From Calditrichota bacterium (GTDB lineage Bacteria; Calditrichota; Calditrichia; Calditrichales; J004): a stretch of DNA of 64,000 bases. Shown in pieces: positions 1-64,000 of the stretch. A program made the translations under genes and the position numbers. Each line of letters starts with the position of its first letter. Within the stretch, counting starts at the first letter, position 1. The notes below the pieces were generated by a model. That model searched no databases. It was given only the letters and a program-made list of their open reading frames with translations, and was not told the DNA's origin. The stretch covers positions 18,333 through 82,332 of the forward strand of contig JAJRVW010000017.1 of NCBI GenBank assembly GCA_024277115.1, given 5' to 3'.

Positions 1-141
1 ACTTATATTTGCGGTTAAGTTCCCAAATCGTATCTGTGTAAACGGAGACGGCGCTGGTGCTATAGTCGGCTCTTCCACACATGAAACGATAATTGATATC
101 ATAACAAATGCTGTTAATATATTCTTTATAAGTCGTAACAT
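1..141 (-). CDS. N-terminus of a lipoprotein, truncated by the window edge
   Basis: Reverse-strand translation MLRLIKNILTAFVMISIIVSCVEEPTIAPAPSPFTQIRFGNLTANIS has a signal peptide and a lipobox-like IIVSC; it runs off the window start. Confidence 0.55.
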   Translation of the reverse strand, partial: MLRLIKNILTAFVMISIIVSCVEEPTIAPAPSPFTQIRFGNLTANIS

Positions 142-274
142 TCTTACAACCTCTATTTTTTATTTGTAATTAAGTTTTTTTTGAGCATCCCCCACTCAAA
201 ACTTGAAAAAAAAATGATGTGTTAATAAAAAAAAAGCACCTAAACTAATTCTGAATATTAATTTAAAGAAAAAA

Positions 275-299
275 GGATCAGCCCTGAATGGGCTGATCC
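275..299 (-). terminator. Rho-independent terminator
   Basis: Perfect 10-bp stem GGATCAGCCC/GGGCTGATCC followed on the minus strand by a T-rich tract, just downstream of the T9SS gene stop at 316. Confidence 0.8.
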
Positions 300-315
300 G
301 GAAGAAAGAATTATA

Positions 316-2553
316 TTACTTAACAAGTAACATTTTTCTTGTACTATTAAAACTACCAGCTTTGATTGTATATACATACATACCAGATGCAAGGTTTGTA
401 GCATCAAATGTAGTTGTATGGCTACCAGCAACTTGCTTTTGGTTAACCAATGTAGCTACTTCACGACCTAAAATATCAAATACCTTTAGCTCAACTTTTG
501 CAGCTGTAGGCAATAAATAGTTTATGGTTGTAACTGGGTTAAACGGATTTGGATAATTTTGATGCAATTCAAACTGATCTACAACAACAGTTGGATCAAC
601 AATTGCCGTAGGCCTATTTGCTTCACCAAACCAATCAAATACAGGAGACGCAGGGTTTAGTTCATTGATAACCCAGAATGTACGGGCTGAATCAGCCTTT
701 GCAATCATGTCTAATCCTAATGGATCAAGGGCCCAGAAAGAAGCTTTCCAGTTTTCACCTTAGTTACGTGCAGCAACGGCAGCGCCACCATTATTTGGAT
801 CAGTTAAGATTGCTGTACCAGCATCAAGGGTCATATTGTCAATCCAGTTAGAAAGGCCTAAAGGACCTGTAGGATTGTAAGACAATACGGATGTATCATT
901 ATTAGCGTAAAGAACATCCATCCAACCTGTCAAAATATCACCAGAAACATGTTCGATAATCCATGGAAGAGTTTCATCATTACCATTAGGACCATAGTTA
1001 ATATCTTGTCCGCCTAATGTCTCAACTCCAAGATAATCTCTTTCAAAAGAACCAACAGGGAAGGTTGTATCAGCAAATCCAGAGATATACCCATAATCCT
1101 GACCTGTAAGAAGAAGATTTCTATGAGATTCGGCAGTAGCTTGTTTCATCCACTCCATATAAACAGGACCTGGATTAGGAGGGCTATTAAAAGGACCATC
1201 GCCCATTATATGATACAACTGCTCATAATTAGAAAGCAATTCAACTGAAAGCGGACCAAATGGTGCTTCCCAGAAGTCAACTCCCCAATACCAGTTTGTA
1301 TCAGAAGGTAAGCCTGACAACCAAAATGCATTGATTGTGCCAATTCCAAAGTTTGTATCATCGTAAGCAACCAAAATAGTATTAACTGCTTCAAATACAG
1401 TATAAGTTACAGGCTGGCTTGAAGTAGAAAGATCATTTACATCAGTAGCAACGATATAATATGTTACTTCAGATCCAGGAGCAAAACCGGGGATAACACC
1501 TGAAAAATCAGGCTCAGTTCCAGTCATTGCAACTGAATTTGTATCACCATCGACAACATAATACAATGTAGCCGATGCAACACCAGCAGAACCACCAGAT
1601 GGGTTGTCATCTGTGATAGATGCATCAACAGTCCGTGGGTCTGTAGAAAGTGTTGTTGGTAAGCTTGTCATAGAAGCAATAACAGGAGCGCGATCACCTG
1701 TAAGAACTACTGCAACATTAAAATCCCAGCTGTATAAACGTGTCCACCAACCATAATCGTCTGCAGACAAACGACCATTTCTGTATAATTTAAATCCGGT
1801 AATGCCAAGCTGGTTACTTGCAAGCCAACCTGAACGGCCCGCGTCGAGTGTTTGGCCATCATTCTTCGTAACAACACCAAATAACTCACCAGTTACTACC
1901 TGAGGGTTAAACCCAAGAAGATCCATGCTCACCCAGCTTTCTACGCCATTTTCAATAGTAATCGGCGCACCTTCACCAAGATCAGACCATAAGTCTGCAC
2001 CAAATGGGCTTCCCCATTGATTGGTTTCGCCCTGGCCTTTTTCTATCCAAGCGCCGGTTACGTCACTATCTTCTTCAAAACCACCAACATCATTAAAACC
2101 ATTACCTGTGGCTTCATAATATCCCCACCAGGCAGGGCCGGTAGATTGAGTTGATTGAATCTGATCTCTATCCCATGCCATGCTTACAAGCTTAACACTA
2201 ATAGCTGTGTTTTCGTCATCAGACGGCATTACAGAAACTGCAGTGATATCCATTTCTGTTGGGGCTTCAAACCACTGAACCATATAATCCTGACCAAAGA
2301 AGCCAAAGTTTACATTGTATGCAGAATGAGGTGCCCAGTTTAAAGTATCAATCGTACCATTAAGAGCGTCTAAAGACTGATCATAAGGTGTGATTTTACT
2401 AAAACCGCGATCTGCATTAACAGCAGTACGGATTTTTAAGACTTCATTTGCAGGACCTGCAATAGAGCCTCCCGGATTAAGAGTAACTTTGCTTTGAGCT
2501 AAAAGCAAAGCTGGAAGTAATAAAGAGAGAGTAAAGGTAAAAAACCTTTTCAT
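316..2553 (-). pseudogene. T9SS-secreted extracellular protein interrupted by an in-frame TAA at 760-762 (597 aa body plus C-terminal sorting domain)
   Basis: ORFs 760..2553 and 316..708 are in the same frame. The join reads ...[40 protein letters not shown]... The downstream part has a T9SS type A sorting domain ([17 protein letters not shown]...GREVATLVN...MLLVK); the upstream part has a signal peptide. Confidence 0.8.
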
Positions 2554-2752
2554 AATACACTCCTATATTGATGAATGATACAGTTAATTAAATTAATTAG
2601 ATTAGGTTTAAGGTGCTTCCCGGGCTCGAGCATAAACATAATACAATCAAAAAAACCTGTCAAGTGTTTTTATTAAAGCTTTGATTATTTAAAATGAATG
2701 GTCGGTTTTATGATTTAAGCCGTATTTATTACAAAAAAAATGCTATTTCCAG

Positions 2753-4930
2753 CTAACGTATTAAGATAAAGCGCACGTAAACGGGCTTATTTTTGTCATT
2801 TATTTCAGCTATGTACATTCCGCTGGCAACTGGATTTCCGGCATCATTTTTACCATCCCAGCTGGCAGTTTTCGAACTATAACTTTTTCTAAATACCTGC
2901 TGGCCTAGTGTGTTGTATATTTTTAATTCAAAATTGGAAGCGCTACCCGTATATTTTATTGTTACAAAATTGGAACCTGTTGCGGGAAAAGGATTTGGCG
3001 AAACAATCATCCTCGACTCGCTCGATGTCCCTGAAAAAGGTGTGGCTAACTCCATACGGATCATCCAACTGCCCGTAAGTTTTTGACCAGATAATGTTTG
3101 AAGCTCGTCCAAACTCTTGAATACCTGAAAAGGCTGCTTTAAAAAAGACCGCCCTATATGGGTATTTCCAGTAACGTCTACATACCCCATGGCGGCATTG
3201 CCCACAAAATTAATGCCGGCATCAAAATACTTTCCTTTATCACGTATATATTGTAAATCTTCCACATCTATACGTGTCCAACCTGTGTTAACAATATTTT
3301 TTACAAGGAAGGATTCAGAAGATGGATTTCGGTTTTTTGTTGAGAGCGAGGTGTTGTAAAGGTGAACATTTACATCGCTCGATCCCCCAGAGTTATAAAA
3401 CTCGATTGATTTTAATAAGGTTGTGTCACTCTCGGAAATAAATTGAATGGCATTTGTATTCTGAGAAGACGTAATGGCAAAGGTCGGTTCGTCCGCGCCA
3501 TACTGCACTGTTTTAAGATTGTATTTTTGTGTTGCACTCGCATTAATCGAAATACTCTTGCCTTGAGAAGAATTATTTAAAATATACAGTGTGTAGGTAT
3601 GAAACGCTTCACCAAAGCCAACTTCACTTATGTTTGTGGAGAATAGTTCATTATAATATGAAGTATTACCAAAGCCAGTTTTATGTACAAAAAGATTCTC
3701 AACAGATGTCCCTGAGAAGGAAAAACTTAAAGAATCACCATTTGTAAATTCAATTACCCTAAACGAATATGCGGCAAGTGAGGTATCTTTGCTGAAACTA
3801 TAATTGACGACCCTATCGTTAGGAATAGCTTTTATATATCGTAATGCAGACCAGTTAAAAGAATACTCCGGGGCAATACCCGGATCGTTTAAAGCGAGTG
3901 TCTTAAAAAAATCTTCGGTTATCGCGTCAATATTTTTACCAATATTTAGATTGGCAAGGGCGCTATTTATGCCGTCCATACTTTGCTTGTTGTTTTTTGA
4001 AATTTCAGTTATAAGTGACAACCCATATTTTTCGTATAGATAATATGTCCACAAAGCCACACGCGAATAATGCGGCAGGGAATTTTCAGCGTTCCATGAA
4101 GAAAGTCTTAAATGTGTGTTTTTTAGATAGTATTGTGGCGTCCTTAATCCATAACCGCATAAAAAAGAAGACAGTTCAGATAAACCTTCGTTTACCCAGG
4201 TTTTCTCGCTTCTGTCATTTGCATATTGGATAAGGTGCTGAAACTCGTGCGAAACCGTCCCAAGAACACTTCGCGTATTATATGTGGCATTCCCATTTAG
4301 CTCGTTATAAATGCCAGGATACGTATCAATATATAAGATGTCCGCTTTGTTAGAACCAGCATTGGTCGTTTGGTCGCCCGGATTAAAAAAGCCACCGAAG
4401 AATGATCCCGAGCCATCCCAGCCGTCTTGTATGTCGGTTAGAAGAAAATCAACTTTGGAATTTCCATCAAAATCAGGTGGATCTCCAAACACTTGAACGT
4501 CAATCTCGAAGATACCCTTATTGCGGTCCAAACTGCCCGATGGCGTTGTATTGATCAAACCATTATAAATGCTCTCAATTACCGAAGTAGTTACATGGTC
4601 GTTGTTTAATTCAGCTTTTTCTACCCACACATTTATTTGGCTATCGGTTTTTTTTAGTACAAAAAGTTTGCTGTCAAACGTAGGCGCCTGCGGATTTTTG
4701 AGGTTTAAGACAATAAACTTCTGCTCATCGCCAATTTCTGCGTTTGTTTTTTGAAGGCTGGTTAGCTTATAAAATTTTGATAGATCATTTTTTTTCAAAT
4801 CATCAAAATATTTATTCACATATTCTTGCGAGGGCATTAACGGTGTTCCAGAAACACGTGGCTCGCTAAAGAATGGTTCCTGAGCGGTTAAAACGGTTAC
4901 ATAAAGAAAGAGTATAAGTATTTTTAACAT
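2753..4930 (-). CDS. Secreted gluzincin-type metalloprotease with C-terminal T9SS/FlgD-like sorting domain
   Basis: Signal peptide; HEFQH followed by NEGLSE; C-terminus SPNPF...LKIYNTLGQQVF...NPVASGMYIAEI. Confidence 0.75.
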   Translation of the reverse strand: MLKILILFLYVTVLTAQEPFFSEPRVSGTPLMPSQEYVNKYFDDLKKNDLSKFYKLTSLQKTNAEIGDEQKFIVLNLKNPQAPTFDSKLFVLKKTDSQINVWVEKAELNNDHVTTSVIESIYNGLINTTPSGSLDRNKGIFEIDVQVFGDPPDFDGNSKVDFLLTDIQDGWDGSGSFFGGFFNPGDQTTNAGSNKADILYIDTYPGIYNELNGNATYNTRSVLGTVSHEFQHLIQYANDRSEKTWVNEGLSELSSFLCGYGLRTPQYYLKNTHLRLSSWNAENSLPHYSRVALWTYYLYEKYGLSLITEISKNNKQSMDGINSALANLNIGKNIDAITEDFFKTLALNDPGIAPEYSFNWSALRYIKAIPNDRVVNYSFSKDTSLAAYSFRVIEFTNGDSLSFSFSGTSVENLFVHKTGFGNTSYYNELFSTNISEVGFGEAFHTYTLYILNNSSQGKSISINASATQKYNLKTVQYGADEPTFAITSSQNTNAIQFISESDTTLLKSIEFYNSGGSSDVNVHLYNTSLSTKNRNPSSESFLVKNIVNTGWTRIDVEDLQYIRDKGKYFDAGINFVGNAAMGYVDVTGNTHIGRSFLKQPFQVFKSLDELQTLSGQKLTGSWMIRMELATPFSGTSSESRMIVSPNPFPATGSNFVTIKYTGSASNFELKIYNTLGQQVFRKSYSSKTASWDGKNDAGNPVASGMYIAEINDKNKPVYVRFILIR

Positions 4931-4933
4931 ATA

Positions 4934-5272
4934 TTATTTGCTTATATCCGGATACACTGTAGCAAGTTTATCCAGGTCTTTTTCAGAAAGAAAATTAAAC
5001 TCAATACCAACCTGAAAAGAACCATCCGCATGTTTTTTTTGGTTCCTGACCACACCCTTTGCTTTTACAACTTCATTGCCTACACCAAGGGCCAACTCTA
5101 TGTGCAACCCTGTTTCTATTGTTGAACTGGTGATAATTGCAATCCCGGTTCGGCTCATATCAATTGTTGTGGCCACACCTTCATGAAAAACCTGGTTATC
5201 TGCATTAAACAACCGGTACGAAATAAAATTTTTGGAATCTACCCTAAACGATTCCCTGCTTTCAAACTCCAT
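4934..5272 (-). CDS. PilZ domain protein
   Basis: RESFRVD...IDMSRTGIAIIT...VKAKGVVRNQKK...QVGIEF resembles the PilZ pattern. Confidence 0.65.
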   Translation of the reverse strand: MEFESRESFRVDSKNFISYRLFNADNQVFHEGVATTIDMSRTGIAIITSSTIETGLHIELALGVGNEVVKAKGVVRNQKKHADGSFQVGIEFNFLSEKDLDKLATVYPDISK

Positions 5273-5316
5273 CCTGTTCCCTCAGCTTTATCGGTTTAGT
5301 TTTACATTTTTAGCTT

Positions 5317-5562
5317 TTACGTATATTTTATTATTTCAAGTACATCCTCATCAAGCGTATCTTCGTCAAAATTCAGTTCTTTAATTTCTTTTAAGATGAG
5401 TTTAATTTTTGCCTCCGTATCCCACTTACGGTTCAAATAAAGATAATCATCCTGATAATACCGGACCAATCCACCCTTAAAATTGCCGCGGTCGGATTTT
5501 ACAGTAATATTTTGGGATTCTAAAAATAATATGAGTTTTTGAAGTTTTTGATCGTTAGTCAT
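5317..5562 (-). CDS. Small conserved-looking hypothetical protein (81 aa)
   Basis: Complete ORF with plausible start and stop between two annotated genes. Confidence 0.5.
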   Translation of the reverse strand: MTNDQKLQKLILFLESQNITVKSDRGNFKGGLVRYYQDDYLYLNRKWDTEAKIKLILKEIKELNFDEDTLDEDVLEIIKYT

Positions 5563-5750
5563 GTTTTATTGGAAGTATTATCTGAAATAATAAAATAAAA
5601 TCCAAATTATTATTTTGCAATTTAAAGAATAATCAAAAAAAAATGGTGCACTTATCCAACCCGATAAATGAACAGCGATAGCTAAACCAACATTATTGCA
5701 ACATTTTTTGATGGAGCCAAAACGCAAACGGTGCATAGCTGCAATATAAA

Positions 5751-6833
5751 TTATAAAAACTGCTCAAGTTCTTTATAGCGTAACTTATCCACAATCTCTT
5801 TTACCCGTTGCGAACTTTCCCTTTTGCAAATAAGGATGGCATCATCTGTCTCAACCAAAACGATATCCTCAACATCAATAGCCGCGATAAGTTTTTTGTT
5901 TTCTGAAAAGAAAAAATTATTTTTTGCGTCCAACTCAATGGTTTGGCCCAATTGCCTGGCATTACCATTTATATTTTTGTCTGCAAGATTATAAACAGCC
6001 TCCCACGAGCCCAGATCGTTCCAGTTAAAATCGGATTCAATCACACTCACTTTTTTAGCGCCTTCCATTATGGCATAATCAATGGAAATAGATTTTACAG
6101 CTGAATAAAGCTTAAGGATTCCCTCGTCCATTTCGGGGGTGTCAATCTTATCAGAAAGCTCGGGCAGGCCTTAGAACAGCTCGGGCAATTGTTGCTCAAA
6201 CTCGGCAAGTATGGAAAATGTAGACCAGACGAAAATGCCCGCGTTCCAAAAGAAATCACCACTTTCAATAAAACGCTGTGCGGTATCAAGATTTGGTTTT
6301 TCGGCAAAGGTTTTTACAGGATAGATTTTTTGACCTTCTAACTCCACCAGTTTTGAGTTGCGTTGAATATAACCGTAGCCTGTTTCCGGGTAGCCCGGTT
6401 TTATGCCTAAAGTAATTAAAGTGCCAGAGTCCAGCGCATATTTCTCTGCTGTTTTTAATATGTTTTGGAACCCCTCTACATCCCCAACAAGATGATCGGC
6501 AGGCAAAACAGCCATGGCCACATTTTGTTTATTTTCTCTTTTATTGATTATTGTGGCCGCTAAGGCAACACAAGGCGCGGTATTTTTTCCAAAGGGCTCG
6601 GTAATGACATTTTTTTTAGGTAATTGCGGAAGCTGGTCAAGCACTTCTTCCTTAAGGTTTTCTCCCGTAATAACTAAAATTTTATCATTTTCGGTAATAT
6701 CTTTTATACGGTCATACGTTTGTTGCAACATGGTGCGATCACCAAATATTTTCAGCAATTGCTTAGGCATGTTTTGCCTGCTCCTGGGCCAGAATCGCGT
6801 TCCGGCTCCGCCGGCCATCAAAACAATATACAT
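5751..6833 (-). pseudogene. manC: Mannose-1-phosphate guanylyltransferase interrupted by an in-frame TAA at 6171-6173
   Basis: MYIVLMAGGAGTRFWPRSRQNMPKQLLKI..., ETGYGYI, FAEKP, WNAGIFVW motifs. ORFs 6171..6833 and 5751..6131 are in one frame: ...QQLPELF*GLPELSDKIDTPEMDEGILKLYSAVKSISIDYAIMEGAKKVSVIESDFNWNDLGSW... Confidence 0.85.
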
Positions 6834-7757
6834 CTAATCTCCTTGATCCTCTTTAATAGTATCTAAATAATTTAATGCAAATTTGTTGGATTTGTCCATT
6901 TCCAACACGGCATTAAAAACTTTTTGCGCCTTATCCAAATCTGCGCTTAAAAAATAGGCCTCCCCCAAATTATTCAGGGCTTCTACATAACGTGGTTTTA
7001 TGGTAAGTGCTTTTAAAAATAATTTTATGGCAATATCGTAATTTTGCGCCACACGGTTTAAAAAGCCCAGATTATTAATTGCCTCCGGATAATCTTTTTG
7101 TAAACGTACGGCTTGTTCCAAATGGTGATAGGCGCTATCGTAATATCCTTCATAAAAAAGGGCGACCCCTAAATTATTATGTACTTTGGCATAATCCGGG
7201 TTAATATTTAAGGCGCGCTGATACACCGTTATTTGTTCCTGATAATCATCTTTTTTAGCGGCCTCTTCAGAATACTTAAATGCATCCATGGCAATACTGC
7301 CCGTCATAACCTGGTTTACAAGCTCCAGGTTCTTTTTTGCCGGCTGATAGTCCGGATTTATTTTTAAGGCCAGTTTAAATTTATCTTTTGCTTCCGGGTA
7401 CCTCTCGAGAAGAAAAAGCAGGTAACCACTGTTATTTGCAGCTTCATAATAAGTTGGGTCATACTCAACCGCCCTCTTAAAGGCACGCGCTGCCTCATTT
7501 AGTTTTCCTAACCTGTGGTAAGCAATGCCCACAAAATTGTGCAGTTCGGCATCCTTTGGGATTATATCCAACGCATCCCGCCACGATACAATGGCCAGGC
7601 TGTCATCACCCGATTTAAAATGTGTAAATCCAACCGAGACATAATTTTCGGCCTTATTCAGATCAGGCTTTTTGGGCCCATCCGGTTTTGAAGAAGAACA
7701 TGCGGCATAAAACTGGGCAGCGAGCACAAGCAGAATAAAAATTTTAATCTTTTTCAT
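6834..7757 (-). CDS. TPR-repeat lipoprotein
   Basis: Lipobox AACSSS; repeated TPR motifs (HNFVGIAYHRLGKLNEAARAFKRAVEYDP and others). Confidence 0.85.
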   Translation of the reverse strand: MKKIKIFILLVLAAQFYAACSSSKPDGPKKPDLNKAENYVSVGFTHFKSGDDSLAIVSWRDALDIIPKDAELHNFVGIAYHRLGKLNEAARAFKRAVEYDPTYYEAANNSGYLLFLLERYPEAKDKFKLALKINPDYQPAKKNLELVNQVMTGSIAMDAFKYSEEAAKKDDYQEQITVYQRALNINPDYAKVHNNLGVALFYEGYYDSAYHHLEQAVRLQKDYPEAINNLGFLNRVAQNYDIAIKLFLKALTIKPRYVEALNNLGEAYFLSADLDKAQKVFNAVLEMDKSNKFALNYLDTIKEDQGD

Positions 7758-8036
7758 GGTTCACCTAACTTTAGGGTTTAAACAAAATTGCATTACCAAG
7801 CTTAAGACTTCGTTTCTTTATTTTGGGTCTTTTAATGGTGGGCATGGTTCTACCGGTATCACTTAATTTTCAAAACACATCAATCTAAAATTAAATTGCA
7901 GGCATACATGCTCTTCGGTAATTGCCTTATAAATCAGGAATCTATAATCGTGTTTTAAAGTCATTTTTAGATATATATGCGCTTCTACTTCAATTTAAAA
8001 TAGGTCAAAATTTGATTAATACCTGGGCTGACCTTA

Positions 8037-8852
8037 TCACTGATCATACCAAAGTTGGCCGGTAAATACTATTTTGGCCGGACCGGAAATTAATTTTTGA
8101 GTATGACTGAATATAACATTTAATTCGCCACCTTTGGTAAAAACCTTTATTTTATCTGCTATCTTTTTTTGTATCGAATTGACAACAATGGCCGAAGCTG
8201 TTATCCCCGTACCGCATGACAACGTCTCTCGCTCCACACCACGCTCATAAGTGCGTACAAAAACAGACCCATCTTTCTGATTTACAACAAAATTTACGTT
8301 TGTCCCCTGTGGCGAGAACGCAGGATGCCCACGAATATATTTCCCAAAACTTTCGATTGCCTGGTATTTAAATTCTGGACTACATAAAAACACAACATGT
8401 GGCACACCGGTATTTGTATAAAATCCGCTCTCCACCCAGGTTGGGGGATTAAATTGCCCAATATTTATTTTTTCGATTTTCCCTGAGGCCAATACATCCA
8501 ATTCAATTAAGTTTTCTGAATGGTATTGCCCATAATGTTCACCATCGTCTGCCAGAAAATTAAAGCTGATATCCTTCTCCACCCAGCCCATTTTAAAGGC
8601 AAAATTGATTGCAGCCCGGCAGCCGTTGGCACACATCTCGCCACGCGACCCATCAGAATTGTAGTAGTGAAAGATAAAGGCCAGTTTATCATTTTTTTCA
8701 AGGCCAATTAGTCCATCTGCGCCAATCCCTAAACGGCGGTCACAAAGTTTTTGAATATTTTCTGAATTAAAAAAAGAAGATGGAAGGTTTTTATGGTCGA
8801 AAAGAATAAAATCATTCCCGGTTGCCTGGATTTTAAAAAAGTCCAATCGCAT
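8037..8852 (-). CDS. dapF: Diaminopimelate epimerase
   Basis: FFKIQATGNDFILFD, MCANGCRAA and ERETLSCGTG active-site motifs. Confidence 0.95.
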   Translation of the reverse strand: MRLDFFKIQATGNDFILFDHKNLPSSFFNSENIQKLCDRRLGIGADGLIGLEKNDKLAFIFHYYNSDGSRGEMCANGCRAAINFAFKMGWVEKDISFNFLADDGEHYGQYHSENLIELDVLASGKIEKINIGQFNPPTWVESGFYTNTGVPHVVFLCSPEFKYQAIESFGKYIRGHPAFSPQGTNVNFVVNQKDGSVFVRTYERGVERETLSCGTGITASAIVVNSIQKKIADKIKVFTKGGELNVIFSHTQKLISGPAKIVFTGQLWYDQ

Positions 8853-8860
8853 AAAAAACC

Positions 8861-10552
8861 TTATTTTTGTGGGGCCGGCAAGGTAAGTTTTATGCCGGAA
8901 GTCTCCCAGCGTTTGCGCACTTTGACACTATCGCCCCCAACAACAAATGGCTCACTGAAAGAAAATGGGAACAACCCTCCGGCAGAATATACCGCATTGC
9001 TGTCTCCATCAAAAAAGGATGAAAGCCGATAAATGCCCTCGGGCAAGTAATTTATTTTAAACCCATTTTTCCTATCTATTTTTGTTGAAAAAGAGGCGTT
9101 CTTTTTGCCAATTTCTGATGCCGTCACAAAAACAGTGGCGGCAGAGGAATTATTACGAACCACGGTTCCCGTAATTTCACCATAATCATCACCACTATTA
9201 ATCTTAATATGGCGGATACGCACGCTATCAGAAAGGGAGTCGCCCCACACGTTTTTTATTTTAGACAAATTTACTGTGAATGTATATATACTGTCTAAAG
9301 TTAAATTTTCTTTTGGTGTAAACTCTGCTTCAAATGCCGATGGAAAATTAAATATCCCTGTCACGGTATCACCATTTTGCCTGGTCAGGGTCAGATTGCT
9401 CACTAACGATTTTTTATCGAGCGGATTATTTACTTCAAAATAAAAACTTAAGGATGGATGGGCATCCCAAACACTGTCCTTTGGGCTAAGCGTAACAACC
9501 CGAAATGTATCCTGTTGCGTAAATGAAAGTGCTGTAAATGAAAGGGATGTATCCTTGCCCATGTTTAAACTGCTATCCGAGAAGGATTGAATAAAACTGG
9601 TGTACACTTTTCCACTGTCCATCGGGCTGGTATAAACTTCCAGCGTATTTTTCTCAGTAAGATTTTGGGAAACGGCCAAAATGGTAACAGGCGAGGTCGA
9701 AATGCTGTCACGGAGGGAAATCTGTTTTTTTGACTGAATTACGATGGGCTCGGAAAGCCTCAAATTAATTTGACGATTATGGATTGGCCGCACAGAATTT
9801 AAACGTGGTGGGAGTGTATCAATTCTTGTTATTCTGTAATTCAGCCCAGTAAAAACAAAATCTGAAGAGTCCAAAAGCACATCGGTATAAGGCAACCCGA
9901 TTTTTTCAAAATCAGCATCAATTTTTAAATTATTATTTTGGTCATCCACGGCAAACACACGGTAGCGCCCAAGTTTTAAATAATTGAGTAGAAATTTTCC
10001 ACCCTTCCCCGTCTGTGAAATATATTCCGGTTTATTTTTAACAAAGGTCATTGTATCGGGGCGTGAGTTAAATGCGAAAATGGAATAAGTTTGATTTTTT
10101 TTTGTACCATAAACCTTACCAGAAATCCGTCCATGGTCAATTTTATCACCTGTCGAAAATGCCAATTGATAGCTTTCGGCCAGCTTATTGTTTCTCAAAT
10201 CCTTCACAGTGGCGCCAATGCCCACTACATAAGTTTGGTCTGTTTTTAAGGAATCTGATAAATGGATTTCGAGGTCTACATCCGATGTCCATTCAGGTTT
10301 AAACCCGATTGGCGGGGATATAAAAATGCTGTTGTTTATTGATGATTCATCAATAGATTCGGAAAAGCTGATTTTAATATCAACAAGATTTTTTACCCCG
10401 GTGGAATCAGGGGCAGGGAAAGTAAAAATGATTTCAGGCGGTGTTTTGTCTGGAGGCCCACCACCAGGCGCCCTTTTGGAAGCACACCCGGTAAATATAA
10501 AAAGTCCTGTTAAAATGAAAAAAAGACTTATTTTATGATTGATTGGGATCAT
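8861..10552 (-). CDS. Ig-like (SbsA/Big_5 type) domain lipoprotein
   Basis: TGCASKRAPGGGPPDKTPPEI...PAPDSTGVKNLVDIKISFSESI, typical of FCB-group Ig-like lipoproteins. Confidence 0.75.
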   Translation of the reverse strand: MIPINHKISLFFILTGLFIFTGCASKRAPGGGPPDKTPPEIIFTFPAPDSTGVKNLVDIKISFSESIDESSINNSIFISPPIGFKPEWTSDVDLEIHLSDSLKTDQTYVVGIGATVKDLRNNKLAESYQLAFSTGDKIDHGRISGKVYGTKKNQTYSIFAFNSRPDTMTFVKNKPEYISQTGKGGKFLLNYLKLGRYRVFAVDDQNNNLKIDADFEKIGLPYTDVLLDSSDFVFTGLNYRITRIDTLPPRLNSVRPIHNRQINLRLSEPIVIQSKKQISLRDSISTSPVTILAVSQNLTEKNTLEVYTSPMDSGKVYTSFIQSFSDSSLNMGKDTSLSFTALSFTQQDTFRVVTLSPKDSVWDAHPSLSFYFEVNNPLDKKSLVSNLTLTRQNGDTVTGIFNFPSAFEAEFTPKENLTLDSIYTFTVNLSKIKNVWGDSLSDSVRIRHIKINSGDDYGEITGTVVRNNSSAATVFVTASEIGKKNASFSTKIDRKNGFKINYLPEGIYRLSSFFDGDSNAVYSAGGLFPFSFSEPFVVGGDSVKVRKRWETSGIKLTLPAPQK

Positions 10553-10730
10553 CCTTCAAAATATATAAATGAGGTGGATATTGCATTACTTTTAATAAAC
10601 AGGCACGCCTGGCATAAAAAGCAGTAAATAATTTATGATCTACATTTAAACCCGCAACACCTTTTGATAATCTTCCGCCATTAAGGTCAAGGGTATCAAA
10701 ATTTATGTGCATGACGAATCCAAAAGAGAA

Positions 10731-10750
10731 AACCCCGGATAGCCGGGGTT
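10731..10750 (-). terminator. Terminator of the rpsP-rplS operon
   Basis: AACCCCGGATAGCCGGGGTT hairpin followed by T-rich sequence on the minus strand; it touches the rplS stop codon. Confidence 0.8.
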
Positions 10751-11100
10751 TATTTTTCTTTAATACGCGCTGCTTTTCCTCGAAGAGATCGTAAATAGTA
10801 AAGTTTTGATCTTCTAACTTTTCCTTTTCTAAGCACTTTAACCGAGGCAATACGCGGGGAATGAATAGGAAAAATCCTTTCAACACCCACATTATGCGAA
10901 ATCTTACGGACTGTAAAAGTTTTATTAATTCCACCACCACGGATTTTTATTACAACACCCTCAAACAACTGAATTCTTTCTTTTTCACCTTCAACCACGC
11001 GCACCTGGACGGCAACGGTATCGCCGGGATGAAACTCAGGTAAATCTGTCCGAAGCTGTTCTGCTGTTACTTTATGAAGAATATCCATTATATTTCCCAA
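10750..11100 (-). CDS. rplS: 50S ribosomal protein L19
   Basis: [46 protein letters not shown]...[22 protein letters not shown]. Confidence 0.97.
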
Positions 11101-11817
11101 TTATTTTATTGATTCAATATATTCGCTATATAGATCAGGTCGTTTATTTTTAGTTATTTCAATTTTTTGTTTATTACGCCACTTTTTAATTTTTTCGTGA
11201 TTGCCACTCACAAGCACATCCGGTACCTTCACATCCCTAAAAACCTCCGGTCGTGTATAATAAGGCGAATCGAGCAATTTATCAGAAAATGAATCTGTCC
11301 AGGCAGAATCGATATCTTTTAAAACACCTGGCAAAAGCCGTACAATCGAGTCTACAACAACCAACGCACTAATCTCACCGGAGCTGAGAATATAATCCCC
11401 GATAGAAAGTTCGTCTATTTTAAAAAAATTATGGATGCGCTGATCGATCCCTTTATAATGCCCACATAAAAATATAAGATGCTTTTTAAGGCATAATTGT
11501 GTTGCCCTTTTCTGGCTGAAACATTCACCTCGTGGCGACATTAAGATAATTTGAGCCTCTTTAATACATGCCTCTTTGTCAATATTTTCAAGGCAGCGTA
11601 CAAAAGGCTCAACTTTTAAAACCATCCCGGCACCACCGCCATAGGGATAATCATCTATTGTCCGGTGTTTGTCGTCCGTATAATCACGTAAATCATGCAG
11701 ATAAATTTCGACAGCATTTTTATTTCTGCCTTTTTTTATCATACTTTCGTTCAAGGCAGATTTTAATATCTCCGGAAAACCGGTAATAATATCAATTCTT
11801 AAAGCCATCTTGCTCAC
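11101..11817 (-). CDS. trmD: tRNA (guanine-N1)-methyltransferase
   Basis: YGGGAGMVLK, LSPRGECFSQ, LCGHYKGIDQR, SIGDYILSSGE motifs; conserved synteny. Confidence 0.96.
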   Translation of the reverse strand: MSKMALRIDIITGFPEILKSALNESMIKKGRNKNAVEIYLHDLRDYTDDKHRTIDDYPYGGGAGMVLKVEPFVRCLENIDKEACIKEAQIILMSPRGECFSQKRATQLCLKKHLIFLCGHYKGIDQRIHNFFKIDELSIGDYILSSGEISALVVVDSIVRLLPGVLKDIDSAWTDSFSDKLLDSPYYTRPEVFRDVKVPDVLVSGNHEKIKKWRNKQKIEITKNKRPDLYSEYIESIK

Positions 11818-12323
11818 CCTAAAAGGCCGTCAATAATTTTTATGGTAACTTTTCGGGCCTGCATATCTACCTTTTTCACTATCTCTTTTACAAGTGGAAT
11901 CAGGTGCGATACCTCAGCATTCTGTTTTACAAGAAGTAAATCCTGCTCCGGATAAGTCTCAATGTCCTCAACTTTCCCGATAGCCTCCCCTTCTTCGGTG
12001 ACTACATCCATACCGATCAACTGATGATGATAAAACTCATCCTTTTCAAGGGGATATAATTCCGTTTCAGGGATATACACATATTTATTTCGTAGAGTTT
12101 CTGCTTCGTTACGTGAATCGATATTTTTAATCTTGATAAAAACACAGCCTTTGGCAAACCATGTTTTTTCAATTTCAACCGATTCGGTCAACCCTTCATC
12201 AAGGTACAACTCAGAAAGCTCTTCAAAATGTTCGGGAAAAGAAGTAATAATCTCAGCTTTCACCTCGCCTTTAATACCTTGCGGTTTTAAAATTTTCCCG
12301 ATTAAATATACTGGAGCAGAAAT
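11814..12323 (-). CDS. rimM: Ribosome maturation factor RimM; apparent N-terminus extends to an ATT codon at 12321-12323
   Basis: The ORF track starts at an internal GTG (12263). The same frame continues upstream as (I)SAPVYLIGKILKPQGIKGEVKAEIITSFPEHF, the conserved RimM N-terminus, with an AAAGGA Shine-Dalgarno 6 nt before ATT. Confidence 0.85.
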   Translation of the reverse strand: MSAPVYLIGKILKPQGIKGEVKAEIITSFPEHFEELSELYLDEGLTESVEIEKTWFAKGCVFIKIKNIDSRNEAETLRNKYVYIPETELYPLEKDEFYHHQLIGMDVVTEEGEAIGKVEDIETYPEQDLLLVKQNAEVSHLIPLVKEIVKKVDMQARKVTIKIIDGLLG

Positions 12324-12341
12324 GGTATATCCTTTATAAAA

Positions 12342-12572
12342 CTATTCAAGTATTTCAAGAACAGCGCGTTTGCCGGCTTTTGCCGAAGCCGCAGCAAGTA
12401 AGGTCCGGATAGATTTGGCAGTCTGCCCTCTCTTTCCAATCACCTTGCCCAAGTCGCCATCACCAACACGAAGTTCAAAAACGGTTACCCGTTCCCCTTC
12501 AACTTCTGAAACGACAACCTCTTCAGGTTTATCAACGAGATGTTTAGCTATAAATTCAACGAATTCCTTCAT
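12342..12572 (-). CDS. khpA: KH-domain RNA-binding protein KhpA
   Basis: [23 protein letters not shown] motif; between rpsP and rimM. Confidence 0.92.
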
Positions 12573-12637
12573 ATCGATATCCTCCGAAAATAATTAAACC
12601 AGTTTGAGCGCAATTATTTGAATAGCTTTATATCGTT

Positions 12638-13177
12638 TTAATCTTCTTTTGTTTCTTCGTCGGCTGCTGCTTCTGCTTTTTCTTCGGTTGCTTCTTCTTC
12701 AGGGGTCGCCTCAGCAGCTACTTTTTCTTCCTCAGCTTTTTTGGCTGCCTCTACTTCAGCTTCTTCGGCCTTTTTAGCTTCGGCTTCTTCAGCGGCTTTT
12801 TTTGCTATCTTTTCTGATTCGGATTTAGAAACTTTGTCTTCGGCACGCTGTGCTTTTTCTACTTGTGTCTTTTCCCAAGCTTCCATTTCCGATGCTATTT
12901 TTGCTTCATCTGCACCCTGTTTCGTTAAAGTCCACTTTAACCATAAACCTTTTCCACGAAGCAAGCTTTTTACTGTATCTGTAGGCTGTGCCCCATTAGA
13001 TAACCAATAAAAAACCCTATCCTCTTTGCATTCCACTTTATGTGGCTGTGCAACAGGATCATAGGTGCCAACATTCTCAATAAAGCGTCCATCACGTGCG
13101 GCGCGGCTATCTGCGGCAACGATCCGGTAAAATGGTTTTTTCTTCTTACCCATTCGCTTTAGTCTTAACTTAACCAA
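12638..13177 (-). CDS. rpsP: 30S ribosomal protein S16 with long Ala/Glu/Lys-rich C-terminal tail
   Basis: [41 protein letters not shown]... followed by a low-complexity charged tail. Confidence 0.96.
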
Positions 13178-13200
13178 AATTAAACCTCCAGTAATTATTA

Positions 13201-14526
13201 TCAGGCCATATTAAAGGGCAAACCTTTTAACCCTTTAAATGATTTGCCTTTCATTTGTTTTATCATTTTTTTCATTTGTTCGTACTGCTTCATCAATTGG
13301 TTTACATCCTGCACACGGGTACCGCTTCCATTGGCTATCCTTTTTCTGCGGCTGCCATTTAGTATCTTAGGTTGTCGGCGTTCCTGAAACGTCATGGAAT
13401 TAATGATCGCTTCTGTGCGTGTAAAAGCTTTTGGGTCTACTTTGGCATTTTTTAATTGCCCGCCCATCCCGGGGATCATCCCAAGGAGGTTTTCTAAAGA
13501 ACCCATTTTTTTTATTTGTTGTAACTGATCCTGAAAATCTTCCAACGTAAACTCATTACGCCGGAGTCTTTCTTCCATCTTCTCAGCTTTATCTGAATCG
13601 TAACTATCCTGTGCCCGTTCCACAAAACTGACAATATCGCCCATACCAAGTATACGCGATGCCATGCGATCTGGATAAAATTGCTCAATCGCATCAGGCT
13701 TCTCCCCGGTGCCAATAAATTTAATCGGCTTGCCTGTAACGGCACGGATAGAAAGAGCTGCCCCGCCGCGTGAGTCGCCATCCATTTTTGTTAGGACAAC
13801 ACCGCCATGATCAAGACGGTCGGCAAATTCCTTCGCCGTATTTACTGCATCTTGCCCCGTCATACCATCCGCCACAAAAAGGATCTCATGTGGACGTACA
13901 CGGTTTTTAATATTAACCAGCTCACGCATCATTTGCTCGTCGATATGCAACCGACCGGCCGTATCTAAAATGATGGTATCACAAAGTTGGCGCCGTGCTT
14001 CACTAACGGCATTAAAACCAATCTTTACAGGATCGCCAATACCCTCATCATATACGGGCACGTTTAAGCCCTGGCCCAACACACGCAATTGCTGTATCGC
14101 AGCAGGCCTGTACACATCTAACGCGGCTAGCATGGGTTTTCTTCCCCGCGCTTGCAGAAAATGCGCCAGCTTTGCACAAAATGTGGTTTTACCGGAACCC
14201 TGTAAACCTGTTACCATGATGATAGAAGGTGGAATGCCGGCTGATTTTAACTGGGTTGTGGACGTACCAAGAAGTTTAACGAGTTCATCGTTTACAATTT
14301 TTACAATAAACTGACCAGGCGTAACACTTTTTATGACTTCTTCACCCAGTGCTTTTTCTTGTACAGATTGGATAAAATCTTTTACAACTTTATAATTAAC
14401 ATCCGCTTCTAACAGGGCGCGCCGAATCTCTTTAAGAGAGTCGGAAATATTTTTCTCACTTAACTTCCCGTAGCCGCGCAGTTTGCGTAAGGTTGATTCC
14501 AGTTTTCCAGTTAAATCTTCAAGCAT
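13201..14526 (-). CDS. ffh: Signal recognition particle protein Ffh
   Basis: [42 protein letters not shown]; Met-rich C-terminus. Start taken at [10 protein letters not shown]. Confidence 0.96.
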
Positions 14527-14646
14527 CCTTTTCAGTCCAAAACATTTAGTCGCCAAATATACAAATTGAAGTTCTCATAATCAATATATTGCGTATTAAA
14601 GCTTTTATTTTTTTCAGGCGATTGTAAAAGCGGGCAGAAGATGGTT

Positions 14647-15975
14647 CTATCCTCTTTTTAAGATAGCCGAGAAACTTCCATCCATGGTGTGTTTATGCGG
14701 GTAGGTACTTATAAAACATTCATCAATCAGGTCGTCAATATTTTTAACCTGTGATGTAGAAACACTTTTTATTTGCAGGTTTAAATCCGGGGAATTTATA
14801 AGGGATTTTACAACTTTATGGTTTTCATTTTTATCGACCGAGCATGTACTGTAAACCATCATACCACTTTTTAACAGATGGTCGGGTATATTTTTCATTA
14901 TTTCAAATTGAAGCCGGCTAAACTCTGCCACCTCTTTTTCTGTACGACGCCATTTAATATCCGGGTGTTTACCGATCACACCTTGCCCGGAACAGGGGGC
15001 GTCGATAAGGATTTTTTTAAATTTTCTCTTAAAAGGCAGATTGCGGGCATCGGCAACCACAAGGCTGCCCATCAGGCCAAGTCGCTCCATATTTTCTTTT
15101 ACACGTTTCAAACGTGATAAATCCGAATCTACCGCCACGGCCAATTTTAGATCCGGGGTGTTTTCCAATACTTGTGTAAACTTCCCGCCGGGGGCAGCGC
15201 ATACATCTAAAAATGTATCATCTTCTTTTAATTGTAATAATTTTGGCGGTATGGCCGCACTTTCATCCTGAACAGAGCACAGGCCTTTTTCAAACAATCC
15301 TGCTTCGCGTATCAGGCCGATTTGTTTTATTTTAAAATAATTATCAAACCGTTTCGACTGTTCAAACTCGATGTCATTTATTTTTAATAGCTCTACAAAT
15401 TTATCAATCTCTATTTTCTGAAGGTTAACACGGATGTCAAACTCGGGTACCTGATTAAGAGCCTTGCATAGCTCTTGCGTGAAACTTATCCCCCAAAAAT
15501 CGACCCAGCGGCGCACAAGCCACTTGGGAAAAGAGAACATTGTTGAAATATCTGTTTTCTGATTGGCGGATTTTTCTTTTTTTAGATTGCTTTTTTGCCT
15601 CAAAAAAGAACGAAGGATAGCATTAACTAATTTCCCGGCACGGTCGTTTACCCTTAATTTTGCAAGGTTTACATATTCGTTTACCGAGGCATGATCGGGG
15701 ATGTGGTACATAAAATTAATTTCATACAAACCCATGCGCAGTATAATTTTAATTTTTGTCAATAATTTGGGATAGTATCCTTTGTATAGCTTGGATGCAT
15801 ACCAGTCCAATAACGCACTATGCCGTAAAACACCCGATGTAAGATTTTTTATATGGCGCCGTTCATTGCTTTCGAGCGCACTTTTTAAAATTTCATCGGC
15901 CTCTATCACATCTAAGCGGCCAAGTGATTTTTCAAATTGTCTTAATATATGATATGCTGTAATTCGCTCGCTCAT
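14647..15975 (-). CDS. rsmB: 16S rRNA (cytosine-967-C5)-methyltransferase (RsmB/Sun)
   Basis: VQDESAAIPPKLL..FLDVCAAPGGKFTQ, LIDAPCSGQGVIGKHPDIKW, YSTCSVDKNEN. Confidence 0.93.
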   Translation of the reverse strand: MSERITAYHILRQFEKSLGRLDVIEADEILKSALESNERRHIKNLTSGVLRHSALLDWYASKLYKGYYPKLLTKIKIILRMGLYEINFMYHIPDHASVNEYVNLAKLRVNDRAGKLVNAILRSFLRQKSNLKKEKSANQKTDISTMFSFPKWLVRRWVDFWGISFTQELCKALNQVPEFDIRVNLQKIEIDKFVELLKINDIEFEQSKRFDNYFKIKQIGLIREAGLFEKGLCSVQDESAAIPPKLLQLKEDDTFLDVCAAPGGKFTQVLENTPDLKLAVAVDSDLSRLKRVKENMERLGLMGSLVVADARNLPFKRKFKKILIDAPCSGQGVIGKHPDIKWRRTEKEVAEFSRLQFEIMKNIPDHLLKSGMMVYSTCSVDKNENHKVVKSLINSPDLNLQIKSVSTSQVKNIDDLIDECFISTYPHKHTMDGSFSAILKRG

Positions 15976-16047
15976 TGCCCGATCTGCTTATTTTTTAAAT
16001 TTATCATGATGATTGATTGCAGTTTTAAATCGAGGATATACTGACTC

Positions 16048-16809
16048 TTAAAAAGACTGGGACAAGGCAATCCCGATATAATTATTTTGTACCTGAGATG
16101 ATTTTACAACAAAATTATAATTAAAAGAATTGACGGCAATTGATTTATTGTGTTTACGCGCCAGTCGCATCGCATTAATTGCACTTACAAGGTGGTTCAC
16201 CAAAATGGCGGTGTAAAAATAAATATCCCTGCTTTTTATATCGACACTCTTCAATCTTTTCTCGTCATAAGAAAAGCGATTTTTTTTGCTGTCCCATTGC
16301 CAAAAATTTGCTTTTGTCTCATCATAGATTTCATCAAGACGCCGCTCATTTGCCCTGCGGCTATTATAGGCATAAATATCATCAAACTTGCCAATACTTA
16401 CCCAATACTGGTCGTCCTCTTTTCCACCACTGCTTACACCCGCGTGTTGACGGGCATAGGCCTTATAATCTTTTTCCAAAGAGCTGGCGTGGTAATCGTT
16501 TAGAAAAAAGCCGCCCCACGCTAAAACTTCTACGCCAAAAAATATTTTACTTTGGCTTGTGTTGCCCACATAATATTCACCGGCGCCTGGCAAAACCAAA
16601 CTTAACAATAAGGCCGTCCCAATCGATTTTTTTTCGGGTTGGTCAAACTGAAAATTAAAAGCAGAATTTTTCAAGACTGTTTTAATTTTTGTAGACGTTA
16701 CATCCGCGTTTATAATTGCCGTATTGTTCGGTAATTTAAAAAGCGGTTCCTGAGCCTGCAAAACAATTACCGAGAATAGAATAAGCAACACTGTTTTTTT
16801 CATTCGCAT
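16048..16809 (-). CDS. Small outer-membrane/DUF5683-like protein
   Basis: Signal peptide; LLSLVLPGAGEYYVGN...; paralog of the next gene. Confidence 0.55.
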   Translation of the reverse strand: MRMKKTVLLILFSVIVLQAQEPLFKLPNNTAIINADVTSTKIKTVLKNSAFNFQFDQPEKKSIGTALLLSLVLPGAGEYYVGNTSQSKIFFGVEVLAWGGFFLNDYHASSLEKDYKAYARQHAGVSSGGKEDDQYWVSIGKFDDIYAYNSRRANERRLDEIYDETKANFWQWDSKKNRFSYDEKRLKSVDIKSRDIYFYTAILVNHLVSAINAMRLARKHNKSIAVNSFNYNFVVKSSQVQNNYIGIALSQSF

Positions 16810-16839
16810 TTATATTTCTTTCTTTTTTCTTTATTCAAT

Positions 16840-17781
16840 CTACCAGGATAATGCCAATCCGTATGTGTCCACACGTTCTCCCGCATATAATTTCTGATCA
16901 GCATAAATCGAATAACTTAACCCGGCGTTATAACCCTTTGTTGAAAAAGCAGCATCAATGGCGCTGGCAAGGTGGTTTATCAATATGATCCGTGTCATAC
17001 TTGTAGCGGTGGAATAAAAGTCATTACTTGTATTTCTTAGATGTTTATACTTTTTTACATCGGGCGTCAACGCAATTGTTTCCGGGTTAAAATCATAATA
17101 GGTCCAATCATCCAACTCGGTCCAGCCCGAGCCAAATTGCCCCAGATATTTATAGATCATTTCGTAGTACTGCTGCGTTTTGGTGCTTGGCAACGTGTGT
17201 GTAAAACGAGGATATCCGCCATTTGTCTCCAAATATCTCAACCGGTCGATGGCGCCATCTATCTCAGATTGAGGTACGATTCCATTGGCATCGGGGTTTA
17301 GCTCTGCCCTGTCCCAGTTTCCTTTTTCCACAGCCTTATCATAAATCCTGCTCCAATAATACTGCTCGCTCCAATTGGCATCGCCAAAACGTTTCATCTC
17401 CCTATCCCTGGTCTTGCCTTTGTCGTTATAAACAAAATAGCCCGACCAGGCTGCAATCTCGACCACGGCAAATAATGCACTTTTCCAATATGACTCTGTG
17501 TAATATTGCCCCGCACCTGGTAAAACCGCTGAAAACATGACCGCTTTAAAGCTGGATTTTCTTTTAGATTCTTTCGCTAGCTCTTGCTTGGTCTGTGCTT
17601 TAACGTCTTGCAGCAATTCAAATTTTTTCTGATTGTACCCAAGCTGAAAAGGCTTTTCTTTCCCAACCAGCTGCCCGGCATTGAAAGATTTCGTTAAACC
17701 GGTAAGATTATCGCCGGCAAACAAATTTGAGAAGAATAGAATTAGAACAAAAAGTATTTTTTTCATAATGGTTCCTTTCAT
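16840..17781 (-). CDS. Small outer-membrane/DUF5683-like protein (paralog)
   Basis: Signal peptide; FSAVLPGAGQYYTESYWKSALFAVVEIAAWSGYF...; shared NHLASAIDA/NHLVSAINA C-terminal motif. Confidence 0.55.
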   Translation of the reverse strand: MKGTIMKKILFVLILFFSNLFAGDNLTGLTKSFNAGQLVGKEKPFQLGYNQKKFELLQDVKAQTKQELAKESKRKSSFKAVMFSAVLPGAGQYYTESYWKSALFAVVEIAAWSGYFVYNDKGKTRDREMKRFGDANWSEQYYWSRIYDKAVEKGNWDRAELNPDANGIVPQSEIDGAIDRLRYLETNGGYPRFTHTLPSTKTQQYYEMIYKYLGQFGSGWTELDDWTYYDFNPETIALTPDVKKYKHLRNTSNDFYSTATSMTRIILINHLASAIDAAFSTKGYNAGLSYSIYADQKLYAGERVDTYGLALSW

Positions 17782-17854
17782 GCTAAATACACGACTAATA
17801 ATTGTCCTAAAAAATAAAAATCAATCATTAATCCAACGAGCCACAAATGAGCCC

Positions 17855-20800
17855 CTACCAAAATTTTAACTTACCCAAGGCGGAATTCCTGCTGCCAATC
17901 AACGATCCAAACCGTTCCCTTAAATCAAACTCAAATAACACGCCCAAATAATAACGCCACTCCTGAGGATAATTAATCAACTCATCGCGGCTTTGGTCAA
18001 AATTCTGTACTTCATCAATTGGCCAGGCTGCCTGAAAGAAAACCCGTGTAGGAAACAAATTGTACGAAAAACTATCCAGGCGCAATTCCACACCGACATC
18101 ACGTTTAAAATTTTCAAATTTAATTTCACTTCCGTCAAAGGCATCGCCATACTCATAAAACAGGCCTGCATAAAGTTTATCAAACTGTAAATGGCCCAGC
18201 TTCCAATCCAGGTTACGATGGATGGGAAAACGATAGGTCGCGCTGCCAATAAGTTTTTGCCGCCCCTCGATACTATAAAAAGGATAGCCCTTTAGCCCAA
18301 GAATCCCCCCGGCAAAATAATTAAAAAAACTATTTACAGGCCGGTCCAAATAGCCGCCTTTAAAAAACAAACCCAATGTGTGTGATTTAATCAACGGGTT
18401 TTTTATATAATATTCCACACTTAAGTCATACGAATTATACACCCATGTTTTAAATTGTTCCAAGCCGATTTGCTTGCTGCCCGAGGTATTAAAACCAGTT
18501 AAAAAGTCAACCGATTCATGGCCGAATTTTGCAAAAAGATAAAACCCGCTCGATGGGTTAATGGCATTGAAACGGTCCAGGCCGATTCCATTATATGAAA
18601 ACTTCGCCTGAAAACTATGCCCTTTTAGATAAGTGTAACGGATGGTCGGGATCGAAAGCGGTTTGGGGCCAGGCACGGAAGAACGAATGATAACCGGGTT
18701 TAAATTCGCCCTATAAATACTACGGATATAGCCAAGGGTTAAATGTCCTTTTGGGAGCAATTCAAATTCAGTCCCGGCAGAAACCTGTAATAAATTAAAA
18801 TTTACATTCCGTTTTCCACTAAAAGTATTTGTGGGGTTGCCCTGCTCATCAAAACCTTCATGAAAAACAACCTCGTCTTTAATATTGGCATTTATGTTAA
18901 AAGCCTCGGCAAACAAGGATGGGCTAAAAGAGGGTATAAACCACTTGGGCAGTTTACGATAGGTCACATTGCCGTATAAATCGTAATCAAAATCGGAATT
19001 GACTGCCCCGCCTGCTATCAAGGTCAACTCATCCATTACGTCCGATGCTACCAGGTAAAAACCGGGCTTAACGGTTTCATAATCAATAAACAGGCGTGGT
19101 AAAATCAAGGTATTTGTAAAGGTTTGCTTGTCCGGACGTAAAGTAAACCCCGGCAAAACCGAATCATCAAAATTTTTAGCGGGGATGGACTCGATATAGT
19201 TTTCATCATAAACAGCCAGTGCAGGATCCACTTTTTGGGGCTGGTTTAATTCGTAAATATGGTATCCGATACTATCATAACAGGCATAGGCAATATCACC
19301 GTTGGCCGCTACCGAAGGCATAAAGGCGCCACCCGTTACATTGCTTAATAATTCTTTTTCTTTTGTTTTAAGATTATAGCGGTACAGGTTATAAATACCC
19401 GTGGTGCTCGCCGAATAATAGAGCCAGTCACTACCGGGCTGAAAAACCGGATAACGCAACTCTTCCTCGGCCTGCATAAACAAATCAAATGTTGCCGTGC
19501 CAATATTGTAAACGCCCAGATTACGTCCGTATTCCACCGCAGTGCCAAACACGATTTGTTTATCGTCATTGGACCAGCGCGGATGATAAATTTGACGGCC
19601 CTCGGTGAAAGCCAACACCTGCTCAATTTTACCGGGCAGATAGCGTACTTCCCGCTGCATGACTTCATCCGTAAAGTCAGCGCTATATAGGCCCGTCTCT
19701 ACATTAAAGGCACAAACGGCTTTGTCCTCTTTTGATAAATCTTCTGGCAAATGATAGATATTTAACTGGTTCAGGCCATTTGTTGTGGTTACAAAAACCA
19801 GTTTTTTACCATCTTTGCTAAAATCAGGATTATTGCCACGCAGGTTCCAGGTTAAACGGATACTTTCATCTTTCTCAAAATCATATAAATAGAGATCATC
19901 AAATTTTGATCCGTATTTATTTTCATCTTTCGCAGCATAGGCAATATAACTGCCGTCGGGCGACCAGGAAATGGAGGACACAACACCGGATGCCACCACC
20001 TTTTTTTCATGATTATTTCGATCATAAACGATTAGCGAAGTTTGGGAAAAATAATCATGCCCTTTATTGGAAACATACGCAATTTTTGAAGCATCAGGCG
20101 AAAGAACAGGATAAAGATTGCTAAAACCTTTTGCTTCAACAGCTTTGCCTTTTTGCTCATTTTGGCTGATTATCTTTGTGCGCGCCCGGTAAACCTGTGT
20201 TAAAGAATCTTTCCAATTGCTGTAAAGCTGATCAACCGGGACGCCCGTTGCCTCTTCCAAAACACCGTTAAAAGTATAGGATGACCATTTTGATGAAATG
20301 CGGGTAATATCCGATAAAATTTTCTCGCCAAAACGTTCGGCCAAATATTTGGAAAAGGAAAAACCCAGGTTATAGCTCGATTCGTTTCCATGGCTTGTTT
20401 TGCCAAAAACAGACATCTCATTATAAGTCAATAATTGATCGTTTAAAATGCGGTCGCGGATAATCATTTCGCGGTGTGGGTCGCGATAATCGAAACGGGC
20501 ATGGCTCCCCTGCTGCTGGGCAACGCCCTCGGCAAACCAAACCGGCATGCTGATCGAGCTAAGCGGATATGTTACCAACAGATTGGGAAAGCCCCGCACA
20601 ACATCTTTGCGTTGCTCTTTTTCGTAACCAAACCACTGAAAAAAACCATAAGGAAAACTCAGGTTTGTTTTGATTGTTTTCTGGATGGAAACCATGTGCG
20701 TAAATTCATGGGTCATTACATCGCGCAGCCAGTTTTTTGTACCGCGCATAACATAATCCAGGTTGGTCGTCCAGATTTCCATTTTATTATTAAAAAAATA

Positions 20801-21172
20801 CGCCCCGCCATTGGAGTAGTCATCCGTATCTTTTATAATTACATGGATTTTATCTTCGGGCCTAAAATCATACAAATCGGTAACAGCCGGGTAAATATCC
20901 TCGATTATTTTGGCTGCGGTAAATGCGGTTCTTTTGGTGCCCTGGTGGAAATGAAACTGAAAATGTTGCGTATCAAAAGTTTGCCACTCAAGCTCCGGAT
21001 GGCTCGATTCGAACTGGGCAAAAAGCGGTGTATTAATAAAAAAAATTGATAACAGTAAAAGAACAATAATATTTTTTCGTGTAATATTTCTATTGTCCTC
21101 GTTTGGTTTATTTTTATATATCATTGAGAGTCTTGGGTGTCTTGCACCAATCCTAAATTTCATTAATTCCAT
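17855..21172 (-). CDS. Peptidase-MA-like metalloprotease, PD40/WD40 propeller and C-terminal beta-barrel, multidomain surface protein
   Basis: HEFTH with downstream WFAEG; propeller blades (LSPDASKIAYVSNKG, WSPDGSYIAYAAK, FSKDGKKLVFVTT); D15/surface-antigen-like C-terminus. Confidence 0.75.
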   Translation of the reverse strand: MELMKFRIGARHPRLSMIYKNKPNEDNRNITRKNIIVLLLLSIFFINTPLFAQFESSHPELEWQTFDTQHFQFHFHQGTKRTAFTAAKIIEDIYPAVTDLYDFRPEDKIHVIIKDTDDYSNGGAYFFNNKMEIWTTNLDYVMRGTKNWLRDVMTHEFTHMVSIQKTIKTNLSFPYGFFQWFGYEKEQRKDVVRGFPNLLVTYPLSSISMPVWFAEGVAQQQGSHARFDYRDPHREMIIRDRILNDQLLTYNEMSVFGKTSHGNESSYNLGFSFSKYLAERFGEKILSDITRISSKWSSYTFNGVLEEATGVPVDQLYSNWKDSLTQVYRARTKIISQNEQKGKAVEAKGFSNLYPVLSPDASKIAYVSNKGHDYFSQTSLIVYDRNNHEKKVVASGVVSSISWSPDGSYIAYAAKDENKYGSKFDDLYLYDFEKDESIRLTWNLRGNNPDFSKDGKKLVFVTTTNGLNQLNIYHLPEDLSKEDKAVCAFNVETGLYSADFTDEVMQREVRYLPGKIEQVLAFTEGRQIYHPRWSNDDKQIVFGTAVEYGRNLGVYNIGTATFDLFMQAEEELRYPVFQPGSDWLYYSASTTGIYNLYRYNLKTKEKELLSNVTGGAFMPSVAANGDIAYACYDSIGYHIYELNQPQKVDPALAVYDENYIESIPAKNFDDSVLPGFTLRPDKQTFTNTLILPRLFIDYETVKPGFYLVASDVMDELTLIAGGAVNSDFDYDLYGNVTYRKLPKWFIPSFSPSLFAEAFNINANIKDEVVFHEGFDEQGNPTNTFSGKRNVNFNLLQVSAGTEFELLPKGHLTLGYIRSIYRANLNPVIIRSSVPGPKPLSIPTIRYTYLKGHSFQAKFSYNGIGLDRFNAINPSSGFYLFAKFGHESVDFLTGFNTSGSKQIGLEQFKTWVYNSYDLSVEYYIKNPLIKSHTLGLFFKGGYLDRPVNSFFNYFAGGILGLKGYPFYSIEGRQKLIGSATYRFPIHRNLDWKLGHLQFDKLYAGLFYEYGDAFDGSEIKFENFKRDVGVELRLDSFSYNLFPTRVFFQAAWPIDEVQNFDQSRDELINYPQEWRYYLGVLFEFDLRERFGSLIGSRNSALGKLKFW

Positions 21173-21180
21173 TCCCGCCT

Positions 21181-24099
21181 TTAGTGCACTACAAGTATTT
21201 TAATTATTTTTTGCTCTGTCTTGCTTTCCGAAACCGCCTTTAACTGGCACAAATAAACCCCGGACGCCACATTGCCCACATCCCAAACTACCTCATTGTC
21301 TGTACCCGCTAATCCCGGCCCGGCAAAAGCATCAATCTTTAAGCCCGCCGCGTCAAAAATACGAATCGAGACATCAGCCGCATCATTCAGGAAATAACGA
21401 ATGGTCGTAAAGTCCCCTTCATTGGGATTGGGATAATTAAAAAACCGGTTGCCCGGTATAAGGTTATTCGTGGCCGGGCTAAAACTATACGTTTTATTTA
21501 GATTGGGATTATTGGAAGAATTTAAATTAGCCATACCCCACAAAATTTGGCTTGAACCCGAAGAACCGGGAATTTCCATAACGCTCACCACACCACTGTT
21601 GGAAACGGCAACAAGGTCATAATGATCATCACCATCAAGCTGTGCAATAATGGCCGATTCGGAAAATGTACCACCGGCGGCTAAAGGAAATCCATCAGCC
21701 ACAACACCTTGCATATTATACGCGATAATCTGGCCTTTATTTGAGGTGACAATGATAATCTCTTCACCGCCGCCTGAGAGATCGATTACCATTGGCGTGC
21801 CAACAAGATATTCATCTTCTAAAAATTTTGGCGTTACCGGGAAGTTTTGTAAAAAGCTGCCATTGAGGTTACGCGCTACAAGTTGTTTTTTTGTGTTAAA
21901 AATAATTCGCGGGGCTTCTTCCAAAAAGGCGACCGAGAATGCGGCCATTAGTTTTTCTGTTGTGAAGGCGTTTTTAACATCCCCGTTTGAACCGAGCACC
22001 CAAAACTGTGTGCCATCGCCCGAAAGAGAATCGCTATTGCTGGCAAAAATAATTTCATCCAGGTTGACAGCCGCAACATAATCAAAATCAAAATTGCCCT
22101 TTAAAGCGTCTGTTCCATCCAAAAGCAGGTCCTTCATTGTCCTGATCAACGTTTCTGATCCCTGGTTTTGTCCCCTTAAAGAGAAACGGTTCAACCCATT
22201 ATCGATATAAAAAATCTGTTTCTCACTAATTACCAAAGGCGATTCGGCCAAAGTGATATTTTCGGTTATATCATACAATTTGTGGGCAAGAGAATCCTCA
22301 ACAAGTGTCAGGTCAAACCCATACAAAGTCCGTCCGGACATGGCAAAAAGCAAATCGACTTTGCCATTCTCATTTGTATCGGCCAACGCGATCGAAAGCA
22401 CACCGTCAATATTTTTAGTTACATGGGCTATAATATTTTTTTCCGTGAACAATAATCCCTGGCCTTGTGGGCCAACGGCGCTAATATCACCGGATTCATT
22501 TATTGTAAAAATATAGGGCGTTGTTTTATTTTCCGGGATAGCGCTGATTGTGTACGTGTTTTCACCCGGTTCACTTTTTAACTTTACAGGAAAACCCGGT
22601 TCTAAAAGTTCACGTGAAAAATCAAAAGTCATTATGTCAGATTTATTGGAACTAAAATTAGAAATGGTTATGCCTGTATTGGCATTGTTCAGGTTCGACT
22701 GGGTATTGGGCCGAGTATCGGGCGAGAATTTATTTTGATAAAGTGGCGGCTCTGTGTTTCCCTTAAACCAATAATCAAAAATTGTACCCAGTTCTGATTG
22801 ATATCCGGCCGTAAACAATCCATAAGATTCACCAATATCCTGGCTGCCATCGGCCTCCTCTAAATCTACAGCACGACGGAGAGGATCATCATTAATAATG
22901 TTATTTTTACTTTGGCGGATTACACCCTGGTCGGTGTGCCATATTAATATCCCGCTGCCCGTCAGGCCTATATCGTAATTATCGACAGAAAGAAGCACCC
23001 CGCTGGAATCAGAAAAAACGAGATCATCATTAAAAAAAGTTTTTAAAACTTCCATGTGCCCGGCAATTTCTTCCCGGTCTTTACTTAACTCAAATTGCAG
23101 ACTGTCAATGTTTAGTTTTCCACGGTTGCGGTATTCTATTAAAAAAGATTCATCCTCATTAATAGGAATTTCGATCATTGACGGGATGGCAACGGCCGCG
23201 TCTGATTGAAAGCGGGCAATTTGGATATTTGTTTGCGATGTTTGCAATTGCCCCGGTTTTTCCCATCCCAAAAGCTTACGGCTAAATACCGATGGCGGCG
23301 CCGGAACTAATCCACTTATATTAAAAAGGCCAACATCCATTAAACCAAACCGGCCAATACCCGAGCGCTGCGTAGACGGACTGAACAAATCGTACAAACC
23401 TAAATAGCTACCGATATTTGATACCAACATACCCGTAAGCGCAACCTGCACCCCTTGCTGGTTTTCTGTCTCAGGTAAAATTATTCCCTGGTACACTTTT
23501 TTCGTTCCACCGTCAACATTAATACCATCAAAAGAGGCATCCCAATGTCCTTTTAAAAATTCTGAAGTAATAAAAAGAGAAGGGATATCCTGCGGTGTTT
23601 CATCAAACCCGAGATCGATATCCCGGCCAACGCCTGCATGGAAAATTACAACCAAATCAAAATCGCCAAATTGGAATTCCGGGTCCAAATCTGCAACTTC
23701 GATTGCATCCACAAATAATTGTCCCAAACCTTTATCAATTTCGTCCTGCGTTGTGTTGGGATTATAAAAACTCATCTCATGCGATAATTGATAGGCCCCG
23801 TCTAAGCTTTTCGGAAAAACAGTCCCCGTAATTTCCACCTTACCGTTTGAGACCGAGTTAAAATAATTATGGGCTGCAATAATCTGGTCGTTAAAATAGG
23901 TTCGGTTATGTGGTGCAGGGTCAATGGCAAACAACTCTGTAGTTATGGAGTCTATCATAAAGCTGCCATCACCGGTGGTTAAAGTATTGCTGTCTTTTTT
24001 AAACTCAACCCGGATTGCAGCTATGTTTATGGTTTGGTAAGCAAAAAGGTTTAATACAAACAGGGCAGTAAAAATGATGGAAAAAAGAAATCGGTTCAT
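21181..24099 (-). CDS. M6-like peptidase-fold protein lacking HExxH, with C-terminal T9SS-type sorting domain
   Basis: GMLVSNIGSYLGLYDLF...GIGRFGLMDVG...LLGWEKPG aligns by eye to the M6 core; C-terminus FNYPNPNEGDFTTIRYFL...GVYLCQLKA. Confidence 0.7.
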   Translation of the reverse strand: MNRFLFSIIFTALFVLNLFAYQTINIAAIRVEFKKDSNTLTTGDGSFMIDSITTELFAIDPAPHNRTYFNDQIIAAHNYFNSVSNGKVEITGTVFPKSLDGAYQLSHEMSFYNPNTTQDEIDKGLGQLFVDAIEVADLDPEFQFGDFDLVVIFHAGVGRDIDLGFDETPQDIPSLFITSEFLKGHWDASFDGINVDGGTKKVYQGIILPETENQQGVQVALTGMLVSNIGSYLGLYDLFSPSTQRSGIGRFGLMDVGLFNISGLVPAPPSVFSRKLLGWEKPGQLQTSQTNIQIARFQSDAAVAIPSMIEIPINEDESFLIEYRNRGKLNIDSLQFELSKDREEIAGHMEVLKTFFNDDLVFSDSSGVLLSVDNYDIGLTGSGILIWHTDQGVIRQSKNNIINDDPLRRAVDLEEADGSQDIGESYGLFTAGYQSELGTIFDYWFKGNTEPPLYQNKFSPDTRPNTQSNLNNANTGITISNFSSNKSDIMTFDFSRELLEPGFPVKLKSEPGENTYTISAIPENKTTPYIFTINESGDISAVGPQGQGLLFTEKNIIAHVTKNIDGVLSIALADTNENGKVDLLFAMSGRTLYGFDLTLVEDSLAHKLYDITENITLAESPLVISEKQIFYIDNGLNRFSLRGQNQGSETLIRTMKDLLLDGTDALKGNFDFDYVAAVNLDEIIFASNSDSLSGDGTQFWVLGSNGDVKNAFTTEKLMAAFSVAFLEEAPRIIFNTKKQLVARNLNGSFLQNFPVTPKFLEDEYLVGTPMVIDLSGGGEEIIIVTSNKGQIIAYNMQGVVADGFPLAAGGTFSESAIIAQLDGDDHYDLVAVSNSGVVSVMEIPGSSGSSQILWGMANLNSSNNPNLNKTYSFSPATNNLIPGNRFFNYPNPNEGDFTTIRYFLNDAADVSIRIFDAAGLKIDAFAGPGLAGTDNEVVWDVGNVASGVYLCQLKAVSESKTEQKIIKILVVH

Positions 24100-24153
24100 A
24101 GGAATTATTCAATCAGGTATAAAAGCAGTACACATACTTTTAATAATTAGAAA

Positions 24154-24183
24154 ACAATGCCATCATTTGTGATGATGGCATTG
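24154..24183 (-). terminator. Terminator downstream of the porV-like gene
   Basis: CAATGCCATCATTTGTGATGATGGCATTG hairpin followed by a T-rich tract on the minus strand. Confidence 0.75.
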
Positions 24184-24195
24184 TAACGGTACAAG

Positions 24196-25290
24196 TTAGA
24201 ATTTAACAGAGAGAGAGTAACGCATTGTTTCTGCCAACGGACTTTCTTCATTTGCAGAAATATAGCCAAAATCAAAACCAAAAATATCAACTTGCAGGCC
24301 AAAGCCAACAGTTAAAAATTTTCTATTTCCAAAATCACGGTCTTCATTAAAATAACCACCGCGAATAGCAAACAAATTTGCATACCAATATTCAAAACCG
24401 ATCGCATGTGTAAAGCTCTTTAATCGATTTGATAAATCACCCTTAACCCAACTGGAATAAAAAGTTGCCGTAACAAAATCATCGGCTTTAGTCCCAACAC
24501 GACGGATGAGCATACGCGTTGTTTCGTAAGTAACAACTAAACTGTTATATTCATCGTCAAAAGCTTTATAGGCAAAACCCATACGCAATGTTGTGGGCAG
24601 TGGATCGGCCTGGTCTTTATCGATATAAGTGATTGCTGGGCCAAAGTTTGACAATGATGCGCCAAGACGGAAGCGGTTATCAAAAATATCATACGCTGGT
24701 TCCCACATCACGCCGACATCAATTGCGACGGCCGTTGCCTGGCCATTGCCACTTTCCCGCCCCACTTTTACAGTAATCGGCGAAAGCTCACTGCGTACCA
24801 GTTTTGCATTTACACCAATACCCAGGTTTTCTTGCAACTTGGTCGAATAGGAAAGCGTTATGGCATATTCCTGTGAGTTAAATGTACCCAGAACATCGCC
24901 ATTTGTATTGGTTTGAACGTTTTCGCCCAAATTTAAAAATGTGATACTACCCGCAAGCATCCCAACATCTTCTATATAATAACGAGCGGCGAGATAATCA
25001 TAAAACAGGTCGCTAAAATTAAATTGAGGCAACCACTGTGTATGCATAAATGATGCTTCGCCTAAATTATCTTTTTCTGGGTCTTCGTATTGAAATGCAA
25101 GCCCGGCTGGGTTCCAAAACACCGCCGTGGCATCATTGGCAATCGCTACGCCACTCTCGCCCATACCGCCGGCTTTTGCACCCGGTGCAATCATTAAAAA
25201 TGGTACCGCCGATGTGCCGGCACCTTGAGCCAAAAGTGTATTATTCATAAAAAACAACACGATTGCGCAAAAACTAAATATTTTCTTCAT
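24196..25290 (-). CDS. PorV/PorQ family outer-membrane protein
   Basis: AGTSAVPFLMIAPGAKAGGMGESGVAIANDATAVFWNPAGLA signature. ATG at 25290 with AGGAGG upstream is preferred over the TTG at 25308. Confidence 0.85.
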   Translation of the reverse strand: MKKIFSFCAIVLFFMNNTLLAQGAGTSAVPFLMIAPGAKAGGMGESGVAIANDATAVFWNPAGLAFQYEDPEKDNLGEASFMHTQWLPQFNFSDLFYDYLAARYYIEDVGMLAGSITFLNLGENVQTNTNGDVLGTFNSQEYAITLSYSTKLQENLGIGVNAKLVRSELSPITVKVGRESGNGQATAVAIDVGVMWEPAYDIFDNRFRLGASLSNFGPAITYIDKDQADPLPTTLRMGFAYKAFDDEYNSLVVTYETTRMLIRRVGTKADDFVTATFYSSWVKGDLSNRLKSFTHAIGFEYWYANLFAIRGGYFNEDRDFGNRKFLTVGFGLQVDIFGFDFGYISANEESPLAETMRYSLSVKF

Positions 25291-25306
25291 TGTATTCCTC
25301 CTAAAC

Positions 25307-25351
25307 AAAAAAACCGATTAAATGGAAAATTACCTTTCCACTTAACCGGTT
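25307..25351 (-). terminator. Intrinsic terminator/attenuator immediately upstream of the porV-like Shine-Dalgarno
   Basis: 17-bp stem AACCGGUUAAGUGGAAA/UUUCCAUUUAAUCGGUU, fully paired with two G-U wobbles on the minus-strand RNA, then U7, then AGGAGG. Confidence 0.75.
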
Positions 25352-25600
25352 CATAAAATTCACTTAATTAAGCAGTTTGATAAAGGCAGATCAATTCCTG
25401 ATATATAAAATTACATTGTTAGATGTATTTAGATCCCTTAGCAAACTGCTTATACGCAAACTCTCCTATTTATAAAAGTGTGGCCTAATTTAATTTTCAT
25501 GAGCCCTTAAGTCAAGAGAAATAAAAATACATCATATATTTTATCTTATCAAAAATATATTACATAATAATTAACTCAATATAACTTTTCTAATAGACTA

Positions 25601-26002
25601 TTAAAAAAACGGCTTTAATTTTTCAACCAGTGCACGCGGGGGCCGAATTGCCTTGTTTTCTTTGTTCATAAAAGTATGAACAGAGCTTCCCGTACAGATT
25701 AACTCGTCTTGCGCATTGTATACTTCGTACTCAAAAAATTGTTTAGCGGTTGGCATCCTTGGGATTATTGTTTTCAATTTTAAACATTCATCAAAAACAG
25801 CGTACTTTAAAAATTTTGCATGTACTTCCAACACAGGGATCAGGAAGCCTTCTTTTTCCAGATCGGCATAAGGGAAGCCAAGCTTTTTCAACAGTTGGAT
25901 CCGCCCGTGCTCAAACCAAATTATGTAGTTAGAATGATGCGCAAACTGCATTTGATCTGTTTCGGCATAACGGACAAGAATCTCAACGGTTTGTTCTATC
26001 AT
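25601..26002 (-). CDS. Acyl-CoA thioesterase (YbgC/FadM-like hotdog)
   Basis: [44 protein letters not shown]. Confidence 0.88.
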
Positions 26003-26967
26003 TCTTCCCAGGCACCCATTTTATCAAATTTTTCCAAACGCTGTGCGATAAGTTTATCGCTCGGGATTTTTTCTAATTCCTGCAAATGTTTTATGATCGA
26101 TTTTTTAACTGCTTTTGCCGCAGATTGCAGATCATTATGTGCCCCGCCTTGCGGTTCTTTTATTACTTCATCTACAATTTCCAAATCGACCAAATCCGGC
26201 GCCGTAACTTTCATCGATTCTGCTGCCTCGGGCGCTTTTGCCGAGTCACGCCATAAAATTGCAGCACATCCTTCGGGGCTGATTACAGAATACCAGGCAT
26301 TCTCCATCATTAAAATCCGGTCGCCCACACCAATACCCAATGCACCACCTGATGCACCTTCGCCAATTATAACACAAATAATAGGAACGGGCAAGCGTGA
26401 CATCTCAAATAAATTTTTTGCTATTGCCTCGGCCTGCCCACGTTCCTCGGCACCCAGCCCGGGATATGCACCAGGCGTATCAATTAAGGTGATGATCGGT
26501 TTTCCAAATTTGGCTGCAAGTTGCATAACACGCAAAGCTTTGCGATAGCCTTCGGGGTTAGACATTCCAAAATTGCGCAGGATATTACTTTTTGTATCAC
26601 GTCCCTTTTGCTGGCCTAAAATCACAACAGAATATTTATCAATTTTTGCAAGACCTGTAATAAGGGCTTTATCATCCGAATAATAGCGGTCGCCATGGAG
26701 CTCTTCAAAATAATCGGTTATCTCGCTAATGTAATCTAACGTATAGGGTCTTTGAGGATGACGGGCAAGTTGTACCTTTTGCCACCGTGTGAGGTTTGAA
26801 TAGACCTGTTTCCGTAAATCAGCTGTTTTTTCTTCCAGGCGCTCAATATCTTCGGCCATATCAACTCCAGAAGAAAGGGCGTATTCTTTCATTTCTTTTA
26901 CTTTTTCTTCCAGTTCAACAACAGGCTTTTCAAATTCCAATACAAACTTTGACGTGTTATTTGCCAT
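25999..26967 (-). CDS. accA: Acetyl-CoA carboxylase carboxyltransferase subunit alpha
   Basis: ELEEKVKEM...[12 protein letters not shown]...LHGDR...[25 protein letters not shown]...[22 protein letters not shown]. Confidence 0.96.
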
Positions 26968-26978
26968 AATAATGACCC

Positions 26979-27704
26979 TTATATTTTCCCAAACAGACTA
27001 GTAAATCGTAATTTCCAAACCAAAAATAAGGCTTCCCACATAATTGATTTGGAAAGCTTGGATACACCTGCAACACGGTCTATAAAAATAATTGGAATTT
27101 CTTTCAAGCGAAAACCCTTCTTCCAGGCTTTAAAACTCAGCTCGATCTGAAAAGCATAACCATTGGATTTAACTTTACTAAAATCAATACTTTCTAAAAC
27201 TTCGCGCCTAAAACATTTAAAACCACCAGTGGCATCTTGCACGGGCAAACCCGTTGCAAGCCGCGAATACATGTTTGCAAAATAACTAAGCAATAATCTG
27301 TATAAGGGCCAGTTTACAACATTTACGCCTTTGATATAACGGGAGCCGAGAACAAGGTCATATTCTTCGATTGCATTAAGAAAATTGGGGATCTCTTTTG
27401 GATCATGCGAAAAATCCGCATCCATCTCAAAAATAAAATCGTACCCTTTTCCCAGCCCGTATTTAAAACCGGCAAGATATGCACTGCCCAGCCCCATTTT
27501 CCCTGGTCGTTCCAAGATATGGATTTGATTATTTTCTTTTTGTATTTCTTTAATAAGGGTGGCTGTACCATCCGGAGAGTTGTCGTCAACAAACAGGATG
27601 TGTACATCTTTTTGATAATGGTGAATATCTGTAACAAGCTTTTTTACATTATCACTTTCATTATATGTAGGCACAATTATCAGGGCTTTGGAAGCATCAA
27701 CCAT
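26979..27704 (-). CDS. Polyprenol-phosphate mannosyltransferase-like GT2
   Basis: [54 protein letters not shown]. Confidence 0.9.
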
Positions 27705-28599
27705 TATTTTTACTCAACTTAGATTTTAATTTTTTTAAACCGGTCTCAACATCCGATGGCTGCCAATCAATCCGGTTTGTCAATTTATCAATATTAAAAG
27801 AAGAATCCATCGGGCGTGGCGCAAGTTGTTTTAAATCCGCGGTAACAATTTTTTCAATCAGGGATTCATCCAAGTCAAATCGCCCTGCGATCTTCTTTGC
27901 AAAATTGTATCGATTTATGATTTGTGAGCCCGCGATATGAAACAAGCCAAATTCTTCTCGTTCCAGCAAGCGGAAGATACTCTCGCTTAGATCATCAATA
28001 TAAGTAGGGTTACCAATTTGATCTGTTACTACTTTTATATTTTGTTTTTTTGAGAGACGGCTTATTACCCATGTTGCAAAATTTAATTTAACCTTATTGC
28101 CGAAGCCATACAATACCTGTGTACGCGCGATGATATATTCTAAATTGCTTGCAGCGATTATATTTTCCGCTGCCATTTTACTACGGGCATAATTGCCGAG
28201 GGGGTTAACCGGATCCTGCTCGGTATAACTGCCCTGCTGTCCGTCAAACACATAATCTGAAGAAATGTGAACTAAAATAGGATTAAATGTTGTGGCAATA
28301 TCAATAATATTTTCAACAGCGCGTACATTTGTGTTCCAACAAAGTTCTTTATCTTTTTCACTGCCGTCTACATTGGTGTAAGCAGCGGCATTAATAATAA
28401 TATCGGGTGATTCGGCGATTAAAAACTCATTTATTTGCACTCTGTTCACCATGTCAATTTGGTGATACGGCACGCCTTCAACACTATTTAGGCTTGTTCC
28501 GCCCAGTGAGGCCGCCACGACCTGATAATCTGTGTTGAAACGATTAACAAGACTTTGCCCCAACAGGCCGTTCGAACCAAATATTACAATTTTTTTCAT
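27697..28599 (-). CDS. rfbD: dTDP-4-dehydrorhamnose reductase family protein
   Basis: IFGSNGLLGQSLV; SSDYVFDG; NPLGNYARSKMAAE. Confidence 0.88.
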   Translation of the reverse strand: MKKIVIFGSNGLLGQSLVNRFNTDYQVVAASLGGTSLNSVEGVPYHQIDMVNRVQINEFLIAESPDIIINAAAYTNVDGSEKDKELCWNTNVRAVENIIDIATTFNPILVHISSDYVFDGQQGSYTEQDPVNPLGNYARSKMAAENIIAASNLEYIIARTQVLYGFGNKVKLNFATWVISRLSKKQNIKVVTDQIGNPTYIDDLSESIFRLLEREEFGLFHIAGSQIINRYNFAKKIAGRFDLDESLIEKIVTADLKQLAPRPMDSSFNIDKLTNRIDWQPSDVETGLKKLKSKLSKNNG

Positions 28600-28670
28600 T
28601 TCATATTAACCCGATAAAATCCTTTTAAAGAAGAGTAAGTTACTTAAATCATAACTTTCGTGCAAACCAG

Positions 28671-29129
28671 TTAAAGCCTGCTTCCTTCTTTTTTAAAGGC
28701 CGCTAATTTTTGCCATACATTATCATTTTCCAGTGCTAAAATCTGTGCAGAAAACACTGCGGCATTACGCATCCCCGCCTTGCCAACCGCAAAAGTGGCC
28801 ACCGGCACGCCGGCTGGCATCTGCACTGTTGAGAGCAATGCATCCATACCATCTAAAATACCACCGGGCAACGGCACACCTAAAACGGGCAATGTGGTAT
28901 GGGCGGCCACTGCCCCGGCCAAATGTGCGGCCATGCCTGCAGCGGCAATGATAACTTTATAACCGTTCTCTTTTGCCCGGTTGCAAAATTGGGCCACATC
29001 CGCTGGGTTTCTATGCGCAGAACTGATACGGACCTCATACTCAAGATCAAAATACCGAAAATATTTTTCCGCTGCTTCAACAAACGGCAGGTCGCTTTTA
29101 CTGCCTAACAGGATGGCAACTTGAGCCAT
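28671..29129 (-). CDS. purE: N5-carboxyaminoimidazole ribonucleotide mutase
   Basis: [53 protein letters not shown]. Confidence 0.95.
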
Positions 29130-29131
29130 TT

Positions 29132-30205
29132 CTATTCCTTTACTTTATTTTTATCTACAAAACTGAACGTACGCGCAATTACCTCGAGCTGATCTAAATA
29201 AGGCTTTTTATTTTTTGATGGGGCCATGACGGCGATATCTACAAAATAGTAGCTATTCTCTTTTTCATTTGGAATAATATACGTCCTAAAAGGGCCGCCA
29301 ACTATGAGCGAATCATTTTTCCAGGTACCGGCCAACTTATAGGTTGGCTTACCCTGAAATGAGACAATCTCAAGATGGGTTTCATTTTCCACAACTACAT
29401 CGCCGCTATAATATTTACGGGCCATCTGGTTGCGAAGTGTGGCTAAAGAATCGAAAGAAATTATGGCGCTATCCCCTTGCACGCGCCAAATGGAGAGCCA
29501 GCGATCGGGGTCTACCCTGCGCAGCCAGGTATACTTCTCTTCCGTGTTTTGCGTTGCCAAAAAATAATCGTGCTGTACGCGCACTTTATAGCCAAAGTTG
29601 TTGGCAAGATAGGCTTCCTGATCCTTTTGCTCTTCCTGATCGAACATTTCCTTCTCAAGACGTGCAAAGTATTTTTTACTAAATTGTTTGAAGATTGCGC
29701 CTTTTAAACTGGAAAAATTTTTCTTGAAGGAGGCAACATCCCGCCCAACCATAAACAGGCTAAACTGCCCATGGGAAAACAAGTCATCTTTAAAAAAATA
29801 AAAATTCTTGTCATCTTTCACATCTTGCATAAACTGTGGCGGAATACTTTTTTTGAGATATTCATTAACCATACCCGCCTCGGTGGTGCCAATAAAAAAT
29901 AAATTTTTTCGTCTTTTAAGCGTATTTAATTGTGAGATGGGATGCCAGGAAAGATAGTAACTTTTTTCCAGACGCGGTGTGCGTACATAGGCGCTAAAGG
30001 TCTCTTCGACATCATCTTTTACCTTTTGCCACAAAAGTGAATCGGCAAAGACAATCACCTCTTGCTGTAAACCAAGCGATGTTGGTTTATAATCACAGGA
30101 TGCACTATAAAGGAGAATCATAAAAAGGGATAAAATTACTGCCGATTTATAAAAACCGGATAAGCCTAATAGCGCTTTTTGGGGAAGATTATAGATTTCT
30201 TTCAA
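29132..30205 (-). CDS. DUF4837-like lipoprotein
   Basis: LYSASCDYKP lipobox-like; VIVFADSLLWQKVKDDVEETFSAYVRTPRLEKSYYLSWHPI. Confidence 0.65.
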   Translation of the reverse strand: MKEIYNLPQKALLGLSGFYKSAVILSLFMILLYSASCDYKPTSLGLQQEVIVFADSLLWQKVKDDVEETFSAYVRTPRLEKSYYLSWHPISQLNTLKRRKNLFFIGTTEAGMVNEYLKKSIPPQFMQDVKDDKNFYFFKDDLFSHGQFSLFMVGRDVASFKKNFSSLKGAIFKQFSKKYFARLEKEMFDQEEQKDQEAYLANNFGYKVRVQHDYFLATQNTEEKYTWLRRVDPDRWLSIWRVQGDSAIISFDSLATLRNQMARKYYSGDVVVENETHLEIVSFQGKPTYKLAGTWKNDSLIVGGPFRTYIIPNEKENSYYFVDIAVMAPSKNKKPYLDQLEVIARTFSFVDKNKVKE

Positions 30206-31172
30206 TGGCTTTCACCTCATCAATTTTTGTACGGTTTCGTTGTGTTAAAAAAAGAACTCCGCCCCATACCGATATAAACATGGGGATTAATACATTCATC
30301 ACCGAAAGGGAAATAGCCGCAGCGCTCGAAACTTTTACTGCTGCCAAAAAGAATACAAATCCATATTCACGCACACCAACCCCGTTTATGGATGGCAGCA
30401 TGGTTATAATAAAAGTGACCGGTACAACAAGGAACAAATAAATCAGGTCAACATCAATATTTAATGCAAGTACAACAAAATAATTTAAAAAAACTATAGC
30501 TATTTGTGAAAAAAGAGATAGGACAAATACCCAAATAAAAACTTCTTTTTTCTCTTTTAAAATATGAATCGACTCGATCAGCTTATTAATTTTTTCCCCG
30601 ATATTCAAGATGGATAATTTATCAAATACTTTTAGAAAAAACTCAAAAGGACGGTCGCGTGTGATCAGGATAAAAAATATAACAATCAGGCCAAAAAGTG
30701 CGATGGATGTATATAAAATCCGGTCATCTTCAAAATATTGCGAAACATAATACAGAGATGTTATTGCCAAAAACAAGGTTGAGGCAATCCCAAGTACCCG
30801 TTCCAGGATAACACTTGCAAAACCTGCGGTACGGTCGTCCGACTCTCCCACAACTTTATAAATACGGATTATATCACCGCCGATACTTGACGGCAGAAAA
30901 TTATTAAAAAACAAGCCAACCAAATAAAAACCGAACAATTGGGAAAGCCGGAATTTTAAATTATAACTTTTAAGGATTATCTGCCAGCGCATGGCCATCA
31001 ACCCAATACTGGACAGGTAAGCCAGCAAGGCCAAAAATATAAATGTTAAACCATCGGCACGGTACACATTTCCGAACACTAAGGCGATTTGCTTGTGATC
31101 TGCAGAAACAATCAAATAACTAAATAAACCGATTGAGATAAGTGCTTTGGCAATTGTCTTTAAATGTCGCAT
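30189..31172 (-). CDS. Lysylphosphatidylglycerol synthase TM-region (UPF0104/YbhN-like) membrane protein
   Basis: Multi-TM; FGFYLVGLFFNNFLPSSIGGDIIRIY. Confidence 0.85.
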   Translation of the reverse strand: MRHLKTIAKALISIGLFSYLIVSADHKQIALVFGNVYRADGLTFIFLALLAYLSSIGLMAMRWQIILKSYNLKFRLSQLFGFYLVGLFFNNFLPSSIGGDIIRIYKVVGESDDRTAGFASVILERVLGIASTLFLAITSLYYVSQYFEDDRILYTSIALFGLIVIFFILITRDRPFEFFLKVFDKLSILNIGEKINKLIESIHILKEKKEVFIWVFVLSLFSQIAIVFLNYFVVLALNIDVDLIYLFLVVPVTFIITMLPSINGVGVREYGFVFFLAAVKVSSAAAISLSVMNVLIPMFISVWGGVLFLTQRNRTKIDEVKAIERNL

Positions 31173-33812
31173 TTATTTTTTTAATTGTTTCTTATACCGA
31201 TTTAAAGTATTAATGGCCCCTTTATCCTTCGGGTTTAGTATTGTCCATTGCTCCAACACTGCAATAGCTTTTTCAGTCTTCCCGCCCATTTCGTATACCT
31301 GTAAAAGCCTGCTGATATATTCTGAGTTAGCCGGGTTGGAATCATATACTTTTTCCAGAACTTTTTCTGCCGTTGCAAGATCGCGATAGCTCATTAGATG
31401 CATGGCAATATCGGCCAGGGCACGGGGACTTTCATTGTCTAATAACGTATCAAGAAGCGCTTCGTCATAGGATATCCGCAAGGCATCGCGCGCAATTCTA
31501 AGCGGTTCGGCCGTCCATGGGATCACATCTTCGGGCATCTTCTCTGCCTCAAACTCCAGCAGGGACTTCACCTTTTCCTTCTGGCCTTCCCTTAAATAAA
31601 AACTACCAAGGGTAACAATAGGCGTACGGTAATTTTGCATTAAACCGACAGTTTGATCATTATAATAAACAGAGCGGTCACTAAAACGATAATTATATTT
31701 CTCCCTAAGGTTTGTCTCAATTCTGGAAGGTTCAAAACGCCAGTCTTTAATTGGTACTACGCGCATCACGAGGCCTTCCATGCGCATATAATCCTGTAGA
31801 CCGCCGACCAGATTAGATTGCGGAACCGTTGTTGCAAAATAGATTGGTTTTTTCCATTGATTGGCTGCAAGAATATTAAGGATCATATAATCCTGCGTAC
31901 GCAATAATTTGTATTTGCCGTAAGTGAGCGTGGGTTTAACTTTAAATTTGATAGCCTTGGGCTGGTTTAAAGGAATCGGGCCAAAACGATTACGAAACTC
32001 ACTACTGTCTTTTTTAAATACTTCTCTCGGAACCTTAAGCGTTACTTCTTTTGTCTTCCAGGGAATAGGGGAGACTTGCTCCAGCATAGCCTCGTTTACA
32101 TTCATCGGTACCTTCGGCTCTAAGTCCTGTAATTGACGTATGTACCAGTCTGTATTTAATAAGCTAAGGTTTATAATACGCACATCGGTGCGGATGCCTT
32201 CAACTTCCTGCAGATACCACAGCGGGAAAGTATCGTTATCACCATTTGTAAACAAAATCCCATCTTCATCACAAGACATCAGAATATTATAGGAATAATC
32301 CCAGGCAACATAATTTCCACTACGGTTATGTGAGTGATAATTTTTGGATAGAAGCTGGATTGGTGAAAACAGCATAAGAACGATCAGCAAACCTGCCAAT
32401 AATGGTGTGCCTATTTCTTTTACTTTCTCCGACTTTTCCTTCATTACATCTTTAATCATTTCTATAATGCCGGCATAGCCAAGGCCAATCCAAATGGCGA
32501 AGGCAAAAAAGCTGCCCACATAACTATAATCGCGTTCCCTTGGCTGTGGATCGGGCTGGTTAAGATAAAGGATAATGGCCAGCCCCGTCGCAAAGAAGAG
32601 TGCCAACACAGCCAGGGCATGTTTGGGATCGCCCCTAAAATGATACACCATACCAATTAAGCCAATTAACAAAGGTAGGCCCCAAAACTGAAAATTCCAT
32701 CGCCCAGTTACTTCGTCCATGCCGGCAAATTGCCACATAAAATAGCGGTTGTACATGTGCTGTACCTGATAGGTCCAGAAAAAGTCCCAGGTGGAAGAAT
32801 ATCTTTTTTTGGTTTGAGGATTAGATTTCCACACTTTTTCGCGGTTGGCATCTGAGTCGCCATATTGTTCACGATTAATATATTTTAAAAATTTTTCGGT
32901 AGTCTCAGGATTATTTTCATCAATGGTTGGGTTTAACGCCGAACGAATAGGGATGATTCCGTAGCTTGTGTAACCAATAACAATAAAGGTTATTGATAGC
33001 ATCAGGAAACTGCGCAGGTGTTTTTTATTAAGTACGGCCCAATATGTTAAAGCAAAAACCCCGAGTATCACCATAGCAAATACAAACAGGTTCATCTCCG
33101 CAATTTGAGGGAACCAGAGCACCATGCCCGGATAAACCAGCACCATGCCTACAATGGTAATAATTGTCATAACGATAAACGATTGTATCTTAAACTCGTA
33201 CCTTTTGTAATAATAAATCATTGCGACAAACGGTAGGGCCAAAACATTTAACAGGTGGACGGCAATTGCCAAACCAACGAGGTACGATATCATCAAAAGA
33301 TATTTTTCATTACCGCGTTCATTCGATTTTTCGGCCCAGACGAGGGAGAGCCAAATCAACAATGCTGTAAACAACATGGAGGCAGCGTAAACTTCGGCCT
33401 CGGCGGCATTAAACCAGAATGAGTGCGTAAAAGCAAATGTGAGGGCGCCAACCAGGCCAGATGAAATGGCTATAAGCCAATCTTCACGCGATTCCAACTT
33501 GCCTTTCCACTCACGCACCAGGTGCACAATAACGAGGTATAAAAGCATAATTGTAATTGAACTGGAAAAAACAGAGATAAGGTTTACCCGTAAACCAATA
33601 TCCGCCGGAAAGGGCAGCAAAGTAAACATCCTTCCAACAAGTAAAAACAGGGGTGAGCCCGGTGGGTGTGTAACAGACATTTTATAAGCCGTTGCAATAA
33701 ACTCGCCACAATCCCAAAAAGAAACAGTGGGCGCGACAGTAAGCGTATAGATTATTGTTGTAAAAATAAACACAAAAATAGCAACAATATTGTTGGATTT
33801 TTTCCAGTCCAT
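31173..33812 (-). CDS. DUF2723-family membrane glycosyltransferase with TPR-like C-terminus
   Basis: YTLTVAPTVSFWDCGEFIATAYKMSVTHPPGSPLFLLVGR signature. Confidence 0.88.
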   Translation of the reverse strand: MDWKKSNNIVAIFVFIFTTIIYTLTVAPTVSFWDCGEFIATAYKMSVTHPPGSPLFLLVGRMFTLLPFPADIGLRVNLISVFSSSITIMLLYLVIVHLVREWKGKLESREDWLIAISSGLVGALTFAFTHSFWFNAAEAEVYAASMLFTALLIWLSLVWAEKSNERGNEKYLLMISYLVGLAIAVHLLNVLALPFVAMIYYYKRYEFKIQSFIVMTIITIVGMVLVYPGMVLWFPQIAEMNLFVFAMVILGVFALTYWAVLNKKHLRSFLMLSITFIVIGYTSYGIIPIRSALNPTIDENNPETTEKFLKYINREQYGDSDANREKVWKSNPQTKKRYSSTWDFFWTYQVQHMYNRYFMWQFAGMDEVTGRWNFQFWGLPLLIGLIGMVYHFRGDPKHALAVLALFFATGLAIILYLNQPDPQPRERDYSYVGSFFAFAIWIGLGYAGIIEMIKDVMKEKSEKVKEIGTPLLAGLLIVLMLFSPIQLLSKNYHSHNRSGNYVAWDYSYNILMSCDEDGILFTNGDNDTFPLWYLQEVEGIRTDVRIINLSLLNTDWYIRQLQDLEPKVPMNVNEAMLEQVSPIPWKTKEVTLKVPREVFKKDSSEFRNRFGPIPLNQPKAIKFKVKPTLTYGKYKLLRTQDYMILNILAANQWKKPIYFATTVPQSNLVGGLQDYMRMEGLVMRVVPIKDWRFEPSRIETNLREKYNYRFSDRSVYYNDQTVGLMQNYRTPIVTLGSFYLREGQKEKVKSLLEFEAEKMPEDVIPWTAEPLRIARDALRISYDEALLDTLLDNESPRALADIAMHLMSYRDLATAEKVLEKVYDSNPANSEYISRLLQVYEMGGKTEKAIAVLEQWTILNPKDKGAINTLNRYKKQLKK

Positions 33813-33916
33813 CAGTTTTTCCTAATTATTAAAGTGAGTCTTATATGTTGAACGAAGCTAATAAAAGTAATGAATAGACAAAACTTTATCAATTATTAAA
33901 TAATAAATTTTCATAA

Positions 33917-34134
33917 CTGTCCTAAATAAATCTATATAAAGGATTTATTGAAGTTATGGGTAGACATAGTTGAAATATTCATTTGAAACCCCAAATTGAT
34001 AAAAGATCGGATTACAAACTACAACCAAATGACATGCTGTACAGATGCCGCGAAGGCACAAAAAATGAATTATATTCGTGAATTCGCTGCTTAGATTATC
34101 TTGATTATTACCCATTTAGTTTTATTTAGGACAG
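33917..34134. repeat. Non-coding element bounded by a 14-bp inverted repeat
   Basis: CTGTCCTAAATAAA at 33917-33930 and TTTATTTAGGACAG at 34121-34134, with nested ATGGGTA/TACCCAT inside. Confidence 0.5.
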
Positions 34135-34283
34135 ATGTGATATATTTTAGCAAGAGTAACTATAGGAATGCAGAAAAGTTTAAAAATAGAACAATCAAAA
34201 GTATTTTATAATGCGGTGAGTACAGTTATGGGTACACAAAAAATGATTGTTCGTTTATTGCCAGCCGGGGTTATCCCTTAATT

Positions 34284-34982
34284 TTAAAAACGGTAGCCAA
34301 ATCCGCCAAAAAATTGATCTGTCCGGTTTCCATTGGCGATTGGGCTATTGGCCACCTGGCCGTCAAAAAGGTAAATACGCGTCCCGGCAAAAACACCAAA
34401 CGCCCCAAACGGGTATGTCGCGATTATTTCCAGCTCGCCAACAAATGCCTCTTTGGGAGAATAGGCGGAAGTGCCGTAATAATAATCAACCAGTGTTTTA
34501 CTTTGATATTGCAGGCCGACTGCCGTAAGTAAGCGCATCGGACCAATCAGGTTGCGACGATAAACTTGCCAATCCAGCTCCCAGCTTTTATGGGCAAGGC
34601 CAAGATCGTGTAAAAAAGCCAAACGTGTGGCCACCCTGCCCGGCAATCTGCGCCCAATTTGAAGACCGGCCTCGATAGCTCGTTTACGTTCGCCAAAAAT
34701 ATTATCTTTTGCGCGGAACTGGTGTGTACGGATTTGTGCTGCCAAAGAGGCAAAATAGGTCCCGTCACGATAAATAGTATAGCCCAATCGATTGGCCTCG
34801 ATAAAAACCGGACCATAGCCACCAAAAATAAACACAACGGGATTCACGACCACGCCGGATGCTTTGTAATTTAAATCCCGGCTTGCAGCGCCAACGCCCC
34901 ACAAGCCATAAGCAGGTTCCAGCCAGTCGTTTGCCTTGGAAAACCCAATAAATAATAAAAGCGAAAAAATTAGTTTATTCAT
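34284..34982 (-). CDS. Putative MipA/OmpV-like outer-membrane protein
   Basis: Signal peptide; GYGPVFIEANRLGYTIYRDGTYFASLAAQIR; aromatic C-terminal FGGFGYRF. Confidence 0.55.
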   Translation of the reverse strand: MNKLIFSLLLFIGFSKANDWLEPAYGLWGVGAASRDLNYKASGVVVNPVVFIFGGYGPVFIEANRLGYTIYRDGTYFASLAAQIRTHQFRAKDNIFGERKRAIEAGLQIGRRLPGRVATRLAFLHDLGLAHKSWELDWQVYRRNLIGPMRLLTAVGLQYQSKTLVDYYYGTSAYSPKEAFVGELEIIATYPFGAFGVFAGTRIYLFDGQVANSPIANGNRTDQFFGGFGYRF

Positions 34983-35107
34983 TAAAAAGCTTCTCCTATT
35001 TTTAAAACGATCAACAAATTAGAGGGAAAAAAGATTTCATATTTCACAAAGAGTTAAAATAATCTTAATGGATGTTTTTATTACAATAAAAAGATTGGAT
35101 AATGACT

Positions 35108-35488
35108 TTAGAGCGGTTTGTAGAGATGCGCGGTAGGGATAATTCGATCAAGTTTTTTATCGAGAGTCCATAGTTTTAGGTCGTTTTTAATAGCCGAGAA
35201 AAGAATTGCCGCATCAATTAAACCCACGCCTTGGGCGAATAGTTTTTTTTCTGCTGAATAATTTCCCGCTTCGATAAAAATATCTTCCTCATTGCAATGC
35301 AGTAAGTTTTTCCAATAACCCATGATCACCTCTTTCTCATCCGGTCTTCTAGCCCCTTGTAGTAATTCTCCAAAAACAAATGAAGAAGCATAGACATGAA
35401 ATTTTTCGATCTCCGGGATTAACTGTGAGGTTATTTTTTTATTCCCACGCAAAAATTGTATCCACACGGAGGTATCAGGAAGGATCAT
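35108..35488 (-). CDS. PIN-domain toxin (VapC-like)
   Basis: MILPDTSVWIQFLRG...FGELLQGAR...GLIDAAILFSA...LWTLDKKLDRI. Confidence 0.85.
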   Translation of the reverse strand: MILPDTSVWIQFLRGNKKITSQLIPEIEKFHVYASSFVFGELLQGARRPDEKEVIMGYWKNLLHCNEEDIFIEAGNYSAEKKLFAQGVGLIDAAILFSAIKNDLKLWTLDKKLDRIIPTAHLYKPL

Positions 35489-35693
35489 TTTTCCTGTTCA
35501 CTTTACGTAATTGCTCGGCAGCAGTATTGTAGTTCAATGGCGCCTTCAGGATTTTTTTGTTCAGTTCTTTTAATTTTTCGCGGCGCACCCAGTCCTGTAA
35601 AGCCATTACAAGGCTTTCAGTGATTGTTTTGCCTTTTGTAATTTCCATTACATCGGTTACGATATTATCGGGTATTAGTGCGGTTATTTTAAT
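35475..35693 (-). CDS. VapB-type (DUF2191-like) antitoxin with apparent ATT start
   Basis: (I)KITALIPDNIVTDVMEITKGKTITESLVMALQDWVRREKLKELNKKI... overlaps vapC by 14 nt. The ORF-track start at 35834 overlaps cmoB. Confidence 0.65.
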   Translation of the reverse strand: MKITALIPDNIVTDVMEITKGKTITESLVMALQDWVRREKLKELNKKILKAPLNYNTAAEQLRKVNRKNDPS

Positions 35694-35757
35694 AAGACAG
35701 AATATACGATCATAAATCCGATTAAGCAACCGATAGCAAATCAGAACCCATATAGCC

Positions 35758-36744
35758 TTAATACCCGCAAATAAAAATAGCCCGTTTGGGCGCAGGATAA
35801 CCTTCAATTGTTTTGGATAAATCGGTGGGATCAAGAAATTGTTTTAAAGACTCAAACTCCATCCACTCAGTCACCTTTTGTTCTTCGATGGAGGTTGCCG
35901 TCACATCAACCAAATGGATATTTTTATAGCCACAACGTTTTAGCCAGCCTTCTAAAGTTAACACGCTCGGGATAAACCAGACATTGCGCATTTTAGCATA
36001 GCGGCCTTTCGGCACAAGGGTTTCGCCTTCTTTGCCATCGATCACCAGGGTTTCCAAAACAACCTCGCCACCGGGCCGCGCCAGCTCTTTTAACTCGTAT
36101 AAATGGTCAATCGGTGAGCGGCGATGGTACAAAACGCCCATGGAAAAAACAGTGTCGAATACATTTAACCTGGGCGGCAAATCTTCAAGCCGCAGGGGCA
36201 GAACTTCGATATGATCAAAAGGGAGATAGCTTTTTAAAACATTAAACTGCATCACAAAATGGAGCATAGGCTCAACGCCTAAAACCGATCGAGCGCCCGC
36301 GCCCAACATGCGCCAACAATGGTAGCCATTGCCGCACCCGATATCCAAAACATTACGGCCGGATAAATCCGAAATTTGTTTTTCCAGACGTTGCCATTTC
36401 CAATCGGAGCGCCATTCTGTGTCGATCTTGACGCCGGCAATTTCAAATGGCCCTTTGCGCCAGGGCATAAATTTTTTCAGGTTGGCAATAAAATCCGCTT
36501 CTTTATTTTTGGCAAGATTGTTTTTGTTGCCGATACGGACGGTGTCGCTGGATATATCAAAATCAGATTGTACTTTTTCGGGTGGGAAAAGCGCGCGGAG
36601 GTTTTGCAATGCCCCCTGCCATTTATCAAAATCCCCATGATTTTTTGAAGAGAAATATTTTTCCTGCCCCTTTTCAAGTTCTTCTAAAAAGTGAACAAGG
36701 GCCGGCGACCTGTGTTGTTTTATTATTTTTTCGAGGCTAATCAT
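35758..36744 (-). CDS. cmoB: tRNA U34 carboxymethyltransferase
   Basis: PWRKGPFEIAGVKIDTEWRSDWKWQRLE..VLDIGCGNGYHCWRMLGAGA..FSMGVLYHRRSPIDHL. Confidence 0.92.
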   Translation of the reverse strand: MISLEKIIKQHRSPALVHFLEELEKGQEKYFSSKNHGDFDKWQGALQNLRALFPPEKVQSDFDISSDTVRIGNKNNLAKNKEADFIANLKKFMPWRKGPFEIAGVKIDTEWRSDWKWQRLEKQISDLSGRNVLDIGCGNGYHCWRMLGAGARSVLGVEPMLHFVMQFNVLKSYLPFDHIEVLPLRLEDLPPRLNVFDTVFSMGVLYHRRSPIDHLYELKELARPGGEVVLETLVIDGKEGETLVPKGRYAKMRNVWFIPSVLTLEGWLKRCGYKNIHLVDVTATSIEEQKVTEWMEFESLKQFLDPTDLSKTIEGYPAPKRAIFICGY

Positions 36745-36833
36745 TTAATTTGATTTAAAAACATAATTTAACGTCAGTTCGACATAAGAAAATGGGACTT
36801 AATTCTTCGAGGTTTTAAAAGAAAACACCCCTT

Positions 36834-36898
36834 AATGTCATGCTGTAAGCATCTTTTCTTATGGTTTTCCAGAAAAAAGATTCTTTCAGAATGACATT
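36834..36898. repeat. REP-like hairpin (AATGTCATgctg...caga ATGACATT)
   Basis: 8-bp terminal inverted repeat plus AGATTCTTTCAGAATGAC core; related to 38733-38766. Confidence 0.5.
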
Positions 36899-36934
36899 TT
36901 CCAAAACTTTCTGTTACACCGAACTCAGGTTAAT

Positions 36935-37660
36935 TTAGTTTTCGGCAACCAGCGAGACAAAATTAAAACACTGAAACCACAGGTTTACATTTTTAAACCC
37001 GGCGTCAAACAGGCGTTTTTTGTTTTGTTCCAATGTTTCCGGGATTAAGACATTTTCCAGCGCTGTACGCTTTTGGGCCACTTCCAAATCCGAATAGCCA
37101 TTGGCCTTTTTAAAAGCATGGTGCCAATCAGTTTGCTTGGACTGCTCATCTTGGTTTCCAAAAACAATCTTTTCAGATAAAATTAATATCCCACCGGGGA
37201 GCAATCCTTTAAATATTTTTTGGATTAATTTTTGCCTATCAGCAACAGGTAAAAATTGTAGGGTAAAATTGAGCACACAAACCGATGCATTGATAATTTC
37301 AATATTCAAAATATCATCAAGAACAAGCTCAACTTCTGTAGACGAAGCATCGCGTCCAATTATTTTCTGCGATTTTTCAATCATTGCCCGGGAGTTATCC
37401 ACGGCAACGATCTTAACATTTTCCTCTTTTATATGATGGCGCATAGCCAGGGTTGCCGCCCCAAGCGAGCTGCCAAGATCGTAACAATTTGTCCCCGCCT
37501 TTGCATATTGGCCGGCCAAAACACCAATCATGGCAATGGTTGTTGTATAACCAGGAACCGAGCGCTCGATCATATCCGGAAAAACATCGGCCACGTGTTT
37601 ATCAAAAGTAAACTTAACAAGCGGATCGGTTGGTGTGGAAAAAATTTTATCTTTGGGCAT
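36935..37660 (-). CDS. cmoA: Carboxy-SAM synthase
   Basis: FTFDKHVADVFPDMIERSVPGYTTTIAMIG..YDLGSSLGAATLAMR. Confidence 0.92.
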   Translation of the reverse strand: MPKDKIFSTPTDPLVKFTFDKHVADVFPDMIERSVPGYTTTIAMIGVLAGQYAKAGTNCYDLGSSLGAATLAMRHHIKEENVKIVAVDNSRAMIEKSQKIIGRDASSTEVELVLDDILNIEIINASVCVLNFTLQFLPVADRQKLIQKIFKGLLPGGILILSEKIVFGNQDEQSKQTDWHHAFKKANGYSDLEVAQKRTALENVLIPETLEQNKKRLFDAGFKNVNLWFQCFNFVSLVAEN

Positions 37661-37675
37661 AATAATTCTTCTTTT

Positions 37676-38500
37676 CTATTTCCACAATCCCCACAAAAAA
37701 GCTTTTTCTTTTGTGGCGCGGAAAATAGTATTGTGGTGTTCTTTTGGCTGCGGGAGATAAGACCAAGTTACCTGTTCCGGCGCTTCCTTTTTAAATACCT
37801 CCGCCAGTTTGTCCGTGTATTTTGCGATGTCCCACGCATCCGATCCTGCAAACCAAAGTTTAACAGGCCTGACAGGAAAACTATTTAAACGCTCGGCGGC
37901 TTTGCGTACCAGGTCATGATCGTTCCAGTAAATTGCTGGGTCCATGGCAAGATAAATATCAAACATTTCCGGTTCTAAAAAGAAGGTCTCAACAATAAAC
38001 AGGCCTGCTAATGATTCCCCCACAATCGCCCTTTTATTATTTACCCTGTATTGGCTTTCAATTTCCGGGAAAAGTTCTGTCCGGATAAATTTGCGAAATT
38101 CACTTGAACCATCACTAAGCGGCGCGATCTCCGCTTCGGCTTCAACGGTCGAAGGGCCTGTCATGTCACGGTGGCGATCGGTGTTTTCAATCCCAACCAA
38201 AATGAGCGGATCAATTTTCCCCTGATCAATTAAAGCGGAAATGGTATTGGCAATATGTGGAAAATCTTCCCCAATGCCGCCATCGGGCATATAAAGAACA
38301 GGAAACGAGCTATCTGATTTTACATAGGACGGCGGTGTCCAAATTGTAATCACACGAGTTTCATTCAAAACTTTTGATTCGATCTTTATAATTTTATGTG
38401 GGGGAACAGGATCGGCAGGCTTGGTTTCCTGACAACTAAAATTAAATACGGTAAAAACGATTGACATCAAAACAAGACGTGCCTTCAGGGGGAAATTCAT
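37676..38500 (-). CDS. Putative esterase (alpha/beta hydrolase, Esterase_D-like)
   Basis: Lipobox FSCQ; FPVLYMPDGG; GESLAGLF nucleophile elbow. Confidence 0.82.
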   Translation of the reverse strand: MNFPLKARLVLMSIVFTVFNFSCQETKPADPVPPHKIIKIESKVLNETRVITIWTPPSYVKSDSSFPVLYMPDGGIGEDFPHIANTISALIDQGKIDPLILVGIENTDRHRDMTGPSTVEAEAEIAPLSDGSSEFRKFIRTELFPEIESQYRVNNKRAIVGESLAGLFIVETFFLEPEMFDIYLAMDPAIYWNDHDLVRKAAERLNSFPVRPVKLWFAGSDAWDIAKYTDKLAEVFKKEAPEQVTWSYLPQPKEHHNTIFRATKEKAFLWGLWK

Positions 38501-38866
38501 TTTATTCTTTCTCTTAAAATTATTGTGTGTATTAAGAAGGCTTTTAATTTATTGAACAAAACGACATGCATCAATTTTATCCATTTTAACATAAGGGGAC
38601 ATAAATTAGTCTAAACCACGTGTCTGTCATAAAGTAGATATTTGTTAATTTGTCAAACTAATTCTACCACAGGTTTGCTGGGAGAAACATCTCAAACACC
38701 GTAGCTAAAAGGCTTGCGGGGATGGTAAAACAAGATTCTTCGCCCAAGAACGGCTCAGAATGACAGTTCCGGAGGACTTTATAAACGGGCACTAATTCCC
38801 TTGCATCAATCCTGTACATTGTGCAAGTTACGCGACCCGTAAAACCATAACTTAGATTTTTAATCC

Positions 38867-41215
38867 ATGCTCAAATTTCTTCCATTTCTTGTTTCACTCC
38901 TTTTAATTTTAAATGTAAAAACTATTTCTGCACAACCGGCCCACAAAAGCCAGAGTTCTGAAATCCATGGCATTATTTTTAACGAGGACTATCAACCTGT
39001 AAATGATGCGCACATTATTTTACAATACCCGTCCAGAAATGATGTGAGTGACAAAAAAGGCCGTTTCGAGCTTGGCCCACTCGATGCCGGAACGTATACA
39101 ATCCGAATCGAACACGTCTCGTATCAAACATTGGAATTAAAAAAAGTGAAGGTAAAATCGGGCCGTATTGCCGTGCTCGATACAATTTTTCTTTCCACAG
39201 GAATTTATCAAAGCGAGAACGTAATAATCACCGCCACACGAACGGGACAAAAGCTATCTGAGCTCATTCCCATCGTAAGTATGGTGGACCGCCGGGAAAT
39301 CGAACGGCGCAACAGCCAAACCTCTGCCGAAGCATTACGAGAAGAAAGTGGCATCTTTATCCAAAAAACAAACCATGGAGGCGGCTCGGCCATAATCCGC
39401 GGGTTAAGCTCCAACCAGATCCTGATCCTTGTTGATGGCATCCGTCTGAATAACTCGACTTACCGCCTCGGCAACCACCAATATTTAACCACCGTGGATA
39501 ATAATATGCTGGCGCGGATTGAAGTAGTGCATGGCCCGCTTTCGGTAATGCATGGCAGCGATGCGCTAGGCGGGACGATAAACCTGGTAACCGAAAGCCC
39601 ACAATTCAGCGAGGGTGCCAATCAGATCAATTATAATTTTAGCAACCGTTATGCCACAGCCGATCAGGCAAAAACAGTACATGCGGGAATTAATTACATC
39701 ACATCCAAACTGGTTTTCCAAAGTGGGTTCAGCTACAAAAATTATGGTGATTTAAGGCAAGGAACGACAAATATCTCCAATAAATTAAAAACCGCTATTC
39801 CCGGAAACACCCAAAAACCAAGCGCGTTTACAGCCTACGATTTTAATGGCAAGATTATTTATACGCCCGGTGAAAAACAAAAATTGATTGCCGCATACCA
39901 ACAATCCCGCCAGGACGATGTGCCCCGGTTTGATAAATATGCATACAACGGTTTTAATAAATGGTTTTACACACCACAAAAACGCGATCTACTTTACGGG
40001 GTTTATGAAAACAAAAATAAACTGGGGTTTATTAATTCCTTCCGCTCTACTTTCTCTTATCATCGGCAGCAAGAAGGCCGGGAAAAACAAAAATTACCAC
40101 AGTCTTCCCTAACCAAAGAACTTGACGATGTCGCGACATTGGGTTTTATGTTTCAGGCACAATCCACTTATAAAACACATTTACTACATTACGGGCTCGA
40201 TCTGTACTTAGACCAGGTACAAAGCTCGGCGCAGATTATTGATTCTACCAAAACTTCTCAAGCTACCCGCGGGCGTTTCCCCGATGGCGCCCGCTACAAC
40301 AGCCTTGGCATTTTTTTAGAAGATGAGTACCATTTTTCCAAAGCATGGCAGCTTGATGCCGGTATCCGTTATTCTGTTTTTAATACCGCTTTTACTATTT
40401 CGCAAGATGCCGTACAAAATAGCTATCAAAAACAATTTAGGGCCTTAACAGGCAGTATCGGCCTTATGTTTAAACCCAATATGTGGAGTTCGTTCTCCAG
40501 CAATTTTGCCCAGGGTTTCCGGGCGCCCAACTTAAGTGATCTCACCAAATTTGGCGAATCTAAAGGCGCTGTTTTTGAAGTGCCCAACCTGGCCGTTAAA
40601 CCGGAAGAAGCGCTTAGCCTGGATTTAAACTACAAGGTTAACCTCCCCAAATTAAAGATGGTGGCCGCCGTTTATTATATGCGCATTTCTGATCTGCTTA
40701 TCAGCGCGCCGGATTTATATAAGGGCAAGCCTAAGATTATTTCCGGGACAGATACATTAAATATAAAATCCAAACAAAATGCCGGAGAAGCTTTTATCAC
40801 CGGTTTTGAATGGAGCCTACGCTATGGTTTTGCGCCTGGTTTCAACTTCCGGTCTAATTTAGCATACACCTATGGGGAAAATAAAACAGCGAGAGATCCG
40901 GTCGGTGGCATCCCGCCATTTTTTGGTTTGGCAGGGCTAAGTTGGCAAAAGCAGGATTTGTTTTTAGAGACCTACACACGTTTTGCTATGGAACAACCCC
41001 GTTTATCCAAAGACGACCTTGACGACCCAAGAATTCCACCTGGAGGAACACCCGGCTGGTTTACACTAAATATGCGGGTAGAGTATGAAATTTCGCCTTC
41101 AATAAAAGTTAACTTTGCCATCGAAAATATTTTAGACCAATTATACAGGGAGCACGGTTCCGGCATAAACAGCCCGGGTAGGAATTTTATTTTTGGATTG
41201 AAGATAAAAGGGTAA
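38867..41215 (+). CDS. TonB-dependent receptor with carboxypeptidase-regulatory-like N-domain
   Basis: Plug motifs GSAIIRGLSSNQILILVDGIRLNN...HGPLSVMHGSDALGGTINLVT; C-terminal beta-barrel. Confidence 0.9.
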   Translation: MLKFLPFLVSLLLILNVKTISAQPAHKSQSSEIHGIIFNEDYQPVNDAHIILQYPSRNDVSDKKGRFELGPLDAGTYTIRIEHVSYQTLELKKVKVKSGRIAVLDTIFLSTGIYQSENVIITATRTGQKLSELIPIVSMVDRREIERRNSQTSAEALREESGIFIQKTNHGGGSAIIRGLSSNQILILVDGIRLNNSTYRLGNHQYLTTVDNNMLARIEVVHGPLSVMHGSDALGGTINLVTESPQFSEGANQINYNFSNRYATADQAKTVHAGINYITSKLVFQSGFSYKNYGDLRQGTTNISNKLKTAIPGNTQKPSAFTAYDFNGKIIYTPGEKQKLIAAYQQSRQDDVPRFDKYAYNGFNKWFYTPQKRDLLYGVYENKNKLGFINSFRSTFSYHRQQEGREKQKLPQSSLTKELDDVATLGFMFQAQSTYKTHLLHYGLDLYLDQVQSSAQIIDSTKTSQATRGRFPDGARYNSLGIFLEDEYHFSKAWQLDAGIRYSVFNTAFTISQDAVQNSYQKQFRALTGSIGLMFKPNMWSSFSSNFAQGFRAPNLSDLTKFGESKGAVFEVPNLAVKPEEALSLDLNYKVNLPKLKMVAAVYYMRISDLLISAPDLYKGKPKIISGTDTLNIKSKQNAGEAFITGFEWSLRYGFAPGFNFRSNLAYTYGENKTARDPVGGIPPFFGLAGLSWQKQDLFLETYTRFAMEQPRLSKDDLDDPRIPPGGTPGWFTLNMRVEYEISPSIKVNFAIENILDQLYREHGSGINSPGRNFIFGLKIKG

Positions 41216-41276
41216 AGTTTATATATTTCACTTCCGGTTTAAATGGACAAAACTAAATAATTTAAGTAGCTCTTTT

Positions 41277-41924
41277 ATGACACCGACCCGTTACAAAAAA
41301 ATCCTGCACATGCTAAAACAACGGCAACCTGATTTAACTGTGCTAATGGAAAATGTACACAAAAGCCATAATTTAGCTGCCATCGCCCGTACATGTGACG
41401 CTGTGGGCATTCCAAAAATCCATGCCATCACCCGCTTTGAAAAGATGACCCTGAGCCAGGATGCAGCAAGTGGAAGCGGAAGATGGGTCGATGTAGAAAT
41501 TCATAATACTATTGGGCAGGCTTACTCTGTTTTAAGAGAGAACGGTTTTCAGCTTTTAACGGCCCATTTTAGCGCAGAAGCTAAAGATTTCCGGGAAATT
41601 GATTTCACAAAACCGACTGCGATAATTATGGGTCAGGAACTGGACGGACTAACCGCCGAAGCAATTGCCAAAGCGGATGGAAGTATAATAATCCCCATGT
41701 ATGGCATGGTACAATCTTTAAATGTTTCTGTGGCTACGGCAATAATATTATACGAAGCACAGCGGCAACGTGTATCGGCGGGGATGTATGATAATTGTAA
41801 ACTGGACAATAAGTTTATCAATGATTTTATTTTTAAAAAAGGGTATCCACGGCTTGCGGCAAGGTACAAAGAACGGGGCGAAGAATTTCCTGCTTTGAAT
41901 GATGAAGGGAAGATAGTGGAGTAA
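41277..41924 (+). CDS. trmH: tRNA (guanosine-2'-O-)-methyltransferase, SpoU family
   Basis: NVHKSHNLAAIARTCDAVGI; IIMGQELDGLT; IPMYGMVQSLNVSVATAIIL. Confidence 0.9.
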   Translation: MTPTRYKKILHMLKQRQPDLTVLMENVHKSHNLAAIARTCDAVGIPKIHAITRFEKMTLSQDAASGSGRWVDVEIHNTIGQAYSVLRENGFQLLTAHFSAEAKDFREIDFTKPTAIIMGQELDGLTAEAIAKADGSIIIPMYGMVQSLNVSVATAIILYEAQRQRVSAGMYDNCKLDNKFINDFIFKKGYPRLAARYKERGEEFPALNDEGKIVE

Positions 41925-42015
41925 TACTCCAAAGTATAAGCGCGTCTTTATATAGTTATATAAAGATTGTAACACAATGACAACGCTGTTTTAAAGGAAT
42001 AATTTTTATTAAAAA

Positions 42016-42040
42016 AAAGGCCACGCAAAGCGTGGCCTTT
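42016..42040. terminator. Bidirectional terminator between convergent trmH and TonB receptor
   Basis: AAAGGCCACGCAAAGCGTGGCCTTT with flanking A and T tracts. Confidence 0.85.
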
Positions 42041-42059
42041 TTCGTTAAAACTACTTTTT

Positions 42060-44852
42060 TTACAGGTTAAAAGACAAACGAGAGAATAAATAACGTCCAT
42101 TAACACCAAACTGCTTAGACCTTCTTGAGTACAAGAAACGGCCGTTACTCTGATTTGCAGCAATAGCTTTATCAGGATAAGTATCAAGAAGATTATTGAT
42201 ACCAACAGTAAGCCAAGTATGGTTTAGGACTTTATAGCCAACACTTGCATCAAAAACCCATTTACCTGCAAATGTTTGCTGGTTATCAACATTATTTGTT
42301 GCTTCCTGAACTTCACCAAAATAAACACCTCTTAACATGGCATTCCAGTTTGTACGCGTATATGTTTCTGTAAGGTTTATTTTTGTGTGAGGCACAGCTG
42401 ATTCAAGATAAATACGGCTTGTCTCATCAAAATAAGTTGACTCTTTGTCTTTCAATAAATCTGAAGAATGAATATCGCCTTCACGTACGGTTTCAGAATA
42501 AGTACCCGAAATATCAGTTCTTAAGAAGGCATCATCCGAAATATCATATCTATGCGAAATAACAACATCAACACCCTGCGTCTTCGTGTCGATAGCATTG
42601 GCAAAGAAAGCGGCGCCTGTGGCATTTACACTGGATAATAACGATTCCAGCTCTGCATCTTTTGCACTGGCAGGATTACCGTTGTCATCAAATGAAGGTT
42701 TAAATGTACCTGTCTTTACAACACGATCCTGAATATTAATCTGATAAGCATCGATAGTTACTGTTAGTTGTAATTCAGGTAAGTTTCCTGTAACACCTAA
42801 ACTAAGGTTTTGAGAAATTTCTTCTTTTAACTTCGGAATACCAAGGATTTGTGCAACGCGGCTATCATTCGAAAATGTACCGATTTCATTGGGAATACCA
42901 TCAACAAATAATGTAGAAGTAGCATTAAAATTAATCTGATGTAATGACGGTGCACGGAAACCAGTACTAAAAGCGCCACGTACTGCATAATCATCAGCTA
43001 ATTTAATACGTCCTGTAAATTTAATATTATTTGTAGAACCAAAATCACTGTAATCTTCAAATCTGTAAGCAAACCCACCAAAAATATTCTCGGTAATGTC
43101 TAATTCCAAATCAGTATAAAATGCAAAGCTGGAACGATATGCATTTAATTCATTGGCAGGACGGAAGCCAGGAAATACCTGTGCGCCACCTGGACGAGCT
43201 TTACCGTTTGGACCTTTAACAATCAATGAATCCGGTGTATTTGGAGTTACAATATCACCATTTTTGTCATATTTTGCATATGAGCCTTCTTCACCGGCAA
43301 AAATTTCATAATTTTCATAACGGTACTCAAAACCGAAAGCCATGTTAAAACCTTCCATCATATCATCAATATGACGAGTAGCATCAAAATTGGCTGTATT
43401 TTGAGTAAAAGCAAAACCACCAGAATTATAGCTTGTTTTTGTAGCGTCTTCTAAAGAAGCATTAAGTGTATTGCCGATTTGGAATTGGAAGCTGTTACGT
43501 CCCCAAGTGTTACTAAGGTCTAAATTCCATCCCTTTGCTTTACCACGAATACCGATGGCAAAAGACTGATCATGAATATTAGAGTTTATTTCTGGCAAGA
43601 AACCGTTTTCGTAAACACTCGTTACTGTTCTTTCCTGATATGGTAAACGATAAAAACCGGCTGAGTTACCATTTCTATAGCTTATACCGCCAAAAGCATA
43701 CATTTCAGATGTTTTGCTTGTCGGTAAAACCATATTCATAAAAGCAGCACCACTTTTATATGCGGATTGTCCAACACGCATATTATAATCGCTTCTTTTC
43801 TGGCCACGTCGTACAAGTTCGTCCTCAGTTATATCATCACCGGGATCACCCGTATAGTTAGGATCGTTAAAGCCGGCAAAAATCTGCCCTCCCCACTCTT
43901 TCATTCTATTCGTCGGGTTTCTATCTTCATAAGAACCGGTCATATTGATAAAACCACCATCTTCGCCAATTGGCAAGCCATAGTTCATAGAAACGTTTTT
44001 AAATTCACCATCAGAAGTTCCTTCGGACTCAGAAGAATAATAAGCGCCTGAGTTAGCCGTAACGTTTAATTTATCTGTCGCATCGCGTAATACAATATTG
44101 ATTACACCAGCGATGGCATCAGAGCCGTACTGTGCAGCAGCACCATCACGTAAAACTTCGATCCGCTTAATGGAAGCTGTTGGGATTGCATTTAAATCTG
44201 TACCCACATTACCACGGCCAAAAGTACCGTTTACATTAACAAGGGAAGTAGTATGCCGCCTTTTACCGTTGATTAATACCAAAACCTGGTCGGGGCCTAA
44301 TCCACGTAACGAAGCCGGATCGATATGGTCAGTACCATCCGAAATTGTTTGTGTGTTAGACGAGAAAGACGGGGCAACATAATTTAAAATCTCGTTTAAT
44401 GTTACCTGAGGCGCCTGTGACACAAGTTGCTGAATATCCAAAACATCTACAGGAACAACTGTTTCAGTAGCAGTACGAGGCCTTTGGGCACGAGAACCAA
44501 TAACTACAACCGTCTCGGCCAACTCGGCAATTGTTTGTGATGTTTCAAAATCTAAATGTGTTGTCTCACCTGCATTTACGGTTACTTCTTTGTCAATCGT
44601 CTCGTAACCAATGCTCGTGATGCGCACAGTGTAAGTTCCTGCGCCGATTGTAATAACATATTCGCCATTACCATCGGTAGCAGCACCTGTAAATTCATTT
44701 AATACTTCAACGTTCACACCCACAAGCACGTCGCCGTTGTCTCCGTCAGAGACTGTACCGGCTATCTTGCCTGTTTGTGCAAAAGCAGTTCCAAAAAGGA
44801 ACAAGCTTAAAATAAATGATAAAACGAATTGAGCAGTAGAATTTCTACCCAT
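42060..44852 (-). CDS. TonB-dependent receptor with carboxypeptidase-like domain
   Basis: GKIAGTVSDGDNGDVLVGVNVEVL...; LRGLGPDQVLVLINGKRRHTTSLVNVNG; barrel C-terminus. Confidence 0.92.
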   Translation of the reverse strand: MGRNSTAQFVLSFILSLFLFGTAFAQTGKIAGTVSDGDNGDVLVGVNVEVLNEFTGAATDGNGEYVITIGAGTYTVRITSIGYETIDKEVTVNAGETTHLDFETSQTIAELAETVVVIGSRAQRPRTATETVVPVDVLDIQQLVSQAPQVTLNEILNYVAPSFSSNTQTISDGTDHIDPASLRGLGPDQVLVLINGKRRHTTSLVNVNGTFGRGNVGTDLNAIPTASIKRIEVLRDGAAAQYGSDAIAGVINIVLRDATDKLNVTANSGAYYSSESEGTSDGEFKNVSMNYGLPIGEDGGFINMTGSYEDRNPTNRMKEWGGQIFAGFNDPNYTGDPGDDITEDELVRRGQKRSDYNMRVGQSAYKSGAAFMNMVLPTSKTSEMYAFGGISYRNGNSAGFYRLPYQERTVTSVYENGFLPEINSNIHDQSFAIGIRGKAKGWNLDLSNTWGRNSFQFQIGNTLNASLEDATKTSYNSGGFAFTQNTANFDATRHIDDMMEGFNMAFGFEYRYENYEIFAGEEGSYAKYDKNGDIVTPNTPDSLIVKGPNGKARPGGAQVFPGFRPANELNAYRSSFAFYTDLELDITENIFGGFAYRFEDYSDFGSTNNIKFTGRIKLADDYAVRGAFSTGFRAPSLHQINFNATSTLFVDGIPNEIGTFSNDSRVAQILGIPKLKEEISQNLSLGVTGNLPELQLTVTIDAYQINIQDRVVKTGTFKPSFDDNGNPASAKDAELESLLSSVNATGAAFFANAIDTKTQGVDVVISHRYDISDDAFLRTDISGTYSETVREGDIHSSDLLKDKESTYFDETSRIYLESAVPHTKINLTETYTRTNWNAMLRGVYFGEVQEATNNVDNQQTFAGKWVFDASVGYKVLNHTWLTVGINNLLDTYPDKAIAANQSNGRFLYSRRSKQFGVNGRYLFSRLSFNL

Positions 44853-45232
44853 ATATACCTCCTGTTGTGATGTAATTATTTAGTGAAAGCTTAGTTAGTT
44901 GAGTCGTTGGTTACATTTTTTCAGAAATTTTAGTTATTCCTAACAGCAGAGATTGGGTTCTCTGTTCCCCCTGATGTAACAAAAAAAATGTACAATATCT
45001 GATAAAGATACATATTTTGTGATTTTTGTCAAGAAAATGAGTTAAGATTTTTTAATAAAATTTTAGTTATTCTTCAATAAAATTTATTATTATCCACAGA
45101 ATTTAAGCCTTTAACCTATTAAATTTAAAAGAGTTGTGAATGCTTATTTTTTATTACTATTTTTTTATTACTATTTTTTTTATTGATAGATAAAAAAAGC
45201 TTTATTTACGAAAATTTTTACCATATATTATT

Positions 45233-45246
45233 ACCGACCGGTCGGT
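45233..45246. promoter_or_regulatory. TetR-family operator-like palindrome
   Basis: ACCGACCGGTCGGT, a perfect 14-nt palindrome 19 nt upstream of the tetR ATG. Confidence 0.75.
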
Positions 45247-45265
45247 CATGTAAAACTGGAGCAAA

Positions 45266-45910
45266 ATGTCACCAAAAATTATTGATAAAGATGCAAAGAA
45301 AAAACTAATCGTTCAGGCGGCCATGCAAGTCTTCTCCCAAAAGGGGGTTGCAAAGGCCAAAATGATTGATATTGCCAAGGCAGCCGGTATTGGCAAAGGA
45401 ACAATCTATGAATATTTTCGCAGTAAAGAGGAAATATTCAATGAGGCATTTAATGCTATGTTTTCTGATATGGATACCATGTTAAACGATGTCCTGCAAG
45501 ATACAGAAGATCCCATGCAAAAATTAATTTTAATTATTGGCATCACTCTTGATTACCACGAAAAAGACGGCGGAGAGTTTGCCGGAGTGATGATGGATTT
45601 TTGGGCAGAAGGTATCCGTACAAAGAATGAAGAAGTATTAAATACAATCAACCTTAAACAAATTTACGAACAGTACAGAACGATGATTTCTCAGATAGTG
45701 CGCGAGGGGATTGAAAAAGGGATATTTAAAGCCGTAGACCCAACAGCTTTTGCAGCCATCACAATTGCCGCGCTCGATGGCCTCTTTTTACAAATCATCA
45801 TGGAGCCCAATATTATCAATATTAAAAATGTTAAAGACACCTTTACCGAAACACTGCTGGCCGGCCTTTTATGCAAAAAAGAAGATACCATTTTAGGGGG
45901 CACAAAATGA
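45266..45910 (+). CDS. TetR/AcrR family regulator
   Basis: N-terminal HTH AAMQVFSQKGVAKAKMIDIAKAAGIGKGTIYEYFRSKEEIFNEAF. Confidence 0.93.
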   Translation: MSPKIIDKDAKKKLIVQAAMQVFSQKGVAKAKMIDIAKAAGIGKGTIYEYFRSKEEIFNEAFNAMFSDMDTMLNDVLQDTEDPMQKLILIIGITLDYHEKDGGEFAGVMMDFWAEGIRTKNEEVLNTINLKQIYEQYRTMISQIVREGIEKGIFKAVDPTAFAAITIAALDGLFLQIIMEPNIINIKNVKDTFTETLLAGLLCKKEDTILGGTK

Positions 45911-46641
45911 ACTCAAATTATTTGAAAACTGTTTTTTTGATTTTCTTATTAAATACCCTGCATCTCTCTGCCCAGGAAACAGCGCGTGACATTGTTCAAA
46001 AATCGAATGAGGTCATGCGTGCAAAAAGTAGCTTTGCCGTACTCCGAATGAAAATTATTAAACCCGACTGGTCACGCGAGATGACCCTGAAAATATGGTC
46101 GATCGAACCAGACTATTCCCTTTTAATAATTACAGCGCCGGCGCGGGATAAAGGCACTGTAACGCTTAAAAGAAAACAGGAGGTCTGGAATTATATCCCA
46201 ACGGTGCAAAAAACGATTAAAATTCCTCCTTCAATGATGCTGCAATCCTGGATGGGTTCGGATTTTACAAACGACGATCTTGTGCGCCAATCATCCATCG
46301 TTGAAGACTATGAACACAGCATTATCGGTGAAGAAGAATTTGAAGGGTACCTCTGCTATAAAATTCAGCTGACCCCAAAGCCGGATGCAGGGGTTGTGTG
46401 GGGAAAAATCATCATGTGGGTTTCTAAAGAAGGGTACCTCCAGTTAAAAATGGACCATTTTGACGAGGACGGTTATCTCGTTAAAACCATGAAGGGCAGC
46501 AAAGTAAAAAAAATGGGCGGACGGATAATCCCAACATTTTGGGAAATGATCCCAAATGATGAGCCCGGCCAAAGGACAATTATGGAATACCTGGAAGTTG
46601 AATTCAACAAAAAAATAAATCCACGTTTCTTTTCGCAGTAA
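45907..46641 (+). CDS. LolA-like outer-membrane lipoprotein-sorting protein
   Basis: Signal peptide; AKSSFAVLRMKIIKPDWSREMTLKIWS...VWNYIPTVQKTIKIPPSMMLQSWMGSDFTNDDLV. Confidence 0.85.
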   Translation: MNSNYLKTVFLIFLLNTLHLSAQETARDIVQKSNEVMRAKSSFAVLRMKIIKPDWSREMTLKIWSIEPDYSLLIITAPARDKGTVTLKRKQEVWNYIPTVQKTIKIPPSMMLQSWMGSDFTNDDLVRQSSIVEDYEHSIIGEEEFEGYLCYKIQLTPKPDAGVVWGKIIMWVSKEGYLQLKMDHFDEDGYLVKTMKGSKVKKMGGRIIPTFWEMIPNDEPGQRTIMEYLEVEFNKKINPRFFSQ

Positions 46642-46669
46642 AACATGAAACGGGTTAGATAGAAAAACA

Positions 46670-46697
46670 GTAGAGATGCGATTTATTACGTCTCTAC
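46670..46697. repeat. REP-like palindrome GTAGAGATGCGATTTATTACGTCTCTAC
   Basis: Imperfect palindrome; same family as 47950-47977. Confidence 0.6.
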
Positions 46698-46711
46698 CTT
46701 AAGGATATGCC

Positions 46712-47926
46712 ATGCTTCTCAAACTTGCCTGGAAAAATATCTGGCGTAACAAAAAACGGACCCTGATCGTTTCGGCCTCGGTATATTTTGCCGTCATTCT
46801 TGCCGTTATTATGCGTTCGGCCCAACTTGGGTCATACAGTTACATGATCCATTCATCGGCAAAAATGCAAACCGGCTACCTGCAAATCCAGGGCAAAGGC
46901 TTTTGGTAAAACCGTTCCCTCGACAAAAGCATCAAACTATCCCCTGCTTTTTTAGATTCGCTTGCCGGGCTGCCGCACATCACCTCAATCACCCCAAGGC
47001 TGGAAACATTTGCCCTGCTCTCCCGCGACAGCATCACAAAAGTGGCGGCTGTGGTTGGCATCGATCCACAAAAAGAAGAAGCCATGACCGGCTTAAAAGA
47101 ACGGCTTGTTTCAGGCGCATTCCTTACAAATTCCGATACAGGCATGTTGTTGGCCGAAGGGTTGGCCCGGAGGATGAAAATCGGGATTGGCGATTCCCTG
47201 ATTCTTTACGGTTCCGGTTATCACGGGCACATTGCCGCCGCTGCGCTGACAGTGCATGGCATTGTAAAACTGCCTTTGCCCCAAATGAATAATCAACTGG
47301 CTTTTTTGGAATTAAAAAACGCACAGTTTATTTATGCCGCGCCGGGGCTTATAACTTCCCTCTCTATCATGATTGATAATATTGCCCATTTGGCCCAAAC
47401 CGATACGGCTGTGCATACATTGATCAACAAAAAAAGCACTGTGATGACCTGGGACGAAATGATGCCCGAGCTGGTGCAAAGCATACAGGTAGACAATGCC
47501 GGCGGCCTGATAATGGTTGGGATTTTATACATGGTTATCGCCTTTGGGATTTTTGGGACCATTATGATGATGACAGCCGAGCGTGAGAAGGAATTTGGTA
47601 TTTTAAACGGCATTGGGATGAAAAAAAATAAACTGATTTTTGTCTCCATCCTTGAAAGTTTTATGGTTTCATTTATTGGGGTAATTGCCGGGGTCCTCTC
47701 AAGCATCCCAATCACCTATTATTATAAAAGTAACCCCATTGTGCTAAGCGGCGACTCCGCCAAGGCCTGGGTAAGCCTGGGGATTGAGCCCATAATGACT
47801 TTTAGCGTCGATCCGACAATTTATCTCTCGCAATCAATAATTGTATTTATTATTGCGTTGATTTGTGCATTCTATCCGCTGTTTTTTATAAGTAAACTGA
47901 ATGTTGTATCGGCCATGCGTAAATAA
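46712..47926 (+). pseudogene. FtsX/LolE-type ABC permease interrupted by an in-frame TAA at 46907-46909
   Basis: MLLKLAWKNIWRNKKRTLIV...GYLQIQGKGFW*NRSLDKSIKLSPAFLDSLAGLPHITSITPRLETFALLSRDSITKVAAVVGIDPQKE...; 46712 and 47042 share the same frame. Confidence 0.85.
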
Positions 47927-47949
47927 CGGGTTATGGCAACACAATCACG

Positions 47950-47977
47950 GTAGAGACGCGATAAATCGCGTCTCTAC
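47950..47977. repeat. REP-like palindrome GTAGAGACGCGATAAATCGCGTCTCTAC
   Basis: Near-perfect 28-nt palindrome; second copy of the 46670 repeat. Confidence 0.7.
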
Positions 47978-48023
47978 GCCCTGGTCATAAAAAAAATTAT
48001 ATTTAATTTGTTAGGGAAAATCC

Positions 48024-49241
48024 ATGTTACTTCAGTTGGCCTGGAAAAATATCTGGCGTAATAAAAAACGCAGCACGGTAATAATTTTTGCGATCTTGTT
48101 GGGATTATGGGCTGGGCTTTTCTCCGGTGCAACCATGATGGGCATGGCCTAATCCATGGTAAATTCGGCCATAGAACGCTATCTTGGCCATATTCAAATC
48201 CATACAAAAAAGTTTCAGGATGACAGGCAAATTGGTTATGACCTGAAAAACCTGGAAGCGCTTCGAAAAATTATTGGGGCGCAAGATTCTATCCTTGCTT
48301 TTTCGGAACGGACAATTATCGAAGGGATGGCCGCTTCGGCAGCTTCATCCTTTGGTGTGCAAATTACCGGGATCGATCCGGCCAAAGAAAAAAAGGTGAT
48401 TGGCCTGAACAAAAAAGTGGTAGAAGGCGGCTTTTTAGAATCAAAAAGAAAGAACCAGATCCTCGTCGGGAAAAAACTGGCCGCGCGCCTTAACCTGAAA
48501 ATGCGTTCTAAAATAATTCTAACTTTTCAAGACAAAAAGGGTGAGATAATTTATCTGGCATGCCGCATTACCGGCATCTTTAAAACCGAATCCACAACTT
48601 TTGATGAATCGACGGTTTTTTTAAAACAAAAAGATTTGATGCGTGCCTTACAGATTAAAAAACCGATGATACATGAGATTGCCATCCGTGTAAAATCGCC
48701 TGATTTTGTAAACAAAGTGGAAAATAATTTGGCCGCTTTACTACCCGGTTTAAAAATAGAAAGCTGGAAAAACCTGGCGCCCGAACTGGCCTTTATCTCA
48801 TCATCGATGGAAGTATTTACTTATCTGTTTGTTTCAATCATCCTGTTTGCCCTGCTGTTTGGCATCACAAATAATATGCTGATGTCGGTGATGGAACGTA
48901 TCCGCGAGCTGGGCATTTTAACTGCCGTGGGTATGAAAAAATCCCGGATTTTTATAATGATCCTTTCCGAGACCATCATGCTCTCTTTAACCGGCGGAAT
49001 TTTAGGCATGGTTTTAGGCAATATAACAATTGACTATTTTAATGAGACAGGGATTGATCTTTCGGCCTTTGCCCATGGATTGGAAAATTTTGGTTCGGGT
49101 ACGATGCTCTACCCTTTTTTACCGGCGCCCATGTATATCGGCTTAACACTGATGATTTTTGTGGCCGCTAATTTTGCCGCCATTTTACCGGCATGGAAGG
49201 CGACGCATCTTGTTCCGGCCGAGGCGATCAGGACGTATTAA
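48024..49241 (+). pseudogene. FtsX/LolC-type ABC permease interrupted by an in-frame TAA at 48150-48152
   Basis: MLLQLAWKNIWRNKKRSTVIIFAILLGLWAGLFSGATMMGMA*SMVNSAIERYLGHIQIHTKKF...; continuous frame. Confidence 0.85.
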
Positions 49242-49351
49242 GATTGGAAGATTATTGAGTGTTCTTTATCGGGAAAAGATCGAAAAGAATGCACGCTTTT
49301 TAAATACAGGGCAAGAAAAAAATTTTAACACAAAAATTTCGTGAGGAAATA

Positions 49352-50020
49352 ATGGCGCTCATAGAATTAAAAAACATTACCAAAACATACAATACAACGG
49401 TTGTTCCCGTTCATGCCCTGCGTGATGTAAACCTAAGCATCGAACAAAAAGAATTTACTTCGATTGTCGGACCATCGGGATCGGGTAAAACTACCTTGTT
49501 AAATATTTTGGGTGGACTGGATAAGCCCACATCGGGGCAGGTGATCATTGATAATAAAGAAATTACCTCGATGCCGGCTGGGAAGTTGGTTGATTTCCGT
49601 TTAAATAATATTGGGTTTGTTTTTCAGGCCTACAACCTTATTCCGGTTTTAACTGCGCTAGAGAATGTAGAATTTATCATGCTCTTGCAAAATATCCCCA
49701 AAAAAGAACGCAAACAAAAAGCCGAACTCCTTTTGCAAGACGTGGGCCTGGGCGAGCGTATGGAGAGCCGGCCGTCGCAGCTCTCCGGCGGGCAACAGCA
49801 ACGTGTGGCCGTCGCCCGTGCCCTGGCCTCGCACCCGGCATTTGTTTTGGCCGATGAACCAACTGCCAATCTGGATTCTGAATCGGCCGAGGCCTTGTTG
49901 GACATGATGGAAGCCATGAACGAAAAACATGGCATGACTTTTATTTTCTCCACACATGACGCGCGGGTAATTAAAAGGGCCCGGCGGGTTATTACACTTG
50001 AGGATGGAAGGGTTAAATAA
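49352..50020 (+). CDS. LolD/MacB-type ABC ATPase
   Basis: Walker [28 protein letters not shown]; Walker [13 protein letters not shown]. Confidence 0.95.
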
Positions 50021-50111
50021 TTGGAAATTGGAAATTGGAAATTGGAAATTGGAAATTGGAAATTGGAAATTGGAAATTGGAAATTGGAAATTGGAAATTG
50101 GAAATTGGAAA
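50021..50111 (+). repeat. Heptanucleotide tandem repeat, 13 x TTGGAAA
   Basis: Direct count of uninterrupted 7-nt units starting immediately after the LolD-like TAA stop. Confidence 0.97.
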
Positions 50112-51301
50112 AACTTATCTTTATTCAAATAATCTTGTCAACTTTTTTTTGGACGTGTTCGGCCTTAGCGCAGGATAACTGGGAAACCTATGGATACGCC
50201 AAATATCTTTTTTCTTCAACGGAAAATGACCTTCTCTCAAAGAATACGTTGACCGATCATCAAATTCACCTTCGGTTGAACAATCGCTGGTATGCCACGG
50301 AAAATTTGACTGCCGGGCTTGAGCTGCGCTTGCGTGGTTTTTATGGCGGTTTGGTGGAAAACCAATTTTTAACAGAACAAACGGTGGTCACCAACTATCC
50401 ATACACTAATTTGGGATCCGTTTTCCGGGATAAAAAATCAAGCCTGGCTTACGGCCAAATTGATCGATTATTTTTAGATTATAATTTCGGTGACTGGCAA
50501 TTTACATTGGGCCGCCAACGCATCGCCTGGGGCACAAGTTTTGTCTGGAATATCACCGACCTGTTTAACCCGCAATCTATCCTTGATTTTGATTATGAGG
50601 AAAAACCCGGTTCAGATGCTGTGCGCATCCAATATTTTACAGATGTGGATGGGCGGTTGGAGTTGGTTATAAAACCATCCCCGGATCGGTATGAACGCTC
50701 TGCTGCCCTACTATGGCTTTTTAATAATTGGGATTATGATTTTTATCTGATCGGCGCCTGGCAGTATGACAGGCCTGTTTTGGCAGCCGCCTTTGCCGGG
50801 GACATCCGGGGCGCGGGTTTTCGTGGCGAGTTTAAAATGAGTGATAAAATTTCACGTTCTCAGTTAGGCAGTACTTTTATTCCATTTATCAACACAAATT
50901 ATTCCGATTCCAATGTCAAAAGTATAAGCGCCGTAATATCGATTGATTATACTTTTGCCAGTTCGCTCTATCTCAACAGCGAGATACTTTACAATTCAAT
51001 TGGGAAAACAAAAAATACAGGAATTTACGCCCCTCAGGCAATCAAAGCCGGATTGCTCTCGCCGGCACACATATCCCTTTTTTTTGAGACGGCTTACGAT
51101 TTACATCCTTTATTACGCGGAGATATTTTTGTCCTTTTCAACCCGGATGATGAATCTATGATAGTCGCCCCGTCCCTAAGTTGGTCGGTAATTACAAATC
51201 TGGATTTATATTTAATTGGATTTATTGCAGACGGGGATTTATTGTCAGAATTTGGCAGTTTTGGTAAAGCCCTTTTTTTACGGACAAAGTTTTCTTTTTA
51301 G
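50021..51301 (+). CDS. Outer-membrane beta-barrel protein (porin/DUF1302-like) whose 5' end is the heptamer repeat; real start may be the last repeat TTG (50105)
   Basis: After (EIGNWKL)n the protein has signal peptide [34 protein letters not shown]; aromatic C-terminus LFLRTKFSF. Confidence 0.75.
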
Positions 51302-51324
51302 AACCTAAATTATAAATTTTAACC

Positions 51325-51589
51325 CGTTGTGCGAATTAGAAAAAATAGAAACAAAATAATTCCAACTAAATTTTTACAATAGGCCGCTCCGATGGAGCTT
51401 CTTGAAAACTATTGCGATTTTTGTTCTACAAATAGAACGTCCTTACAGGACGAAATAAAAAATTCCAATAGGAATGGTCTATTTGTAGAAAAAATGAATT
51501 TCTATGTTAGTAAAAGTTCCATAGGAACGACCTGCTTTTAAAATTTTACAACTATTATCAACAAATATGCTATTCTAATTCGCACAACG
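51325..51589. repeat. Nested-hairpin non-coding element bounded by a 17-bp inverted repeat
   Basis: CGTTGTGCGAATTAGAA (51325-51341) versus TTCTAATTCGCACAACG (51573-51589); inner TTCTACAAATAG/CTATTTGTAGAA and several mini-hairpins. Confidence 0.8.
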
Positions 51590-51699
51590 GTTAAATTTTA
51601 AACAGGATTTTTGGAATGAATCGACTGTGTCGATTTGTTTTAACACACATTGACACAGTCAATGCAGTCCAAAAAAAACTATATTTCAGGATTAGCAGG

Positions 51700-52092
51700 T
51701 TAAATTTTTATACCGTTTTGGCTTGCCAATTTTTTAAGACGCTTATCGTTTGTCATTAAAAAAGCGTTATGACGACGGGCCAGCACCAGATAAAGCATGT
51801 CATAAACAGAATGATTGGATTGACAGGCCAGGGAGAAGGCCTCGGCATAAAGATTTTTTGAATTGGTCAAATCGTCTACCAATGCAATGGCATTTTCTAT
51901 TAATCCCTCACAAAGAGAAATTGGTAAGTCCTCAAAAGTGTGGTACTTCCAAAAAACATTTGTCACTTCAGCGATAAATAAATCCGGTGCGATTACTGCT
52001 TCTGCTTTTGTTAGCGGCAATTTAAAAAGAGAAGCCTTCGGCCTGTTCAAGGCAATTTCTATGGCAGCGCTTGCATCAATAACTACTATCAT
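51700..52092 (-). CDS. vapC: PIN-domain toxin (VapC)
   Basis: MIVVIDASAAIEIAL...FIAEVTNVFWKY...SVYDMLYLVLARRHNAFLMTNDKRLKKLA. Confidence 0.88.
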   Translation of the reverse strand: MIVVIDASAAIEIALNRPKASLFKLPLTKAEAVIAPDLFIAEVTNVFWKYHTFEDLPISLCEGLIENAIALVDDLTNSKNLYAEAFSLACQSNHSVYDMLYLVLARRHNAFLMTNDKRLKKLASQNGIKI

Positions 52093-52337
52093 CTTTTCCG
52101 GTCTGCTTTAATCATTAAAAGGGGATCGCTTAAATCCAAGGAATTAGTTTGCTCTGCCAGCATTTCGAGGGACTTTAAAACTTTTATCCGTTTTTGCTGA
52201 TTGCTTAAGCCTAAATTAAGCCCTTTTCCAAGTATATATGCTGTTTGCTGGGATAAGCTGCGACGCTCCCTCCGTGCATCTTCTTTAAGCCGGTTGTAAA
52301 TATAATCCGGTAAATCCCTTATTTGTAGAGTTGCCAC
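52089..52337 (-). CDS. vapB: FitA/VapB-like ribbon-helix-helix antitoxin
   Basis: MATLQIRDLPDYIYNRLKEDARRERRSLSQQTAYIL; 4-nt overlap with vapC. Confidence 0.88.
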   Translation of the reverse strand: MATLQIRDLPDYIYNRLKEDARRERRSLSQQTAYILGKGLNLGLSNQQKRIKVLKSLEMLAEQTNSLDLSDPLLMIKADRKR

Positions 52338-52366
52338 CCGCCCTCCTGATTGAATTTTTATTTATA

Positions 52367-52388
52367 ATAATGCAATTTTCAGCATTAT
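52367..52388. promoter_or_regulatory. Candidate VapB operator palindrome
   Basis: ATAATGCaattttcaGCATTAT, 30 nt upstream of the vapB ATG. Confidence 0.5.
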
Positions 52389-52476
52389 GCAACAAAAGCC
52401 AGTTGGCCATATAAAATTATTTGCCATCAAAATCGCTCGACCCTACTTTTAACCAAACAAACCCAACAGGACAGTC

Positions 52477-53610
52477 ATGAAAACTCTTTCAATCCCTTTT
52501 TTTATCTTATTCTTCCTTTTCATCAACCAACTTTTTTGTGAGGACTACCCGATGCGACCTACCAATGAAAACCACATCCTTTTTGTCGGCACTTATACCG
52601 GGGACAGTACGCAGGGCATAGAAGTTTATGAAGTAGACCAAACCGGGTTATTGACATTTAAAAGCATCCAGAAAAATATAGAAAACGCTTCATACCTTGC
52701 CATTTCGCCGGACAAAGAATTTTTATATACTGCCAATGAAATCACCGATTTCACTGATAAGAAGGACGGCTATATCAGCGCCTATAAAATTAATCAAAAA
52801 ACAGGTGGCCTTACTTTTATAAATAATATGTCTTCGCAGGGCGGCGCACCCTGTTATATAACAACCTCACTGGATGGAAAAATTTTACTGGTCAGTAATT
52901 ATTTGGGCGGGAAAGTAGCAACATTTATGACAGATAACGGGCAGATAGGAAAGCCGGTATCCATATTTAATCAGGATAAAGAGGGGCTTAAAATAATGGC
53001 CCCTAATATGCCGCACATGCACTCGATACAACTTAACACGCAAAACACCATGGCCTTTGCCAGCGATTTGGGCAATGACAAAATCTATTTTTACGGTTTT
53101 GATAAAAAAACGGGTCAGCTTTCTTTCTCGCAAAAATCGATTCAGTTAACAAACGGCGCCGGGCCGCGTCATTTTGAGTTTAGCGCCAATGGCCGATATA
53201 TTTATATTTTAAATGAACATAACAGCACCATCGAAATTTTTAATTTAAGTACACAAAACCGTCTACAAATTATTGGAACCATTCCCAAAGATTTTTCAGG
53301 TAAAAACTATCCTGCCGATATTCATTTCGCGCCATCGGGAGATTACCTGTACGCCACAAACCGCGGGCACAACAGCCTGGCTATTTTTAAGGTTGACAAA
53401 AAAAAGGGAACACTGGAATTTTTAGGGACAGAACCGGTTAATGGCGATTGGCCACGGAATTTCATGATCGACCCGCACGGAAAATTTATCCTGGTGGCCA
53501 ACCAAAAAAGTAAAAATATTGTTTCTTTTAAGATTGGAAAAGGCGGTAGCTTAAAACTAATCCAAAATACAAAAACAGTCGCTTCACCTGCTTGTTTAAA
53601 AGTGTTGTAG
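52477..53610 (+). CDS. Lactonase family protein (6-phosphogluconolactonase-like 7-bladed propeller)
   Basis: ILFVGTYTGDSTQGIEVYEVD...GGAPCYITTSLDGK...GAGPRHFEFSANGRYIYILNE...VANQKSKNIVSFKI. Confidence 0.87.
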   Translation: MKTLSIPFFILFFLFINQLFCEDYPMRPTNENHILFVGTYTGDSTQGIEVYEVDQTGLLTFKSIQKNIENASYLAISPDKEFLYTANEITDFTDKKDGYISAYKINQKTGGLTFINNMSSQGGAPCYITTSLDGKILLVSNYLGGKVATFMTDNGQIGKPVSIFNQDKEGLKIMAPNMPHMHSIQLNTQNTMAFASDLGNDKIYFYGFDKKTGQLSFSQKSIQLTNGAGPRHFEFSANGRYIYILNEHNSTIEIFNLSTQNRLQIIGTIPKDFSGKNYPADIHFAPSGDYLYATNRGHNSLAIFKVDKKKGTLEFLGTEPVNGDWPRNFMIDPHGKFILVANQKSKNIVSFKIGKGGSLKLIQNTKTVASPACLKVL

Positions 53611-53618
53611 CCTTCAGC

Positions 53619-54185
53619 TTATATACGGAAGGAAAGCCCCAAATTAATCAGGCCCTTATATCCCACGCCAAAAGCTGTATTCAGGTAAAGCCGATGCCCT
53701 ATTTTCATCTCGATCAGTTTTAAATAATACGCGGGGGCAAAGCTGGTACTGCCTTTGAGGGACAATCCAAAATCACTACGGACCTGCGCATCTATATACA
53801 CGATTCCCAGCCCGAAACCGGCATAAGTTTGTAACCAGCCCCAATCTACATAACGGAAACTCCACTCGGCAGCGAGAATGTATTCCTGTTTAAGCAGAGT
53901 CCCAACATCATGCGTTCCTGCCATGATATGTTCACCATCGCGGTCATAACCAAAATAGAGGCCATAACTTCTGTCATCTCTGTAATAATAGTCATAATTT
54001 ATATTGAACTGAGTTGGCGCATCCTGTTCATAATCATACTTATCCGAGTTTTTATACACATCTTTATAAGCGCGCAATTGGGACGAGGTTGCGCCGCTAA
54101 CAGAAACCTTTATTTCATGTTTGTGTTCTTGTGCTACGAGGATGTTTAAGAATAAAAAAAACTGTACGAATATGAATGTTTTCAT
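53619..54185 (-). CDS. Putative small outer-membrane beta-barrel protein
   Basis: Signal peptide MKTFIFVQFFLFLNILVAQ; alternating aromatic/polar strands; terminal GLSFRI. Confidence 0.5.
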   Translation of the reverse strand: MKTFIFVQFFLFLNILVAQEHKHEIKVSVSGATSSQLRAYKDVYKNSDKYDYEQDAPTQFNINYDYYYRDDRSYGLYFGYDRDGEHIMAGTHDVGTLLKQEYILAAEWSFRYVDWGWLQTYAGFGLGIVYIDAQVRSDFGLSLKGSTSFAPAYYLKLIEMKIGHRLYLNTAFGVGYKGLINLGLSFRI

Positions 54186-54335
54186 TTTGTTTATCCCGGA
54201 AGACTGAAAGTTTTATGTATTGAGATAAGTTTAATTCCTATCTGTTTTAAAATCAACCATAAAATTTGATTAATAAAAATTTTGCATCTAATTCAAATTC
54301 CTTACATTTAGGCCACAAAAGTTAAGGAGCACTAA

Positions 54336-55829
54336 ATGCCAAAAGAACTACCTACCAATAATGAAGACTTGCATTTAATACGCATTTTAAAAAGTGTACG
54401 CACATTGCGCCACCTTGGCGACAACGAGCTAAAAGAATTTATCTCGTCCTCAAAACGCTTTAAATACGAAAAAGGCGAAACAATTTTCTCCGAAGGCCAA
54501 ATCGGCACAGCTGTTTATATTTGCCTGGATGGCATGTTTGTCCTGGAAAAATATGGCCATGTTTTAAAAGTGCTTAACAAAGGCGAACTCTTTGGCGAAA
54601 TCGCCCTGATTGATGAACGCCCGCGAACCGGAACGGTAAAAGCCAAAACCGATGGCATGTTACTTGTGCTGGAAAAATCCCAAATTGAAGAAGGGACGAC
54701 GCTGTCGGCCTCGACTTTAATGAAAATTTACCGTGGCTTTTCCGAGCTGATTACCTCGTACCTGCGCGAAGGCGAAACCCTTTATGACGAGATGGATGTC
54801 CTGCTTATCCAAGATGGAGGTTGCGCACCGGGCTATAATCCTGTAACAGCTTATATTACCGAATATCTCGAAAAAGTGGGCCGCAAAGTTTTTATCGCTG
54901 CCGATGGTTTCCGCTCGCTTGTTTCAAATTCAACATCCGATTACCGCTGCCTTATATATGATTTTACCCGTTTTCGTAAAATGGAACATATCCGTGGCGT
55001 AGAATTTGCCCCGCCATTGCGTACAGCCCGTGGCGCTGATTTCCGCAGTGAACGTTACCCGGATTTTAAACATCCTGAAAATCAAAAAATAGCCGTAGAA
55101 AATATCGTAGGACGAAAGGTAAAAACGATTGTCGGCATTGGTGGCAATGGCACTTTTGCAGGTATGAACGCCATCAGCCAACTTTTACCCGAAGGCATCC
55201 AAACCTTTTTTGTGCCCGTAACAATTGATAGTGATATTTGGGGCACTTCATGCATTGGCGAGTTTACCGGCGTGGAAGTGGGCGCCGAGAAAATCCGGGG
55301 TTATATGGCCGATGCGCGCACCCATAAACGCTGCTACATTATCGAAATGATGGGTGCCCGTGGCGGTTATCATGCCTTGCATTCTTGCCTGGGGGCCGGC
55401 GCACATTTAGCGGTGCTGCCCAACTCAAATTATAATATCAGTAAAATTGCGAAAATGATTAACCCGCGTACTGAAACGGTTATCGTTGTTGCCGAGGGTT
55501 ATAAAGAAAACATCCGTAATGAAGAAGGTTATTTGGGCAATGCGGCAGAATATTTTTATGACCAGCTTATCAAGGCCGGACTGGATACAAACCAGCGTGT
55601 TATTTGTGAGGGGTTTTCGCGTGACATCCGTGGTGCCCTGCCCAATAATATGGATATTACACTTGCCCTGCGTTTTGCGCGAAAACTATGCGATATGATT
55701 GGCGATGGCGAAACACGTATGATGCCTGCCGTTCGTGCCGGACAGGAATATGCCATCCCGTTTGATAAAATTAATACCGATAACTCGGTCGAATCGAGCT
55801 TACCCAGCTTAGCCAACAGATTGTTTTAA
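54336..55829 (+). CDS. Cyclic-nucleotide-binding domain fused to 6-phosphofructokinase-like domain
   Basis: CAP_ED: RFKYEKGETIFSEGQIGTAVYICLDGMFVLEK...GELFGEIALIDERPRTGTVKA. PFK-like: QDGGCAPGYNPV, GIGGNGTFAGM, VPVTIDSDIWGTSCIGEFTG, EMMGARGGYHA. Confidence 0.85.
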   Translation: MPKELPTNNEDLHLIRILKSVRTLRHLGDNELKEFISSSKRFKYEKGETIFSEGQIGTAVYICLDGMFVLEKYGHVLKVLNKGELFGEIALIDERPRTGTVKAKTDGMLLVLEKSQIEEGTTLSASTLMKIYRGFSELITSYLREGETLYDEMDVLLIQDGGCAPGYNPVTAYITEYLEKVGRKVFIAADGFRSLVSNSTSDYRCLIYDFTRFRKMEHIRGVEFAPPLRTARGADFRSERYPDFKHPENQKIAVENIVGRKVKTIVGIGGNGTFAGMNAISQLLPEGIQTFFVPVTIDSDIWGTSCIGEFTGVEVGAEKIRGYMADARTHKRCYIIEMMGARGGYHALHSCLGAGAHLAVLPNSNYNISKIAKMINPRTETVIVVAEGYKENIRNEEGYLGNAAEYFYDQLIKAGLDTNQRVICEGFSRDIRGALPNNMDITLALRFARKLCDMIGDGETRMMPAVRAGQEYAIPFDKINTDNSVESSLPSLANRLF

Positions 55830-56036
55830 TCAAAACCTTATATTAAGACGCAGATGATATAAAATCACTCTGTGTCTTATAACTTTTAAAATACTTTAAA
55901 ACTTTTCAGCTACCTCCTTCTCACCGGCACATTTTATCCCTAACCATTTTTATTTTTATTATGGCAGTATTTTTTAGTATATTGTGGGCACGATACATAC
56001 CTTTTCAAACTACCCTACAACTAACAGGCCATTACT

Positions 56037-57953
56037 ATGCGAATTATTTCTAATTTTTTTATTATAGTTTTTATATTTCTGTTTTCCATTAATCTTTTCT
56101 CGCAGGATTTTGGTGAAATAAGTGATGAAGAACTGCAAATGACTTCTATCGAAGAAGACCCTGATGCGGACGCAGTAATTTTATTTAACAAAAGCCAGAT
56201 AAATATTACACCGGATTTTACATTAGAAATAATCCGGCATACTCGGATAAAAATACTTACCGAGGCAGGCAAAGAATGGGCAGACATATCAATCCCTTAT
56301 TATTACAAAAATAAAATTATGGGATTGGAGGCAGCATCTTATCTTCCCAATGGTGATGAATCTGAACTTGACGATGACGATATATTTAATGAAAAAATCA
56401 GAAATTATAAATATAAAAAGTTTGCCATCCCCGGTGTTGAAGTTGGCTCGGTCATTGAATATCAATACACTGTTTTTTCTGATTATATCTCAAATTTAGA
56501 TCCATGGTATTTCCAGGCCTCGGAATATACAAAATTGAGTGAAATAAAAGTGTTACTCCCACCCGGTTTTGATTACAGTGCCTTACAAAAAAATTGGTAT
56601 CCACATGATATAAAAAAATCTAAGGAAGAAGTCTGGAACCCTTATCGAGCAGGGAAGAAAGTAACCCAGTTTGTATGGACAGGAAGAAATTTGCCGGCCA
56701 TCCGTAAGGAGCCCTATATGAATGCCTTTCATGATTATTATGCCCAAATCCTGTTTCAATTAGTCTCTTTTAAAAATGAGTATTTTAACAAAACCTATGC
56801 TAAATCATGGGACGACATCGCAAAGCACCGCTACGAAGTTTTTGAATCCAATATTGCGGCAGGTGGCGACCAACTCGATTTTATTGAAAGCCAAATTAAA
56901 GAAATTAGCGATCCCCTCCTTAAAACAAAAAAAGTGTTTGAGTATGTACGTTCCGAAATTAAAACTGAAGATGGCGGAGGCTGGTATCCCAGCGAAGACC
57001 CCGAGACCGTATTTGAAGAGAAAAAGGGAAACGCCAGTGAAAAAAATGTTCTGTTCCTAAACCTGCTCAACCATCTTGGTATAAAGGCAGAACCTCTGTT
57101 AATTAGCACAAAATCACATGGAAAACTCTTTAGGGATTGGGTACAAACCCAGCAATTTAACAGGACGATTGCTTATGTAACCATAGGCAAGGAAAAGTAC
57201 TTTTTAGATACAAGTGATAAATTCTGCTCATTTGGGTGTTTAACGCCAGAGACAAAAGTGGGTTTTGGTTTTCTTATGAAAGAAGAATCAGGAAAAATAA
57301 TTAAGATCAAACCTCTTAAAGTAAAGAATAAAACAGAAATTATCACCAATGCAACCCTTGGTGAAGATGGTACGATTTCAGCCGAAACCCAGATAACATA
57401 TAGAGGGTTCAGGGCGCTGTCTGAACGGAAACAGATTAACAAAAAGAAAGATATTTCGGATATTATTGATGATAAACTGAGTGACTTTAGTGTAGAAGCA
57501 GATATTGATACTTTTTATTATTCCGGGATTGATTCTTTAGACGCTCCTATTGAATTAAACATTAAATACAAATTACCAGCATACACAGAAGAACTTAATG
57601 GTTCTATCTACTTTACCCCGCCTTTTATAACTATGTTAACCGAAAACCCATACGAAAAAGAGAAAAGGGATTTTCCCGTAGATTACTCGTATGCTTATGA
57701 CACCCGGGAAACATATAATTTAACTCTTCCTGAAAATTATGTGATTGCAGAAAAACCAAAGTCCAAAAAAGCGCGCATGAAAAAATTAAATTTTTCAAAA
57801 ATATTTTTTGGCACAACAAATAAGCTGGAGTGCAAAAGAAACTATTCGCGTAAACGTACACGGTTCGGGGTGAATGAATATCAGGTTTTAAGAAGCGTGT
57901 TTGATGTAATCGTCGATTCCGACCAAGATATTGTTGTCTTTTCAAAAATATAA
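56037..57953 (+). CDS. DUF3857/transglutaminase-fold protein A1, catalytic Cys and His absent
   Basis: Signal peptide; GNASEKNVLFLNLL and QFNRTIAYV align with YGDCKDLSTLMISML and QFNHCIAFV of the neighbouring paralogs. Confidence 0.8.
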   Translation: MRIISNFFIIVFIFLFSINLFSQDFGEISDEELQMTSIEEDPDADAVILFNKSQINITPDFTLEIIRHTRIKILTEAGKEWADISIPYYYKNKIMGLEAASYLPNGDESELDDDDIFNEKIRNYKYKKFAIPGVEVGSVIEYQYTVFSDYISNLDPWYFQASEYTKLSEIKVLLPPGFDYSALQKNWYPHDIKKSKEEVWNPYRAGKKVTQFVWTGRNLPAIRKEPYMNAFHDYYAQILFQLVSFKNEYFNKTYAKSWDDIAKHRYEVFESNIAAGGDQLDFIESQIKEISDPLLKTKKVFEYVRSEIKTEDGGGWYPSEDPETVFEEKKGNASEKNVLFLNLLNHLGIKAEPLLISTKSHGKLFRDWVQTQQFNRTIAYVTIGKEKYFLDTSDKFCSFGCLTPETKVGFGFLMKEESGKIIKIKPLKVKNKTEIITNATLGEDGTISAETQITYRGFRALSERKQINKKKDISDIIDDKLSDFSVEADIDTFYYSGIDSLDAPIELNIKYKLPAYTEELNGSIYFTPPFITMLTENPYEKEKRDFPVDYSYAYDTRETYNLTLPENYVIAEKPKSKKARMKKLNFSKIFFGTTNKLECKRNYSRKRTRFGVNEYQVLRSVFDVIVDSDQDIVVFSKI

Positions 57954-57954
57954 C

Positions 57955-59892
57955 ATGAATGTTTATCGAAAAAAGGCGTGGAATTATATGAAGGTTTTGA
58001 TCTTATTTGTTTTTATTTTATCCGTTAATGTTTTTGGCTTTGTAATACCGCAAGAGCTTGTCTCAGATACTAAATTAGATTCATTAAAAAAAGAGGCCGA
58101 TGCTGTTGTACTTATGGACAAAATTGTTTTTACCGTAAACAGCCAAACCGATGCGGAGTTATTTCATAAAAAACGGGTGCTAATAAAAAACAAGCATGCA
58201 TTAAAATATTGCAGGCTCAACTTTTGGGGATCAAATCTAAAAGAAATTACTGATATCTAAGCACATTTAACAGATACAAATGGCAAGATCATAAAAGAAC
58301 TGGACGATGATGATATCGAAGAATCTGCATACACGCCCGGCTATGCATTATATGAGGACAAAACAAAACAGTACTTTGAGCTCACCTCAAAATCTTTTCC
58401 CTTTATAATCGAGTACTCCTACAAAATCGAATACGAGTCTTTATTTTTTTGGCCCGATTGGCGTCCGCAGAATAATATTCCTGTTGTTTCATCCTCCTAC
58501 AAACTTATCTGTGACACAGACATTCGCTATAAAACAAAGACAATTGGCTTGAACGTAAAACCCAAAAGAATAAAAGTGAAGAGTGATTCTGTTATTATCT
58601 GGAGTGCACGAAATATCCCACCCCTGAAAAAGGAACCCTGGAGCCCAGCGGAATCTCAAGTTCAAAATGCGGTATTATTTGCCCCGGTTGATTTCGAGTT
58701 AGGTGATTCACAAGGCTCATTTTCGGATTGGAATGCCATTGCCAAATGGTATGGCGAGCTCGCCAAAGACAGGTACGAACTCCCCGAAGAAACCCAAAAA
58801 GGAATAAGCCAGCTTGTTTCAGGCATATCAGACGAAAAAGAAATTATAAAAACGCTGTACAAATACATGCAAGATAAAACCCGCTATGTTGCCATCTATC
58901 TTGGGATTGGCGGATGGCAACCGCACTCTGCCGAATCCAGCTATACAAACCGCTATGGCGATTGTAAAGACCTGTCGACCCTGATGATTTCCATGCTGGA
59001 AGTGGCAAATATAAAAGCGTACCCGGCTTTGGCATTAACCCGTGACGCCGGAATGGTAGACGCTGATTTTCCTTCCAACCAATTTAACCATTGCATTGCT
59101 TTTGTGCCGCTGGCGCAAGATACGGTTTGGCTGGAATGTACTGCAGATTTTATTGACCCGGATGATATGCCCCATAGTATTGAGGGAATTAATGTGCTGG
59201 TTGTTAAGGGAAATGGGGGAGAACTTATTCGTACACCCCAAAAGAATGCACAATCAAATAAATGGCGATCTCTCATAGAAGGGAAATTAGATAAAAGGGG
59301 TGGGCTTACATTTAAGAGTATAGCCGATTTGACGGGCAACCGGAAAAACTATCTACTACAGTTCATTGGTTATAACAAATCAACTATTGAGAAGGAAGCT
59401 GTTCTTGCCCAACATAATAAGTATATAAATATTGTAAAAATTAACGACTATGCCATTACAGAGGTTAAATCAGAACATGAGCCATATCGAATAGAAGCAG
59501 AGGGAAAATATTTACGCTTTGGCAAATCCGCGGCAAATCGGATTTTTTTCAATCCGAATATATTTAACCGGGAAACAAGAGACGATATCCCGCAGGCAAA
59601 AACACGCACCTTCCCCATTAAACTTCTCTATCCTTATGTAGATTCAGATTCCCTGGCCATTAAAATCCCCAGAGGTTACAAATTAGAATCAGCGCCGGAG
59701 GCTATTACATTAAATACACCCTTTGCTAAATATAAAACACAGTTCGAGGTTAAAAATGGCTTTTTTTATTTCAAGCGCTATATCGAATATTCTAAGAATC
59801 TGATTCAACCTGAATTTTATGATAAATATGTTGATTTTATTACCAAAGTCGTAAAGTCAGACCAATCAAAATTTGTGTTTAAAAAGAGATAA
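57955..59892 (+). pseudogene. DUF3857/transglutaminase protein B1, Cys-His-Asp present, interrupted by an in-frame TAA at 58258-58260
   Basis: ...LKEITDI*AHLTDTNGKIIKEL... aligns with B2 VSEIKATITDTAGTIIKEL; NRYGDCKDLS, FNHCIAFV, WLECTADFID motifs downstream. Confidence 0.85.
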
Positions 59893-60014
59893 ACTTTGTT
59901 AAGTCAGTATTTATCCATTTCTTTAATCCATCTTTAAACCAGTATCAGATTTTGATCCTGTATTAACCATGAAACATCTTGTCGTAAAACTTTTTCATAT
60001 AACCGGTACGGATT

Positions 60015-61934
60015 ATGCGAAGTATTCCCCATTTTCTACTGACTCTTTTTATCCTCCTTTCAGCGCACCTTTATTGCCAGGAATTTGGTGAAATAAGTGA
60101 AGAGGAGCTTCAGATGACATCTGTTGAAGAAGACCCGGATGCCGATGTGGTGATATTATTTGATAAAGCAAACATAATTATAACAAAAAGATTCGGTTTG
60201 GAGATTGAGCACCACACAAGAATAAAAATACTAACAGAGGCCGGCAAAAGTTGGGCAGACATTAATATTCCCTATATCGACCCTGAAGAAATTGAAGATA
60301 TTGAAGCCCATTCTGTTTTGCCCAATGGACAAATATTTGAGTTGGACGACGATAATATATTTGAGGAAAATATAAAATCAATACGGATGACAAAATTTGC
60401 CATCCCCGGTGTAGAGGTTGGTTCTGTTATTGAATATAAATATTCACTTTTTTCAGAGGGTTTATTCAGCCTAAAGCCATGGTATTTTCAATCGACAGAA
60501 TTTACCCGGTTAAGTGAGGTCAGTGTACTAATTCCCACGGGCTTTAGATATGCGATTATTATTAATAACGGTACAAATATCAATTTGACGAAGTCAAACA
60601 AAAAGGTTTATGATATCAGGAGCCTAAGCAACAATGTAATCAAATACTCCTGGACGGGAAGAGACATAATGCCCTTAAAAGAGGAACCGTTTATGACCGC
60701 TTTTGAGGATTATTTCGCGCTTGCCCTTTTCCAATTGGTTTCATACCAAAACAGCTATATAAAGCTATCCTTTAAGAGGCCATGGGAAGAAATCTCAAAG
60801 TTTTATTCACCACTTCTTGATACATTAAGTTCTGGTACCGGTAAGCAAGATTCCCTAACAGTCAGATTTGACTCAACAGAATCAAAACCACTCGATAAGG
60901 CAAAAAAGATATTTAACTTTGTCAGGTCAGAAATTGAAACCGAAGAAAATAATTTATGGATTCCCGTACAAACCCCTTAAACTACTTTTAGCGATAAAAA
61001 AGGGAGCCCAAGCGACAAAAATTTATTATTAATCAATATGCTAAATAAGGCCGGATTAAAAGCAGAACCTTTATTGATTAGTACGAAAGAACATGGCTCT
61101 ATTTTTGTGAACCTGACACGAATTAGCCAATTTAACCGTATGATCGTCTATTTAACTATAAGAAGTAGAAAATATTTTTTAGATGCCAGCAATCAATTTG
61201 CACAATTTGGTTTCCTTACACCCAGCACAAAAGTAGATGTTGGGCTCCATATAAAAAAGAAAAATGGATTCCTGATAAATATTGTGCCGCTTATTTCCAA
61301 AAACAGGACAAAAATTATTACAAATGCACTACTGGATACAACAGGTAGTATTCATATTGAAAGTAATATAATTTTTAGAGGATACCGCGCACTGAACGAA
61401 CGCGAAGAAATCCATGAGAATAAGGATTTAGAGTCGCTGATCCAAGATAGGATTTCAAACTCTAATCAAACAGCAGAGCTGGATACTTTTTACTACTCAA
61501 ATTTTGATTCAATTGACAAACCATTACATTTAACAATAAAATATAAACTACCTGATTATTCCACAATCATTGGCAATCTCATTTATTTTACACCTCCGTT
61601 CATCACTAAATGGGATTCAAATTCTTTAGAAAAAGAGGAAAGGGATTTTCCTGTAGATTTTTCGTATAAACATGATACAAGAGAAACAATAAATATTGAA
61701 TTTCCCGCATCGTATAAAATCACTGACAAGCCTGAAACAAAAAAAGCTCTGATGAAGAAGTTATCTTTTTCAAAACTATTTTTTTCGACCGGAAATAAAT
61801 TAGAGTGCGTAAGAAATTTTTCAAGAAAACGAACGCATTTTGGCACATCCGAATATAAAAAACTACGTGATATTTTTAATTCCATCTACGAATCCGATCA
61901 GGATATAATTGTCTTGGAAAAAATGGCAAAATAA
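60015..61934 (+). pseudogene. DUF3857/transglutaminase-fold protein A2, catalytic residues absent, interrupted by an in-frame TAA at 60978-60980
   Basis: ...LWIPVQTP*TTFSDKKGSPSDKNLLLINMLNKAG... aligns with A1 GWYPSEDPETVFEEKKGNASEKNVLFLNLLNHLG. Confidence 0.85.
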
Positions 61935-61968
61935 AATACTGGATTTTATTCATTAAAAAAGAGGGCTT

Positions 61969-63885
61969 ATGAGAACGCTTTTCTTTCTTATATCCATTTG
62001 GATTATTAACCTCTCTGCTGCCTCGCAAATTGATACACTTGTTAACAATGCAAAGTTTGATAGCCTATGCGCCAACGCCGATGCCGTCATTTTATCTGAT
62101 AAAAACATAGTTACGGTTGAAGATCTTGACGAAATGGAAGTTTATATCAAAAGGCGTATTCTCATAAATAATACATATGGGGGAAGTTTTTGCAGCGTGC
62201 GGCTTAGCGAATCCGCATTCAGCGAAGTTAGTGAAATAAAAGCGACCATCACAGATACGGCAGGCACTATTATAAAGGAACTGCAGGAAGATGAAATTGA
62301 ACATTTAAACTTTACACCGGGCTATCAACTTTATTCCGACGAGACCTACAAATGGTTTAGCCTTACCCATCACACCTACCCTTATATCATTGAGTATTCC
62401 TACCAATATGAATATGAAAGCCTTTTTTTCTGGCGCAGCTGGTATCCGCAAAGTACGATCCCTGTTGCCTCTTCGACGTATAAACTCATCCTTAAAGATG
62501 ATATAAAATACCACACAAAAAGCATCGGGCTAAACCTTAATCCCTCCCGGGCAAAAACGAATGGCGATTCCATCATTACCTGGCAAACTGCCAACCTGCC
62601 ACCGATAAAAAGTGAAAATAATATCCCGCCGGAAAATTTGATCCAAAATGCACTTTTGTTTTCTCCCGATAGATTTGAATTAGAGGATTATGAAGGGCCT
62701 TTTTCAAGCTGGGACGCCATTGCAAGTTGGTACAAATTACTGGCTGAAAATAAATATTATTTGTCGGACGAAACAAAAAATGAAATTGGAAAACTTATCA
62801 GCAGCAAAGAGGACAAGAAGGAAATAATCCGCACCCTTTACAAATATATGCAGGAAAAAACCCGGTATATTGCAATCTTTCTGGGAATTGGTGGATGGCA
62901 ACCGCACCCGGCCGATGAAATTCTTAAAAACCGTTATGGCGATTGTAAAGATTTGTCAACTCTCATGATTTCCATATTGGATATTGCAGGGATCAAAGCA
63001 TACCCGGCACTTGCACGACAAAGAGAGAGCGGTGTTGTAAATGCCGATTTCCCGTCAAATCAATTCAACCACTGCATCGCTTTTGTACCACTAAAAAAAG
63101 ATACGCTTTGGCTGGAGTGTACCGCTGATTTTATAGACATGGAAGACATACCGTATAATATCGAGGGAACACATGCGCTTGTTGTAAAAGAAAACGGTGG
63201 CGAACTAATTAAAGTCCCACAAAAAACAGCCACAGAAAACATGTGGCATTCCACCTTGGGCGGAACACTCGATAGAAGAGGAAACCTCTCATTTACAAGC
63301 ACAATTATGACCACAGGAAACCAAAAAAACTTTTATCGAATTTTATTTGGGTTTAACAAACCGAGTAGAGTAAAACAAATAATCACTGAACAACTTACAA
63401 AATATATCCCCGGGTTAACCATTGCCTCACATACAGTCGAAGAAACAGCGCTTGCGCAAAACCCATATAAAATTGAAGTTAAAGGAAAATTTAAATTATT
63501 TGGGAAAATAGTTGGCAAGAGAATCTTTTTTAATCCGGTTGTATTTAATCGCGCACTTAAAACAGATATCCCAGAGGAAAAAACAAGGGAGTTTCCAATT
63601 TATTTAAAATATCCTTACAAAGATGTCGATTCCGTCGCCATCCGATTACCGCTGGGTTATAAATTAGAACTTGCCCCTAAGCAGGCGCAGCTTTTAACAG
63701 ATTTCGCAAAATTTAAAACATCATATAAAATTGAGAATGGCATTTTTTATTTTAGAAGAATGGTAGAATTTAATTCCAAATTAATCCAACCCAATCATTA
63801 CAAAAAATATATTAATTTCATCAAAAAGGTTGTAAAGTCAGACCAATCAAAATTTGTGTTTGATTGCGTCCTTAAATTTGTGTAA
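61969..63885 (+). CDS. DUF3857/transglutaminase protein B2 (intact, Cys-His-Asp present)
   Basis: NRYGDCKDLSTLMISILD, QFNHCIAFVPL, WLECTADFID. Confidence 0.87.
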   Translation: MRTLFFLISIWIINLSAASQIDTLVNNAKFDSLCANADAVILSDKNIVTVEDLDEMEVYIKRRILINNTYGGSFCSVRLSESAFSEVSEIKATITDTAGTIIKELQEDEIEHLNFTPGYQLYSDETYKWFSLTHHTYPYIIEYSYQYEYESLFFWRSWYPQSTIPVASSTYKLILKDDIKYHTKSIGLNLNPSRAKTNGDSIITWQTANLPPIKSENNIPPENLIQNALLFSPDRFELEDYEGPFSSWDAIASWYKLLAENKYYLSDETKNEIGKLISSKEDKKEIIRTLYKYMQEKTRYIAIFLGIGGWQPHPADEILKNRYGDCKDLSTLMISILDIAGIKAYPALARQRESGVVNADFPSNQFNHCIAFVPLKKDTLWLECTADFIDMEDIPYNIEGTHALVVKENGGELIKVPQKTATENMWHSTLGGTLDRRGNLSFTSTIMTTGNQKNFYRILFGFNKPSRVKQIITEQLTKYIPGLTIASHTVEETALAQNPYKIEVKGKFKLFGKIVGKRIFFNPVVFNRALKTDIPEEKTREFPIYLKYPYKDVDSVAIRLPLGYKLELAPKQAQLLTDFAKFKTSYKIENGIFYFRRMVEFNSKLIQPNHYKKYINFIKKVVKSDQSKFVFDCVLKFV

Positions 63886-63956
63886 AAAGGCAAATATGTG
63901 AAAAATTGCCATGTCCTTCCTAAATTTAGTTTGACCAAAAAAACAAAGGAAAAAAC

Positions 63957-64000
63957 ATGGCAAAAAGAGAAAATCAAAATATAGGATTAGTGAAAGAAAT
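63957..64000 (+). CDS. 5' end of an ORF truncated by the window (MAKRENQNIGLVKE...)
   Basis: ATG with AAAGGA upstream; open to the window end. Confidence 0.4.
   Translation, partial: MAKRENQNIGLVKE

Follow-up and report, generated by a model that had tools for sequence, protein, structure and literature searches.

In the nuclear code of Blastocrithidia nonstop, UAA stands both for glutamate and for termination (PMC12153298), and in ciliates termination depends on context (PMC4967479). The bacterial reassignments given in the introduction of PMC8629427 concern UGA only, i.e. UGA read as glycine in Absconditabacteria and Gracilibacteria and as tryptophan in Mycoplasmatales and insect symbionts. 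Yeast in-frame stops for which a suppressor tRNA is missing have been ascribed to pseudogenes (PMC8629427). A screen of 250,000 genomes states that context-dependent stops with an amino acid meaning escape its detection; because such stops are not modelled, a dual UAA would be missed (PMC8629427).

The genome of the Calditrichota bacterium studied here resembles B. nonstop in that UAA occurs at glutamate positions inside genes and also serves as terminator. It differs from this eukaryote, in which UAG is likewise read as glutamate and UGA as tryptophan (PMC12153298); in the present genome the search for a decoder found none, and UAG does not serve as a glutamate codon. With the ciliates, eukaryotes as well, it shares stop codons occurring both as sense and as stop, but neither a rule of context nor an adaptation of its terminators is evident (PMC4967479). 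Two TGA codons at glycine and one at a tryptophan position recall the bacterial UGA reassignments as introduced in PMC8629427; here, however, TAA dominates and RF2 is intact. The yeast pseudogene cases are similar in that in-frame stops are sporadic and no suppressor tRNA was found, but the strong bias towards glutamate (GAA) seen here is not predicted by their case of tryptophan codons lost by transition (PMC8629427).

The window, i.e. the whole stretch of 64 kb that was analysed, lies on contig 186 of a draft of 4.97 Mb (255 contigs, 95.6% complete). By comparison of DnaA, the closest named relatives are Calditrichia MAGs within Calditrichota. Our comparators were G001, a genome of the same genus whose proteins are 78% identical, and four relatives at greater distance. 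An earlier note on the window had claimed six genes with one in-frame TAA each and family motifs kept beyond it. All six codons are present in the assembly with the frame continuous on both sides, and in the read-through proteins the family match either spans the site or is found on each side of it.

Two of the sites lie on the reverse strand. The TAA at 760-762 interrupts a T9SS-cargo-like gene (read-through frame 319-2562), whose sorting domain Por_Secre_tail is located beyond the TAA. In manC (frame 5754-6833, TAA at 6171-6173) the NTP_transferase match (residues 4-286 of the read-through protein) covers the TAA residue 221. At this residue G001 has Glu, encoded by GAA; three other relatives and the solved enzyme 2x5s likewise have Glu, and one relative has Asp. 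On the forward strand, two ABC permeases carry TAA at 46907-46909 (frame 46703-47923) and 48150-48152 (frame 48015-49238), and MacB_PCD and FtsX were matched in both read-through proteins. Their orthologs in the relatives are uninterrupted and have Glu or Asp in nearly all cases at the first site and Glu in most cases at the second (GM-x-ESM motif). The remaining two sites, also on the forward strand, belong to the DUF3857/transglutaminase proteins B1 (frame 57910-59889, TAA at 58258-58260, inside the DUF3857 match) and A2 (frame 60003-61931, TAA at 60978-60980). The alignment of the B1 codon with Lys, proposed from paralogs in the window, was not borne out: two of three paralogs have Glu and only one has Lys, and a relative also has Glu. 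For A2 the proposed Glu agrees with a relative, and the paralogs have Glu or Asp. Gene names at sites outside the named profile matches are our reading of sequence motifs.

The search for in-frame stops throughout the genome that the earlier note had suggested was run on 963 kb. A plain codon-usage scan was too noisy and was given up in favour of a dicodon model, with strong coding demanded on both sides of a stop. The raw junctions comprised 29 TAA, 4 TAG and 2 TGA, several of them being ordinary adjacent genes. After comparison with G001 and the four relatives, in which some apparent interior stops proved to be antisense shadow frames and were filtered out, 28 interior TAA sites were left, including the six of the window. 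TAA dominates, and its excess is genome-wide, the window (6 in 64 kb) being richer in sites than the other sampled sequence (22 in 899 kb). No convincing interior stop was seen in about 149,000 aligned codons of G001; we read the four listed there as lying near alignment ends or in frames that are short or antisense. Given this clean congener, the TAA excess is more than chance.

Genes bearing an in-frame TAA include dnaA, thrS, relA, trxB and a gene encoding a LolD-like ATPase, and the orthologs examined in relatives are intact. Comparison of the same codons in the closest relatives, another check that had been proposed, gave mostly Glu. Of 80 relatives, 79 have Glu at the DnaA site, and the site in the LolD-like ATPase is the position of the catalytic Glu of Walker B. 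Among the strong ABC_tran matches of the genome, two contain an in-frame TAA and none contains TAG or TGA. The closest comparator has Glu at 21 of the 27 determinable TAA sites, the other six being Gln (3), Lys, Asn and Ser (one each), and Tyr or Leu at none of the 27. Concentration at positions of one amino acid is what a dual code would show. If single-base nonsense to TAA were uniform, Glu would be expected at 24% of the sites (P about 6e-9 for the observed number); with Glu at 21 of 27, most sites therefore look like GAA-to-TAA changes. The sites are spread along the genes, and their 3' context is like that of sense codons.

The statement that TAG, TGA and frameshifts are lacking applies to the window but not to the genome. 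TGA occurs at a conserved Gly in leuA (L109:5136) and at L009:10625, and at a conserved Trp in a ccoP-like gene (L050:12485, CCC TGA TGG versus CCC TGG TGG in the congener). One TAG lies in gapdh (L101:15962). Another replaces the switch Ser in a receiver domain (L113:12873) and, read on the complementary strand, fits CGAA-to-CTAA, which amounts to the GAA-to-TAA change occurring out of frame. The -1 frameshifts number three and affect relA, a gene for a sigma-54 regulator and a UbiA-like gene; each sits in an A/T homopolymer (about A5, T5 and T8), and relA (L105:9249-11446) combines its frameshift in an A-run with an in-frame TAA at 10367. No frameshift-like pairs were detected in G001. Radical missense changes private to one genome were counted in 2,899 invariant columns of the affected genes, with 2 in this genome and 3 in the congener. 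Pseudogenes or a burst of nonsense mutations should show stops that follow codon supply, frameshifts and other decay; this is not the pattern observed, and other lesions are few.

Global reassignment of TAA, which the earlier note had excluded, is excluded here too, since TAA ends 198 of the 313 genes aligning to their end. The share of TAA among terminators is 63% compared with 66% in the congener, and no back-up stops were added (second stop within 5 codons in 27% versus 33%). The suggested suppressor tRNA with UUA anticodon was searched for by a tRNA census and by a pattern scan checked with ARAGORN, and none was found among about 40 tRNAs of the 95.6% complete draft. The scan yielded 34 matches versus 49 for a reversed control pattern, and ARAGORN recognised no UUA tRNA in 30 of the 34; one of the other four, at C237:979, has class-I tRNA spacing. 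There is only one intact tRNA-Glu, an ordinary one with anticodon UUC and a 5-bp anticodon stem. Two tRNA-Glu copies considered as suppressors (C61:14189 and 13785) were rejected, being truncated 3' copies with anticodons TTC and TCC. RF1 and RF2 are both full length with GGQ, RF2 carrying the SPF motif and RF1 PDT at the PxT site; the release factors show neither change nor loss. Of the features of a dual code, the genome displays the positional one, and none of those concerning tRNA, release factors and terminators was found in the draft.

A separate observation concerns short ORFs which, from their sequence, we take to be GIY-YIG-like. They lie directly behind tRNA-Glu (twice in tandem, L045:13700-14614, contig C61) and tRNA-Pro (L102:3083-3508, contig C236). 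Each is followed by a truncated 3' copy of its tRNA, as if a small mobile cassette had inserted at tRNA 3' ends.

The survey of 963 kb gives a GAA-to-TAA rate of 21 in 11,274 GAA codons, a value that rests on ab initio detection and on our assignment of the 21 sites to GAA. At this rate about 30 other first-position G-to-T changes (GAT, GAC, GGY, GGG, GAG) would be expected in 15,915 aligned codons; five were seen (P about 3e-8), which is near natural background. GAG-to-TAG was seen at most once versus about 9 expected, GAT-to-TAT and GGY-to-TGY showed no excess, and stops derived from TAC or TGC were absent and from TCA at most one. For GGA-to-TGA, 2 events versus 5 expected are compatible with that rate. 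A comparison pooled over regions around known stops was discarded, as it overstated the GAA effect; pooled rates are inflated because the regions fetched first had been picked around stops. Outside the regions picked for their stops, GAA-to-TAA (2/3,975) was not above other G-to-T changes (5/9,532); in part this is to be expected, as the picked regions contain most of the known sites. We took the rate over the whole survey as the fairer one.

C or G precedes TAA at 19 of 27 sites but only 43% of in-frame GAA codons (P about 0.004); this is an effect of sequence context beyond the codon itself. A count of GAA-to-TAA independent of reading frame gave 43 forward versus 51 reverse, with about 11 extra expected. 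A further context test was dominated by normal codon-context drift. In the window and the sampled loci, third codon positions have drifted towards C/G relative to G001, most weakly in G|AA contexts.

Taken together, we consider the in-frame TAA codons to be probably errors in the draft consensus, concentrated at GAA. GAA would have been written as TAA in the consensus sequence, accompanied by rarer other substitutions and by the loss of single bases from runs of A or T. The organism itself would carry undamaged genes with GAA at these positions; that the cell is free of the lesions is our inference. This reading is favoured because genes that must work are struck (dnaA, the LolD-like gene, thrS, relA and trxB), because the same assembly has TGA, TAG and -1 frameshifts while G001 shows no convincing case, because of the preference for C/G before TAA and the one antisense-type stop (L113:12873), and because neither a UAA decoder nor an adaptation to one was found. 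Of the three options left by the earlier note, i.e. readthrough or suppression, a recent nonsense burst and a systematic base-call or assembly error, the data lean to the last, but not to the generic G-to-T form, since GAA is struck and GAT, GAC, GGY and GAG are spared. The error reading gives no account of this selectivity. It is also weakened because radical missense is not raised, because other first-position G-to-T changes are so few and because a frame-independent excess of GAA-to-TAA could not be demonstrated. A literature search on stops and homopolymers in MAGs yielded nothing. We know of no sequencing error specific to GAA, which counts against a consensus error. Generic G-to-T sequencing damage of the 8-oxoguanine type that a consensus of low coverage had fixed is very improbable. 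It would cover GAA-to-TAA and the two TGA-at-Gly changes, all of them first-position G-to-T, but was dropped because the expected missense is missing: the deficit in other codons, calculated with the rate from the ab initio survey, stands against it, as does the near absence of stops from TAC, TGC and TCA.

Genuine nonsense, whether the lineage has a mutator phenotype or its genes have recently decayed in a burst, seems to us unlikely. The other stops and the three -1 homopolymer frameshifts would agree with it, as would relA with its two lesions, but a plain burst leaves the Glu bias without account, the 24% Glu predicted being far from 21 of 27 sites. A G:C-to-T:A mutator should further give D-to-Y and G-to-C missense and stops from Tyr and Ser, and these are lacking; moreover, the indispensable dnaA and thrS are struck without other decay. 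Alternatively, UAA may also mean glutamate, a suppressor tRNA-Glu (UUA) or another putative decoder reading internal UAA while a rule of context or position lets UAA end most genes. We regard this as distinctly unlikely. The predominance of Glu with no Tyr or Leu speaks for it, and most of the other residues (Gln, Lys and Asn, and Ser where other relatives have Asp or Asn) would tolerate Glu. Its restriction to TAA, with GAG-to-TAG hardly seen, the spread of the sites along genes with sense-like 3' context and the weakness of a generic G-to-T explanation point in the same direction. Efficient ochre suppression would, however, carry translation past the stop of about two thirds of all genes. 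UAA as glutamate was dropped as the main reading because no decoder and no terminator adaptation were found; the census, the pattern scan and the single intact tRNA-Glu (UUC), the intact RF1 and RF2, the nearly unchanged share of TAA terminators and the lack of added back-up stops all stand against it. It also leaves the frameshifts, the TAG at Ser and the TGA codons at Gly and Trp without explanation. Readthrough or suppression accordingly stays at low probability.

If the in-frame TAA codons are consensus errors, the draft shortens a few percent of the proteins of this species, essential ones included, and both annotation and screens that predict genetic codes would be misled; a consensus error specific to GAA would itself be worth knowing. 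It is improbable that a Calditrichota bacterium reads some UAA as glutamate by a putative decoder while keeping UAA as its main terminator, but if it does, the case would be a dual code of UAA as stop and Glu, so far unseen in bacteria.
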